The notes beneath the pieces are model-generated. The model saw only the letters and a program-made list of their open reading frames with translations. It searched no databases and was not told the DNA's origin. 64,000 bases of DNA from Anadara kagoshimensis. Taxonomy: Eukaryota > Mollusca > Bivalvia > Arcoida > Arcidae. Positions 1-64,000 of this stretch are shown one piece after another. Position 1 is the first letter of the stretch. Every line of letters starts with the position of its first letter. The translations under genes were made by a program, and so were the position numbers. The stretch covers positions 32,359,905 to 32,423,904 of the forward strand of contig CM037870.1 in NCBI GenBank assembly GCA_021292105.1, written 5' to 3'.

Positions 1-225
1 GAAATTGATTAAGACTTGCTATTCTACGCATGACTTTCCAGATCTTTAAATTAAAACCTTAACAAAACAAAAAATGTGCTGTAACATCGCTGACATCCTG
101 AAGGTTCTTCAAAACACATAAGAAACCTGAAAGAAATTTATATCAATTGCTAAGTTACAGAGGAAACGAATTATCGATAAGTTTGTAATGGAAATGAAAA
201 TCTTTTACAGCCTTTTAAGCAACAG
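1..225. repeat. Local duplicated segment, copy 1
   Basis: This stretch is repeated in diverged form at about 1150-1372. Both copies share, in the same order, an 'aaaacaca(t/a)(t/a)agaaacc' block, 'gctaagttacag', and a 'tgtaatg...aaatcttttacag' block. A shorter partial copy of the last part ('tttttacagccttttaa' then 'tagaatcaa.ggggttgtgg') occurs at about 500-552. No coding potential is visible. Confidence 0.75.
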
Positions 226-552
226 TCTTGTAGAATCAAGGGGGTTGTGGTGGTTGTGCTGTCTCACGTTTCTCATGTTTAATTCTTTTAAGTTTTTACG
301 ACAGGGTGTACTGTGTATGGTGTTTTAAGCGCCATAAATTAAAATTGAATTAAAGTCAAAAAGCCTGTAATACTACTATCATTTAAGAAACAAGTACCTG
401 CTGGATCTTTTTATTAATACAAAATATCACAGTAAATAGAAAAATTTCATGTATTTTTAAAATAATTAGATACAGAAGAAAGGTTATCTAAAATGAACAT
501 TTTTACAGCCTTTTAAAATTAGGTTTTTTTTTAGAATCAATGGGGTTGTGGT

Positions 553-554
<2 letters not shown>

Positions 555-611
<57 letters not shown>
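555..611 (+). repeat. (CT)n microsatellite
   Basis: An uninterrupted run of about 28 CT dinucleotides. It lies just after 'gggttgtggtaa', a sequence that also occurs near 240 at the end of the first local duplication. Confidence 0.98.
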
Positions 612-614
<3 letters not shown>

Positions 615-780
615 TTCGTTTTTCTCTGTCATTTTAGCAGTTTTTTTACAACAATATATATATACCATGGGAATGTTTATACCAAGTTTGAAGATACAGA
701 CTCAGTTAATGGATCACTGGTAAAGTCCCAAATACATGTTCGTAATAAATTTTCAATGACTGGACATTTAAAACCTATTT

Positions 781-962
781 ACAGTTGAATTTGTCTATAA
801 AGGTTACCTACGGCTCCCTGTAAAAGTGGTCTTTATGAACAGGTAGCCCTTAGATATATACAGGTTCAAATAACCATAGTAAGGAACGATTGGGGTAACA
901 TTTACTGACCTTTAAAAGCAGGTGATCCTTATATAGAAGTGACTTTTTAGACTGGTTTCACT
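781..962 (+). mobile_element. Short TIR element, Q family (copy 1, most diverged)
   Basis: About 180 bp, homologous to better-preserved elements at 34115-34292 and 50138-50314. Those begin CAGTCAAACCTG and end with its inverse; here the ends read 'cagttgaatttg' and 'actggttt'. The inside shares 'gacctttaaaagcaggtg' with copy 2. The CAGT start beside a TA in the better copies suggests a Tc1/mariner-type non-autonomous element. Confidence 0.7.
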
Positions 963-1149
963 GAATATTTTAATATACCTAGGATCAATTAAAATGGTTA
1001 AATTCCTGTTTTAATGTCACTCTGAATGGAACATCCACGTAAGAAGATGCTACACAAAGGAGCTATAGAAATTAATATATGAAGATATGATCATTAGAGT
1101 TTAAATATCTTCAAAGCTTTCTTGAAGCATTTGTCAGTTGACACTTAGA

Positions 1150-1372
1150 GAACATAAAATCTATTCTATGACTTTCGAGCTTCGTGAATTAAAATCCTTA
1201 AGAAAATATAAAATAGTAATATTACATCGCCGACATTCTGTGAAATCTTCAAAACACATTAGAAACCCAAAAGAAATTGATCTGAATTGCTAAGTTACAG
1301 AGAAGACGGATTACCTTTACTTTTGTAATGAAAATGGAAATCTTTTACAGCTCGCTTAAGCAATATTGTACA
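1150..1372. repeat. Local duplicated segment, copy 2
   Basis: Second copy of the segment at 1-225, with many substitutions. It retains 'cttcaaaacacattagaaacc', 'gaattgctaagttacagag' and 'aaatcttttacag' in order and at similar spacing. Confidence 0.75.
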
Positions 1373-1384
1373 ATTATTTAAAAA

Positions 1385-1690
1385 GTAAAATAAATTCGTG
1401 TGAAGGCATTGTACATACGAAACGTTGGAGGCAATACTGTTTATGTTTTATTTGGAACTCAAAGGTTAAAATTATCTACAAAGGCAAATTAATTTCGCGG
1501 TAGACATATAAAACTACATAATATATACATATATTTCTTGTGCTTTTTTACAAAAAAACATTGTTGTTGAGGTTAAAGTTAGTAGGTATAATAAACGACC
1601 TACCACCAGTTCATTCTACCAAAAAAAAGGGTTTATAACCGGCGGGAACTATAGGTTTGCTCTCTGTCCTTCTTCCGTCCGTCGCATTTT
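1385..1690. other. No recognised feature
   Basis: AT-rich sequence with no open frame, RNA gene or repeat that I can place, ending in a short pyrimidine-rich patch (about 1655-1685). Confidence 0.6.
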
Positions 1691-1694
1691 GGCT

Positions 1695-2330
1695 TGTACA
1701 TTGAACCACTTTAGTTTTTGAGCAAATTTTTGGAAACTTTGAAGGTGTGTTGCTTATTACTTGAGGATGCTGTGTACAATTTTCTAGATTGAGAAAAAAA
1801 GTGGCTGCCTAGCGGTCATGTTAGATTTTTACAATATACATTATGTGTGCATCCAACTCCTTCTACAATTTTGAAGCAAATCTTTTGAAGCTTTATAGGT
1901 GTGTCACAAATGACTTGAAGATGTTGTGTTTCCTTTTCAGATTGAATAAAAAACAAAATGGCTGTAATTTTAATAAATAATACACATTCCTTGTGCATTG
2001 AACTCCGTCTACAGTTTTTTAGCAAATGTTTTGAATATTTGAATCTTGCAGGCTAGAAGATGCTGTGTATGATTTTTATCAAGATGGGAAAATTATGGTC
2101 GCCTGGTAGCCATCTTGGATTTTTATATTTTCAACATTACTTGTGCATCGAATTCCGGCTACAGTTTTGAAGCAAATGTTTTGAAAATATGAAGGTGTTT
2201 TACTTATGATTAGAGGATGCTGTGTACATTCTACTCAATATAGGAAAAAAGAGAAAGGAAAAACAAAATGATTGCCTGGAGTCCATCATAGATTTTTACC
2301 ATTAGCATGTTGCTTGAGCATTGACTTTCT
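1695..2330. repeat. Diverged tandem array, about 148-bp unit, about 4 copies
   Basis: Four units start near 1700, 1848, 1996 and 2146. Each has 'attgaactcc(g/t)tctacag', then 'gcaaatgttttgaa', then 'gaggatgctgtgta', then a block built on 'atggccgcctg' and 'gccatcttggatttttac'. Each unit contains a short inverted pair, 'ggctgcc' against 'ggtagcc'. The copies are well diverged, so the array is old. Confidence 0.8.
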
Positions 2331-2790
2331 TTAATAGTTCAACACCTTTTTATGGACTGTATTTACCCTACCATACCCCCATTTAGTTCACCATACCCTG
2401 TGCCCTAACGTTATATCCCTTTATTACATTCTTATAGCGTTTATTAATGCTGGAGATTAAAGATTGCGTGTATTCTACCAGTTTCTAACCAGTAGCTTAT
2501 AGTCATTCTATCTCCCAATGTAACTACCCTCACCCAGACTAACCATCCATCTATCTCCTGTTTCGCCTAGAGTATTTACTTTGGTTGACTATGTATTGTC
2601 TGTTAATATTGACTTGTTATGTCTTAAACACCAAATCGAGTTGTTTTCTATTTAATGCTCAAACATAATACCACTACAACGGCCAAGTAGGAACACAGTC
2701 CACATGTAAATCTGTAACAAATGAGTATTTATAGATTTCATTGTGATATCTGCAGATAACAACAAATGTTTGATGTTATCCCAATAAACA
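2330..2790. other. No recognised feature
   Basis: AT-rich sequence without a supported feature. A CT-leaning stretch (2340-2400, 'ccctaccatacccccattt') is the only composition change. Confidence 0.55.
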
Positions 2791-3140
2791 TATCCAGATC
2801 CTTTTTATTTGATTGTGGTCCACCATCAATTTTCAGGCCTGTTTTTTTTTTTTTTTTTTTTTTTGTCCTATTTCCACCATGAATTGTTCAGACCTTTTTC
2901 ACATTTCACTCCGATCCATTTAGTAAAAATTACCAGCCCCTTTTATATGATATTCTGACCCCTAAAACATTTACAATCCCAGTTTTCTTTATTATGACCC
3001 GACAAATATTTTGTAGACCTTTGATCCTGGTCAATCAAACACTCATCAGATCCTTTATATTACCAAACCCTTTTTATTTTTTACAAGTTCAGTAATCATT
3101 TATCAGACCCTTTTTGAGTATGGTCAAACCTTTGTACCTT
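2790..3140. repeat. Degenerate short tandem repeat with 'cagaccctttt' core, plus poly(T)
   Basis: A loose series of about 45-55 bp units each carrying a form of 'cagaccctttttat' followed by 'ccaccat.atttt'. The units are too diverged to count exactly. A 23-base poly(T) run sits at 2842-2864 inside the array. Confidence 0.5.
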
Positions 3141-4305
3141 ACTGTTAACAAAAGTGTTTTAATCGTGATTTTTGTCTCAACTACGTTTCTATACATTTGG
3201 CGCAGAAATTAATTACCCCTGCTTATCACGCTAACAGAATATCATTTATATGTTTATTCCTAATAAAATCGAGATAATTGGAGTCTGAGACACTTGGATT
3301 AATGTATACCTTAATTAAAGGTAATAACAGTGCATTAGACAAGCATTACAAGCATGTTGATAGTCTGCCTTCAGGAAATTTAATATTAAGAAATATTCAA
3401 AAATTTGAGTTACATTTTTAAACATTTCCTTCTCTCGGAAATTTAACCAAATATTTTTTCTACAGTAAAGAGCATTTGAACAGTGGATGTGTTTATTAAG
3501 CTTAATCTCAAAATTCAGCACAGATCCTCAAATAAGAATTACATTATATTGAATCTAAACAATTATGATTGATATCACAGGATAAACATATTGTCACAAA
3601 TAAAACTTATTGTTACCTTACCTAACAACCTTTAGTACGCATCAGGTATGTTCAAAGATTTCAATAACAACCGCTATATCAAACAATGAAAGAAGTTGGT
3701 AAAGATGCGTTTATAACAAACAATAATAAACTCATAAACAACAGATGTATTCCTGTGTATAACATTCCATCTCAGAGTCAATAGAAAATCAATGTTAATT
3801 TTAATAACGCGCTAAAACTTCGTGTTTGTACCACCGTGATATTTATGGTTTTGATGCAGGTGTATTTAATCATTCTCTTCGAAATCAAATCAATCAGAAA
3901 AGCTTTTTGTTTAAATCTTACATTTGATTGAATTCTCATTACAATAGCACAAACCTGTCGTTAAGCTCATCACCATGCACGACTTAGTAACAAAGCTTCT
4001 ATAAAGAGATTTATCATTTTTAAAAACATACGCAACAGTTTGTCATATACTATTGGTGCGAGTTAAATTGACAAATATTTTGTATTTTGTCGATACAGAA
4101 TCTGTGTGTTATATCTTAGAACAATCCGTCGTCATAGAAAACTAGCATGTTTATTCAACCAAACATCAACCATTAAACCTTAATCGTAGATCAATTAGTA
4201 TTGCAATTAAAGCTATTGTTATCATAAAATAACTAGAAAAACAACAAATAACACTACGAAGACTTGTAATAAAATGTTTAGAACGAAACAACATCAGCAG
4301 CAGCC
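3140..4305. other. No recognised feature
   Basis: AT-rich DNA with no convincing open frame, splice-bounded exon, structural RNA or repeat that I can match elsewhere in the window. Confidence 0.5.
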
Positions 4306-4308
4306 CAT

Positions 4309-4641
4309 ACAAAAAGCATGGGACATTAGTACAAAAAGAATGGGACATTAGTACAAAAAGCATGGGGCATTATTACAAAAAGCATGGGACATTTATACAA
4401 AAAGCATGGGACATTAGTACAAAAAGCATGAGGCATTAATACAAAAATCATGGGACATTAGTACAAAAAGAATGAGACATTAGTACAAAAAGCATGGGAC
4501 ATTAGTACAAAAAGCATGGGACATTTATACAAAAAGCATGGGACATTTGTACAAAAAGCATGGGACATTAATACAAATAGCATGGGACATTTATACAAAA
4601 AGCATAGGACATTTGTACAAAATACAAAAAGCATGGGGCAA
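4309..4641 (+). repeat. 22-bp minisatellite, about 15 units
   Basis: Tandem units of 'acaaaaagcatgggacatta' plus two bases (period 22), with a few substitutions and a 7-bp duplication near 4621. Because 22 is not a multiple of 3, any frame repeats every 66 bp (22 residues). This keeps the minus strand open for about 100 codons, so the open frames here are repeat artefacts. Confidence 0.95.
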
Positions 4642-4644
4642 TAA

Positions 4645-5340
4645 AAAAAATACATGATTACGTTACAGATACCGTTACCAGTTGGAAATGATGCTATGGC
4701 GTCCGAATGTCTTGCTAGATTATTACCATCAGATGTCAATGTTCGAGCACCGTTTCGCATCTGAAAAAAGTGCCCTTTTTATAAGAATGTTAAAATGCCA
4801 TTTTTCGCATCAGCGAATAATTACAGTGCTCTGATTAAAAACCGTAATTGTATGTCGGTATCTGCCTTCCTCACATTGCCAATGTGTCTGTTTACTCAAT
4901 TTCTTCAAATAAAATTCTTCAGAAAACTTGTTAACGTTTTTGCATCAAATTGAATTTTTACATTATCACCATTTATTTCCCCGAATAAACACAATGGCGC
5001 ATATAAAGCAAACAACATGCGTTAAAACAGATACCATGCATCACTTAGACATTCAAAGAACCAGTCCTTGTCATATTAATTAAAGTATAAAATCAATGAA
5101 TGCAGTTAAGGAGTAATAAAAACGCACCTCTCTTAGATGTTGTTACCATGAAGAAAGTATTTGACAATAATGTCGGTCGATAAAATTAAATCAGATCACA
5201 TCTCCATGAAGAAAGTATTTGACAGTAATGTCGGTCGATAAATTAAAAAAAAACAACACAAAAGGCGCCAACGGTTTAAATAAAAAAATTCAAAAAATGC
5301 CCCATCTTTAATTAAAATCTTTTAAAATCTGACATTAACT
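4645..5340. other. AT-rich, with one 57-bp tandem duplication
   Basis: No gene seen. A sequence starting 'ccatgaagaaagtatttgac' and continuing to 'gtcggtcgataaa' is present at 5146-5185 and again at 5203-5243, period about 57 bp. The two copies are nearly identical and therefore fairly recent. Confidence 0.7.
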
Positions 5341-5344
5341 AAGG

Positions 5345-5510
5345 TATACTCTCTCATGCATTTAATTACCCTAAAATGTATTTTGGTACTGTGGGTATTT
5401 TCCAACATCTTGAAAAATCTTTGTTCCAAGCACTACTGATGAGAAATTGTATTCCGAAACGGTCGTCTAGTGCAGTAAAATTAAAACTGACATGAAATGT
5501 AATTTTCAAA
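5345..5510 (+). repeat. Hammerhead-bearing dispersed repeat, copy A
   Basis: One of four related repeats (others at 29731-29918, 54942-55085 and 62930-63045). Upstream of the ribozyme it shares 'tcatgca', 'attttggt', 'gggta..ttt.caacatctt' with copy B; downstream it shares 'gtaaaattaaaact' and a 'tgtaatt' end. Confidence 0.8.
5430..5473 (+). ncRNA. Hammerhead ribozyme motif (type I topology), copy A
   Basis: The core is intact: CTGATGA at 5436-5442, GAAA at 5456-5459 and GTC at 5465-5467. Helix I is gcacta paired with tagtgc. Helix II is GAAAT/ATTCC with a TGT loop and one A.C mismatch. Helix III is only AC/GT around a GGTC loop. Cleavage would fall after C5467. The helix II mismatch may weaken this copy. 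Very short helix III hammerheads are known from Penelope-like elements, retrozymes and Schistosoma/newt repeats; activity here is inferred from pairing only. Confidence 0.82.
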
Positions 5511-5699
5511 AAGTTTAAGCAGGTCATTTCAGAAATAAACTGGGGTCTTGAGTTAGATGTTTAAGAGCTCATATTAAAAAAGATATTGTTTATCAGAATA
5601 ATATACATCACTGGACATTGCTTTTGTCAATAAATCCAGTATTACAACGGCAAACCTCTAATAATGGTTGATACAAATATGTATTTGTCTCTTCATGCC

Positions 5700-5827
5700 T
5701 GCAATCCCTGCACATGGTCCTAAGCACGCTGCAAAGGTAAAAATTTCTGGCACTTCACCTATAGCTGGTGACGTCTCGATGTAAGTGAATATTTTTAACT
5801 GGGAGGTTAAACACCATTACTCAACTC
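5700..5827 (+). mobile_element. tRNA-SINE, 3' fragment
   Basis: Only the 3' half of the SINE family is present: 'ttcacctatagctggtgacg', 'tctcgat.taagtgaatat' and the end 'ttaaacaccattactcaac'. The tRNA-like head is missing. It is closest to the copy at 60299-60630, which shares 'ccctgcacat' and 'ctgcaaaggt'. Confidence 0.85.
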
Positions 5828-5934
5828 TATTCTCATATTTTTATTTAGAAATTTTCTGACTTATCTTTAAATTTTAAATGCAATATAGTCAGGATAGTAC
5901 TATTACAATGTCCTTCTAAAGTCTGTTAATCAAA

Positions 5935-6165
5935 AACAAACATACTAATCCATGTCCGAATCACAATCCAGAAGCAAAGTAAAAACTTTGGAGCTGACAA
6001 GTAAGCTTAGACACGTGAACTTCCAACTGGGAAGTGAGATCGGGTGCTCCGGAAGGGTAAGCACCTCCTGTTTAGCTAGCTACACCCGCCACGTGTTAAA
6101 TCAAAATTGTGTGAAAGGAACATGGAACTATGAGACGTCAAATATATCCAGGGCAATCCTATGTT
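5935..6165 (-). mobile_element. Penelope-like element, 3' end fragment
   Basis: Read on the minus strand this matches the 3' end of the Penelope-like remnant at 40880-42370: 'ggatatatttgacgtc', 'catgttcctttc', 'acacgtggcgggtgtagcta', the hairpin-capable 'aggtgcttacccttccggag', and the tail 'tggacatg'. 'ggtgct...agcacc' can form a 6-bp stem. Only noncoding tail and the last codons remain. Confidence 0.75.
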
Positions 6166-6590
6166 GGTATATAATACAATATTGTCCATTGTTTCTTCTT
6201 TTTGTCGGTTCAGCCACTGGCAAATACACTCCTTTCACCTTCAATATCCTGATATTCTATCTTTAGACACTGAAGGGTTTTTTTTATTTTTGTCACATGG
6301 TTGTAATTTTACAAAACGCCTACAGAGTCAGAATTAAAACATATTTATAGGGCACTCACGAAAAAAAAGATATTACTGGATTAATTATATGAATAATTGG
6401 TCGGATTCTTAACTTAATAAGTTCATAATATTGACATGATGCCAAGAGTTATGAAGCGTTATAACAATATTGATGCTGGAAGACAACTCTAATTAACAAA
6501 TATATATATTAAGCATCGTCAATGTTAGTTTTAAATAATAATTAGCAAAAGACTGGAGAAAATAACGGAGATATTAGTATTTGGCTTCAT
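6165..6590. other. No recognised feature
   Basis: AT-rich spacer between two oppositely oriented Penelope-like 3' ends (5935-6165 minus, 6593 onward plus). Nothing further is supported. Confidence 0.5.
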
Positions 6591-6592
6591 TA

Positions 6593-6715
6593 GGTGCTTA
6601 CCCTTCGGGAGCACCCGATCCCAGCTCTCTGATGGAAGTTTACGTGTCTAACTAAGATTTGTCAGTTTTTATTGTGCTTTCAGTTTGTGATTTGGACACG
6701 GATTGGTGTGTTTGT
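6593..6715 (+). mobile_element. Penelope-like element, 3' end fragment leading into a satellite
   Basis: Contains 'aggtgcttacccttcgggag', 'tggaagtttacgtgtctaa' and 'gtgatttggacac', the same 3' noncoding tail as at 42185-42360. The sequence then runs without a break into the 49-bp satellite, whose unit is the last about 49 bp of this tail. Confidence 0.75.
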
Positions 6716-7990
6716 TTTTACTTTGCTTTGAGATTGTGATTTAGACATGGGTTTTTATGTTTGTTTTTACTTTGCTTTGAGATTGTGATTTAGACATGGA
6801 GTTTTATGTTTGATTTTACTTTGCTTTCAGATTGTGATTTAGACATGGAGTTTTATGTTTGATTTTACTTTGCTTTCAGATTGTGATTTAGACATGGGTT
6901 TTTATGTTTGTTTTTACTTTGCTTTGAGATTGTGATTTAGACATGGGTTTTTATGTTTGTTTTTACTTTGCTTTGAGATTGTGATTTAGACATGGAGTTT
7001 TTATGTTTGATTTTACTTTGCTTTGAGATTGTGATTTAGACATAGAGTTTTATGTTTGATTTTACTTTGCTTTCAGATTGTGATTTAGACATGGGTTTTT
7101 ATGTTTGTTTTTACTTTGCTTTGAGATTGTGATTTAGACATGGAGTTTTATGTTTGATTTTACTTTGCTTTCAGATTGTGATTTAGACATGGGTTTTTAT
7201 GTTTGTTTTTACTTTGCTTTGAGATTGTGATTTAGACATGGAGTTTTATGTTTGATTTTACTTTGCTTTCAGATTGTGATTTAGACATGGGTATTTATGT
7301 TTGTTTTTACTTTGCTTTGAGATTGTGATTTAGACATGGACTTTTATGTTTGATTTTACTTTGCTTTCAGATTGTGATTTAGACATGGGTTTTTATGTTT
7401 GTTTTTACTTTGCTTTGAGATTGTGATTTAGACATGGAGTTTTATGTTTGATTTTACTTTGCTTTGAGATTGTGATTTAGACATGGGTTTTTATGTTTGT
7501 TTTTACTTTGCTTTGAGATTGTGGTTTAGACATGGAGTTTTATGTTTGATTTTACTTTGCTTTGAGATTGTGATTTAGACATGGGTTTTTATGTTTGTTT
7601 TTACTTTGCTTTGAGATTGTGATTTAGACATGGAGTTTTATGTTTGATTTTACTTTCCTTTGCGATTGTGATTTAGACATGGACTTTTATGTTTGTTTTT
7701 ACTTTGCTTTGGGATTGTGATTTGGTCATGGATTGGTTTGTTTGTTTTTTACTGTGTTTTGGGATTGTGATTTGGACATGGATTGGTATGTTTGCTTTTT
7801 ACTTGTATGTTTGTTTTAACTTTGCTTTGGGATTGTGATTTGGACATGGATTTGTATGTTTGTTTTTATTTTGCTTTGGGATTGAAATTTGGACGTGGAT
7901 TGGTATGTTTGTTTTTAGTTTTTAGTTTTGTTTTAAAAATGTAATTTGGACATGGATTGGGATGGTGTTTTTATTTTGAATAAAACCTAC
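6690..7990 (+). repeat. 49-bp satellite with a two-unit higher-order pattern, about 26 units
   Basis: The 49-bp unit runs 'gtttgtttttactttgcttt', 'gagattgtgatttagacatg', then 'ggtttttat'. Two variants alternate over much of 6900-7640: one with 'tgggttttt/tgtttttac' and one with 'tggagtttt/tgattttac', giving a 98-bp higher-order period. Central units are nearly identical; edge units (6620-6710 and 7690-7990) are diverged and look like the Penelope tail. This fits array growth from the middle by unequal exchange. Confidence 0.93.
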
Positions 7991-8029
7991 TACTTGTTAG
8001 GAATACAGGGGTGCCCACTTTTTACCATG

Positions 8030-8613
8030 CGAATGAACTCTGAGTATCCCGGCAAGAAAATGTCTCCAATTTTACGACAATCTCCGTAGTAGAAACGTTT
8101 CTAATACCAAAAAAACAATAAAAGGAATATAATCCATTAATAGATTTAAGTATTGGTATAAAAAACATCTTTAATATGTATTAATAGAAAAAATTGAACA
8201 AAAAATTTTCATTGTTAAACGTACTAAGCAATACAGCATACAAACATACCTTAATGGTGTAAATTGTTATGAGAAACATTTGACGTGAAACAATATTATA
8301 ACAACACCTTAACGTAGACAGTTTATCCAATTGAATGTTGAAAAATGTTAATTTAAATTCAACTTAATGCGAATATTTTGAAAACATACTAATGTTAGTT
8401 TTTATATGACGACCAACTCCTCGGAAATAGGACGTAAATTTTGTTTCAACAAAAATGCCAAATCTTTGCCGATGAAACTCCCAGTATATGACGCGATGCT
8501 GTGTACGTTTTAAAAAAATGATAATTCTCTTGATAATAATATTGTAATGATGTATGGTGGAGGTATTATGTGCAAATTTACATTCGTAGACGTAGATTAA
8601 ATCTTAAAAAGAT

Positions 8614-8662
<49 letters not shown>

Positions 8663-9685
8663 TAGTATACACAAAGAATGAATTTCCCCCATTCATTCTC
8701 ACGAATGAAAACGACAAAAAGAGCGGTCTTACCGTAAAGCTTGTACAATGCATCATTGACCTTGACCCATTCTTGTCATTTCAATAAAAGAATAAAGTTG
8801 ATAAACACATTTCTTATATTAAAATAGATGAGAAAGAAATTGAGAACAATACCGGCTGATGATAATCACGACAGAAAAGACGTCATCGGCTTTGTAAACC
8901 AGTATAGCCTTAACTACAGTATAAACAGGATTGTGAAAGAATGGATTATCTTTGAACAAAAACCTTCAAAGGGATAAAGCAGTTTCAGCTTTTTTTAACT
9001 CAGAATAGTTCTTATTTCTTTTATATAGGTCTTCAAGTGGCTTATATTACTTTTTGTGTTTTATATGAATTTAACAGTGGCTTATATAAAGTTTTTTTTT
9101 TAAATGTAATTTTTATTTTTATTATTTTTTATTAATGATTTAAAAAAAATAATAATAGTAATCCAGTTAAAACGTAATGTAATGTTTTGAGATTTACAAG
9201 TACAGTAAGTTCTCAAGATAACAGAATTATAAGTACCTCTGACCATTTTAGAGATTTCTTTTAAAAAAACAAAAACAAATTAATAGCAGGTACTTAGCAA
9301 AAGTGAGTAAATCAAACCATGACAAAACAGGACATCATGTCAAAGTGTTGAAAATTCAAAAACAAATTAATATTACTATCTTCAAATATTATAGAAAAAT
9401 AAAACTTTATTATTTCTTTTATGTCTTAATTAGCTCGATAAATCTGCTCAGCATGTGTTTATTTTGTCTGCTGAAGTAAAACCTGGATTATTTGTCAAGT
9501 TACCAGTTTTAATTATCTAAAATATAAAAAATTGACAATTTTTCTCTTCTGACGACCACATTCGTAAAAAAAACTACATTTTAAAATTATTTCAGAAACT
9601 GTACTGTAATAATTGAATCTTTCAGGAACGTTATCAAAGACGAGGGAACGCTCTCATTCTTCATAGCTTGATATATTAGATCATA
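8030..9685. repeat. 1.6-kb tandem duplication, copy D1
   Basis: Homologous along most of its length to 9690-11100. Shared landmarks, in order: 'gtagaaacgttt(c)', 'gaaacatttgacgtgaaa', 'acgtagattaaatctta', 'tcaataaaagaat', 'gttgataaacacatttctta', and 'taatcacgac.gaaaagacgtc'. The part at about 9390-9685 is also repeated at 13860-14200. No coding function is recognised. D1 lacks two insertions found in D2, so it serves as the empty-site reference. Confidence 0.75.
8618..8660 (+). repeat. (TA)n microsatellite
   Basis: About 21 TA dinucleotides inside duplication copy D1; the corresponding place in D2 (near 10515) has no such array. Confidence 0.97.
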
Positions 9686-9877
9686 AAGAGTTGAATAATG
9701 GTGTCATTTTTACCTTTGAAGACAACACCCGGAGTAGAAACGTTTCCAACACGAATGAAAGGAACATAATCAATAAATAAATAAAAGTAATGATAAAAAC
9801 GAAACATATTGTAAGAAGCTTTCATTGTCAGAAAGGTACTAAACAATAAAACATACAAAATGTCTTACTGTTGTAAA

Positions 9878-10171
9878 TTAATTTTCAACACAACGTTGGC
9901 AATGCCAAATTGAAGTTCACAATTGGAAATGATATGACGTCAACAATAGAATATGATGTCAGACGCGATTGAAGTCATATAACATCATTGGTTATTTGTA
10001 GATTATAATCTCAATAGTCAACATTTTCCATTTTTGTTTCCTTTTCAAAAAATTTGAGTATCTCTTAGTATTTTAACCAAGAGTTGTCAATTCCATTGAA
10101 AGGACATATGTGTCCATATGGCAGGCTGTCGGTAGAGTACACATATGTCTGTTTGGCAGCAAGAGGGTTAA
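9878..10171. mobile_element. TTAA-flanked insertion in D2 (piggyBac-like target site?)
   Basis: About 290 bp present in D2 and absent from D1, where 'taaattgttatgagaaac' reads straight through. TTAA occurs at both junctions (9878-9881 and 10168-10171). The right end, read inward on the minus strand, is 'ccctcttgctgcc', reminiscent of piggyBac-type ends. The left end does not match it well, so the class is uncertain. An internal partial palindrome ('ggacatatgtgtcc' and 'acacatatgtct') lies near the right end. Confidence 0.45.
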
Positions 10172-10673
10172 GAAACATTTGACGTGAAAAAGCAAGACCA
10201 TTACAACATGTATTGCTACATGTAGTTTATCTCTTCTAATGCTTAAAAATCACATATTATTACTATCTAAATTGGAAAAAAAACATTTCGTGACCCACTT
10301 TTATAAGATATAAAGACATAAATTCTTTTTCGACAAAATAATAATAAAAAAAATTGTAAGTCCCAATTTATGACGTATTGTTGTATACGTTTTTGGAAAT
10401 GACAACTCGCTTAATAGAAGGTTTTTTAACAATGCACCGTTTTGGCAGAACGTAAACAAATGATTCAAAAGAAGGTTTACAAGAAAATCTTGTCGACGTC
10501 GATTAAATCTTAAAACAGAATATCACTTAGCTTAAGACTGAGTTTTCACCCACCATTTATATTCATGAATAATCACATCTTGCCGTAAAACCTTTCAATG
10601 CAACCCTGACCTAGACCCTTCCTTGTCATATCAATAAAAGAATTCAGTTGATAAACACATTTCTTAGATAATG

Positions 10674-10899
10674 TATAGGCAAACAACACTGACCTGTCCG
10701 CTTGACCTTTCATAAGGAATATTCATATGCAAGGGTAGCGTTAGGATTTTCAGTTAATGCATATACACATTGCCCATGATTAGTGTTCACATCATATAGA
10801 CGAAATATACAGGCGTGATCCCTATTACTTAAATAAACTCGTTTATAATGAATATTTAAATCAAAAGTCAAGCGGACAGTTCAATGTTTTTTACCTATA
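10674..10899. mobile_element. MITE, N family, copy N1 (inserted in D2)
   Basis: About 226 bp with long terminal inverted repeats. The left begins 'tataggcaaacaacactgac' and continues 'ctgtccgcttgacctttcat'; the right ends with the inverse, 'caagcggacagttcaatg' and 'ttacctata'. Duplication copy D1 lacks it at the matching place ('tttcttatattaaaatagat'). Related copies are N2-N6. Confidence 0.85.
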
Positions 10900-11099
10900 A
10901 TAGACGAGGAAGTATTTGACAACAATACCGACTGATAATAATCACGACACAAAAGACGTCAGTGGCTATGTATATCACTACAGCCTGAAGTGCATGAAGA
11001 ATGGTTCATGTTAAAAAAAATTCAAAGAATTAAAGCTGTTTCAGTTTTTTTTTTCAAACTCGAAATAGTTCGTGTTTTATATCAGATCAGCTTTCTTGT

Positions 11100-12338
11100 G
11101 AGTTAGAAATAATTTTAAAATACATTTTAAACAAGGGTTGAGATTTATTGAATAGATTTGCAAGGCAAGACCATGTACCGTTTGAGAATTTTTAAGTTTT
11201 CAGTTTTTTGCATTTACATGATAAAAGTCGGTAAAACGCACCATGATAAAACGAATGGAACACGACACAGCATTAACTATTTTGGCACCACAACTCCTAA
11301 CTATAGACGGATATTACCCAAAGTGACAAGATTGTTCGTCTGGTTTAGGTATTAATAAATCTGTACCAACTGATTTTTCAAAATTTGTTTTAAAACATCG
11401 AATACAGTGGAATAGTGTCTGTGCAATATCAATTTTGATATGTTATTATGCAACTGCTTACCTTTTTAAAACAGCCAATCAGAGAAAAGAGGTTCATATA
11501 AAGAAAAGTAATAAAATTGTAAATATTGCAAAATATACAAAGTTATCATAAAGTTTGCTGTTTGCAAGTGGTATAATTTTGTACATTATGTAATAATATG
11601 CAGTGATGTGAGTGTTATAGACAATGATCTCTTTTTTCTTATATGGTTCTAGTTATGTAATGTCAATTCTCTTCCTATGGCCGAGTGTTCAGTTACAAAC
11701 AGCACTTAAATAGATTCTAAGGAATCACGCTTTGTATGGTGTAAATATATTCATTGTTATATTTCTTTAAGGTGTTAATGCATTCATTGTTTTATTACCA
11801 AAGACAAATTACTGTAACAACAACGTGTTATATGAGATAATGTTTATCATTATTAGAATTTTCAGAAGATTGAACTATTGAAATCATTATTTAACAATAA
11901 ATCACTTTACACATCCTCAAACACCTCCACATTTAATTCTGATATTTGTTATTTATATTATTTGAATGTTTTCAGCGTATTTAACAAAAATAATTTTTTA
12001 GGTTTCTTAAGGAAATACTGTTTATTACTCATGTGGATTTTTTTAATTTTAAAGCAATAAACGCGTTCGAAAATTATCTTCCACGCACCAAAAAAAAATA
12101 CAAGTATAATAATACGATTCTAATTGTGGCAAGCACAATAAGTCCAGTCTCCCGACTCCCCCGTATTTACCTATTTCCATGGTAACGACGGTCATGTTGG
12201 AAATTTTAATTGCACATCTACATTGTTGATACATTTTTGCTATAAAGTTTCATTGAGATTGAGTGAGGCATTTCTGAGAAAAAAGGGTGGACAACGGGCG
12301 GAAAGTGGAATATTATTAAGAAGAAACGGAACAAGGGC
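11100..12338. other. No recognised feature
   Basis: AT-rich sequence; a few open frames of 60-65 codons have no recognisable protein features. The region leads into a tRNA-like SINE head at 12340. Confidence 0.5.
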
Positions 12339-12339
12339 A

Positions 12340-12446
12340 ATGAGCTTACTCCCAACTTTCAAGACTTGGGTCAGACCAGGTCTGGGTTCGAACCCACGAC
12401 CTCCCACATATGGAAAGAACACTCTACCACTGAGCTACAGTAGTGG
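12340..12446 (-). mobile_element. tRNA-SINE head, solo
   Basis: On the minus strand this starts 'ccactactgtagctcagtgg', with an A-box-like 'tagctcagtggtagagtg' and a perfect B box 'ggttcgaaccc' (12384-12395). It is followed by the family's 'gacccaagtcttgaaagt'. The rest of the SINE body and the conserved tail are not recognisable beyond it. It is a SINE head, not a working tRNA gene: no acceptor-stem complement closes it. Confidence 0.8.
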
Positions 12447-12569
12447 TGACAATCAGAAGGACGAACAACAACAAACCATATAGTGGCCTCAATGATAGGA
12501 GATTAATATAAACAAATGTTACAAATTATTTCATAGTAAATAAGCTATTAAATCTATATCTTACCTATC

Positions 12570-12989
12570 TACAGTGCAGGCCTGTTGAAAGTATAACACT
12601 AAGCTAACAGATTAGTGTTGAATAGACCGTTCAACTCGATCCCTTGTTAGCTATATCTCGACAGCTTTTCGAAAGCTACAATCCACAGTACAGGCCTTTC
12701 AAAAGTTTAACACTAAGCTAACGAAAAGGAGTCAAAACTCAGCTCGAGATATGGATAGCTTACCGCCAAAAACCTACCGGAAGATAGATAGCATCTGCCG
12801 AGAGCTGTCAAGATATAGCTAACAAGGGGCCAGAATAAGCTGTAGATTCTGTAAGCTCAGTGTTAAACTTTGGACAGGTCTGTACCATAACTCTGATCCA
12901 CTAGCTGTCTCTATATCGTCCAATCGGTAGCCGAGCTTTCGGCTCCTTTTATTAGCGAAATGTTTAACCTTCGACATTTCTGCACTGTA
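12570..12989. mobile_element. MITE, M family, outer element split by another copy
   Basis: The left end 'cagtgcaggcctgttgaaag' starts at about 12572 and the right end, 'acatttctgcactgta', lies at about 12974-12989. Between them sits a second full-length copy (12686-12888). The outer halves rejoin into a normal about 217-bp element when the inner one is removed. Confidence 0.75.
12686..12888. mobile_element. MITE, M family, inner nested copy
   Basis: Runs from 'cagtacaggcctttcaaaag' to 'ggacaggtctgtac', about 200 bp, with near-complementary ends containing 'taacactaagctaacgaaaa' and 'gtaagctcagtgttaaact'. It lies inside another member of the same family. Confidence 0.75.
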
Positions 12990-13184
12990 TGTTTCACAAA
13001 AGTTTAGCAGTAAGCTTACGAAAATGTGACGAAGTTCGACTGCAGAGTGATCGAGAGACCCAAAAAGCTACACAGAGATACACAACAGCTGCCAAAAACT
13101 GATAAAAGATACAACTAAAGACGGGGCGAGATGAGCTTCAGATTAGTATTCTTAGTGTTAAACTTTCGACAGGTCTATACTGTA
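12984..13184. mobile_element. MITE, M family, adjacent third copy
   Basis: Abuts the right end of the outer element: 'cactgtatgtttcacaaaag' at the left and 'ttcgacaggtctatactgta' at the right. The left end is more eroded than the right. Confidence 0.65.
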
Positions 13185-13288
13185 GCTCTCAATTTGTGGG
13201 GAGTATGTTACATTTTATTTGATCGACTTCAATAACAACAAACATAACATACCTGGCTTGTGATATCAAAACCAATTAGCAATGAGAT

Positions 13289-13526
13289 ATAGTACGACAA
13301 GTTTGACTTGGATGTTTGACCTTTAATTTGAATATTAAAACAGACATATCGACTGTGTAATTAAGGGCTATATGAAGTTGATATAATAAGGATAGATGAT
13401 AGTAATATTGGGTACGGGGCGTTTATGGTAATGAAACATGCTGTCTTACCAAAATCACACAGTCTATTAGCCCAATCTAATATTCAAATTAAAGGTCAAA
13501 CGACCAGGTCAAACTTGACGCACTAT
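13289..13526. mobile_element. MITE, P family, copy P1
   Basis: About 240 bp with long inverted ends: left 'tagtacgacaagtttgactt' then 'gtttgacctttaatttgaat'; right 'attcaaattaaaggtcaaac' then 'caggtcaaacttgacgcact'. The core, 'gataga tgatagtaatattgg', recurs in P3. The ends resemble those of the N family in layout. Confidence 0.85.
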
Positions 13527-13858
13527 TCTCAGAATCAATATAAATCAACTATACGTTATTGTTATTGTCAATCCATGCCTTTAATCTGTATAATTTTCTC
13601 TTTTTTAATATTTTTTAAATTTTTATAATCTGTAGTTTCAACACGTGTTTATCTTGTCTTGATATCCTTTTCATTAGTATTTCTTATTTCATTACTTCAT
13701 TGTTCCAACTGTCCTTGTCAGAAACAATTATGTAATTCTTTCTATCATTTGATAAATTTAAATTTTAATTAGTCTCTCAACACGTGTTTATCTCGTCGGT
13801 CTTTTTATCCTTGGCTTTATTGGATAATGAATGTTGATAAGAACATGTTTATCAGAGA
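13527..13858. other. No recognised feature
   Basis: AT-rich; two occurrences of 'caacacgtgtttat' (about 13638 and 13780) foreshadow the same motif in the duplication fragment that follows. Nothing else is supported. Confidence 0.5.
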
Positions 13859-13859
13859 T

Positions 13860-14200
13860 ACACATTCTTCGCTTCAAGTATGATAGAAAATAAAACTTTA
13901 TTATCTCTCTAATCTCTTAATTAGCTCGATAAATCTGCACAACACGTGTTTATCGTGTCTGCAAAAGTAACGACTTGATTATATGTTCAATGACCAGCTT
14001 TAATTTTCCCAAATATTAAAAATTTGACATTTTTCATTTCATAGGACCACATTCGTAAGAACTGCATTTTGAATTTATTTTTAGAAACAGTAACGTAATA
14101 TATGACAATTTCTGGAGAACAATTTGCAAAACATATTCAAAGACGAGGAAACGCCCTCATTTTTTAGTATCCTGCAATATGAGACGAAATAGATGGGCAT
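13860..14200. repeat. Third, partial copy of the 8-11 kb duplication
   Basis: Matches 9390-9685: 'aataaaactttatta', 'cttaattagctcgataaatc', 'cacgtgtttat', 'gaccacattcgtaa', 'caaagacgaggaaacgc' and 'ctcattttt' in the same order. This shows the original unit extended at least this far. Confidence 0.75.
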
Positions 14201-14640
14201 GCAAAGAAAAATACAAATAAAATAAGACATATTTATGAGCCAAAATTTGAAATTTCTGTTATATTACTATGACTTTTTTACTTAAATGCAAGGAGATTTA
14301 TACATCTATTTGCAAAATTACTGACGGAGCTTTATTAGCTTTTTAGGCGTTGTTTGGAATCTAAATCAATAACTGACTCCCACTGCCACCAACAACATAC
14401 ACAGTCTTTACAAACAGAATAATCAGAAATTGATACAGAATGATATATGTTTCTTAGCAACCAAATTAATATTTAGATGATGATTCGAAAATACAATACT
14501 ACTGTCTACAAACTGTGTCACTGTTATATGAGTATCGACAAGACTCTCGATGAATACAACACCCCTCCTCAAAAGCAGATACAATAAATGACACTAGAAA
14601 AGAAACTCTGACTTTGCGTAGGCGAAAAGAGCATTCAGAA
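14200..14640. other. No recognised feature
   Basis: AT-rich stretch with no supported gene or repeat. Confidence 0.5.
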
Positions 14641-14644
14641 AAAA

Positions 14645-14768
14645 CATAATAATCCATGTCCGAATCGTAATCCAGAAGCAAAGTAAAAACTGTAAACCTG
14701 ACAAGTTAGGTTAAACACCTAAACTTCCATAAAAGAAGTGAGACCAGGTGCTCCGGAAGGGTAAACAA
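14645..14768 (-). mobile_element. Penelope-like element, 3' tail fragment
   Basis: Minus-strand match to the Penelope-like 3' tail: 'acccttccggagcacctggt' followed by 'tctcacttctttt', then 'gtttttactttgcttctgga' and 'ttcggacatg'. Only about 120 bp of noncoding tail. Confidence 0.7.
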
Positions 14769-14984
14769 TCCAATCATAATGCAGAAAAAAGCAAACGAAA
14801 AACATAAAAATAGTCTGTTACGAAAACCTGTTTTTTTGTGTTTTTACAATTTCTCCAGAATTACTGAGTCGATTTTAGTCTACTCCTGTTTTTCATAACC
14901 TAATGTTGATGTTTCAAAACATTAAAAGAAGTGAAATTCTAAAAAGAAATTAGGTAAGGCGTACCGCGTCATCATAAAATTTGT

Positions 14985-15140
14985 GTAGAACGATGTTCAA
15001 CGTTTACGCGAAACTATCTTTAACGTAATAAAAATCGTTTCAATGACAATTTCGGTATAACGCCATTTAACAGGGAAACGCCAATGAATCCATTCTTTGC
15101 CCAATGGGAATAATATTACGAGCAGTTACAAACATAATAG
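14985..15140. repeat. Dispersed repeat shared with 16240-16440
   Basis: 'aacgatgttcaacg...gcg(a/g)aactatctttaacg' and 'tgaatccattctttgcccaa' followed by 'aataatatt.cgag.a.ttacaaa' match 16258-16425 at similar spacing. The copy here is broken by the foldback beginning at 15140. Confidence 0.6.
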
Positions 15141-15301
15141 AATCTGTCAACTGTTTGTGACCGATACCGTATGATCTCAGTCGAGGGTGATGTGATGTAA
15201 TATATATCCCAATCGAGGCTCTGCCGAGATTGGGATTTGTTACATCACATCACCCGAGACTGCGATCAACTGGTATCGGTCACAAACAGGTGACAGAATT
15301 T
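15140..15301. repeat. Foldback: 80-bp imperfect inverted repeat
   Basis: The left arm, 'ctgtttgtgaccgatacc' through 'gggtgatgtgatgtaa' to 'tcccaatc', is mirrored by the right arm, 'gattggga' through 'ttacatcacatcaccc' to 'ggtatcggtcacaaacag'. The arms are about 80 bp, roughly 85% complementary by eye, with a loop of under 10 bp near 15217. It could be a foldback transposon or a long-hairpin RNA source. Confidence 0.85.
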
Positions 15302-15772
15302 ATTTCTCGTACCATTGAAATGTTTATAATTGTGATAAATACAAAACAAAACACGTAATCTCATGGGGCCTCTTGCCGTGCATGATTCCTTTGGGCGCTG
15401 TATGCATTGTAGAAATCCGCCCTTTGAAAATAATTCGATCGATAACACTTCAAAATTTTAAGATATCCACAATTTGTATTTAATGCAAATAAACAAATCA
15501 ACTCTGACAATAAAATATTTTGAATAAAAAATAAAATAAAACACATATTTTGAAAAATTAATAAAGAAACTCTTTGTTTTTATGACGTCAAGCACAATGA
15601 TCGCATACGTCATCCTGATTGTTCGATTGTCGCGTGAGGCAGTACCAGACAAACTGGACAAGACAGAAAAATCTAGCACTGTTGTGCGCATGAGATTTTT
15701 CTGTCCGAGGTACGAGAAAACTTTATGTGGTTTGCTGGTGCTGAGAAAACTTCATTGGCTAGGTAATGAACA

Positions 15773-15791
15773 TGTGTGTGTGTGTGTATGT

Positions 15792-15823
<32 letters not shown>
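15773..15823 (+). repeat. (TG)n microsatellite
   Basis: About 25 TG units with two TATG interruptions. Confidence 0.97.
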
Positions 15824-15882
15824 TTACTTCTTTAAAAATACAATGTTTAAAGAATACTTGGAGGGAAAACTTTTGGAATAAT

Positions 15883-16255
15883 AGGCATATTACATTTCCA
15901 TTAATCACGCCAACCATGTATCGTTACATTATTATTAACGACGGCTAACATGCAAACATCAATTTTATATTAATCACTTTGAAGAAGTTTCATTCCATTG
16001 CATTGAGTAATTCTGGACATGAAATAACTCCCTGGCTTATGTTTTTATTGACTGAAAGATTCTTGGATCATCATAACGAAGATGTTGTATTAGATGCTAA
16101 CAGTTTAGTACTTCTTCAAAGAATGTCAAGTTGTACAAGGGAAAACTCAACATTTGCGTCAACGCTATGCCAAACTCATATGACTTAGATTTGCTACCGT
16201 GGAATTTGTTAAAGCAGGGACCAGTATACTGAAAATGGACTATGTACATAGTAGA
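15883..16255. repeat. 650-bp-period duplication, copy 1
   Basis: Matches 16540-16895. Shared blocks: 'catttccattaatcacgcca', 'ctaacatgcaaacat', 'gaaa.attcttggatcat', 'aactcaacatttgcgtcaac' and 'gctatgccaaac'. A 69-codon frame lies here, but the second copy is interrupted, so coding is not supported. Confidence 0.8.
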
Positions 16256-16539
16256 ACGAGTAGAACTATGTTGAACGATTGAGCGGAACTATCTGTAACG
16301 TTTGCACGGACGTAATGAAACAGTTTCCTTAACACTTTCCGAAACAAACTTTACAGGTGGACACCAATTAATCGATTCTTTGCCCAATGAAAATAATATT
16401 CGAGAATTTACAAATAAATTTTTGTGGTATCCTGGTTTTCGAGAAACTCCAGTGACAAGGTTATTGTCAGCTAATTACCAGTTGCTTACCTGTTCAAATA
16501 TGTAATACATAAAGCATATTTGAAACGAAAAAAACTAAT

Positions 16540-16895
16540 GGAATTACACGCATATTTCATTTCCATTAATCACGCCAACCGCGACGACGACTAACATGCA
16601 AACATTAACTTAATATTAATCACTTTCAAAAAGTTTCATTTCATTGCAAAGAATAGTTCTTGACATGGCTTTTTTTTTTGATTGACTGAAATATTCTTGG
16701 ATCATTATAACTAAGACGTTGTATTGGATGCTAACAGTTTTGTGATGTTTCTGAGAATGTCAGGTTGCTCAAGGAAAAACTCAACATTTGCGTCAACGCT
16801 ATGCCAAACGAATAAGACATAGATTCATACCATGCAATTTGTTAAAGAAGAGAACAGTACACTGCAAAAGGAATGCGTACATAGCATGAGTTAAG
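16540..16895. repeat. 650-bp-period duplication, copy 2
   Basis: Second copy of 15883-16255, with indels that break any shared reading frame. Confidence 0.8.
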
Positions 16896-16944
16896 GGTTA
16901 GTGTACATTGATGTTCACAACTCACACTGTATCAATAGTTTCGC

Positions 16945-17070
16945 TTGCCGGCCTCACTTACCTGGTAGGGGTTCGTGTGTTTAACTTGGTTTTCTGGTTC
17001 CACAGTCTCTGCTTTACTTTGAGATTATGATTTTGACTGACATGGGTTTGTATGTTTGTTTTTTTTTTAT
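16945..17070 (+). mobile_element. Penelope-like 3' tail, degenerate
   Basis: 'gccggcctcacttacctggt', 'gttcgtgtgtttaa' and 'ctttactttgagattatgat' followed by 'gacatgggtttgtatgtttg' follow the order of the tail at 42200-42350, but with more divergence and no hairpin segment. Confidence 0.5.
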
Positions 17071-17071
17071 T

Positions 17072-17428
17072 TCGGTACGCTTATATTGACAATTTCCCCA
17101 ACGTAGTGTAACTAGCAATATGGCGGTTGTGATATTGTTTAAATTAATTTTTATTGTAATCTGAATAGAACCTAAATTTATTTATTGATTAAATGGAGTT
17201 TTACGTTCTAATCAAGAATATTTCACTTATATGTCTGGTGTTCGAAGGTCAGTTGTTTTTCTATGAGTGTTTCTGCCCCCACCTTCATCATCATAATCTG
17301 GCCACTTCGATGAAAGTTCGAAACAAATTAACAGCTTATAACATCAGGGTTACGCTGTAATCATAACAGTATTTGCCAATAATTAGTTCTCAGCATCTTG
17401 GGTTTCAAATATTTATCAAATTGGTCTG
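17072..17428. other. No recognised feature
   Basis: Spacer before the first large repeated unit; nothing supported. Confidence 0.5.
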
Positions 17429-17431
17429 ATC

Positions 17432-17459
17432 ATTGATTGATTGATTGATTGATTGATTT
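17432..17459 (+). repeat. (TTGA)n microsatellite at unit 1 boundary
   Basis: About seven tetranucleotide units, followed by 'ttttaccaggatattccgta', the unit start shared with units 2 and 3 as 'ctac.a.gata..c.atatataac'. Confidence 0.95.
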
Positions 17460-17779
17460 TACCAGGATATTCCGTATATAACCGGCAGTGACTACGTTGG
17501 AACATGGTACGGCGAGCCCTCGATAAGACGTGTAATAAGGGATATAGTGAACATATTTGTTTAGATTGTACATCTGCTAGATTGAACTTCAGAAAGGTCA
17601 TGATTAAGAAAAAATATTGTGAAACTTGGGCATGTACAGTAAATTATATTGTTTATGTCTATATACATGCCTAGTGTTATTATTCCTTATATTTTTATCT
17701 ACATATGTGTGCATTAATAACACTTGAGCCACTAAAATATTTAAAAATACGCATAATAAAAACCTAACAATCCCTCAAT

Positions 17780-18030
17780 ATGAAGCCTTGCTGTAAAACA
17801 TTATATCTATTTTGTTTATATGGAACTCTCTAGGACAGACGGTGTCAATGGCTCATGGCATTTTATACAACATCTTTTCTTTATGGATCAAGTGAAACCG
17901 ACAACTTCACAGATCCTTGATAAAATGGAAAACATAAAACCGTCGTATCTTATGATGTACATAGTCGTTAAGTATCGGTGTTATTCATCTTAAAATAATT
18001 GGAACCTACTAACTTGTCACTGTGCTTGTG
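17780..18030 (+). other. Best-conserved block of the large units
   Basis: This block is nearly identical in all three units (25790-26040 and 34365-34630), while much of the rest has drifted. It includes 'gacggtgtcaatggctcatg', 'ggatcaagtgaaa.cgacaa' and 'aaccgtcgtatctta'. One frame (here 17820-17990) stays open in units 1 and 3 and contains WHFIQHLFFMDQVK and DKMENIKPSYL; in unit 2 a 3' deletion shifts it. It could be a conserved exon, a promoter-proximal element, or simply a younger gene-conversion patch. I do not recognise the protein. Confidence 0.5.
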
Positions 18031-18420
18031 ACAGCGAAATTTTCAAAAAAAAATACAGATTATTCAATAATCTCAAAATAATTTGGAACATTCATTCGTA
18101 TGCATACACATAATCAATGCCTGTGCATCCTCGGTTATGAAAAACACATCTTTTTTTGAAATTTCTGTTATTGAGGCTTTGAAATTTGGCTATGTTTTCG
18201 CTGGAAATGATTCTGTTGCTGTTTTAAAAAACAGTCATTTGCGCATACGACGTAATACGTGACCAAAGACACATCATCCGGTAAACTACGTAAATTCATT
18301 TACAACAAGTATTTTTTCCCATAGGTGTAAAGTGTCCTTCCCACGGGCGAACATAGCTATTTTCAGGTTGGATTCGGCTCAAATAATTCATAAGTTTATT
18401 TCCTTGTTTTATTACTATTA

Positions 18421-18423
<3 letters not shown>

Positions 18424-18470
<47 letters not shown>
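18424..18470 (+). repeat. (ATT)n microsatellite
   Basis: About 15 trinucleotide units. At the matching place in unit 2 (26426-26448) there is a short (AAT)n run. Confidence 0.95.
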
Positions 18471-18472
<2 letters not shown>

Positions 18473-20433
18473 CATGTATTATTATTATTGTTGTTGTTGA
18501 TATATACTTTGCCAAATATTGATGTCACGAACAAAGTGACCCCTTTTCAAAAATTATTTAATTAATTTGATAATTTTGATATAATTTTGATGTTTGTGAC
18601 ACTGAGTCTTAGTGATACGTCTGTATTTATGTCTTATTTTACGGACTTATTTTGAATTCTTTCGTAAAAATAGTTTTGCAAAATCAGCAAAAGCATTTCA
18701 ACGCTGTTGGATCGACACTAGTTAACCGCTACCGAAAAAGGGTTCCCCTTGCCGCAGACCCATACCGTAGGCCTTGGTGCTCGGTATTATGAACTAAGTA
18801 CTCTACGATGTTATTCTGTCATAGTCGGCAAGAATACTAGCACTCTAAAGTTCGGAATGAGTGTGCAATATGGAGCAAAGAAGACCAGAAACAGTTGTAC
18901 AAAACTCACGCTTCACATGAACTTGTGCTTAGATTAACTGGCCACGATGTGATGTAAATGAACATTAACCAACCAATATTTTTACTAAATACAAAATTGT
19001 AGTACATGAACAAAGGATATGATCACTAATGCATGACGACGTGAGGGACTTTTTTGTTTAAATTCATTTGTAAAAATGTCTGGCAAAATTACAGAAAAAT
19101 TAAATTCATAATGTCATTCCATATACAACATAACATCAAATCTAATAATACACAATACAATTCTTACCTTAATAAAGGTCTATAAAACCACTGAAATATT
19201 TGTAAAACTTGAAGAAATATCTCCGAAAATTGTTTGTCCAAACTAATCAAGTAAAGAATTTCCTCGTTTGAAATAATTACTCTTACTCAAATACACAGAT
19301 CAAGAAAAGACACAATTTTTTAACAGTCTATCTACAATTCGAAAACAGAATTCACGAATGATTCCTGAGACATTTTGTTGAAGCAGTGGTATAAAATCGT
19401 CACGTTCACATTTATATTTAGTTTGAGAAGCTGGTACTATAATCATGAAATTAATAAACTGAAGCAACTGAAGAAGTCGTTTGTATCAATAAATACCGAA
19501 GAAGTCTTTTATTAAGAAACATACAGAATTATTTTCACGTCCGTTCTCAATGGTGGTTTACACAAAAATATCAAATATAACTACATTCAAACGTGTACAA
19601 TGCCCCACTGAATTTTACTGTCTGGAATAAACGCGTATAGATTTAACAAATATATGCTTGTCGTAGATGGTGTTATTCACGAAACGTTAAAAATTCCCAG
19701 TTCCAAACACCAATAGGTCTTCTTAACGAATTGTTTTTCACACCCGTTCTAAATGGTGCTATACACATAAAGTATTAAAACACCTAGAGTGTTCCATTTA
19801 GTTTTTCTGTCTTTAATAACGTTGTAAATTGTGTTCGTCGCGAAAAGTCCCAAATCAACAGTTCCATATATCAATACAACAGACTTCTTAACTGGGCTTT
19901 ACAAATAGGAATCAACAGCAGTGAGTTTTAGAAATCGTATAAATTAAGGTATCGAATTGTTCGTCACACACGTTGTTACGATGCATTAATGTTCTTTAAC
20001 ACAATATTTTTTTAATATTTCCACAAAAAAATTAATCACAAAATTTCGTATTGTTTTCATTTGATTTTTTTTTGTATTATCAGTATTTGTTGTTATTACG
20101 CTGATGTTTGACAGATTCTGTGTTTATTGGAGCATATTTCCTACGACTATCCATTACGAAGCAGCAATGATAAATTAAATAGTTTTAAAGCATCTATTGC
20201 TGATGTTTTTTAATGAAATATATACACTCTGTTATGGCTTCTGGATTCTACTATATCTTATTTAGAAAACATTCATCACGTTTCTACAACTGTATTATTG
20301 TATATACGCCTGATAATATAGAAAACAATCCTATTTCTAGGACTGTGATCCATACAATTTGCTCTTGTGTATCCTTCTGACTTAGATTTTACTCCAAAAC
20401 AATATATAGTAGTAAATCATTATAACTTTATCC

Positions 20434-20678
20434 TTATATCGGCAAACAACAATGACCTGTTCGCTTGACCCGCTTCGTTAGGAAAATTCATATAGGAGAA
20501 TCCACCAAATTCATTTGTAGCTTTAAGATTCGCGGTTAACACGTGAACAGTGTCTTTGTTTAGTGTTTTTCATTATGTAGACGAAATACCCACGTGCGTT
20601 CTCCAAGTATTATATACTCGTTTAAAATAAATATTTAAATTAAAGGTCAATCGGACAGGTCAATTGTGTTTGCCTATA
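20434..20678. mobile_element. MITE, N family, copy N2 (unit 1)
   Basis: Left 'ggcaaacaacaatgacctgt' with 'cgcttgacc'; right 'aggtcaatcggacaggtcaa' with 'gtttgcctata'. It occupies the same site in unit 1 as N3 in unit 2 and N4 in unit 3, so it was present before the unit was copied. Confidence 0.85.
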
Positions 20679-21469
20679 CTCGTAAAACTGTAAATACAAA
20701 TGTCCTAAAGTAATGTATGAGGTGTAATGTGAATTTTTTCTCTATAGTTACAGAATTATAACATACATCTGCAATACATATAATACCTTGAACAAAGCTA
20801 AACAATATTTCAATCCATCATAATTCACAATAAGCTTTATCTATTACAAGACAGAGAAGATTTATGTAATATATCATGTATGTAAGTCAAATATACTAGT
20901 AAATGAAATATGAGAAAAAATACCTTATTGACGCTTTTATGTAAGAAAAAACAAAAATAAATAAATGGCACTCCTTCAACCTTTTTAAAAATGTAATATT
21001 AATTTTTCTTACATTTATTTACTATTTTTGGGACAAATACTCATTGTATATTATGTTTGTGCTATAAGCTTTATGTAGCTTGATGCAAATAAAAGTTATT
21101 ATTATTTTGAACATATTTTTCCGAGTCAGGTTGGACAACATTTAATTTAGTTGATCGCATATTTTATGTATTTTGATAGATAAATATCTATAATCATATC
21201 AATTTTGAAATAAAATATTGGAGTAGAAGAAAATACTGTATACTGAAACAGATACCCTGGTACTGGATATCTTATCATGGTACCGAGAGTTTACAATCAA
21301 TACAAATTGTCAACCAGCCTTGTAAAGAGGCTTAAGTATTCACTGAACTCCATAAGGCCTTCATTCAATAAAATGACCCCCCCCTTTTCGATTACAATCT
21401 CTAATTGTAATCGGTTTTGATATTATGGTAAAACCATAATTTTATACATCAAATTATTGATCCCGAACA

Positions 21470-22070
21470 TCAAACGTTTGTCAGCAAAATTTGATAATTC
21501 AAATGATTATTACCGAAGTCTGAATTATTTAAATGATTGTCACCAAAGTCTGAATTTTTCAAATGATTGTCACCAAAGTCTGAATTATTCAAATGATTGA
21601 CACCAAAGTCTGAATCATTCAAATGTTTGTCACCAACGTCGGAATTAATAAAATGTTTGCCAACAAACTTTGATGTATTAAAATGTTTGTCAACAACGTC
21701 CGATGTATCGAAATGTTTGTCAAAAAAGTCTTATGTATTCAAATGTTTGTCAAAAAGTCTGATGTATTTAAATGTTTGTCAACAAAGTCTAATGTATTCA
21801 AATGTTTTTCAAAAAAGTATGTAGTATTCAAAAGTTTGTCACCAACGTCTCAATTCTTCAAATGTTTGCCAACAAAGTTATATGTATCCAAATGTTTGTC
21901 AACAAGGTCCGGTGTATTCAAATGTTTGTCTACAAATTATGATGTAATCAAATGTTTGTCAACAACGTCTGATGTATTCAAATGTTAGTCACCAAAGTCT
22001 GAAATTTTTAAATGTTTGTTACCAAAGTTGGATTTATTAAAATGTTTGCCAACAAAGTCTGGTGTAGAAA
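21470..22070 (+). repeat. 30-bp minisatellite, unit 1, about 20 copies
   Basis: The consensus is 'ttcaaatgtttgtcaacaaa' followed by 'gtctgatgta'. The period of 30 keeps reading frames open (10-residue repeats such as KCLSTTSDVF), so the roughly 100-codon frames are an artefact. The same array has about 15 copies in unit 2 and about 4-5 in unit 3. Confidence 0.95.
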
Positions 22071-24019
22071 AACAAGAAACTTCTTGAACCTTTGACGTTA
22101 TAAAATTTATCATGTTATAGCTACTTAGAGTACAGAATAAAATGGACAATCAATGATTTAGGTAATCATATCCCATCTTTGGCCTGGAAATAAATCCTTT
22201 TTCATCCGAATTTAAACTGAAATAGCTAACCAACAGGTTTTTACACCATGAACATTGGAGTATGTGTTGCTAATGGCATAGTCGTTCCAACTTACTACTC
22301 ACCCTGTAGTTACCTAATAGGAATATTGTCAATATTTAACAATATCTTATTAAACGTATCGACATTCTGTCATTCGCATATTACCATGTAAAGGGAACTT
22401 TAAACAACGTGTCTGGTCAATTGTATGATGTTTAGTATACTTATTAGATCTCATACAACAATTTGTTTTTGTTTGCAACCCGAAAATTCGGTTCACACAT
22501 TTCAAACATGAATCAGTTCTCAGTTATTTGGAATAAACTGTATAATCTTGATTTTTCAAAATCAAAAAAGAAATTAAATAATGTCAAAATTAGAGAAACA
22601 AAGTTACCATATAAGGCACGAGGCAACTTGAATGTCCAAATGTACCACAAAAATTGTATTTCCATGCCAAAATGTTGAAATGTTCATACAGTTTCAGAAT
22701 TTGTTTCTACCACATATAAACTTTTTCTCATGTATTTCGTGATATCTTTTGATACATATCATCTGAATCTGTATTTTATTGAATTTGCTTCTTATTAATC
22801 CAACGCCCCTTTTCCATTTCCGTGTCTAATTTCAATCTGTTTTGACATTATATTTTACTTCTTGTATAAAAGTATTTTTGTTTTTGCTTTTATGACCACA
22901 CCACATCACAAAAGAAAAACACCCATCCAAAAACTTGAGATGTTGATTAATAAACAAATGTAATTCAATCTAGCAAAACAGAAATCACAAACAGAATACG
23001 AATGTCTGTGATTGATGAGATTAAGTTCCCTGGACCATTTAGTAATTTTAGTACAATATTCACATATTCATTTGTTGCGATATGTTTTCCCACGCAAGTT
23101 GTATCCTGTGATTAATAGTTTAAGCTATAAGAAGGCCCGGTAAAACAAAAATAGTGTAAATTGCCCACATACTATAATACGGGGTATCTAGTGTTTACAA
23201 TCAATGCCGAACTTTCGAATCTTAAGCATTAAATTAACTTTTAAGTATTCAATCAACTTTTTTAAGTTTTTTTTTTCTATTTTAAAGTACAGTACCTCTT
23301 TCATTACCAACTTCAACTCTAATTGCAACCTATTTCTATTATAATTCTATCTGTCTTACTGACAAATCATGAGAGAGGGGGGAACTAATAATAATTGGTG
23401 ACAAATTATATAGAGAGATATTCATCTATACAACAACAGTTTTATTGAAATGACAGATGCAGATTCAAAACCAATCGTTCAAAAGAGTTTTTCAAAATAT
23501 CCGACAGGCATAAAAATCACAAAATATATGACCTCATACCTTTTGTTGCTTAAAACAAAGACAACGTTCTGATTGTCCAACATATATCTTTATAACATGT
23601 GACTGAGCTTAAAATGTTTTTATTACAGCCTATTCAGGAGTAACAAAGTTGTCATATAAAAGGGGATTAACTTTATAAATTCTTGTTATCAATTTTACGA
23701 TGTATTTTATTTTACATACTAGATAAAATACTATTGTTCGTGTAAAATATAAAGTTTATTCATAAATGCGGCAAAATGATATACCAGCATCAACTCGCAA
23801 ATCACAAGAAAACACATGTGATAAAATGCTGCATAACGGAATAAAATTGTTTCAAAACAAAAAGTGATTTTACCCCTAAAACCACTACTAGGAATGATAT
23901 AATAATTATCTTTATTTATATTCATAGTATTACAAATATTACATGTGTTTGGTTTAATGGTCGAGATCAAACATGCTCCATATTTGATTATAAAACCTGA
24001 ACTTCTTTTCCAGGTTTTA

Positions 24020-24722
24020 CTATAGTTTCAATTAAAGTGATCGAGACAGTTTTGAAAACTTTAACCAAAGACGACAATAACAACAGTGTGACTGCTAATC
24101 CTTTTCAGACAAAACAGACCGAAATGCAATGTCAGAAGAATTCAGGGGTACAGTGGTTTAACTTTAAGATCGTAATTTTTATTCCTGTAACGTACACCAT
24201 GTCCAAAGTCATCATGATGTCTGATATCTGCTAACAACAAATTTTCAATTAAAAATGACATGTTCTCCAGAGACGAGTAATAAACCAGAAGACATCTAGA
24301 TGATTGTGTACTTAAAACTCCCTGTTCGTGACATATTGGCTTTATTATCCCTAGCATCATGAAGTACAGACCTGTCGAAAACATTAAACTTACGAAGTAG
24401 AGCCGCATCGACAGCCCATCTCCAGACCTCCTCGTTAGCTATATCTTTCCAGCCGCTATTTATTTCTCGACAGATTTTCGACCACTAGACATCCATATTT
24501 TGGCCTCATCAGCAGCCGAGCTATGACTCTTTATCCTTAGCTAAGTGTTAAACTTTAAACAGTTCTGTACTGTACTGATCTATCTAACTTAATGTTGTAG
24601 TTTATTACAAATAATGTATCACCAGATGTTAAATGTCCAGAGAGTCCAGTTATTGTCCACCGCTGAGTTCTTGTATTGGATATATATCTTATTATTGATT
24701 ATGATAAATTACATCATTTGTT
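24020..24722 (+). pseudogene. Broken 5' coding part of a multipass membrane protein (phospholipid-phosphatase-like?), unit 1
   Basis: Reads MIETVLKTLTKDD from 24037, then a polar N-terminal stretch, then a hydrophobic stretch GVQWFNFKIVIFIPV. A frameshift follows, so the frame closes at 24234. Further on, FSRDE is followed by two in-frame stops and then TRRHLDD, where the inverted copy at 42846-43214 reads FSRDEYLTRRHLDD. An M-family MITE (24363-24574) then interrupts the second hydrophobic segment. The order (polar tail, TM, F-x-R-DE loop, TM ending GFVIPGI, TM) resembles the start of phospholipid phosphatases; that family call is inference. This copy cannot make a protein. Confidence 0.45.
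24364..24574. mobile_element. MITE, M family, inserted in the unit 1 pseudogene
   Basis: Starts 'gtacagacctgtcgaaaaca' and ends 'agttctgtactgta', about 210 bp. Units 2 and inverted 4 lack it: they read '(t)agcatcat(a)ctg(a)tctatctaactca' across the site, giving a clear filled-versus-empty comparison. Confidence 0.85.
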
Positions 24723-24924
24723 ATTATCCTTGTTTGTCTCACTTAATGCTATGGCATATTCATTGTTGTGACAACTACAGATCTTCGAATATTCTCGATT
24801 TGTTTACACTTTACCAATCGCACCAGAACTTTTGGTTTATGAGGTAGACGTTTTTATTTCCAAAAAGTGCGCGTAACCCTGAACATCCGTATTGCAATTG
24901 TTTGACCTCGTGAAACCAAAACAA

Positions 24925-25403
24925 GGGGCATACACTGACCTCATTTTGTCATTTGACCTAAAGTGACTGGATTCAATTTATTATATTTTTTTCATATAAC
25001 TGTATCCACAGTATTAAATGGTGATATTTATAGGCAATATCTGTTCAAAGTCGAGTTGGTTTGTGTTCATATTGTGCATTGTATATTATTTCCTATGTTT
25101 TCGTAGCGTTTTGATCACCTTTTTATTGCTACAAAGTATATTACATGAAGATAAATAAAGGCATATAAATGAAAATATAACTGAATTCATGAGCTAGCTT
25201 CCAACAGATATCTTAATAACACTAGATATAAAATATCAAGAGAATGAATTTATGGTAATCCGAGACCTGACATATTCATAAGTAACCGGAATAATTTATG
25301 ATCGCTAATTATTTTTTTCTGACAAATCAATGACACGGGAGAACATTTTTGGACATTTTGCCCTGCAAATTTATTTATGTATTTATTTTTATTTTTTTAT
25401 TTT
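24925..25403. other. Unit 1 to unit 2 junction segment
   Basis: AT-rich. About 400 bp here is missing at the equivalent end of unit 2 (33840-33940), but both finish with 'catttttgg.cattttgccc' just before the tetranucleotide run. Nothing else is seen. Confidence 0.5.
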
Positions 25404-25465
<62 letters not shown>

Positions 25466-25534
25466 TTGATCCTACCACGATGTATTTATGTATTTATTTT
25501 TTATTTATGTATTTATGTATTTATTGATTGATTA

Positions 25535-25608
<74 letters not shown>
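25404..25608 (+). repeat. (TGAT)n microsatellites at unit 2 boundary
   Basis: Two long tetranucleotide arrays (25404-25465 and 25523-25608) separated by 'tgatcctaccacgatg' and ATTT-rich sequence. The second is again followed by a diverged 'gattctaccacgatattcta', so the boundary sequence itself is duplicated. Confidence 0.95.
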
Positions 25609-25609
<1 letters not shown>

Positions 25610-28600
25610 TTGATTCTACCACGATATTCTATATATAACTAGCTACTTTGGAACTTGACTAGCGATTCTTTGATGCGTGTAATAATGAAACTAGTGTAGA
25701 AATATGTATAACAAAACATAATCCGGTCTGACATTAAATTGTTTAAAACGGTTTTAACCCTTTTTAATGTAAACAATTTCCCTCAATATGAAGTCATGCT
25801 GTAAAACATTATATCTATTTTGTTTACATGGAACACCGGGCCAGACGGTGTCAATGGCTCGTGGCATTTTATTCAATATCGTTTCTTTATGGATCAAGTG
25901 AAACCGACAACTTCACAGATCCTTGACATAACGGAAAACATAAAACCGTCGTATCTTATAATGTATAGTCATTAAGTATCGAAGTTATTTATCTTAAAAT
26001 AATTGGAACCTATTAACTTGTCACTGTGCTTGTGACTGCAAAATTTTCTAATAAAATACAAAATATTCAATAATCTCAAAATAATTTGGAACGTTCATTC
26101 GTATGCATACACATAATCAATGCCTGTGCATCCTCGGTTTAAAAAAAACACATCTTTTTGTTAAAATTTCTGTTATTGAGGCGTTGAATTTTAGCTATGT
26201 TTTCGCTAGAAGTGATGCTGTTGCTGGCTTAGTTGAAAAACAGTCATTTGCGCATACGACGTAATACGTGACCAAGGACACAACATCCAGTAAATCAATT
26301 TCATTTATAACAAGTAATTTTTCCCATAGGGGTAACATTGTCTTCCTACTCGTGAACGCAGCTATTTTCAGCTTCAATTCGCCACAAATAATTTATTCGT
26401 GATTTTATTTTTTTGTTTTTTTTATAATTAATAATAATAATAATAATATGATGATGATTCCCTATCACTAAAGGTGTGAAATCATTTTGTTTTTGTTCTG
26501 TTTCTTCTTATATTTATTATTCTTCTTTTTCCCTCAAGACCTATATGCTGAAGCAGATCTTAGAAAAGGCTTGATGGATTTAGATGAAATTTGATACCAA
26601 TTATCCGTTATCTTTGTAGGTATGCAAGACATGATCAATTTTTTTATCTTGATGGTGGGTGGGTGGGTGTAAATTGCGTAATTAATTTTCAAACATATTT
26701 TTGCCCAGACTAACATCTGTCCCAGATTCAGAAGTACCAAAGAAAAAATTATGTCTGATACAATTTTTTTGATTAGTTATTTGTTGTAAAATAATCTACA
26801 AGTATATAAACAAATTAGCTATATAGGTGTTACATGATTTAAAACCTTGAGAAATCAATTCAGAATGGGCATATGTTGGTGGTGACACTTTCATTATACT
26901 AAGCCAATGCCATCACCTGTTATTAAATCCAATTAGTGACCGACGCACGCTCATGAAAACTTGTAAATGCACAATTGGACAAATCCAAGAAGCAAGAGTA
27001 CTAAGACTCTAAATGTCGAAAAAGGTGCCCAATATGGTGCAAAGAAGACCAGAAACAGTTGCACAAAACTCACACATTACGTGAACTTGTGCTTAGATTA
27101 ACTGACCACGTATAGCTAAAAATTGGCTGATGTGTGGTTAATCAGCATTAACATACCAATCTTTTTGCTAACTAAATTTGTAGTACATGTACAAAACTGA
27201 GTTGGACAAGGAATAAGATATGATCACTAAAGCATGACATGAGGGACTAGTTTGTTTAAATTCATTCGTGAACAATGTCTTACAAAATTACAGAAAAAAA
27301 GACATTCGAAATGTCATTTCAATTACATCATAACAAAAAATCTAATAATAAGCTATATCATTTTTACCTTAATAACGGTCTGTAAAGTAACCGAAATATT
27401 CGTAGAATTTGAAGAAATATCTCCGAAAATTGTTAGTCCAAACTAATTCAGTAAAGAATTTTCTCGTTTGAAATAATTATTCAAATGCACCGATCAAGAA
27501 ATCATACTGTTCATAACAGTCTACTTACAGTCCGAAAAATGAACTTACGAATGATTCTTGTGGCATTTTGTTGAATAAAAATCATAAAATCACTTGAAGA
27601 AATATTTCCGAAATTGTTTGTCCAAAGTAATTTATTCCAGCAATCCTCGTTTGAAATCACTTAAATTCACCGATCAAAAAATCATACTGTTCATAACTAA
27701 CGCCTGAATCCTGTGGCATTTTGTTGAAATAGTTGTATAAAAATTATAACGTTTACATTTATATTAAGTTTGAGAAGCTGGTACTAAAATCTTGTTTGAT
27801 GTTAGCTTACATTATAACTGTATAACTACGTGAATATATATACATCTCATCACAAAGCAATATAGTTTGTTTTCTAGATTTGAAATTAGATCATCACTTA
27901 CCTGTGTAAGATATCTGTATATCTCTATCTCTTCTTCTACAGTTACAATTCCAGCTTATTAGCCTCCTCAGAGAATTTTTTTTGTAGTTAAATTACTGAC
28001 ACAACGTAAGAATTAGTTATCCACAAAGCTGTACTGAGTATCAAAACATATTGCTTCAAGTCACAATATTAGAAACCGTGACTGTATATTTTAAAAAAAG
28101 GCATTGATTTACAAATGACATTGCAAAAAAACAGAAATCCAAAAACACTACACATCTACACTGATTTACTTAAATTGATAAATTAAAGCAACTGAAGAAG
28201 TTGCTTATCAATAAATACTGATCTATACCGAATCGGTTTCACATCCGTTCTTAATAGTCTTATACACGAATAATATCAAATATAACTACATTCAAACGTG
28301 TAGAATGCCCCACTGAGTTTTACTGTCTGGAATAAACAGATATACTTTTAACAATTATAAACTCGTTGTAAATTGTGTTTTTCACCAAAAGTTCAAAATA
28401 CCCCGTTCCAAACATCAAAATCATAGACTTCTTAACGAATTGTTTTTCATACCTGTTCTCAATGGTGTTAAACACGTAAAGTATTAAACCACCTAGAATG
28501 TTCCTTACATTTTTTCTGCCTACAATAAACAGATATAGTTTTAACAATTATATACTCGTTATTCTTCTCGAAAAGTCACATATTCCCACTTCTCAAACAC

Positions 28601-29162
28601 CAATATCGTAGACAACTTTTTAACTGGGTTTTACAAATTGGAATAAGCAGCAATGAGCAACAACAATCATATAAATTAAAATATTGATGGTTTTTCATAT
28701 ACGTTATTACGATGCATTAAAGTTCTTTCACACGAAAAGTTTAAAAATGTTTCCGCAATAGTGATTCCAAAAATTTCATCACAATAATTTTTATTTTTGG
28801 ATTTGATTTTCCAGGATAATCAGTTAATTTTGTCGTTATTAAGCTAATGTTTGTCAAATTCTTTGTTTATTGGAGCATATTTCCTGCGACTATCCATTAT
28901 GAACTAGCAATGACTAATTATATAGTTTTAAAGCTTCTGTAGCTGATGTTTTGTATTGAAATCCATAAACTTATTATTGCTTCTGTGTTGTACTATATAT
29001 TATAAAGAAAACATTCATCACGTTTACTACAACCGTATTACTTTATATATATATACGCCTGACAATATAGAAAACATAATCCTATTTCTTGGATTTCTCG
29101 GATCCATACACTTTGCTCTTGTGTATACTTCTGACTTTGATTTCAATCTACTACAACTATAT

Positions 29163-29378
29163 ATATAGGCAAACAACATTGTCCTGTCCGCTTGGCCTTT
29201 TATTAGGAATTTCATATAGATATGGAATGATCCGCCCAATAATGCGTCATATACCATTTATTCAAATTTAATCATAAAAACATTCAAAAATGGTATATGA
29301 CGTGTCATTCAAGTTAATGCATACACAATACACATTCTTGCAATGTCAACCAGACAGGTAAGAATTGTTTGTCTATAG
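29163..29378. mobile_element. MITE, N family, copy N3 (unit 2)
   Basis: Left 'tataggcaaacaacattgtc' and right 'aattgtttgtctatag'. Same site as N2 and N4. It is interrupted by a 56-bp palindrome at 29246-29301 that its sister copies lack. Confidence 0.8.
29246..29301. mobile_element. 56-bp palindromic insertion, copy 1
   Basis: Fourteen-base arms, gtcatataccattt and its exact inverse, flank a core containing 'aatttaatcataaaa'. The sister MITEs N2 and N4 lack it, so it is an insertion. A second copy of exactly 56 bp is at 63569-63624. Confidence 0.75.
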
Positions 29379-29730
29379 TAAATCAGTATGGCCTTATTCT
29401 GGAGTTATAAATCCGTAAATATGAATGGTCTAAAGTAAAGTTAGTGTGTTCTCAATAGTTGCAGAATTATAATATACATCTACAATACATATAATACCTT
29501 GAATATATCTAAACAATATTTGAATCCATCTTAATGCACAATAAGCTTTATTTATTTTTAGACAGAGAAGATTCCTGTAATATATCATGTATGTATTTAA
29601 AATAAAAACAAAATAAGAAAAAATATACCTTATTGACGTTTTTAAATATACATCGGGAAAGTTTATGATTATCCTAATCAATTGGGATTCTTCTTGAAAC
29701 TTTTTTTTTAAATGTAATAATAATTTTGCT

Positions 29731-29918
29731 CATACTCCCTCATGCAAAGCATTTCCTTAGCTTAATTTGGTAAAATATATTTTGGTCCTTTGGGTAGCTT
29801 TTCAACATCTTCAAAATAATTTTGGTTTCATGATTTTGGTCCAAGCACTACTGATGAGGAATTGTATTCCGAAACGGCCGTCTAGTGCTGTAAAATTAAA
29901 ATGGGTATAATATGTAAT
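29731..29918 (+). mobile_element. Hammerhead-bearing repeat, copy B (insertion in unit 2)
   Basis: About 185 bp present in unit 2 only. Unit 1 (about 21010-21030, 'tttcttacatttatttacta') and unit 3 (about 37455-37480) read straight through the site. The insert carries 'tttggtcctttgggtagctt', 'caacatcttcaaaata', a complete hammerhead, and the end 'gggtataatatgtaa'. It has no open frame, so it would depend on enzymes supplied elsewhere, as retrozymes do. Confidence 0.75.
29845..29888 (+). ncRNA. Hammerhead ribozyme motif (type I), copy B, intact
   Basis: Core CTGATGA 29851-29857, GAAA 29871-29874 and GTC 29880-29882. Helix I is gcacta/tagtgc (extendable by one A-T pair). Helix II is GGAAT/ATTCC with a TGT loop, all paired. 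Helix III is AC/GT with a GGCC loop. Predicted cleavage after C29882. Together with copy D this is the best candidate for an active ribozyme. Confidence 0.9.
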
Positions 29919-30008
29919 TTATTTACTATTTTGGAACATATTGTCATTGTATTTTATGTGTGTGGTATAAGCTTTTTGTAGCTTATTGCAAATATAGTTG
30001 TCATTATT

Positions 30009-30317
30009 TTGGGACATATTTTTTTTCTCACGCAGTTTGGACTACATTTAGTTCAGTTGATCACATACTCTGTGTCTTGTGATAGATCTATACCTATCAA
30101 CAGTCTTATGGATCTTAAGAAAGACTATTGGAGTAGAAGCAAAATACTATATAATGACACAGATAAACTGGTACTGGATATCTTATCATCGTACCAAGAG
30201 CTGGCAATCAATACAAAACTGTCAACCAGCCTTGTAAAGAGGCTTAAGTATTCACTGGACTCCATAAGGCATTTATTAAGTAAAATGTATCCCTCACTTT
30301 TCCATTACCATTTCTAA
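30009..30317 (+). other. Open frame in unit 2, partly conserved, unrecognised
   Basis: A 102-codon frame. Its middle, DKLVLDILSSYQEL then INTKLSTSLVKRLKYS, is kept in the same frame in unit 3 (about 37680-37780, DILSWYRELTINTK and FVKRLKY), but unit 1 carries a frameshift and a stop. The composition is amphipathic-helix-like. There is no signal peptide motif I trust and no splice context. It may be a decayed exon of the same duplicated locus, or chance. Confidence 0.25.
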
Positions 30318-30344
30318 TTGCAATCGGTTGTTGTATTTTGGTAA

Positions 30345-30805
30345 AAGCATTCAAATTATTTATCCAAAAATGCAAATGCTAGTCAGCAAATTCTGATGTA
30401 TTCAAATGTTTGCCAACAAAGTCTGAAGTATTCAAATTATTGTCAACAAATTAAAGTTTGAATTATTCAAATGTTTGTCAACAAAATCTGAATTATTCAA
30501 ATGTTTATCAACAAAGTTTGATGTATTCAAATGATACTCATCAAAGTCTTAATTATTTCAATATTTGTCACCAACGTCTGAATTGTTCAAATGTTTGCCA
30601 ACAAAGTTAGATGCATTCAAATGTTTTTCAACAACACCTGATGTATTCAAATAGTAGTCAACAATGTCTGCAATGTTTGGTGTATTCAAATGTTTGTCAA
30701 CAAAGTCTAGTGCATTCAATTGTTTACCAATATAGTCCGAATTATTCAAATGTTTGCCAGCAAAGTTAGATGTATTTGAATGCCTGTCAACAAAGTCTGG
30801 TGTAG
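30345..30805 (+). repeat. 30-bp minisatellite, unit 2, about 15 copies
   Basis: Same 30-bp unit as at 21470-22070 ('caaatgtttgtcaacaaagt' core), more diverged and with a few 24-28 bp units. A 109-codon minus-strand frame across it is a repeat artefact. Confidence 0.93.
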
Positions 30806-32824
30806 AAAAAAACAAATATCTTGAAACTTTGACCTTATAAATTCTATCATGTTTTAGCAACCTAGAGCACAGAATAAAAATGGGCAACCAATGGTTTTAA
30901 TATACATTTCACATCTTCTACCTGGAAGACGATTCTTTTACATCCCCATTATAACTAAAATTAGTTGACAGGTTTTTACAACAATTAACTGTTGGCAAGT
31001 GGCATGGCCTTATCAAGTAATTATTAACCCCGTAGTTATATAACAGTATATATTTTACAATATCTTATTCAACGTGTCAACCTTCTGTCATTCGCATAAC
31101 AATATGATGATTTAAATTAAACGGACACTGTCTGGTCAGTAGTGGGATGTTCAGTATAATTATTAGATCTCATACAACAATCGTTTCTGTTTGCAACTCG
31201 ACAATTCGGTTCACACATTTAAACGTGGATTATTTCTGTTTTTGGAAACAAACTGTGTTTTTTTTCAAAATTCAAAATTTTGAAATGTGATTTCTTTCAT
31301 TGTTGTTGTTAGAAACAAGCTGTATTTTTTTGTTTCAAAATCTAAAGTTTCAAATGTGAATTATTTCTGTTATTAGAAAACAGTATATTTTGGTTTTTTT
31401 TCAAAATCCAAATATCACATGTAATTGATTTCAATGTTGTTGGAAACCAACTGTATGTTTTATGTTTTTCAAAGTCTAAATATTGTACGAAATTCAACGC
31501 ATATCTAATATATGTCAAAATTAGAAACAAAATGACCGGGTGAGGTGTAATTCAATGAAAAGTGTTGAAATATATCTCACATGTGTATATTCATGCCAAA
31601 TGTTTATATAGTTTTGTATTTAATTCTTTCTGATCTGTATCCAAATATCTGTTATTTTACCACATTTATAAAAGTATCATTATTCTCATACATGCAGTAG
31701 TGTTTTGTTATACATATACATTATTAATAAACAATCTATACAAATTTGAGCGTCAAACAACTTTTTTAAGAGGATTAACCGTTCAGTGAACTTTATAAAG
31801 CTGCAGAGTTTTTATTAATCCAATGCCTCTTCCCCATTACTATCTTTAATTGCAATCTGTTTTGATATTTCATCTTACTTCTTGTATTTTGTTTTTACTT
31901 TTACGGCCAAACCACAAGTCGAAGAAAACAATCTAAAAGCTTGAAACGTTAATTAATATACAAGTGTTATTCAATTTAGCAAAACAGGAATCACAATACG
32001 AAAGAATGTATAAGATTGATGAGACTAAGTTCTCTGGACCATTCAGTAGTTTTCATGCAATATTCACACATTCATTGTTTTGATTTGTATTCCCAGGCAT
32101 ATTGGGCCTTGTGATTTATAGTTTTACGCTATAAGTAGACCTAGTAAAACACAAATAGTGTAAAGTACAAGCAGACTATTAGAGGACATCTTATTGTGGC
32201 ACCGTAGTTTTACACTCAATGCTTGTGATTGATAGTTTTACGCTAAAAGAAGACCTGGTAATACATAAATAGTATAAAGTACACACAGACGTACGGAATG
32301 GCGTCATACGTCTTGCTGCTCAATAAATGGTGTCGTTCTGATTGAACTACCATATATCTTTCTTTATATCATGTGCCTGAGTTATGTGTTTTATTACAGC
32401 CTATTTAGGAGTAACAAAGTTGTCACATAAAAGTGGATTTTCTATAATGCAATCTTGTTATCCGTTTTACAATGTATTTGATTTTTCATACTAAATTGAA
32501 TATTAATGTTTATGTCATATTTTATAAGTTTATCCATAAATGCGCCAAATTGATATATAAACCCGCAAATCACAAAAAATGGAAGGAATTTTTATCAAAT
32601 GCTTGAGAATGGAATGAAAGGTGTTTCAAAACCCAAAATACAATGATTTCTAACAAAAATAATGCAATACACAAAGTCTTGGTATTGTATACAAAAACGT
32701 AAGCCTTATGTGAATTGCTATCAAAGTTTAACAATGTCATTATAGCTGATAACATCAGACCTTAAAGTGATCCTACCCCTGAAAACCACGTGTTGGGAAT
32801 GACCTAATGATTATCTTTATTTGT

Positions 32825-33165
32825 CACCCTTCAAAGAAATTTCTCGCATAGCGATTGGTTAATTTGCCGGGGTACATGGAACTATGTTCGGAAATCTGCC
32901 GGGGTACATGAACGCACGTGACGTTTAGCGCTAAAGAGGAAGTAACTCGTACATCGCTGACGTCTGGTTACAGTAAACAAACATGGCGACGACGTACGCA
33001 AGTCACACAAAATGCGAAACGGAAGTTAAAAAGATCCAACTGGTTACGCTTTGAAGGTTGACAAAAACGTTATACGGGGCTTTGGCAGGTTACACGGCCC
33101 CATGTACCCCGTCAAAGATGAATGTACCCTTCGCCTGCGGCTCAAGGTACATAAATCTTGACGGC
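32825..33165. mobile_element. CpG-richer insertion in unit 2 with short inverted ends
   Basis: Present in unit 2 only; in unit 1 'attatctttattt' runs directly into the sequence before 'gatcaaac.tgctccatattt'. It contains 'gccggggtacatgg' twice near the left and its inverse 'ccatgtaccccg' near the right (about 33099-33110). In the middle is a start codon in good context ('acaaacatggcgacgacg', 32983) opening a 23-codon frame. It may be a small DNA element or a captured promoter with a first exon. Confidence 0.5.
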
Positions 33166-33284
33166 TTGTGTTTACTTTAAGATCAAGATCAAACCTGCTC
33201 CATATTTAATTTTGAAATTTATGGCTAGTTGCAAGATGAATTTGTTTTCCAAGTTTCGTTTTAGAAACAATAAAGCAAAGTGTT

Positions 33285-33752
33285 AGAAACTTCAACCAAA
33301 ACCAAAAACATTGACAATAAAGACGGAAACGACGACAAAGACATTGTAACTGCTAATCCGTTTTAGACGAGGCCAGCAGATGTACAAAGACAAAAGAAGT
33401 CCGGGGATAAAGTGTTTTAACTGTCAGATCACCATTTTATTCAAGTAGCGTATGCAGTCTGGTATCTGCTAACAAATAGGTCAATATCAGTTAAAAATGA
33501 CATGTTCTCCAGAGACGAATAATTAACCAGAAGGTATCTATATGATCGTGTACTTAAAACTCCCTGATCATAACTTATTGGTTTTGTTATTCCTAGCATC
33601 ATACTGTTCTATCTAACTCAATTAATGTTCTTGTTTACTACAAATAATATAATACCAGATGTTAAATGTCCAGAGAGTCCAGTTATTGTCCACCGCTGAG
33701 GTCTTGTATTAAGGTATCTATCCTATTATTGATTATGATTAATTACATCATT
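33285..33752 (+). pseudogene. Broken membrane-protein 5' coding part, unit 2
   Basis: Homologous to 24020-24722. It begins with the polar stretch TKTKNIDNKDGNDD and VTANPF, then a TAG where unit 1 has CAG (glutamine). Several more stops follow, including within the loop after DE (FSRDE equivalent) and in the second hydrophobic segment. It lacks the MITE seen in unit 1. The three remnants share one ancestral frame but carry different lesions, so they decayed largely after duplication, although the TAG is shared with the inverted copy. Confidence 0.45.
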
Positions 33753-33946
33753 TGTTATTATCCTTGTTTGTCTAACTCAGAAATAATATGACATATTCGT
33801 AATTGCAATTGTTTGACCTCGTAAAACCAAAACACGGGGCATAACCTCTGATCGATAAGTATATTTTATCTGAAGAACCATAACACAGGAGGTCATTTTT
33901 GGCCATTTTGCCCTGCATTAGTCCACTTATGAATTCTATATACATT

Positions 33947-33971
33947 TATTGATTGATTGATTGATTGATTG

Positions 33972-34024
<53 letters not shown>
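33947..34024 (+). repeat. (TTGA)n microsatellite at unit 3 boundary
   Basis: About 19 tetranucleotide units with one 'tgatga' slip, followed by 'ttctacaatggtaacccata', the unit start. Confidence 0.95.
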
Positions 34025-34025
<1 letters not shown>

Positions 34026-34114
34026 CTACAATGGTAACCCATATATAACTGGCATTGTCTATATTGGAACTAGGTACAAGCCTTCGATACAACGTGTAAT
34101 ATTGAAACTAATGA

Positions 34115-34292
34115 ACAGTCAAACCAGCTTTAAAGGTCACCTCTATAAAAGAGCCACCTGCTTTTAAAGGTCAGCAAATGTTGTCGCAATCGCCCTTTAT
34201 TAAGGTTATTTTAACCTGTACATAAGGCCACCTGCCGAATAAGGCCAATTTTACAGTCCCCTTGAGTGGCCTCTATAGACAGGTTTGACAGT
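34115..34292 (-). mobile_element. Short TIR element, Q family, copy 2
   Basis: Ends 'cagtcaaaccag' and 'caggtttgacagta', about 178 bp, inserted just inside unit 3. Inside, 'gacctttaaaagcaggtggc' (on the minus strand) matches copies 1 and 3. TA-like bases flank the right end. Confidence 0.85.
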
Positions 34293-36846
34293 ACATATAT
34301 GTATAATAACCAATGACCAAATCTAACATAAAATTGTATAAAAGCCTTACAATGTAAATGTTTTTCCTCAATATGAAGTCATGTTATATAACATTATATC
34401 TTTTTTCTTCACAAGGAACACTCTAGGGCAGACGGTGTCAATGGCTCATGGCATTTTATTCAACATCTTTTCTTTATGGATCAAGTGAAAACGACAACTT
34501 CACAGATCCTTGATAAAATGGAAAACATAAAACCGTCGTATCTTATAATGTACATAGTCGTTAAGTATCGATGTTATTTATCTTAAAATAATTGGAACCT
34601 ACTGTCTTGTCATTGTGCCGGTGACAGTAAAATTCTCAAAAAATATAAAATATTCGATAATCTTAAATAATTTTAAATCGTTCGTTTGTTGATTTTTTAT
34701 TATTTTCGTGGTAATTTTATGCATTATTTCAATAGAAATTCAAAATCAAAACATGACATTCTGACTATATGTCTTATTTCACGTACTGGTTTTGAATTTC
34801 TTGTGTAAAAATTTTTGCAACAAAAAGCATATTAACGCCGTTGTTTCGATCGCTGACACTGACGAAAAAGATGTTTTCTCTTGTTGCAGACCTCTATCGG
34901 GGGAGTTAGTACTCGGTATTATGGACTAAGAGGTCTACCATATTAATCCCTGCCAGTGCGGGCAGAGTATGAACAATGTTAGGATCGCAATTAGTGCGCA
35001 CTAGTGCAAAGCAGATAAGAAAACCTTTCACAAAACTAGTTCATTACAAGAACTTTTGTTTAGATTAACTGATTGGACAGGAGTGGCTGAAAATACCTGA
35101 TGTAAGGTAAATTAATGTTTTATTGCCATATGTATCGCTTAAAGTAAAGACTTTTTGGTTTAAATTCGTGAAAAATATCTTACAAAACTACAAAAAACGA
35201 GACATTCGCAAAGCCATTTCATTTTCAACATAATATCAAATTTTCAAAGCAATATCATTCTTACCTTAATAACGACTTGTAGCTATTCGTAAAACTTGTA
35301 GAAATATCTCCGAAAATTGTCCAAACTAATTAAGTAAAGAATTTCCTCGTTTGAAATAATCACTTTAAATACACCGATTAAGAAATTTTCATGAAAGTTT
35401 TTCTACAGTCTGAAAACACAACTTAAGTCTAATCCCTGCGACATTTTGTTGTAACAGTGGAATAAAAATCAAAACGTTTACATTTATATATAGAAGCCGG
35501 TACTAAATCATGTTCCATGCTAGCCAGACACATTATCACTGTATTACTACGTGAATATAGATACATTTCATCACAAAACAATACAGTTTGTTTTCTAGAT
35601 ATGACATTAGATCATGACTTACCTGTGTACGATATCTGTATATCTCTATCTCTTCTTCAACAGTTACAATTCCAGCTTATCAGACTCCTCAGAGGATTTT
35701 TTTGTAGTTAAATTACTAACACTACGTAAGAAGTAGTTATCCACAAAGCTGTACTGAGGATCAAAACATATTGCTTATAGTCAGAATATAAGAAACCTTG
35801 ACTGTATATTTCAAAAATAGGCATTGGCTTACAAATGACTTTGCAAAAAAAAAATAAAAATAAAAAAACCACTACACATCTACGCTGATTTGCTAAAATT
35901 AATAAACTAAAGCAACTGAAGAAGTCGTTTATCAATAAATACTGATCTATACCGAATCGTTTTCACATCCGTTCTTAATTGTCTTATACACGAATAATAT
36001 CAAATGTGACTACATTCAAACGTGTAGAATGTCCCACTGAGTTTTACTGTCTGGAATAAACAGATATAGTTTTAACAATTGTATACTCGTTGTAAATTGT
36101 GTTCTTCTGGAAAAGTTCAAAATCCCCTGTTCCAAACATCAATAGCACATGCTTATTCACGAATTGTTTTTCACACCCGTTCTAAATGGTGTTATACACG
36201 TAAAATATCAAAATACCTAGAATATTCCTTAAGGTTTTCCTGTCTACAATAAATAGATATAGTTTTACCAATTATACACTCGCTGTTCTTCACGAAAAGT
36301 CCTAAATCTAAATCCACAGTTCCAAACATCATCAATAGCACAGGCTTCTTAACTGCGTTGTACCAATTGTAATAGAAAGTAAAGAGTTTTAACAATCCTA
36401 TTAATTAAGATACAGAATGCTTATTCACACACGTTGTTACGATGCATTGATATTTTTAACACGAAAATTCATCAAATATTTCCACAATATTGCTTCCAAT
36501 ATTTTTTATTTTTTAATTTGATTATCTGTGATTATCCGTTTAATTTGTCGTTATAAAACTGATGTTTTTGACAGATTCTGTGTTTATTGGAGCATATTTC
36601 CTATTACTATTCATTACGAAGCAACAATGATTAATTATATAGTTTTAAAGCTTCTGTTCCTAATTTTTTATGGCTTATGTATTCTAATATATTTATTTTG
36701 AAAACATTCATCACGTTTCTACAACTGTATAATTGTATATACGCCTGACAATATAGAAAACATAATGCTATTTCTAGGACTCCGATTCATACTATTTACT
36801 CTTTAGTATGCTTCCTACTTGGATTCCACTTCAGTACAACGATATA

Positions 36847-37104
36847 TATAGGCAATCAACTTTGACTTGTCCGCTTGATCTTATATTAGGAACATTGATA
36901 TAGAAAGATCCACCTACGAATATTACATAGGTAGAGTTATGATTCAAGTTAATCCATACACAATACATATGTTTACTCTATGAAGTGTGTATATCTCATA
37001 ACGTACACTAAATAAACACCTGTGCTCCCTATCTATAGATATACGTGGTCCGCGATAAATATTTAAATGAAAGGTCAAGCGATCAAGTCATATTTGTTTG
37101 TCTA
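36847..37104. mobile_element. MITE, N family, copy N4 (unit 3)
   Basis: Left 'tataggcaatcaactttgac' and right 'tttaaatgaaaggtcaagcg' with 'gtttgtct'. Same site as N2 and N3. Longer in the middle, with no 56-bp palindrome. Confidence 0.8.
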
Positions 37105-37914
37105 AAGTAAATCATTACTTTTTACTCTTGAATGTGAATATGTAAACACGAATAGCTTAAACTAATGGATGAGGTGTAACGTGAGCTTGTTGTCATTATT
37201 TACAAAATTATAATATACATCTGCAATACATATAATACCTTGAACAAAGCTAAACAATATTTCAATCCATCATAATGCACAATAAGCTTTATCTGTTATA
37301 AGAATGAGAAGATTTATGCAATATATCAAATATGTAATTAAAAACAAGTGTTTTTCTGTTATTGACGTTTTTATACACGGGCAAAGTTTATTATTATACT
37401 AATAAATTTGGATATTCCTTCAACCACCTTTTCAAAAAACAAGTAATATTTATTTTTCTCACAAATGTCAATTATTTTGGGACATATTATCATTGTATTT
37501 TATGTTTGTACTATAACCTTTATGTAGATTGATGCAAATACAGTTATTATTATTTTTGGACATATATTCCCACGCTGTTTTTAGTTGATCGTAAAGTCTA
37601 TGTTTTATAATAGATACATATCTAAAATCATATGGGTCTTGGAATAAATGATTGGATTAGAAGAAGAAAAACTGTATAGTGACACAGATATACTAGTACT
37701 GGATATCTTATCATGGTACCGAGAGCTTACAATCAATACAAAACTGCCAACCAGCTTTGTAAAGAGGCTTAAGTATTCAAGCCTTTATTAGATAAAATGT
37801 TTTCCTCCCTTTTCCATTACGATCTCTAATTGCAATCGGTTTTGATGTCCTGGTAAAGGCATAGTTTTTATACATTGAAATTATTTAAACCGAAAATGAA
37901 TTTTGTGAAAACGA

Positions 37915-38045
37915 ATTCTGATGTATTCAAATGATTGTCAACAAAGTCAAAAGTATCCAAACGTTTGTCAATAAGTTTGATGTAGCCAAATGTTTGTCTA
38001 CAAAGTATGGTGTATTCAAATTGTTTGTCAACAAAGTGTGACACG
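37915..38045 (+). repeat. 30-bp minisatellite, unit 3, about 4-5 copies
   Basis: The same unit as in units 1 and 2, reduced to about four recognisable copies. Confidence 0.85.
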
Positions 38046-38212
38046 TGGTGTAGAACAAACTTTAAGAAGTCAAAGCGAGCCTATATCACTTCTTGGCGTA
38101 TTGGTAAACTTTGGTTCATGGAATGGATGTGTTACCTCGAACCTTTGACGTTATAATGTTATCATTTATGCACTTTCTGAACAAAGAATTAAAAATGGCG
38201 GTCATTGCGCTA

Positions 38213-38671
38213 CTGGTCAAGTCATTCTGTTTGTAACAGTGAATAACTCTTTTTTTTCTATGAAAAATCAAATAAACTTGAATAAAGATTGATATTTTGA
38301 CTTACTTGTACATAGTCATTACAGGAAATATGTATATGCATCCCTGATTAGCGTACAATATTTCTGCACGGAGTAAAACGTTCGAGCTTTGGGTATTTAA
38401 CATGTTGAAAAACCAGGCAAATAGAGGAACCTGTTGCGCATTTGAAGTAAAACGTCAACAAGAACGTCAAAAGCGGAGTAAACGTAGCTATTTTCGCCAT
38501 GTAAAATCTCCATAGCGCCATTTTTTTCTTTCTACGGAAATACGTTATGAAAATTGTGGATGCAACAGATTTTCAGTTACGATTTAGTACAATTAAACAC
38601 TATATAACAATATTAACTTTTATTTGATTTTCTATGAAAATAAATCGTAATTCACTGTCACAAACAGAAAG
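38213..38671. mobile_element. MITE, T family, copy 1 (long TIRs, eroded)
   Basis: About 460 bp. Left 'cattctgtttgtaacagtga' then 'aaaaatcaaataaacttgaa'; right 'tttatttgatt' then 'ttcactgtcacaaacagaaa'. The middle shares 'aacatgttgaaaaaccagg' with copy 2 at 57978-58454 (inverse there). Inserted within unit 3 just after the minisatellite. Confidence 0.7.
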
Positions 38672-39965
38672 TAATCATATCTTATCTCTTTATCAAAAGA
38701 CCTTTCTTTTACATTTTCATTATTACAGAAAATCGACGGGTTTTACACCAATGCACATTGGATTATTTGTAGCCTAGCGGCATGGCCTTGCCAGCATACC
38801 GTTCACCCTGGAATTATATAACAGGAACATTGTCAATATTTTACAATATCTTATCCAACGTGTCAACATCCTGTCATTCGCATAACAATTTGATGATGGA
38901 GTTAAACGGACAGTCTAGTCAGTAATGTGGTGTTTATTATACTTAATAGATCTCTAACCATTTTTTCTGTTTGTAACCAGAAAATTTGGTTGACACATCT
39001 TAAACGTGATTTATTTCTCTTTTTTTTTTTGGAAACAGACAGTTACATTTTGTTCATTGTCGTTTGAAACAAGCTGTATCTTTGTGGTTTTTCAAAATCC
39101 GTGATTTCAAATGTGATTTTTTTCAATATTGTTGGAAACAGGCTGTATGTCTGATTGTTTTTAGAAGTCTAAATATTGTTAAAAATTCAATGCATAACAA
39201 AAACATGTCAAAAATGGGAACAAAATGACCGCATGGGACATGGAGGTATAATTCAAATACAAAATGTTGAAATATACACCGAATGTGTATTTACATGCCA
39301 AAATATTAAGTATAATGTTTATGTAGCTTTGTATATAATTTCACTGATTTTTTTCATCTGGATTTGAGAATAGATACGTTTTTTTAAAATAATACTCATT
39401 AATTATATATACAACGCTGAATATTAAATAACTTTATTTCGAGAACTGACTTCACTGCTTTTATCAATTAAATATCCTCTTTTTTTCATTACTTACTCTG
39501 CATGTAATTAAGTTTTGACATGTTATTATTATTCTTATATAAAAGTATTTATTTTTGTTTTTGCTTTTACAGCCACACCATAAGACAAATAAAAACATCA
39601 ATCCCAAAACTTGAAACGTTGATTAATCTACAAGTGTAATTCAATTTAGCAAAACAGAAATCACAAACAGAATACGAATGTCTGTGATGAGACAAAGTTC
39701 TATCAACCATTCAGTAAGTTTCATACAATATTCACACATTCATTGTTTTGATTTGTATTCCCAAGCATATTGTGCCTTGTGATTAATAGATTTACGCTAT
39801 AACCAAGTTTGGTAAAACACAAATAGTGTAAAGTTGTAAAGTACACGAATACTAATACGGGACATCTTATTGAGGTACCCTAGGTTTACAATCAATCCTA
39901 AACCGCCAACCAGCTTTATCAAGAGGCTTAAGTGTTCAACTATCTTTATAAAGCTTTTACTCTAA

Positions 39966-40427
39966 GTGCAAATTATTTTAACGGTGCTTCTACTTGTTTT
40001 ACTGTCATATCACGAGATATATAGAGAGGGGAGTTTTAAATTCCATAGGGTGTTTATAGAAACACATAATTTTTAATATATTTTCAATGAGACCATGTTC
40101 TAAATGACAAGGTGTCATTAGTTGCAACCATACCCGGCATGTTGACTATAATAGTGATTTAAAAAAAGAGGTGCGTGATAGTGAGATCGAGAAAATACCG
40201 TATCCGCTTTTCTAAAATTATTTTGCATTGGTGAGAACTGGATTTCATGTATGTCAAATTATAATGACACTCTATATACATGGCAAACCAACAAAATGAT
40301 TAATAACAAATGAAAAACAAAACAATTACTGATTTGCAGTTGACTAAGTTGTATCCAGTTTATTGCAGAGAAACCCAGAAATCTCATTATTTTAGCATGT
40401 CGCAAACATGGATATGAAAGTCCTTTG
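39966..40427. other. No recognised feature
   Basis: Unique-looking AT-rich sequence after the end of unit 3 similarity. Confidence 0.5.
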
Positions 40428-40659
40428 TATAGACAACAACTTTGACCTGTCAGCTTGATCTTTCATTTAAATATTTATCATAGTATATCCATGTATAGGG
40501 AGTACAGGTGTTTATTTTGTATATATTATGAGATATACTCATCTCATAGAGTAAACCTGTGCACTGTGTATCTTAACACTACCCATTTATTGAGTGGAAC
40601 CTCCTATATCAATATTTCTTATGAACGTCAAACGGACAGTTCAATGTTGTTTACCTATA
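40428..40659. mobile_element. MITE, N family, copy N5
   Basis: Left 'tatagacaacaactttgacc' with 'cagcttgatctttcatttaa'; right 'gaacgtcaaacggacagttc' with 'ttgtttacctata'. Outside the large units. Confidence 0.85.
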
Positions 40660-40879
40660 TAAGTATACGTATTGATTACACATATTTATCACAATCAATA
40701 CCATGTCATTTACAAGACACAATTTATCGATGGGCAACAAATTACATTTTACACCTGTTGTTATCTGTTATAAACTAGAAGGTTTCTTATATTTCGTATT
40801 ATTCGTTTTTTTGGTAGTATTTATTATTTAAGTAGCATCTTAATAACATGATAGCACCTGCTTTGTTGTTATTAGTTTA

Positions 40880-42370
40880 AATACGAGATCTTAAACAAAA
40901 ACTAGTTGATACCTTGAATGTCTTATTAAGGAGCTTGGTTTAGATAGTATACCCTACATATACTAGAACTAATTTTACCAAACATAAAGTTCTCGAGTTC
41001 TCGAATCTTTCTGTATCAATCTAAAAGAGGAAGAACTTGACCTTCCTTACTTGTATTGTATTCCTAAATTCCATATAAATCCATACAAGGAAAGATATAC
41101 AGCAAATTCATCTTAATGTACTACTAAATCATTATCAGTAACTTTAACAAAAATTTTGACAGTTGTCAAAGATGGTCTTAAGTCTTTTTTTTCAGAAAAA
41201 GACTATTCAACATCTGGCATCAACCAAATATGGATTCTTAAAAATTCTAAAGAATTTCATAAACGCCTTGCTTCTAATATATATAGTTTTTCTTTTTATG
41301 TAAAAAGTATAAAACATTTGATTTTTCTACACTCTACACTACTATACCTCATTCTAAATTAAAAAACGTTTTAAACAAATGCTTCACTTGTCATTCTTTC
41401 ACAAAAACGGTAAGCCAGGATAAAAATATCCTGTGCTGAACAGGGATTCTGGGGTTTTTTGTCAAGCATCATACGGATTCCAAGGATTCCAAACAAAACA
41501 AAAATATACTGAAGATACCATCAACAAAATGCTTTTGATAGATAAGATATTTGTTTAGGTTGGTAATATAATTTTCTAGAAAACAATCTGTATACCAATG
41601 GGTACAAACTGTGCACCATTGTTTGCTGATGTGTTTCTTTATTCTTATGGAGCAGAATTTATGCAGAACCTTGTTAACTCTGGAGAGAAGAATGTCGCCA
41701 AATCATTCAACAAATAGATGACGTTCTGTCTCTTAACAATCCTAAAGTTGGCGACTTTTGAATGACATCTATCCTAGTGAGCTTCAGCTACATATTTAAA
41801 CTTATACAATAATTATGACGCCGACGAAAGGCTAAATTTGAAAATCTATGACAAATGTTATTACTTCAATGTTTCTAGTGTCGATTTCCCTTTTCTATGC
41901 AGCAACATACCTGCTTCTCCTGCTTATGGTTTATTTGTTCCTCAATAAGCTATGATCGATAGAGCTTGTTTCTACTACGGGTACTTTGTATAACAAAGCA
42001 AGCTGTTGCAAATAAATTGTTGACCCAGGGATATTGCAAGCCTTTGCTCATCACGACCCTTTAAAGGTTTTATGGTCGTCATCACAGTATTGTTGATAAG
42101 TTTTGTTTCTCTGCGTCTAGGATGATCCTGGATATATTTGACGTCCCATAGTTCCATGTTCCTTTCTCCCAATTTTGATTACACACGTGGCGGGTGTAGC
42201 TAGCTAAACAGGAGGTGCTTACCCTTCCGGATAACCCGGCCTCTCTCTCCTGGTGGAACTTTACGTGTCTAATCTAACTTGTCAGTTTCAAAGTTTTTAC
42301 TAAGCTTCTGGACTGTGATTTGCACACAAATTATTATGTCTGTTTTTTATTATATACAAAATGAATAAAC
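40880..42370 (+). pseudogene. Penelope-like retroelement, reverse transcriptase remnant with 3' tail
   Basis: Decayed 3' two-thirds of a Penelope-like RT. Recognisable motifs, in order: LPYLYCIPKFH at 41042-41074, SGINQIWILKNSKEF at about 41210-41255, IPMGTNCAP at 41592-41618 with FADVFLYSY after it, the catalytic box reduced to QIDD at 41711-41722 (family form YIDD), and FPFLCSNIPASPAY at about 41890-41930. These lie in different frames and are broken by stops, so the copy is dead. The C-terminus ends near 42150, followed by the 3' tail with 'cacgtggcgggtgtagctag' and the 'ggtgcttacccttccgg' hairpin region. No GIY-YIG endonuclease domain is visible; it may be lost or beyond recognition. Confidence 0.88.
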
Positions 42371-42845
42371 TGAAACTAGAACTGTCTCTTGAGAGGAGTC
42401 AAATACCACCGCCACAAACAACTAAAAAGGTTAAATGTTTTCCTGCAACCTTGACCTTTCCAATGTGACCTTTGAACCATGCAGATTATTCATGTGAAGA
42501 TTTTTTACAGTCGTCTACAGTTGAAGCAATTATGAGATATGGCCCGGACACGATATTACACGGACAGATCCAAACTAGTTCCCAGGAGAGGGGGTATAAA
42601 GATGAAATAAAGGCGTAAAACACAATATTAACACATATTGAGACTGATTATTAATCTACCGAATTTAACAAACTCTCGTTTTACGTCGTGGTACAAGTCA
42701 TAATAAAAGAATCCAGTTGTTGTTAAATCAATCTGGTTTGAATTTACAAAATGGCAAACATGTCCTTGTTTCGGTTTCACTAAGTTAAACAATTGGAACT
42801 ACGAAAATGTCATTTCATTTCGGAGTGTGACAAACAAGGATAATA

Positions 42846-43660
42846 TCAAATGATGTAATTTATCATAATCAATAATAAAATAGAGATCGAATACAGTAAC
42901 ACAATAACTGGACCCTCTTGACATTTAACATTTGGTGATACATTATTTGTAGTAAACAAGAACATTAATTGAGTTAGATAGATCAGGATGATGCCAGGAA
43001 TAACAAAGCCAATAAGCCACAACCAGGGAGTTTTAAGTACACGATCATCTAGATGTCTTCTGGTTAAATACTCGTCTCTGGAGAACATGTCATTTTCAAT
43101 TGTTATTGACCTATTTGTTGTTAGCAGATCTAGATACCAGACATGACTTGGGACAGGAATAATAATGATGATCTTACAGTCAAACCACTTTACTCCGGAA
43201 TTCTTCAGACAACGTTAACATTTCTTGCCTAAAAGAGTTGCGTTGAGTAATGATGTTTAACGTCCGAGTCATGGATATTTCACTTATATCGAAACGTCGC
43301 CAGCTATAGGCGAAATGCTGAAATTTTGCTTGTGCGTTGCGTTGATGGCACTATAAAGCAGGGTTCTTTACCATACCAAGCTCACCGTGACACGGGACCT
43401 CGTTTATATTAATTTCCCATCCGGAAGAACTTTTATTCGTAATGGCGAGTGCTTGGCGAAAGAACAGTCACTACCCACTTTCAAGTCTTGGGTCAGACCC
43501 GGTCGGGTTTCGAACCCACAACCTCCCACTTACGGAGCGAGCACTCTACCACTGAGCTACCGCAGTGGTTTGCCTAAACGGGTTTAGCAGCAATACCGTT
43601 GTCGTCGTTGTCGTCAATGTTCTTGATTTTGGTTTTAAACATCAATACAAATAAGTAATA
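42846..43660 (-). pseudogene. Multipass membrane protein 5' fragment (phospholipid-phosphatase-like?), best-preserved frame
   Basis: The frame is open on the minus strand from 43214 to 42846, about 122 codons. It shows a hydrophobic segment (KIIIIIPVPSHVWYL), a loop with FSRDEYLTRRHLDD, a second segment (WLWLIGFVIPGIILIYL) and a third (VIVLLYSISILLLIM). Order and loop fit the N-terminal third of phospholipid phosphatases (polar tail, TM1, F-x-x-DE loop, TM2, cytosolic loop, TM3), but the catalytic C1-C3 motifs would lie beyond this fragment. That assignment is inference. The upstream polar segment (TKIKNIDDNDDN, 43590-43640) is separated by a SINE, and a TAG lies between. The frame closes without a clear donor site. 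Confidence 0.45.
43235..43568 (-). mobile_element. tRNA-SINE, full length, with target-site duplication
   Basis: The head on the minus strand is 'ccactgcggtagctcagtgg', with A box and B box 'ggttcgaaac'-like (one change), then 'gacccaagacttgaaagtgg'. The 3' domain is 'cgcctatagctggcgacgtt' with 'tcgatataagtgaaatat', ending at 'ttaaacatcattactcaac'. Flanked by a 9-bp repeat, ttgcctaaa, at 43225-43233 and 43570-43578. Units 1 and 2 lack it. Confidence 0.92.
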
Positions 43661-44554
43661 CAAAAGTTTGAAAACAAATTAATGTTGCAGAGATGACTCG
43701 ACTCGTGTTTATATTGAGTAATGTTTTTGTAGTCACATAATGTACATCTTTGAAAAGTAGGGAACTGTGATAACTAAGTTCACCCATTTAGTTCGGGTTG
43801 AAATTCTTTCAAAAGCTATTCATTAGAAATACTTAAAACCACTGAATCCCGTTTTCAGTACCTATTGAATAACCATTAACGCCTCTTTTCTTAACATCTA
43901 ATGAATAAACCACAGTCGTTGTTAATATAGATGTTAACGTTTGGTGGAGTTTAACGTATATTGACCTAAATATTCTTTTGTAAAACCTAGAATTGATCAT
44001 TTGCAACATTTATGTTAGAATACATTATATTTAAGTTTTGAAACACCTTTTTGCTTAATTTTTTCCTGTCTGTAGCATTTTATTAAAGTTGTCTTGACTT
44101 CCTTCCAATATGTTTCGTCATCTACGATACTAATAAATCATTTTGCTGTATTTATGAATAACCGTTATACGTATGCCATGATCTAGTATGAAAATCAAAG
44201 ATGTCGTGACAGGTAAAATGGATTACAACATTGTATAACGATAATCCTCTTTTGTGTCTCAGCTTTGTTACTCTGATAAATAGGCTGTAATAAAAAAAAA
44301 ACCAAGCTCATTCACTTGGGATAATGAAGATATATGTAAGGAAACAGAACGACGTCATTTATTGAGCAACAAAAAGTATGACGTCAGATATCATAAGCGT
44401 AATTGATTTATTTACGACATTTTGCATGTCGGATATTGTGACAAATTTTTATCAACAGAATGATTTTTTTCGAAATGTGTATCTCGTGTTTATTTTTTAC
44501 ATCTTCCCCTCTCCTTACATATTAAATGAAACATCTTGTTATTAAGCATTTATA

Positions 44555-45929
44555 CAGTGCTTACGGCAGTAGCGGATCATAAGTGCAATATTCACTGCTC
44601 TCCGAGAAAAACATCGCTGCCGATTGTATTTTTTGGCACTATCAATTGACATTTCTCCACTCTTTCAGTTTATCATTAGATGATTAAAATCGTCCGACTA
44701 TAAGTATGAGCAATCCACGCGTTTTGTATCCCATGTATTTACGTCAGTAACGAATCAATTTGTGAGTAGCGGATCGCGCCACCTAGTGTCAAGAAAACGA
44801 TATACGATTAACTCAAAACATGATTATTTTGAGTTTCCATCATTCAATTGCAAAAAATACTAATCATAAAACAATATTAAAGAATTTTAATCGTTATAGC
44901 AACAAATGTCATGATTAAAATAAATAACAAAAAAATTATCGCAATGTTCCTAATAAATTAAGTCAATCAACATTGTCTTAAATACAGAATTATAAAAGCA
45001 GTAAATGGCGAAGGAAATAAAATAAAATAATTGTACCTTATTTTACCTTATTAGTTATAAATATTATGACATACTCTTGTCCATGAAGATTTTATTTTGA
45101 CAAGAACAGTATATCAATACAATGATACTTATTGGTATTGTACATTGTACATCATAGGTCAAAAAATGTTACCAGACAAAAATATAGAACGGAATAAAAC
45201 TTTAATTGTCTTAAACACAAAATATAGGGTTGGATATTAATGTATTTATTCAATATATTCTAATCTCATACAGATTATCCTTCAAGCATGACAATTATGG
45301 CTTCTTTAAAAATGCCCATTGATCTGGTCTTATCATAAGTGGCATGGCATGACAATGCCCACATTTTTCTCATGGGATACTGGCCATGGATGGAAGCTAG
45401 GCACTGGTTCTCCAATAGCCTTTGCATAACTGAACCCACCAGGATCTATCATTTTTCTGAAAGCTCCAGACAGCCCCATGGGTACATGCCATATTTTTCT
45501 TAGCCCTTCGAGAGGTCCCCTGTAGACAGCAGCTGATCCGTTATTGCCGTAATTGCACCCTGCATAAACTGGTTTATTTTTTATTGTCATTAACTGTAAA
45601 GCTCAATAAAGGTTTATGTCGTGAAAGAAGACATGTTAACGAGTGTAAAGAGCTATTGTAATCATTTCAAATTACCTTTGAAAGTATTGAACACGTTGGT
45701 CAAATCGAAAGTTAGGTTTTGGAAATCACATCCATGTCGCTGAGACGCTTGTGACATTCGCATTAAAAAGCCGAGAATTTAAAAATAGGACGTTTATCAA
45801 CAAAAATAAAACGTAGAATTAAGTAAAATACCAGCTTTACAGAAATATATCCGAGTTTTATTGGTCTCTCGTAATATGGAAAAAATTAACTTTATTCTAA
45901 AAAGAGATCCGCTACTGCCGTAAGCACTG
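44555..45929. mobile_element. Tc1/mariner-type non-autonomous element carrying a host-like exon
   Basis: A perfect 24-bp inverted repeat: it starts CAGTGCTTACGG and ends in the exact inverse, with TA at 44553-44554 and 45930-45931. The TIR's inner bases 'agtagcggatc' recur at about 44767-44777, a subterminal copy. The 1375-bp interior has no transposase but contains a minus-strand exon-like frame (45333-45559). The TA target and CAGT ends fit Tc1/mariner; the absence of transposase makes it non-autonomous. Confidence 0.85.
45333..45559 (-). CDS. Putative captured terminal exon, unknown protein
   Basis: About 75 codons ending in TGA. The sequence has a composition unlike the surrounding DNA: more G+C, ordinary codon variety, and many Gly, Pro, Trp and His (for example GPLEGLRKIWHVPMGLSGAF, DPGGFSYAKAIGEPVPSF, HPWPVSHEKNVGIVMPCHL). 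A splice-acceptor-like 'gtttatgcag' lies just upstream (AG at 45561-45560). An AATAAA ('ttgaataaatac' on the minus strand, about 45250) lies about 85 bases after the stop, as in a last exon. I do not recognise the protein. It lies wholly between the TIRs of the 44555-45929 element, so the likeliest reading is a host exon captured by a transposon, or an element inserted around a real last exon. No upstream exon was found in the window. Confidence 0.55.
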
Positions 45930-46050
45930 TACCGACATGTCATTTTTCTATATATAGTCTTAACATTACTGTCCTCTAAGTATATTACTTTTTTAGTATT
46001 ATACAGATGAAAATATAAGCGGGATAGAAGGAGAAGTTTGTTCGTATTGT

Positions 46051-46272
46051 TTAGGTAAACAACATTGACCTGTCCGTTTGACCTTTCATTAGGAATATTT
46101 ATATCGGGGAGGTTTCACACAATACATGGGTTGTGTTAGGATTCGCAGGCATGCGATTAGTGTTTGCGGTATTACGTAGATGCATGCATGATCCCTATAC
46201 GTAAAATGCAATCGCAAATAGTAAATATTTCAATGAAAGGTCAAGCGGACAGTTCAATGTTGTTTGCCAGTA
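46051..46272. mobile_element. MITE, N family, copy N6
   Basis: Left 'aggtaaacaacattgacctg' with 'tccgtttgacctttcattag'; right 'caatgaaaggtcaagcggac' with 'aatgttgtttgcc'. About 222 bp. Confidence 0.88.
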
Positions 46273-46374
46273 TTGTTATATATTACAACTAACATGAATA
46301 CTAACCTTGTCTATTTATTGTATCAGTTTCATTTTCCCATGAAGGTAAAATTAAAAATAAAAACACTATTCAAT

Positions 46375-46560
46375 GTTCAAATCACAATTAAAAAAAACAC
46401 AAAGTAAAAACTTTGCCAAATATGTTAAACTAGAGCTTCAACCAGGGAAGTGAGACCGGATGCTCCTGAAGGGTAAGCACCTATTGCTTAGCTAATTACA
46501 TCCGTCACGTGTAAAAAGCGAAAATGAGAGTGAAAAGAAAATAGACCTATGTGACGTTAT
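46375..46560 (-). mobile_element. Penelope-like element, 3' tail fragment
   Basis: Minus-strand 'cacgtgacggatgtaattag', 'aggtgcttacccttcaggag' and 'ccggtctcacttccctggtt', then 'aaagtttttactttgtg'. Same tail as 42185-42360. Confidence 0.72.
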
Positions 46561-46567
46561 ATATCTT

Positions 46568-47366
46568 CCGATCACTTATTCAGAGTGGAATACATGTACA
46601 GATATGGCCTTAAAATTGTAATGGATTATTTAACTGTTATGAATCTGTTTTTTATAACATGTGTTGAAATAATTTGGTTAAATTTCTTATTGTACGTCTA
46701 AAAATCGAATAAAACCAGTTTTATCAGACTCACATACTCACATCTGAATTCAGATGATGAGTATCACGTAGTAAAATGCTTTATCGCCAATAGCTTCATT
46801 TTTTGATACAAAAATACCGGCTTTGTAAGATGAGCTTAAAGGTTTTGTAGTTTTAAAACATTAACTTTAAAAATTGTTACTCTAGGCCAAACATGAACGA
46901 ATTTTATTCTTTATTTTGATGTTTGTGCTGTTTGTACAATGGGTTATAGTCCGATCACGTATTCAGTGAGGAATACCGATGTAGCCTTAAAAAATCGTGG
47001 ATTAATTACCTGAAATGTCAATAATGTTATATGTAGATCTGTTATTTATATAACATGTGTTGAAAAAAATAGGTTTAATTTCTTTTATCAAGTCTAAAAA
47101 TCAAATACAACCAGTTTTTATCAGAAACGCATCCGAATTCAGATGATGCGTATCACGTAGTAAAATGCTTTATTGCCAATAACTTCATCTGTTGAGACAA
47201 AAATCTCTGTTTTGTTAGATGAGTTTGAAGGTTTTGAAGTTTTAAAACATTAAATTGAAAAATTGTGTCATTTTAGGCCAAAGACATGTAATAAATGAAT
47301 GTTAATCTTTATTTTGGTGTTTGTGTTCTTTTACCTGTTCAAAAAAAAGTACAATGGGTTAGTTCA
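46568..47366 (+). repeat. About 390-bp tandem duplication (two copies and the start of a third)
   Basis: Starts at 46568, 46951 and about 47366 with 'ccgatcac.tattcag.g.ggaata'. Copies share 'ataacatgtgttgaa', 'gaattcagatgatg.gtatca' and 'cgtagtaaaatgcttta', then 'ttttaaaacattaa' and 'ctttattttg.tgtttgtg'. No coding frame persists across copies. 'catctgaattcagatg' is a perfect 16-base palindrome in the first copy. Confidence 0.85.
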
Positions 47367-47369
47367 TGA

Positions 47370-47880
47370 CGTTTACTGGTTAGGAATAGAAACACCTGTA
47401 TCAACCTGTATCACGTAAATACGTATTAGCCAATGAGAACCCAGTGCTGAATGACTTATATGAATGAAACAGTCGAATATGCCATAGCAACATAACAGAG
47501 GGGAAACAGCTACGTTTCTATGAATTGCTACATTTTGTCCCTAAAAACTTAAAAACTACGTTGGATATTTACAACTTAACCATGTACATAGAAATATAGC
47601 ATTTTAAAATACTTATCTTTAAAGTAACACTGCAAACGAACATGTATTTATTTCGAAACTAACTTTTATCGAAAAAGTACATGACAATTTTTCAATATGA
47701 ATAAAAGCAAAACAAAAATGAAAAAGCTGACAATATTTGAAAAAAATATTCAAAATATAAAGAAATATGTTCTTATAACACATGTGAAATTTGAAGTTTT
47801 ATCAAGTAAGATATCCAAATTTGAACCACAGCACCCATTCAAAACGTTTTTTCTCACTGACATTGTGATCGAACTATAAA
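47370..47880. other. No recognised feature
   Basis: AT-rich; a 60-codon frame at 47697-47879 has low-complexity Lys-rich content and no supporting context. Confidence 0.45.
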
Positions 47881-47884
47881 TATA

Positions 47885-48305
47885 TCCAAGATAATTTGGA
47901 ATACAGAAATACCACACTTATCAATAATATTGTGATAACAACAACAAAACTTTTTGAGGGCCTTGATAAGTCCGAGATTGCAATATCACTGAGCCAACAA
48001 TTTATTTGTAAGCAAGTTACTTCGTTGTATAAAGTTTTCGTGGTGGGGAACACGCTCTACTATAGCGTATATAATTGTGAAACAAAAACGTCATAAGCAG
48101 GAGGAACAGGCACACTGCTGCATAAAAAAGGAAAGATGACAATAGAAAAATTGAAGTCATAATTTTTGCAATATAGTTTCAAATATAACCTTTCATTAAG
48201 ATAAAGGATAAAGGTCATAATTTGAAGCAGAAGCAGATGAGATGACATTCATATAACCTCCATATTTAGGATCATTAGGAGATCATAGCTGGAAAATAAA
48301 ACTAA
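47885..48305 (-). pseudogene. Penelope-like RT, C-terminal remnant
   Basis: On the minus strand the frame reads DFNFSIVIFPFLCSSVPV then PPAYDVFVSQLY, a clear match in kind to the conserved C-terminal part of Penelope-like RTs and to the homologous FPFLCSNIPASPAY at about 41890-41930. Just upstream, in another frame, NDPKYGGYM corresponds to the segment after the YIDD box. Downstream codons (to about 47890) include the 'ggatatatttat' region that precedes the 3' tail, but the tail itself is missing. Frameshifts and stops make it non-functional. Confidence 0.8.
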
Positions 48306-49130
48306 TTGAAGAGGTCTCAAAACTATTGTTAACATTTTCGTATAATAAACATATAAGAGACAAAACTAAATGGGTCTTCCATGTGTCCATTTACAAAAAT
48401 ATCAAAACCCGTAGAATAAGAGTTGGTGGCTCAAAATAAAAGTTTATCAAATTTAACATAACTGTTACAGTTACAGGCTGTTGTTCTTATTTCTTTTCAA
48501 ATTTGGTTACTTCACTAGATGCTGCAATGAAGCAACTAGCAATGCCCGGAAGTGCTTAATTAAAATGTCGTCTGCTTAGTTCTGGCTTGCATTTAGTCAT
48601 ATCAAACCCTTTGCACAAATTGTTGGAATAAAATACTGGTGGATTCTTATATTCTAAAATATCGAAAACAAGTCCCGAAGAGGGAATTGCAAAAGCATTA
48701 ACTTAAAGTCTAATGAAATGTGTCAAACGTTAATGTGTTTGAAAATAAAAACGAGACCCGCGGGAAATTAGGCAATCAAGAAGTGATAAAATGGTTCTTT
48801 TTTCACAGAACCCAAGCATCCGTATGGACTCAAACTATATTACAGTTTTTGATTTGATAAAAGTTCATTTCAAAATAATGCAAATCTTTGTTATTATTTT
48901 ACCACTCTATCGCCAAAGGTTCTTAAACCAATTTATTTAATGAATTCCTTTTTTAATTTCTGAGGAATAAAACTTGGACAGTTATAGGCAGATAGTTAGC
49001 ATAATATTAAAACCATTTATAAGTGGAAATTCCCACTTCTTTTGAAAGCTTTCTACTCCAGATATACACACATGTTAGAACGAATTATTAAAACCCCAAT
49101 CAATAAAATTACATGTAATCTTGTTTTTTC
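48306..49130. other. No recognised feature
   Basis: AT-rich spacer, nothing supported. Confidence 0.45.
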
Positions 49131-49139
49131 CAGTTGGTT

Positions 49140-49570
49140 TTCTTAATACAAACTTACCTAAACCGAAAACCACAAACCATTGTTTTGAACTAGACTGGAT
49201 ATTTGTACCAGAGCTTGGTGTTTTTAGATAATTAAGCACTAAAATTGGATTTCTGATTAAAACTTACCTAAAACCGAAAAGCACAAACAACGAATTTACC
49301 ACCCTGTAAAAAGTATTTTTCTTTAAACCACGAAAATTGGATGCCACAAAAATAAATTGTTTCATATACACATGAGTATTTCTGTAGTTACTGCCTTGAA
49401 CTAGACTAAGTATATGTACCAGAGTTTGGTGGTTTTAGATAATAAAGCGCGAAAATCAGACGTCACGAAATAATATGATTTCACAGTATTACATGTATAT
49501 CAGTATTTCTGAAGTTATTGTTTTTGAATCACAGTATCTATACCAGACCTTGGTGTTATTTTTTACACCA
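49140..49570. repeat. Diverged tandem repeat, about 190-200 bp unit
   Basis: Repeats of 'gaactagact..tat.tgtacc' then 'agag.ttggtg.ttttagataa' then 'aaa.cacgaaaat..gatg.ca' and 'agtatttctg.agtta'. Two full and one partial copy. Confidence 0.7.
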
Positions 49571-49661
49571 TATACATGTCACGTGCACTTATTTACACGT
49601 GATATCAATCATTTTTCTTTTGTTATCGTGACATTGATGTATTGAACCTATCAGATTAAAG

Positions 49662-49853
49662 ATGGCTGCATCAAAATCATTATCAATCAATTCAGAATTA
49701 CATCAATGTCTGATTTGTACTTTAAACGTGTGTTATTTAGCAACCACAAATACAAAAACAAGTGGGATTGTAAAGTACTTAGCACTTTGCTTGCACTGGG
49801 TCAAATGTGAAAGCATGGAAGCATCCTCGGTGACGTCTGTTTGTTATAACTAG
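49662..49853 (+). CDS. Short frame with RING-finger-like start (TRIM-type?), probably a fragment
   Basis: A 63-codon frame starting MAASKSLSINSELHQCLICT in a reasonable start context ('ttaaagatggctgc'). It has C-x2-C (CLIC) near residue 17 and C-x-H-x3-C (CLHWVKC) about 25 residues later, broadly like the first metal-ligand pairs of a RING at the N-terminus of TRIM-type ubiquitin ligases. The spacing CxHx3C is off (normally x2), the remaining RING cysteines are absent, and no B-box follows. It could be a decayed first exon or chance. Confidence is low. Confidence 0.28.
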   Translation: MAASKSLSINSELHQCLICTLNVCYLATTNTKTSGIVKYLALCLHWVKCESMEASSVTSVCYN

Positions 49854-50137
49854 CAAACTTTAAAATAGCTCTTGAAAAAACAGCAATAATCAGGTTTGCA
49901 AATTGCAACAGTGGACGTCCTTGTTCTGGGGGTGGGTGGGTGGGTGGGTTATGTTATATGTCGTCGAGTAATGCACAATGGGATATACTTAAATTCTTCA
50001 GCCCTCTGATCCCAAACAAAGTGGTGGGGTTTTAAGTTTTCACCGCCAGATGTCACTGAGGGTGTGAAAGAACCATCTACAGTTCTATAAGAGATATGTT
50101 CATCTACTCTGTCTCTATGAATGCTACAAAAATAATA

Positions 50138-50314
50138 CAGTCAAACCTGTCTATAAATGCCACCCGAGGAACTACAAAAGTCGTCTCCATGGACGAGTGA
50201 CCCTTATATACAGGTTCAAATAGCGTGAATAAAGAGCGATTTGGAAAACATTTTACTGGTCTTTAAAATCAGGTGGACTTTATATAGAAGTAGCCTTTAA
50301 AGCAGGTTTGGCTG
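50138..50314 (+). mobile_element. Short TIR element, Q family, copy 3 (best preserved)
   Basis: Starts 'cagtcaaacctgtctataaa' directly after TA (50136-50137) and ends 'gcctttaaagcaggtttggc' 'tg'. About 177 bp. CAGT termini and TA flank fit a Tc1/mariner-type MITE. Confidence 0.88.
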
Positions 50315-50544
50315 TTTATCACTAGATGTCAATAGTATTGCAAATTAAACAAAATTATATATCTGGTTAACATCCGTATAATCAACGAAAATAGCAAAAA
50401 ACATAATAATGTAGAAAATATATTATATGAAATAGAAATATATATCTACTATGTTTGGACATAATACATATTTATTGTGGAATGTTTTCAATACATGTGA
50501 AACATGCCGTGTGTACATAAATAAGAGTTTAAATAATCTTATGT

Positions 50545-50980
50545 CATAAATGACGAAAAAACCAGTACCAAATCCAGAAACAACAATACAACTATATAAA
50601 CTCTGTCCATTAGCATAATTATATTGGGAGTCTCATGCGATTGTGTTTCCACTATATCCTAAATCGCAATTGATGTAATTTACTAAACTTTAGTCTTTTT
50701 AAAATTGTTTTACGGTAGCGCATTTGTGTCAATGGCTTCGTGCATAGTAAAGGAAAAATGTCGTGTATGTGAATGAATAAACGAATGAAAAACCAGTACC
50801 GTACCAGAAATTACAATACAGCAAAAGAAATATTGTCCGTTATTATAATTAAAATGGAAGTCTTGTCCGATTGTCTTTCAACTACATCGCAGTGGTGTAA
50901 TTCACAGAATGTGATTTCTCTGGAATGTTTTTACGGTGGTCTATTTGAGTAAGATGGTCTCCTGCATAGTAAAGGTTACG
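50545..50980. repeat. About 240-bp tandem duplication
   Basis: 'aaaaccagtacc' then 'ccagaaa..acaatacag.' then 'tgtccgtta..ataatta' then 'gtgtaatt.ac', 'ttttacggt' and 'gcatagtaaagg' occur twice, at 50555-50755 and 50790-50975. Confidence 0.75.
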
Positions 50981-51004
50981 GATTGGAAAGCTCCAAATGT
51001 TATA

Positions 51005-51219
51005 CAGTACAGGCCTGTCGAAAGATTAACACCGAGCTAACGAAAAATGGTGGAAGCTTAGCTGCCAAGCCACGGAAATATGTATAGCTAGTGACTAAAA
51101 AGCTACCGAGAGGAATATAGAGTAAATGCCTAATAGCTGACGGAATATAGGGTAAGAAAAGCTGTTGATTCGGCGCTTATTCGTTAGCTCAGGGTAATCT
51201 TTCGACAAACCTGTACTGT
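51005..51219. mobile_element. MITE, M family, complete copy with TA flanks
   Basis: Starts 'cagtacaggcctgtcgaaag' after TA and ends 'ctttcgacaaacctgtactg' before TA. The ends are nearly perfect inverses, including 'gagctaacgaa' and 'ttcgttagctc'. About 215 bp, no coding content. Best reference copy of the family. Confidence 0.92.
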
Positions 51220-51256
51220 ATCGAAAAGCCATTGGGGCGCAAACAATTGAATAACA

Positions 51257-51410
51257 AATAAAACAAAATATTAACAGGCTGTGTGAGGAACCAAAGTTAG
51301 AAAACGCAGTGTCAAGAATCGGCTTCCGTAAAACAAAATATTAGCATGTTGTGTGAAGAACCAAAGTTAAATAATGTAGTGTCAAGAATCGACATCCGTA
51401 AAAATACGCA
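51257..51410. repeat. 75-bp tandem duplication
   Basis: 'aaaacaaaatatta.ca' then 'gtgtga.gaaccaaagtta' then 'agtgtcaagaatcg.c.tccg' repeated twice with few changes. Confidence 0.88.
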
Positions 51411-51734
51411 TTCTAATAAATTTAAAACTTAGAACTATTCGACAGCTCTTGAGATTTGGATTTATCATCTCAAGTTGTAGAAATCATCCAGTAAATATAA
51501 TTCTGAATTATTTCTTTATTATGGATGAAAAATTGATTCCAAGAAAACCATTTATATTGTATCCTCATTCATATTAGTTTCACGTTGAATGAAACTCTAG
51601 TTCCTGAAAATTATTTTTATGGTTTGAAATTAATTGACTAAAAGCAAGCAAATAAAATACTATAAAAGATATAACGTTTATATTATTCATTATCGCTATT
51701 CTAAACATTACCATGTAATTAGTAAATGTTCGCG

Positions 51735-51980
51735 TATAGTGCGTCAAGATTGACCTGGCCGTTTGACCTTTGATTTAAATATAAGATTGGGCGAATAGAC
51801 TGTGTGATTTAGGTGAGACAGACGTTTCATTACCATAGACACTCAGTACCCAGTATTGCTATCATATATCCTTTACATCAATTTTAAATAGACTCTTAGA
51901 CTCTTAATTACACAATAGTTGTGTCTGTTTAAATATTCAATCTAAAGGTCAAACGCCTAGGTCAAACTTGACGTACTATA
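51735..51980. mobile_element. MITE, P family, copy P2
   Basis: Left 'tatagtgcgtcaagattgac' with 'ctggccgtttgacctttgat'; right 'caatctaaaggtcaaacgcc' with 'aggtcaaacttgacgtacta'. About 246 bp, TA-rich ends. Confidence 0.9.
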
Positions 51981-51984
51981 AGAT

Positions 51985-52310
51985 TGAACATTGACTAAGG
52001 AATGCTGTCATTTTCTTCATTTAACTAGAAACTAGGGTGGACGAATGATATTGTCTAAAGATGATAGAAAAGATAAAGTATAAAAATTACCTAAAATATA
52101 AGCATCGGCAAAGACAATATAAACCGATAAAATCGCAGAATGACATCACGTGATCCTGTAAAGAAAGACCATTGTTTTCACTCGAATCACAGATGTCAAT
52201 TATGTACAAAGGGGGTTAAATGAATAAACTTTAGCCAGAAAACTAGAAACTGCATATCATTATCACTGTCACATGATAACACATGATTTGTAAGGATTGT
52301 CCGTTTTCAT
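51985..52310. other. No recognised feature
   Basis: Nothing supported in this AT-rich spacer. Confidence 0.45.
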
Positions 52311-52323
52311 TCGTATATGGAAT

Positions 52324-52649
52324 TACCACTGCGGTGGCTCAGTTGGTAGAGTGCTCGCTCCGTAAGTGGGAGGTCGTAGGTTCGAACCTAAGATTTGAAA
52401 GTGGGTAGAGACTGTTTTTCGCCAAGCACTTGACATTACGAAATGAAAGTCACTGTTCTTTCGGATGGGAACTTAAAATAAACGAGGTCCCGTGTCACGG
52501 TAGCCGTGGAATGATAGAGAACCATGCTGTATAATGCCATCAGCGCAACACACAGGCAAAATTTCTGCACCTTCGCCTATAGCTGGCGACGTCTCGATAT
52601 AAGTGAAATATTCTTGACTTGGGCATTAAACACCATTACTCATCTCAAC
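52324..52649 (+). mobile_element. tRNA-SINE, full length, 13-bp target-site duplication
   Basis: Head 'ccactgcggtggctcagttg' with A box; B box 'ggttcgaacct' at about 52379-52389. The 3' domain is 'cgcctatagctggcgacgtc' and 'tcgatataagtgaaatattc', ending 'ttaaacaccattactcatct'. Perfect 13-bp flanks tcgtatatggaat at 52311-52323 and 52650-52662. This is the reference copy for the family. Confidence 0.95.
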
Positions 52650-52959
52650 TCGTATATGGAATCTAGCGTGATCTTTTCAACTGATTACAATGGAGGTTAA
52701 ATGATTGAGGTATTCGAAAAACTAAACACGACCAGACAATGTCATTATACATGACATCATGCTATTAAATTTATAACGTTTATAAATGTTACACAAAACT
52801 ATTTCATTGGCTTGGCTGTAGACGTCTTTGATATGATTTTGCTGTTGCTACATGTACATCACATAGGTAGTTTTACATTTTTCACATTTAATTCTTCTTT
52901 TAAGATTCCATGGACACTGGCTTCAGATACAATGTCTGTCGCGTGTTTTTCATGTAGTA

Positions 52960-53195
52960 ATGGTGTATTTCATCCAAGTCAAGAAAATCTCACTTATATC
53001 GAAACGTGCAGAATTTTTACCTGCCATCGGCGTTACGCTGGTTTCTTTTTCGTGCCACGCCTACGTACCGTGAAACGTGACCTCGTGTCTCTTTAGTTCC
53101 CATCCGAAAGAACCATGACTTTCATTTCGTAATGCCGCGTGCTTAGCAAAAGAACAGTCACTACTCACTTTCAAGTCTTGGGTCAGACCCGGTCA
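52960..53195 (-). mobile_element. tRNA-SINE, head-less copy
   Basis: Minus-strand body from 'gaccgggtctgacccaagac' through 'gaaagtcatggttctttcgg' to 'cgatataagtgagattttct'. The tRNA head is missing (5' truncated) and the end is eroded. It generates part of a 94-codon plus-strand frame that is not a gene. Confidence 0.88.
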
Positions 53196-54255
53196 AAGAT
53201 GATCTTTAGTAAATAAATATGTATAGAAAAAACAAAAATCAATATTATAGTGGCATACCATTTATAGAAAACATAGCCTCGTAAATATTTTCAGAAGTTC
53301 ATTGCAAACTACACAATTGTGAGCAATCTTGGGCATTGTAATAAGAAAGTCCGTATTACAAAAAAATAAAACTTTTTTATGGCGTCTATTGTGGTTTTTT
53401 TCTGTTTGATTACCGGTATGACGTGCTTTTTCTTTTGTTTGTTGTGGCGTGATAAGTCTTTTTTCCATGCCGTGTTCATCTAGTCTATGAAATCTTCAGT
53501 ACAACTAAAGACTAATTTAAGTTTAAGTTTAGAGTTGCGGACATCTTTTACAGATATCGTTCAGTTACGGTCAGCCTATATACTGATGTTATGGACATTT
53601 GATTACGCCTAGTTACGGTCATCTGGGCAAAAAATTCAAACGCTTTTAGAATATTCTTAATAGAGGGGAACTTGTGAAACTCGTACTCTTCAAAGTAGTC
53701 TATTTATACCACCACTGTGTAGCAGCTAAACTAAGAGAATCAAGTCAATCTAGTCAAGAAAGGAAAATCGAAATGACGTGAACCTACTGTCACCATCTTG
53801 AGATGTCTGTATGTGCAGTTACGGTCATCAGCTTCCCTCTGTGACTATAGCAATGCCAAAGCTTGCCTTACTGTTAAGTAGGTCATACAATTTGTTTGGA
53901 AATGATGGCAATTATAATGCATAAACGTACATGAAAAGGCTTAAAATATCTTTAAAAATATCTATTTCCAGCTCAAATCGTGTAGTAATATCTGTTTTAT
54001 TCTATTCCTGCAATGTGTATCTCCTTACATCAGCTTTAGATGACAATTCATCGTGATTTGCAAATTTGTTTACTTTACATCGAAAATATTTATAACTGTG
54101 ATATTTAAAAAATGCCGAAGAAAAATAAACTGGTAAAATTGTAATTTGAATTATTTTCCTACCAAATGCTACTATCTTAATAAGTACTGTTATACCCCCA
54201 GGTTGCGTACTTGGTACACACAATGTCAGTACGGTTTATTTGAAACCTAAAAAGG
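53196..54255. other. No recognised feature
   Basis: AT-rich. 'agttacggtca' recurs at about 53570, 53612 and 53819 without a regular period. Nothing else is supported. Confidence 0.45.
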
Positions 54256-54259
54256 AAGG

Positions 54260-54580
54260 ATTGAGTTGAGTTGAGTAATGGTGTTTAACGTCCAAGTCAA
54301 AAATGTTTCACTTATCGAAACCTCGCCAGTTATAGGCGAGAAAGCAGAAAAATTTGTCTGTGCGTTGCGCTGATGGCATTTTACAGCAGGGTTCTTTATC
54401 GTGCCACGCCTATAGTGACACAGGACCTCATTTTCATCTGAAAAAACTGCTACTTTGAGTGTTTGGCGAGAAACCATCACTACCCACTTTCAAGTTTTGG
54501 GTCAGACACGGCCTGAGATCGAACCCATTACCTCTCATTTACGGAGCGAGCACTCTACTTATTGAGCTATTGCGCAGTGA
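54260..54580 (-). mobile_element. tRNA-SINE, full length, diverged
   Basis: Minus strand: head 'cactgcgcaatagctcaata' with 'agtagagtgctcgctccgta', B box degraded ('gttcgatctc'), 3' domain 'cgcctataactggcgaggtt' ending 'ttaaacaccattactcaact'. Confidence 0.9.
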
Positions 54581-54584
54581 TTTA

Positions 54585-54940
54585 AAAAATGAAGAAGAAG
54601 CAATCTGTAAACCAAGTCTTCTGATTACAAGTCTTCGTTGAAAAATTATATATACGACAAAATACGCACAACTAAGTTCACGTCACCCATCAACTTGTCA
54701 ATGTTGTCTATCACTTAAATCAGACATTGTCTCTGTGAGAGCCTAGACTTTAATAAAATACTTACAATGCATCGCTAAGTAACAATGTGTGAAGTTAAAC
54801 ACTAGCACTGCAAAGATTAAATTGTGCCTATACAAGCTTAATAAAGGTGTCTAATAAAATAAAGTAGTGAAGAATATAAAAACTAAACGGGGTATAATAT
54901 AAATCTTTGTTCATTGTTTTCATTATGCCATAATCACATA
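54585..54940. other. No recognised feature
   Basis: AT-rich spacer between a SINE and hammerhead repeat C. Confidence 0.45.
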
Positions 54941-54941
54941 T

Positions 54942-55085
54942 TATACCAGTGTTAATTTTACAGCACTAGACGGCCGTTTCGGAATACTATTCCTCATTAG
55001 TAGTGCTTGGACCAAAATTGTGAAACCAAAATATTTTACTAAGATGTTGAAAAGATACCCAAAAGGACCAAAATAAAATATGGAT
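54942..55085 (-). repeat. Hammerhead-bearing dispersed repeat, copy C
   Basis: Minus-strand copy sharing with B 'ttttggtcc.ttttgggta', 'cttttcaacatctt', 'attttggtttca', then the ribozyme and 'ctgtaaaattaacactggta' 'taatatgt'. It lacks B's leading 'ctccctcatgca' portion. Confidence 0.85.
54963..55006 (-). ncRNA. Hammerhead ribozyme motif, copy C, core mutated
   Basis: Same 44-nt fold as copy B (helix I gcacta/tagtgc; helix II GGAAT/ATTCC with AGT loop; GAAA; GTC), but the core reads CTAATGA in place of CTGATGA. Position G5 is essential in hammerheads, so this copy is predicted to be inactive. Confidence 0.85.
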
Positions 55086-55299
55086 TCAGTAGTTCAATTC
55101 AGTCTCGAAGTATAAAAACTGTTTATAGCTTACGAAGCAGTATATAACTATGGTTGCTAATATCAGCAAATCAGCAAAATACACCTGGCTTTATCTACAC
55201 GTTATATTCTCAGTATCTGGTAAAATATTAATAGAATAAAATTTTAAAAAAAGCACAACACGATTTTGTAAAGCGTCTGAAGTTGTTCTTCTTTATTTC

Positions 55300-55331
55300 A
55301 TATATATATAGATATATATATATATATATAT
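55300..55331 (+). repeat. (TA)n microsatellite
   Basis: About 15 TA units with one GA interruption. Confidence 0.95.
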
Positions 55332-55551
55332 CGTCACCAATTTGGAGAAAACATTCTGTTTTAAATAATCAATATATTTATAAATAACATACATGTATAG
55401 TGTTGTATTTTATCGTAATTGTCATCTCACGATTTATATCAATATATGTATACTGATTTCTTATTTGCTTTTTTAGCTGTATTTTTGTATCTTTATATTA
55501 ATCTTTATGATATGCATGTAACATTTTCGGAAGGTTCATTATTTATATTGG

Positions 55552-55794
55552 TACAGTGCGTCAAGTTTGACCAGGCCGTTTGAACTTAATTTGAATTTTC
55601 AAAAAAATATCCGTCGTATGTTTAGGTGCTATATTTAGTTGTTGTATATAAGGATAGATGATAGTGATACTGGGTATACCACTGGTTTATGGTAATGAAA
55701 ACATGGCTATCTTACCTAAATCACACAGTCTATTAACCCAGTCAAATACCCGAATTACAGGTCAAACGGCCAGATCAAACTTGACGCACTATAT
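55552..55794. mobile_element. MITE, P family, copy P3
   Basis: Left 'cagtgcgtcaagtttgacca' with 'ggccgtttgaac'; right 'caggtcaaacggccagatca' with 'aacttgacgcactata'. Core 'aaggatagatgatagtgata' matches P1. Confidence 0.9.
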
Positions 55795-55843
55795 TTAGAT
55801 ATAAAACTGAGTGAATGACTTTCAATGTCCTTATCCCGACTTA

Positions 55844-56190
55844 ACTCTGCGGTAGTTCAGTTGATAGAGTGCTCATTTTTTAAGTCGGAGGCCGTGGGTT
55901 CTAATCCCGACTGAGTCTGACCCAAGACTTGACAGTTGGTAATGACTGTTCTTTCGCCAAGCACCCGGCATTATGAAATGAAAGCTATGGTTCTTTTGAA
56001 TGTGAACTTAAAATAAAGGAGGCCCCGTGTCACTGTAGGCTCGGAACGATAACGAACCATGTTGTATAATGTCATCAGCGCAAAGCACAGGCAAAATTTC
56101 CGCACCTTCACCTTTAGCTTGCAACGCCTCGATATAAGTAAAATATTCTTGACTGGGACGTAAAACGCGATTACTCTCTAAACTCTCATC
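55844..56190 (+). mobile_element. tRNA-SINE, full length, diverged
   Basis: Head 'ctctgcggtagttcagttga' with 'tagagtgctc', B box 'gggttctaatccc', body 'gacccaagacttgacagttg', 3' domain 'cacctttagcttgcaacgcc' and 'tcgatataagtaaaatattc'. Possible imperfect flanks near 'cttatc'. Confidence 0.9.
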
Positions 56191-56264
56191 TCTTATCGCA
56201 ACAAATGACAAGTGTTACGTTTTTACAAACAATAGCTTTGATTTCATAATGCCGCAACGTTATA

Positions 56265-56510
56265 TTTCCATTTTGCCTGCCCTTTGCTGCTGTTTTGGCT
56301 GTGTTCCAGTGAGTTCATCCGGTGACGTTTCTTTTCCGTTGTTCTCCTCCATGTGGACTTAGGTCTTCCTCTTTTTCTTTTCCTCTCTGGTTGCCACACT
56401 AGTTCTGTCTTGCTCTTTCCTCAGTTTGTGTCCAAACCAGTTCCATTTTCTACTTCTGGTCTCACAGCTTACGTTGTTAAGTCCAGCTTTTTTCCGATAT
56501 GTATCCATTT
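56265..56510 (-). pseudogene. LINE C-terminal remnant, copy 1
   Basis: On the minus strand, RKWNWFGHKLRKEQ (WNWFGH at 56445-56428) and, in a shifted frame, RKRGRPKSTWRRTTE. This pairing of a W-x-W-x-GH-x-LR motif with a 'GRP-x-x-TWRR' motif is characteristic of the C-terminus of many invertebrate non-LTR retrotransposon RT proteins. Frameshifts break it. The clade cannot be named from this fragment. Confidence 0.72.
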
Positions 56511-56549
56511 GAGACTTTTTGTTGCCATCTTATCCTTAATAATAATATC

Positions 56550-56602
56550 CTTCGTTAATCCATTAGCTTTGTGTTAAACATTCGACAGGCCTGCACTGTA
56601 CA
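56550..56602. mobile_element. MITE, M family, right end only
   Basis: 'ttagctttgtgttaaacatt' followed by 'cgacaggcctgcactgta' matches the right end of the family. The left part is not recognisable; the LINE remnant lies where it should be. Confidence 0.7.
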
Positions 56603-56859
56603 TACTCTGATTAGAAAGGGACAAACAAAAGGTCAATGGGCCTGAAATCTCGTGCATCTGTGAACATCTGTGGTATTAAACCATTATGGTTAAACCATTA
56701 TAGACAATTTGAAAGTCAAGGTATATCATTTGATAATACTGGTACTTCATGTAATGATGCTCTAAATGACGATGGTTTGTACTGGGTTTTTTTAAAATAT
56801 TTTCAAGGAAGTAATGTGTTTAAAGGTTTTGCTTCTTAAGGTCACTGATGATTGTGTGG

Positions 56860-57885
56860 CAAGGTCAACTAGGTTCGCAAAATTGGCAGAGTTTTATGCA
56901 GTGATGCTATATATGATGCATCAAGTTCTGCGCCTTTTTGACAAGACGTTTAAAGGTTTTTTGCAAATTCAACACAACGTCTGATGAAAAATTAAAAGTT
57001 GGTGAAAACGAAAAAGCAAGTAGACAAATTTACATACTTAGGCGCAGTAGTAAGCACGGAAGATACAACACAGAAAGACATAAAGAACAGACTATCCAAA
57101 GCAAGAACTGCATTCCACAAATCACAACCTATATGGAGATAAAAAATACAGCAGAAAGACCAAAGTCAAACTCTTTAACAGCAATGTTAAATCAGTATAG
57201 TTGTATGGAAGTGAATGCTGGAGGGTTACCAAAGCAGATATGAGATCTCTATCTAGTTTCCATCATAGTTGTTTGCGTCAAATCTGTAAAATATTCTGGC
57301 CGAACACCATATAAAATTCAAACTTACTGAAAATGACAGATTCAAAATGTATCATTGACGAGATCACTCAAAGAAGGTTTAGATGGTTTGGGCATGTTTT
57401 TAGAATGGAGGGGAAATGCATAACCAAAGAAGCATTAAGATGGACACCCCAAGGGTGGCCCACCTCGCGGAAGGCCAAAAACAACATGGCGACGGACTGT
57501 AGAAAGTCAACTGAAAGATCTGCAACTGACTTGGGGAGAGGCTGAGACAAAGGCAAAGAACAGATCTGAATGGCGAAATCTTGTATTGACCCTATGCTCC
57601 ACCTGGAGCGAAGAGGATAGGTAGTGCCCTTGAATGTGGTTCCAAAACAAACAGGTTTGCAAACTTGGCAGAATTTTATACAATGATGCTATATATGATG
57701 CATCAAAGTTCTGAGCCTTTTTGATAAGAAGATGTTTAAAGGTTTTTGCAAATTCTGGTTACTATGACTTTGAATGTAGGTCAAGAACATCCAGCATCGC
57801 AATATTGGTAGAGTTATATGCAGTGAGGCTATATATGAAGCATCAAACGTCTGAGCATTTTGACAAGAAGATTATCTTTTATGTT
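56860..57885 (+). repeat. About 125-bp tandem repeat, three copies, split by a LINE
   Basis: Copies at about 56868-56967, 57655-57752 and 57790-57885 share 'attggcagagttttatgcag', 'tgatgctatatatgatgcat', 'tttttgacaaga' and 'tttaaaggtttttgcaaatt'. The LINE remnant sits between copies 1 and 2. Confidence 0.8.
56985..57650 (+). pseudogene. LINE (non-LTR retrotransposon) C-terminal remnant, copy 2
   Basis: A more complete remnant. Motifs in order, across frames: FTYLGAVVSTEDTTQKDIKN (about 57025), LYGSECW (about 57205), RRFRWFGHVFRMEGK (about 57372-57416), ALRWTPQG, a broken GRP-TWRR segment (about 57465-57500) and a final WSEEDR followed by TAG at 57622-57624. This is the usual tail of a LINE RT protein. 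The 5' end is truncated near 56985, as expected for LINE insertions. Several frameshifts are present. Confidence 0.85.
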
Positions 57886-57977
57886 ATGCTACTTCCGGTC
57901 ACCAAGTGCATTTTACAAATTGCAAACTTGAGTATTTCTCTCAAATGATATAAGATATTGAGGCTAGCAAAAAACTA

Positions 57978-58454
57978 CTGTAGGAACCATTCTGTTTGTG
58001 ACAGTGAAATACTAGTCAGAACCATAGAAAATCAAATAAATTTGAATAAAGTTTGATATTTTTCATTTACTTGTACCTAGTCGTAACAGGATATCTCTAT
58101 GCGCATCCGCGATTTCATAAAGTATGTCTGTAGAAAGGAAAATGTTGGCGGTATGGGGATTTTACACATGCGAAAATGACGAAATTTACATCGGAGGTGA
58201 TGTCCTTGGTGACGTTTTACGTCATATGCGCAACAGAATCCGCCATTTACCTGGTTTTTCAACATGTTAAATCCCCATTACGTCAACATTTTACCCTGTG
58301 CAGATATATTCTGGGTTAGTCGCGGATGCGCATACAGATTTCCTGTTACGACTAGGTACATGTAAGTGAAAAATATCAAATTTTATTTAAATTTATTTGA
58401 TTTTTTATGGATTTGACGAGTATTTCACTGTCACAGTCACAGTGGTTCCTACAG
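57978..58454. mobile_element. MITE, T family, copy 2 (about 477 bp, 140-bp TIRs, TA flanks)
   Basis: Begins 'ctgtaggaaccattctgttt' after TA (57976-57977) and ends with the inverse, 'tggttcctacag', before TA (58455-58456). Both arms contain 'acaggat.tc..tatgcgcat' against its inverse and 'cttgtacctagtcgtaacag' against 'ctgttacgactaggtacatg'. The centre has a second inverted pair, 'ggggatttaac'-like. No open frame. Confidence 0.9.
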
Positions 58455-58508
58455 TAATTTTAATTCGTTTGACCACCGATGGCTTTCCTTGCAATTAAAC
58501 AGAAAGTA

Positions 58509-59008
58509 CAGTACAGGTCTGTCGAAACTCAACTAACGAATCGATGTCGAATCTCGGTCCCTGGTTACCTTTTCGGTTGCTTTCGGCGGCATCTCGATCA
58601 ATAGTTTGGAAGAGTCCTCGTTCCGTGAATGGAAGGTCGTGGGTAAGATCCCCTGCCGGGTCTGACCCAAAATTGGAAAATTGGTAGTGACTGTTATATC
58701 GCCAAGCACTCGGCATTACGAAATGAAAGTCACGGTTCCCTCGGATGGGAGCTTAAAATAAACGAGGTACCGTGTCACGGTGGGCTTGGCACGCCAAAGA
58801 ACCCTGCTGTATAATGCCATCACCGCAACACACAGGCATTTCTGTACCTTCGCCTATAGCTAGCGACGTCTCGATATAAGTTAAATATTCTTGACTGGAA
58901 CGTTAAACACCGTTACTCAACTCGATCACTAGCTATCCATATCTTGGTCACTCAGGAGCTAAGCCTCGACAACTTATGGTTAGCTCAGTGTCTGACAGGT
59001 CTGTACTG
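58509..59008. mobile_element. MITE, M family, with TA flanks, interrupted by a SINE
   Basis: Left 'cagtacaggtctgtcgaaac' follows TA (58507-58508); right 'tctgacaggtctgtactg' precedes TA (59009-59010). Removing the SINE (58601-58928 including one flank) leaves an element of about 175 bp, like its relatives. Confidence 0.88.
58601..58920 (+). mobile_element. tRNA-SINE nested in a MITE, 8-bp target-site duplication
   Basis: Flanks ctcgatca at 58593-58600 and 58921-58928 are identical. The head is shortened at its 5' end ('atagtttggaagagtcctcg'), the B box is degraded, and the 3' domain is intact ('cgcctatagctagcgacgtc', 'tcgatataagttaaatattc'). Confidence 0.9.
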
Positions 59009-59009
59009 T

Positions 59010-59395
59010 AGCTAAAACAAACGAATTCTGATAACGGAAAAAAACTGTTAAAGGAAGGAACACAGTCTTGAACTTGTTTTTATTCCGGTAAATACATAAA
59101 AATGAAAAAAACCTATGCTTTCACATTACTATAAATTGCAATTTGTGTTTGTCAGTTGTTTATAAGAGTTATCTTTCATTAGATGGACAGAACTACATCC
59201 GCAACTCGGAATTCCTCTATGGCACGCCAATTCTATAAAAATTTGAGAAACTATGGTTTCTCGCCGGGAAACGTAGTAACCCGAACAAATTTCATTTTGT
59301 CAAATTAGGCGAGAATCAAATCATGATCGGGAAACGTTTGGTAATGTTTAGAGATATCGTCATGACATACCAAGATATTCTTTAATAGCAAGACA
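59010..59395. other. No recognised feature
   Basis: AT-rich spacer, nothing supported. Confidence 0.45.
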
Positions 59396-59397
59396 AT

Positions 59398-59456
<59 letters not shown>

Positions 59457-59457
59457 T
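59396..59457 (+). repeat. (ATTT)n microsatellite
   Basis: About 15 perfect tetranucleotide units. Confidence 0.97.
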
Positions 59458-59633
59458 CGGTAGAGTATATAGTTAATAATGCACTAATGTTCTTTGGGAC
59501 AAGACCTTTCCAAAGCGGATACTATAATGTAAAAACACCATAACATGCTGTATGCAAAAAAATACGTGAAAGGAACGATAACTCTTGTGAGATTTCAGAT
59601 ATGAATTCAGAGTTAATAAGTTTTAAGTAACTA

Positions 59634-59634
<1 letters not shown>

Positions 59635-59672
<38 letters not shown>
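59635..59672 (+). repeat. (TG)n microsatellite
   Basis: About 19 perfect TG units. Confidence 0.97.
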
Positions 59673-59674
<2 letters not shown>

Positions 59675-59689
59675 CTTTCCTTTTGTATG

Positions 59690-60110
59690 AAAAATTTACA
59701 TGATTATGGTGCATTTGTTTCAAAATCAATACGCTATAGTAGAGCTTGTTCCTAATATGGGGACTTTTATGATACAATGAAGCAAGCTGCTTTAAAATTG
59801 TTGAATCTCGGATATTTCAAGGCCTCAAAAACATTTATAGCCATCATCACAATATTGTTGATAAGCATGATGTCTATATATCCAAAATTATCTTGGATAT
59901 ATTTATGTTCCATGTTCATTTTACTCTCGATTTTGACTGACACGTGGTGGATATGGCTAGTTAAGTAGGAGGTGCCCTTCTTGAGCACCCGGTCTCACTT
60001 CCTTGGTGGAAAGTAATGTGTTTAACTTAATTCGCCAATTTCAAAGTTTTTACTTTACTTTCTGGATTATGATTTAGACATGGATGTTTATATGTTCGTA
60101 TTGAAATTTG
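59690..60110 (+). pseudogene. Penelope-like RT, extreme C-terminus plus 3' tail
   Basis: A frame reading FVSKSIRYSRACS (about 59715-59755) is the segment after the FLCSN-PAY motif in Penelope-like RTs. Then 'ttgttgaatctcggatattt' and 'tcttggatatatttatgttc' align with 42010-42165. The 3' tail follows: 'cacgtggtggatatggctag', 'aggaggtgcccttcttgagc', 'acccggtctcacttcc' and the 'gtttttactttactttctgg' end. Stops and frameshifts are present. Confidence 0.8.
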
Positions 60111-60298
60111 ATTAAGATACAATTTTGCATTGATAAATACATTTTTAGATAATAGAAGGGTCATTTATCGAGTAATACACTCAATTTTCGAATCCGCAAA
60201 GCAACACATTGATAATGACTATAACAACATCACAGTCAATTAGTATCGGCATATTTATGCAGTCTCTACTAATTACAGTAACCATGAATGACTGCGCT

Positions 60299-60630
60299 AC
60301 CACTATGGAAGCTCAGTGGTAGAGTGCTCGCATCGTATGTGGGAGGTCCTGGGTTCGAACCACGACCGGGTCTCACTAAGACTTGAAAATAGGTAGTGAC
60401 TGATATTTCGCCAATCAATCAGCATTTAGAAATGAAAGTCACGGGGTTTTTCGGAATAGACCTTAAAAACCGATGTCCCGTGTCACGGCAGGCGTGGACC
60501 CTCCCTGCACATTGCCTTCAGCGCACTGCAAAGGTCAAAATTTCTGTCACTTCACCTATAGCTGGTGTCGTCTCGATATGAGTGAAATATTCTTAACTTG
60601 GATTAAAACCTCATTCAATCAATTTATCAA
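60299..60630 (+). mobile_element. tRNA-SINE, full length
   Basis: Head 'ccactatggaagctcagtgg' with 'tagagtgctcg', perfect B box 'gggttcgaacc' (60350-60360), body 'gtctcactaagacttgaaaa', 3' domain 'cacctatagctggtgtcgtc' and 'tcgatatgagtgaaatattc'. Its 'gcacattgccttcagcgcac' middle matches the fragment at 5700-5827, so these two may form a subfamily. Confidence 0.93.
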
Positions 60631-60749
60631 TGTTTTAAAATTAAAACTCTCCCTGTTTTGTGAAATTGATGTCATTAAGCCTTTGAAAAAACTCAAACTT
60701 GTTCCTTCACGTTATCATTTTAACCTAACGGTTCTATTTATGAGACGGC

Positions 60750-60820
<71 letters not shown>
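60750..60820 (+). repeat. (TTGA)n microsatellite
   Basis: About 17 tetranucleotide units, then a short piece resembling the SINE 3' domain ('aatatttcacttataccgag' 'acgcca', minus strand). This suggests that TTGA/ATTG arrays in this genome can start from SINE tails. Confidence 0.9.
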
Positions 60821-60979
60821 CAGTTATGCAAGAATATTTCACTTATACCGAGACGCCACCAGGTACAGTTGTTTTACAAAAAACTCTAATGGATCATTAA
60901 AGACCAGCTAGGCCAAAACAGACCATGAGGATATTTCAAGTTAAAGTATTTTTGGTTTTAAAATCCAATGACGTTATTT

Positions 60980-61138
60980 AAGAAATAACATTCTATTTGA
61001 GTGTATTCATTCGGTATTATGAATGAGAGTCAGGAATAGCATATTCAATGAACTGCGAAGCAGTTCATGTTAAATATGCTATTCCTGACTCTCATTCATA
61101 ATACCGAATGAATACACTCAAATAGAATGTTATTTCTT
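60980..61138. repeat. Perfect long hairpin: 66-bp arms with a hairpin loop
   Basis: Arms 60980-61045 and 61073-61138 are exact inverses over 66 bp by my reading. The 27-bp loop itself contains atgaactgc...gcagttcat with a GAA apex. The left arm starts 'aagaaataacattctatttg'. No homologous element is seen elsewhere in the window. It would make a near-continuous stem of about 75 bp in RNA. Confidence 0.93.
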
Positions 61139-61139
61139 A

Positions 61140-61497
61140 TATTTACAATCATAAAAAATATTGATAGCATGTCCGAAATATAAAATTATCGCTACAATAA
61201 TTTATTTCATTTGAAATTCCGACAAACATACGGGATTGATGGAACAGCCTTGCTCCAAATAAGGAAAGTTACGTCGGGGGTAGACTTGGATGCTGACCAA
61301 TCAAAAATGCATGACGTAATAGATGTCATTCTGTGACGTGATCGAATAGTTAAACGTTACGTAATCAGAGGTCATGACCCCACACTGTATTCAAGAGCAA
61401 TTGAATGCCAGTAAAAACAAATAGGTTCATCTAAAGAACTTTGTTATGACAAGGGACGCCGATATACAACAAATATTTAACATATAACACACGTGAA
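61140..61497. other. No recognised feature
   Basis: AT-rich with a few 'gtgacgt/tacgtaa' motifs (61310-61365), nothing firm. Confidence 0.45.
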
Positions 61498-62058
61498 CCA
61501 CTGCGGTAGCTTAGTTAAAAGAGTGCTTGCTGGCTTCGTAAGTGGGAGGTTATGGGTTAGATCCCTGACCGAGTTTGACCCAAGTCTGAAAGTGGGTAGT
61601 GAATGTTCTGTCGCCAAGCAATCGGCATTATGAAATGAAATTAAAGTCAGGGTACTTTCGGATGGGAACTTGAAATAAACGAGGTCCCGTGTCACGATAG
61701 GCTTGGCACGATAAAGAACCCTACTGTATAATGCCATCAACGCAACTCGCAAACAAATTTTCTGCGCCTTCGCCTATAGCTGACGACGTACGATATAAGT
61801 GAAATATTCTTGATAGGGATGTTAAACACTATTATTCGACTCAACTCTCGAATCGCAGGCAAATTTTCTGCACCTTCACTTATACCTGGCGACGTCTCGA
61901 TATATGTGCAATATTCTTGACTGGGATGTTAAACACCATTACTCGACTCAACTCGTAACTCGCTGACAAAATTTCTTCACCTTCGCCTTTACCTGGCGAC
62001 GTCTCGATATAAGTGCACGATATTCTTGACCGAGACTTTAAACACCATTACTCAACTC
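61498..62058 (+). mobile_element. tRNA-SINE with triplicated 3' domain
   Basis: Head 'ccactgcggtagcttagtta', degraded B box, and normal body to about 61846. The last about 104 bp ('cgcctatagctgacgacgta' ... 'ttaaacactattattcgact') are then repeated twice more, at about 61853-61955 and 61958-62058. Each repeat carries the 'cctggcgacgtctcgatata' block and ends '(c)accattactc.actc'. No other SINE here has this. Confidence 0.92.
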
Positions 62059-62059
62059 C

Positions 62060-62478
62060 TACACCACACATTTAACAACAATATTAATAGACATATTTAA
62101 TAAAAGCCCATTTTCATGTTATCATTTCACATTTTTTCTCGTGGCTTTTTTCTGTTATGATAAATAACGATTTTGATTGCATGTGCGTTAGTTTGACCGA
62201 TTTTAGACTTATATGCCATTAGACAATAGACTACTAAATAGCATGCCGATTATATTTGGTATTTATACGAAACGTTAAGCAGGAATTTTCTGTAACAGTG
62301 AGTAAGGAAGTTTCGTAATTGACTCTAACAGCCAAAATAATACGAATAACGTAACAAACAGAATCAAATAAATTATAACTTATACAAATCATGTTGAGTA
62401 AAGTGGCAGATACCGACAGTATTCCCGTCTAAGACATTTATATACAGCCGACACAATTTGATGTTCTTTGATTGCCGT
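62060..62478. other. No recognised feature
   Basis: Unique-looking sequence before a locally GC-rich patch. Confidence 0.45.
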
Positions 62479-62479
62479 C

Positions 62480-62781
62480 TGCCACTGCAATAAACTGTAA
62501 CGGATCATTAGCGACGTGTGATTAGAGCGCGCCCCCGTCGCTCGCTCTGAGAAGGAGGAAAAAGGAATATTGTCTTTATTTTTATAAGATATCTATCAAT
62601 GAAGATCACGCTAATTTCAAGCAGACCTAAAGTAACATACATAAAAAGTGATATTTTATTGTTAACAAGGATTTGAGAATTATTTAATTTTTCTGTTTTA
62701 TTGCCAATTGGAGTCTTCGAATACCAGAAATTCCTTTACAGAAGAATGCATTCCACGTACATCATATTAACAATGGTAAGT
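62480..62781 (+). promoter_or_regulatory. Candidate promoter / 5' exon with ATG at a strong splice donor
   Basis: A short GC- and CpG-rich patch (62510-62545, 'tagagcgcgcccccgtcgct') stands out from AT-rich surroundings. About 230 bases later 'attaacaatg' runs into 'gtaagt' (62776-62781), an ideal donor, so the first exon could end on its start codon. No TATA box or downstream exon was identified. This is a hint only. Confidence 0.25.
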
Positions 62782-62929
62782 TTTTTTATTTTATAAATAA
62801 CTAATTGTTATTGATATTAAACTTTTTTTAATTAGTGAAGGATATAAAATTTGAATTGTTTAATTGGTTATTTAATGATGAATTGTTTTATTGTTTTAAA
62901 CAAATTTAAAAAAAAAATAAAATTAAAAT

Positions 62930-63045
62930 TAAAAAAATGGTTTCACAATTTTGGTCCATGCACTACTGATGAGGAATGGTATTTCGAAACGGCCGTCTAG
63001 CGCTGTACAGTGAAAACTGGTATATTATGTAATTGCAATTTAAAT
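62930..63045 (+). repeat. Hammerhead-bearing dispersed repeat, copy D (5'-truncated)
   Basis: Shares 'ggtttcacaattttggtcca', the ribozyme, and 'aaaactggtatattatgtaa' with copies B and C. The upstream 'gggta...caacatctt' part is absent. A Penelope-like 3' tail begins about 75 bp further on (63120). Confidence 0.85.
62960..63003 (+). ncRNA. Hammerhead ribozyme motif (type I), copy D, core intact
   Basis: CTGATGA 62966-62972, GAAA 62986-62989, GTC 62995-62997. Helix I gcacta/tagcgc has one mismatch. Helix II GGAAT/ATTTC has one G.T pair and a GGT loop. Helix III is AC/GT with a GGCC loop. Cleavage predicted after C62997. Confidence 0.87.
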
Positions 63046-63119
63046 TGTGTATTGGCATTTCCGTGCCTTCGTTTTGTTGTGTTGGTCTTGGTTGTTCAGT
63101 TTGTCATTTTGTGCTTCTA

Positions 63120-63310
63120 AAACATGTACACGTGGCGGTTGTAGCTAGCTAGAGCAGACAGGAGGTGCTTACACATCCGGAGCACCCGTTCCCACTTCTC
63201 TGGTGAAAGTTCACATGTTTAAGACAATTAGCCAGTTTTCAAAGTTTTTACTTTGCTTTTGTGATTTTGATTTAGACATTGACTGGTAAATTTTTGTTTT
63301 TGTTTTGAAT
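63120..63310 (+). mobile_element. Penelope-like element, 3' tail fragment
   Basis: 'cacgtggcggttgtagctag', 'aggaggtgcttacacatccg', 'gagcacccgttcccacttct' and 'caaagtttttactttgcttt' follow the tail order at 42185-42360. Confidence 0.8.
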
Positions 63311-63566
63311 ATCTTGGCTTTGTTTGTAAGGTATTTATGTAATTCATTTAAATATTTTTATTTGTGTCAATGTCTATTGTAGCGTCTATGTCTTAAATTC
63401 CAATTTTCTGGTATGTTTTGTTCAAGAGCTAATTGATGGTAGATTTTAAAATGTTAGTAAAATGCCGAAAATGCTTTGAAGTCATATTGAAAACTATATA
63501 TCAGCTTGAGAATGACTAATTTTGACCACACAAACAAGGGTGTTTTGGTCGTTATGTGCAGTGTCC
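63311..63566. other. No recognised feature
   Basis: AT-rich spacer. Confidence 0.45.
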
Positions 63567-63568
63567 GT

Positions 63569-63624
63569 GTCATATACCATTTTTTTAATTTAATCACAAA
63601 ATACATTAAAAAATGGTATATGAC
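63569..63624. mobile_element. 56-bp palindromic insertion, copy 2
   Basis: Same 14-base arms (gtcatataccattt) and 'aatttaatca' core as the insertion at 29246-29301, and the same length. The pairing arms extend to about 17 bp here through T/A runs. Confidence 0.75.
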
Positions 63625-63935
63625 AACTGTATTTGTGTTAATTATGAAATTAGTCTATCGCATTGACCGTCTGAATGAAGATCTCCAATAAAAAAGGAAA
63701 TAGAAAGTTTTTCGGAGAACGTAACCAACTTATGGCTATGGCCAAACAAACGTCTCCGGAACCTTTTAATTTCAAATTATGAGAATACATAGTGAAACCG
63801 ATCGGTTAGAATTGACAGATTATTGAGAGATGCGGCACCCACCCTTGTGGTAGTAATACAAGCTATCAACATGCGTACTGAGCTGTGCTTGTGACAGAGA
63901 ATTATGCAAACGACCAAATGAAGAAACATAATATA

Positions 63936-64000
63936 CAGTACAGACCTGCCGAAAGATTAACACCGAGCTAGCAAAAAGTTATCGGAGCTCGGCTGCAAAG
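63936..64000. mobile_element. MITE, M family, left end (cut by window edge)
   Basis: Starts 'cagtacagacctgccgaaag' after TA (63934-63935) and continues 'attaacaccgagctagcaaa' to the window end. Confidence 0.88.

Follow-up and report, generated by a model that had tools for sequence, protein, structure and literature searches.

Newt hammerhead dimers were reportedly described by Forster in 1988. Animal retrozymes are known as abundant RNA circles, and the route by which they return to the genome, as well as the enzyme involved, are still in question. Penelope-like elements are suspected as the retrozyme partner in one account (PMC7229834) and, as far as the available part of a 2020 review goes, retrozyme repeats show no motif from which that partner could be deduced (PMC7761336). 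According to the accessible text of the report on it, the lizard element PAc starts reverse transcription inside its own RNA at a point downstream of its hammerhead (PMC11167929). For amphibian hammerheads it is stated that single motifs cut poorly and dimers cut well (PMC7229834).

Here we describe four hammerhead-bearing repeats in 64 kb of the genome of Anadara, a bivalve mollusc, a stretch that was analysed as a whole and is referred to as the window. Judged by sequence, we are highly confident that all four derive from a metazoan non-LTR retrozyme whose unit measures 339 nt, each being a truncated genomic copy of it. The copies, with positions in the window, are as follows.

Copy A, 5337..5505, plus strand: 5'-truncated retrozyme, about unit 140-337, with a worn middle; hammerhead at 5430-5473.
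Copy B, 29732..29921, plus strand: 5'-truncated retrozyme, unit 149-338, 97% identical to the unit; hammerhead at 29845-29888.
Copy C, 54932..55073, minus strand: 5'-truncated retrozyme, unit 197-336; hammerhead at 54963-55006.
Copy D, 62938..63034, plus strand: 5'-truncated retrozyme, unit 240-336; hammerhead at 62960-63003.

Each copy contains a 44-nt type I hammerhead segment, and all four segments lie exactly where the first-pass annotation had placed them. The repeat is larger than these 44 nt, as the copies run well beyond the hammerhead on both sides, and alignment to the unit gives them a common 3' end (unit 336-338) with four distinct 5' ends. Most of what had been said about the individual ribozymes also stands. 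The core is intact in copies B and D, the helix II mismatch of copy A is an A.C opposition, the helix II substitution of copy D yields a G.T pair (G.U in RNA), and the G5 to A core change of copy C is present, from which the hammerhead of copy C is expected to be inactive. A 6-bp helix I had been assigned throughout; this does not hold for copy D, where an A.C mismatch (GCACTA/TAGCGC) had been missed. Cleavage is predicted after C29882 in copy B and after C62997 in copy D.

A covariance-model check of the hammerhead assignment was favorable in one respect and short in another. The Rfam type I model (RF00163, Hammerhead_1) matches all four copies over its full length and at exactly the coordinates listed above when 131-nt stretches are searched, with 28.1 bits for copy B (E = 2e-05 for the 131 nt searched), 25.4 for A, 21.7 for D and 20.4 for C, all of which are lower than the gathering score of 34. 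Rfam scans of the whole 64-kb window and of two whole loci with intact copies, at E values up to 10, did not return the hammerhead, presumably as an effect of the speed filters used in larger searches.

The 2-bp helix III that the annotation had drawn fails as a stem, as it would enclose a 2-nt loop that is too short for a hairpin. If a tetraloop is allowed, one pair is left together with A15.1-U16.1. The helix III strand, ACGGCCGU, is self-complementary, and when two copies of B are folded together with RNAcofold the best structure is a double hammerhead with an 8-bp helix III at -34.5 kcal/mol, as compared with 2 x -12.3 kcal/mol for the separate strands and -7.8 for the single active fold. 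The best monomer fold predicted for copy B differs from the active fold, and helix I of copy B is predicted to have seven unbroken pairs adjoining the core. A dimer of copy C is also predicted as a double hammerhead, yet its core is broken, and for dimers of A or D RNAcofold did not predict a clean double hammerhead. These models make it probable that the ribozyme is a dimeric hammerhead in which two copies pair through helix III.

Covariation was considered as support for this structure and dropped, as pairing is at the level of shuffled alignments: among 60 distinct rows 91.9% of cells pair versus 91.5% in shuffles, with one compensated pair. This lack is expected for copies that decay without selection; consequently, the structure rests on sequence, the Rfam match and folding energies. 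The mean substitution is 2.4% in the 44-nt ribozyme versus 3.3-3.7% elsewhere in 73 aligned copies, a comparison that is biased by a core-requiring pattern used to fetch some of these loci, and a higher conservation of the ribozyme than of its flanks was set aside for that reason.

Alignment of fetched loci defines the complete unit as 339 bp with 34.2% GC, and four joined units contain no open stretch longer than 49 aa in any frame. The core pattern CTGATGAG-N4..24-CGAAAC-N2..8-GTC occurs 3558 + 3573 = 7131 times in the 1.115-Gb host genome versus six times for the reversed pattern that served as control, which settles that the hammerhead motifs are not chance occurrences. The 100 of these 7131 places that were inspected all look like this retrozyme family. 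Three of the four window copies fit the pattern, against a genome average of 6.4 per Mb, so the window is dense, with the caveat that the hammerhead finding itself was the reason the window drew attention. Exact unit-unit joints number 546 + 539 = 1085 versus none in the control. Units stand head to tail and in phase at 339-bp spacing, with five in a row at C1:310542-311928, and two other loci (L013 and L015) each have two units and a piece. An exact 32-nt core gave no matches in viral contigs or in bacterial and archaeal genomes. The first-pass annotation had suggested that the four segments come from one repeat family with a hammerhead, of either the retrozyme or the Penelope kind, and this is borne out by one 339-bp unit with thousands of copies and head-to-tail arrays.

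The ends of the copies were tallied in the fetched loci. Of 90 distinct alignments, 61 have their end within unit 330-339, although 26 of the 90 were fetched by a query reaching about unit 332, which forces an end past the cut (25 of these 26 end at 330-339). Among the 64 alignments free of this constraint, 36 end at 330-339 and only one at 296-303, which is where a self-cut linear monomer would end given a predicted cut at unit 299; the rest, many of them worn pieces, end elsewhere. The 22 alignments that were fetched by core pattern alone behave similarly, with 16 ending at 330-339, five at 309-326 and one at 301. When constrained and free alignments are taken together, 37 of the 40 that span 90 nt or more at 93% identity or higher end at 334-339. 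The usual 3' end is therefore about 37 nt past the predicted cut, with scattered 5' ends, and this means that a linear monomer released by self-cleavage and read from its 3' end was not the usual template. None of the 90 alignments starts within 2 nt of the cut, a count that has to be read with a fetching scheme that nearly precludes such starts in single copies; only arrays could show a 5' end at the cut, and the 15 arrays plus L096-L098 are too few for inference.

Target-site duplications do not exceed chance, as 3 of 60 insertions score at least 8, one of them in a 32-bp satellite, and 8 is also the 99th percentile of the null drawn from 470 shuffled flank pairs. In L026 and in L075 a copy has gone into an older retrozyme that lies antisense to it, and both insertions occupy the same spot, between GGAAATAC and GCATG. 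The target shows no clear loss of a base there, and the T run at the junction could belong to either side.

The in-phase arrays of up to five units might also be expected of a satellite-like DNA whose arrays expand through DNA amplification or unequal exchange, with the single copies as dispersed fragments and the ribozyme as a passenger. We regard this origin as very improbable, since scattered copies outnumber joints (7131 core patterns versus 1085 exact joints) and since one common 3' end combined with free 5' ends is a mark of reverse transcription. The way in which variants are shared within arrays bears on the same question. We compared 16 arrays, six of which supplied unit pairs with at least 200 nt of overlap. 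Relative to the consensus, 34 within-array pairs share 5.2 substitutions and differ at 3.6 positions on average, while for 460 between-array pairs the averages are 0.65 shared and 17.9 different. The four arrays that have 4-5 units carry 25 substitutions common to every unit, 27 confined to a single unit and 3 found in a subset, the last all in L096, an array cut by the end of the fetched stretch; three of the four (L096-L098) were chosen among listed exact joints, a selection that leans towards young arrays. The three subset substitutions are what unequal exchange would leave and thus speak for a satellite, as does the fact that a burst of DNA amplification could also yield uniform arrays. 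However, many subset variants should be expected from unequal exchange, and they are absent from three of the four long arrays.

In terms of sequence, each of these four long arrays looks to have been copied from one template. The star-like pattern of variants would fit repeated reading of one circle, and would equally be given by the transcript of a uniform array or by a DNA-amplification burst. Shorter arrays are different. In seven two-unit copies (L006, L010, L012, L028, L030, L078 and L081) the first unit is partial, and comparing the two units of each copy across unit 256-336 gives 4.9 differences and 0.14 shared variants on average; over the same interval pairs from separate loci differ at 2.5 places (659 pairs) and units of the long arrays at 0.12. 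Because their units are more unlike than those of separate loci, the seven two-unit copies are not made from one circle, and serial insertion or a mixed source array is the more likely origin. They also lower the standing of an RNA circle as the usual template, a proposition that we hold to be nearly evenly poised and stop just short of favouring.

The same two-unit copies are what could be expected if the retrozyme were usually copied from an uncut linear multimer transcribed from a genomic array, as a transcript of a mixed array would join unlike units. This route has a precedent in the lizard PAc element where, in the available part of the report, unprocessed RNA is the main template in vitro and ribozyme mutants left insertion unchanged (PMC11167929). 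It is harder to reconcile with the all-or-one distribution of private variants seen in the four long arrays, since the source array would already have to be uniform. We consider the linear multimer as usual template to be a real contender but a rather doubtful one.

The identity of the enzyme was approached through Penelope-type elements. The host genome has 248 candidate matches to the Penelope-type GIY-YIG domain, 150 of which were scored. From these 150, 35 places (30 + 5), each including roughly 1.5 kb of flanking DNA, were fetched and searched for the retrozyme unit, and tails were inspected by eye at 17 of the 30 and at the other five, with the end of the L091 type out of view. In the five GIY-YIG groups with 3' ends in view (the L034, L033, L049, L036 and L093 types) the retrozyme tail is absent; their ends have different sequences, which in several groups are TA repeats. 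Retrozyme matches do occur in four of the GIY-YIG loci (L035, L046, L049 and L093) as separate insertions or short pieces. A Penelope-like partner recognizable by a common tail was thus a candidate that failed, as no inspected tail equals the retrozyme tail.

These results also bear on whether an autonomous Penelope-like element, coding for its own reverse transcriptase, is the source instead; the copies would then be fragments of its pseudo-LTR and would carry its minimal hammerhead. Penelope-type GIY-YIG matches are numerous in this genome, and several of the groups carry their own minimal hammerhead-like motif right before a fixed 3' end, in the same layout as the retrozyme. Moreover, the accessible part of one account describes Penelope-like elements whose hammerhead lacks a stable helix III (PMC7761336). 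Against these points, the unit recurs in head-to-tail order at 339-bp intervals and contains no open frame above 49 aa. The five groups in view, within the 35 of 150 places and about 1.5 kb of flank covered, end differently, and the retrozyme matches in such loci are separate insertions or short pieces. We therefore rate a pseudo-LTR origin as extremely unlikely. Of the two kinds of element that the first-pass annotation had named, the retrozyme fits and the Penelope-like element does not, given the lack of a frame longer than 49 aa and the other sequences at the GIY-YIG 3' ends in view.

The anatomy of single copies and arrays suggests the following route for the retrozyme. Transcripts of tandem copies would fold as a double hammerhead via the self-complementary ACGGCCGU of helix III, and this RNA would cleave itself behind the GUC that ends at unit position 299. 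The monomer could then be circularized by a host ligase. Another element would provide the reverse transcriptase, which would start at an internal position of the RNA near unit 336 (37 nt beyond the cut), may travel around the circle several times and would stop at random, with single truncated copies or in-phase arrays as the outcome. We consider this explanation, truncated retrozyme copies together with the proposed copying route, to be likely as a whole, and its parts deserve different degrees of trust. That the reverse transcriptase is a Penelope-type enzyme is a tentative suggestion drawn from analogy. More speculatively, the uniform long arrays may be fossils of rolling-circle reverse transcription, each from one circular RNA with a single internal start, and the start 37 nt past the cut may be where a specific reverse transcriptase, perhaps of Penelope type, binds or is primed. 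If true, RNA circles serve animal retrozymes as a genuine template, and the start site offers a way to identify the partner. We found no report of this unit, or of such an array comparison, in searches of open-licence papers. Both the common 3' end beyond the cut and the pattern in which units of an array share variants can be counted, and thus checked in any retrozyme-bearing genome.

The mussel retrozyme repeats presumably look like the Anadara unit. The non-LTR retrozyme of Mytilus galloprovincialis (Cervera and de la Pena 2020, PMC7229834) has a type I hammerhead, as does that of Anadara, and in the available part of that paper metazoan retrozymes are low-GC (<45%), non-coding units of 150-450 bp, with 350-390 bp in mussel as compared with 339 bp in Anadara. 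Retrozymes of this kind are further characterized by lacking an LTR, a primer-binding site and a polypurine tract. Both species have dimers to multimers along with scattered copies, both genomes also contain Penelope-type genes, and copy numbers are comparable at about 5000 motifs in mussel and 7131 core patterns in Anadara (PMC7229834). As far as that account describes it, the mussel motif is without most of the nucleotides usual for contacts between the loops of helices I and II. In contrast, the Anadara helix III is a palindromic CGGCCG without a stable stem, a form that the same source describes for amphibians and not for most invertebrates, and circles and cleavage are demonstrated for the retrozymes of that paper (PMC7229834) and proposed for the Anadara unit.

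In helix III the closer likeness is to the newt and axolotl satellite hammerheads (HHR_Amex1), which according to the accessible description have a one-pair helix III with a palindromic tetraloop, are likewise predicted to need a dimer and reside in a unit of about 330 bp (PMC7229834). They differ in host and sequence, and loop 1-loop 2 contacts are present there (PMC7229834). With respect to copying, PAc-type elements code for a reverse transcriptase and GIY-YIG nuclease whereas the Anadara unit is non-coding, at least as these elements are presented in the available text (PMC11167929). They nevertheless share 5' truncation, tandem copies and AT-rich sites with the Anadara family, and in Anolis PAc (Frangieh 2024, PMC11167929) the hammerhead lies upstream of a fixed internal start of reverse transcription, an arrangement that the Anadara retrozyme probably has in common with it.

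At two of the loci fetched from the host genome, L026 (474-542) and L075 (1463-1617, each in its own local numbering), retrozymes have inserted at an identical site within older antisense retrozymes, with 5' ends that differ between the two insertions. This common site possibly reflects a target preference. Retrozyme arrays at L013, L061 and L096 have a first unit that begins at unit position 288-289. The 5' ends of arrays are slightly clustered directly after hammerhead helix II, a pattern spotted post hoc, and perhaps the reverse transcriptase stops at the helix II stem. In the seven two-unit copies (L006, L010, L012, L028, L030, L078 and L081), a copy's own units are less similar to one another than are units of separate loci, which perhaps arose through repeated insertion adjoining an older copy.

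The window also contains other repeats and small RNA-like matches, as follows.

6665-7804: 49-bp tandem repeat, 23 copies, strong strand skew
21470-22061: tandem array, ~30-bp unit CAAATG...TTGTCA...CAAAGT
30373-30804: tandem array, same unit form
37919-38041: tandem array, same unit form
43500-43562, minus: tRNA-like match, Rfam scan of the window
52335-52391, plus: tRNA-like match, same scan
55850-55913, plus: tRNA-like match, same scan
61007-61101, minus: near-perfect foldback, mir-335-like by Rfam (38.4 bits; gathering score 64)

The ~30-bp units of the three arrays are similar to one another. The three tRNA-like matches, one of which exceeds the gathering score, are also mutually similar and look like a tRNA-derived SINE. 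For the foldback, a small foldback transposon is a likelier identity than a microRNA.

Seven Penelope-type GIY-YIG loci (L033, L034, L036, L037, L039, L040 and L049), surveyed as possible reverse transcriptase partners of the retrozyme, carry their own minimal hammerhead-like motifs, of the form CTGAAGA...GAAAGCGCTA or CTGATGACGGCAGCC...GAAACATGTC. These motifs lie shortly upstream of the loci's 3' ends, several of which lie at TA repeats. At L091 and L092 the GIY-YIG domain seems to lie in one long frame, with what we take to be a Penelope-type reverse transcriptase seemingly downstream of it. Both loci would thus represent a permuted Penelope-like element in which GIY-YIG precedes the reverse transcriptase.
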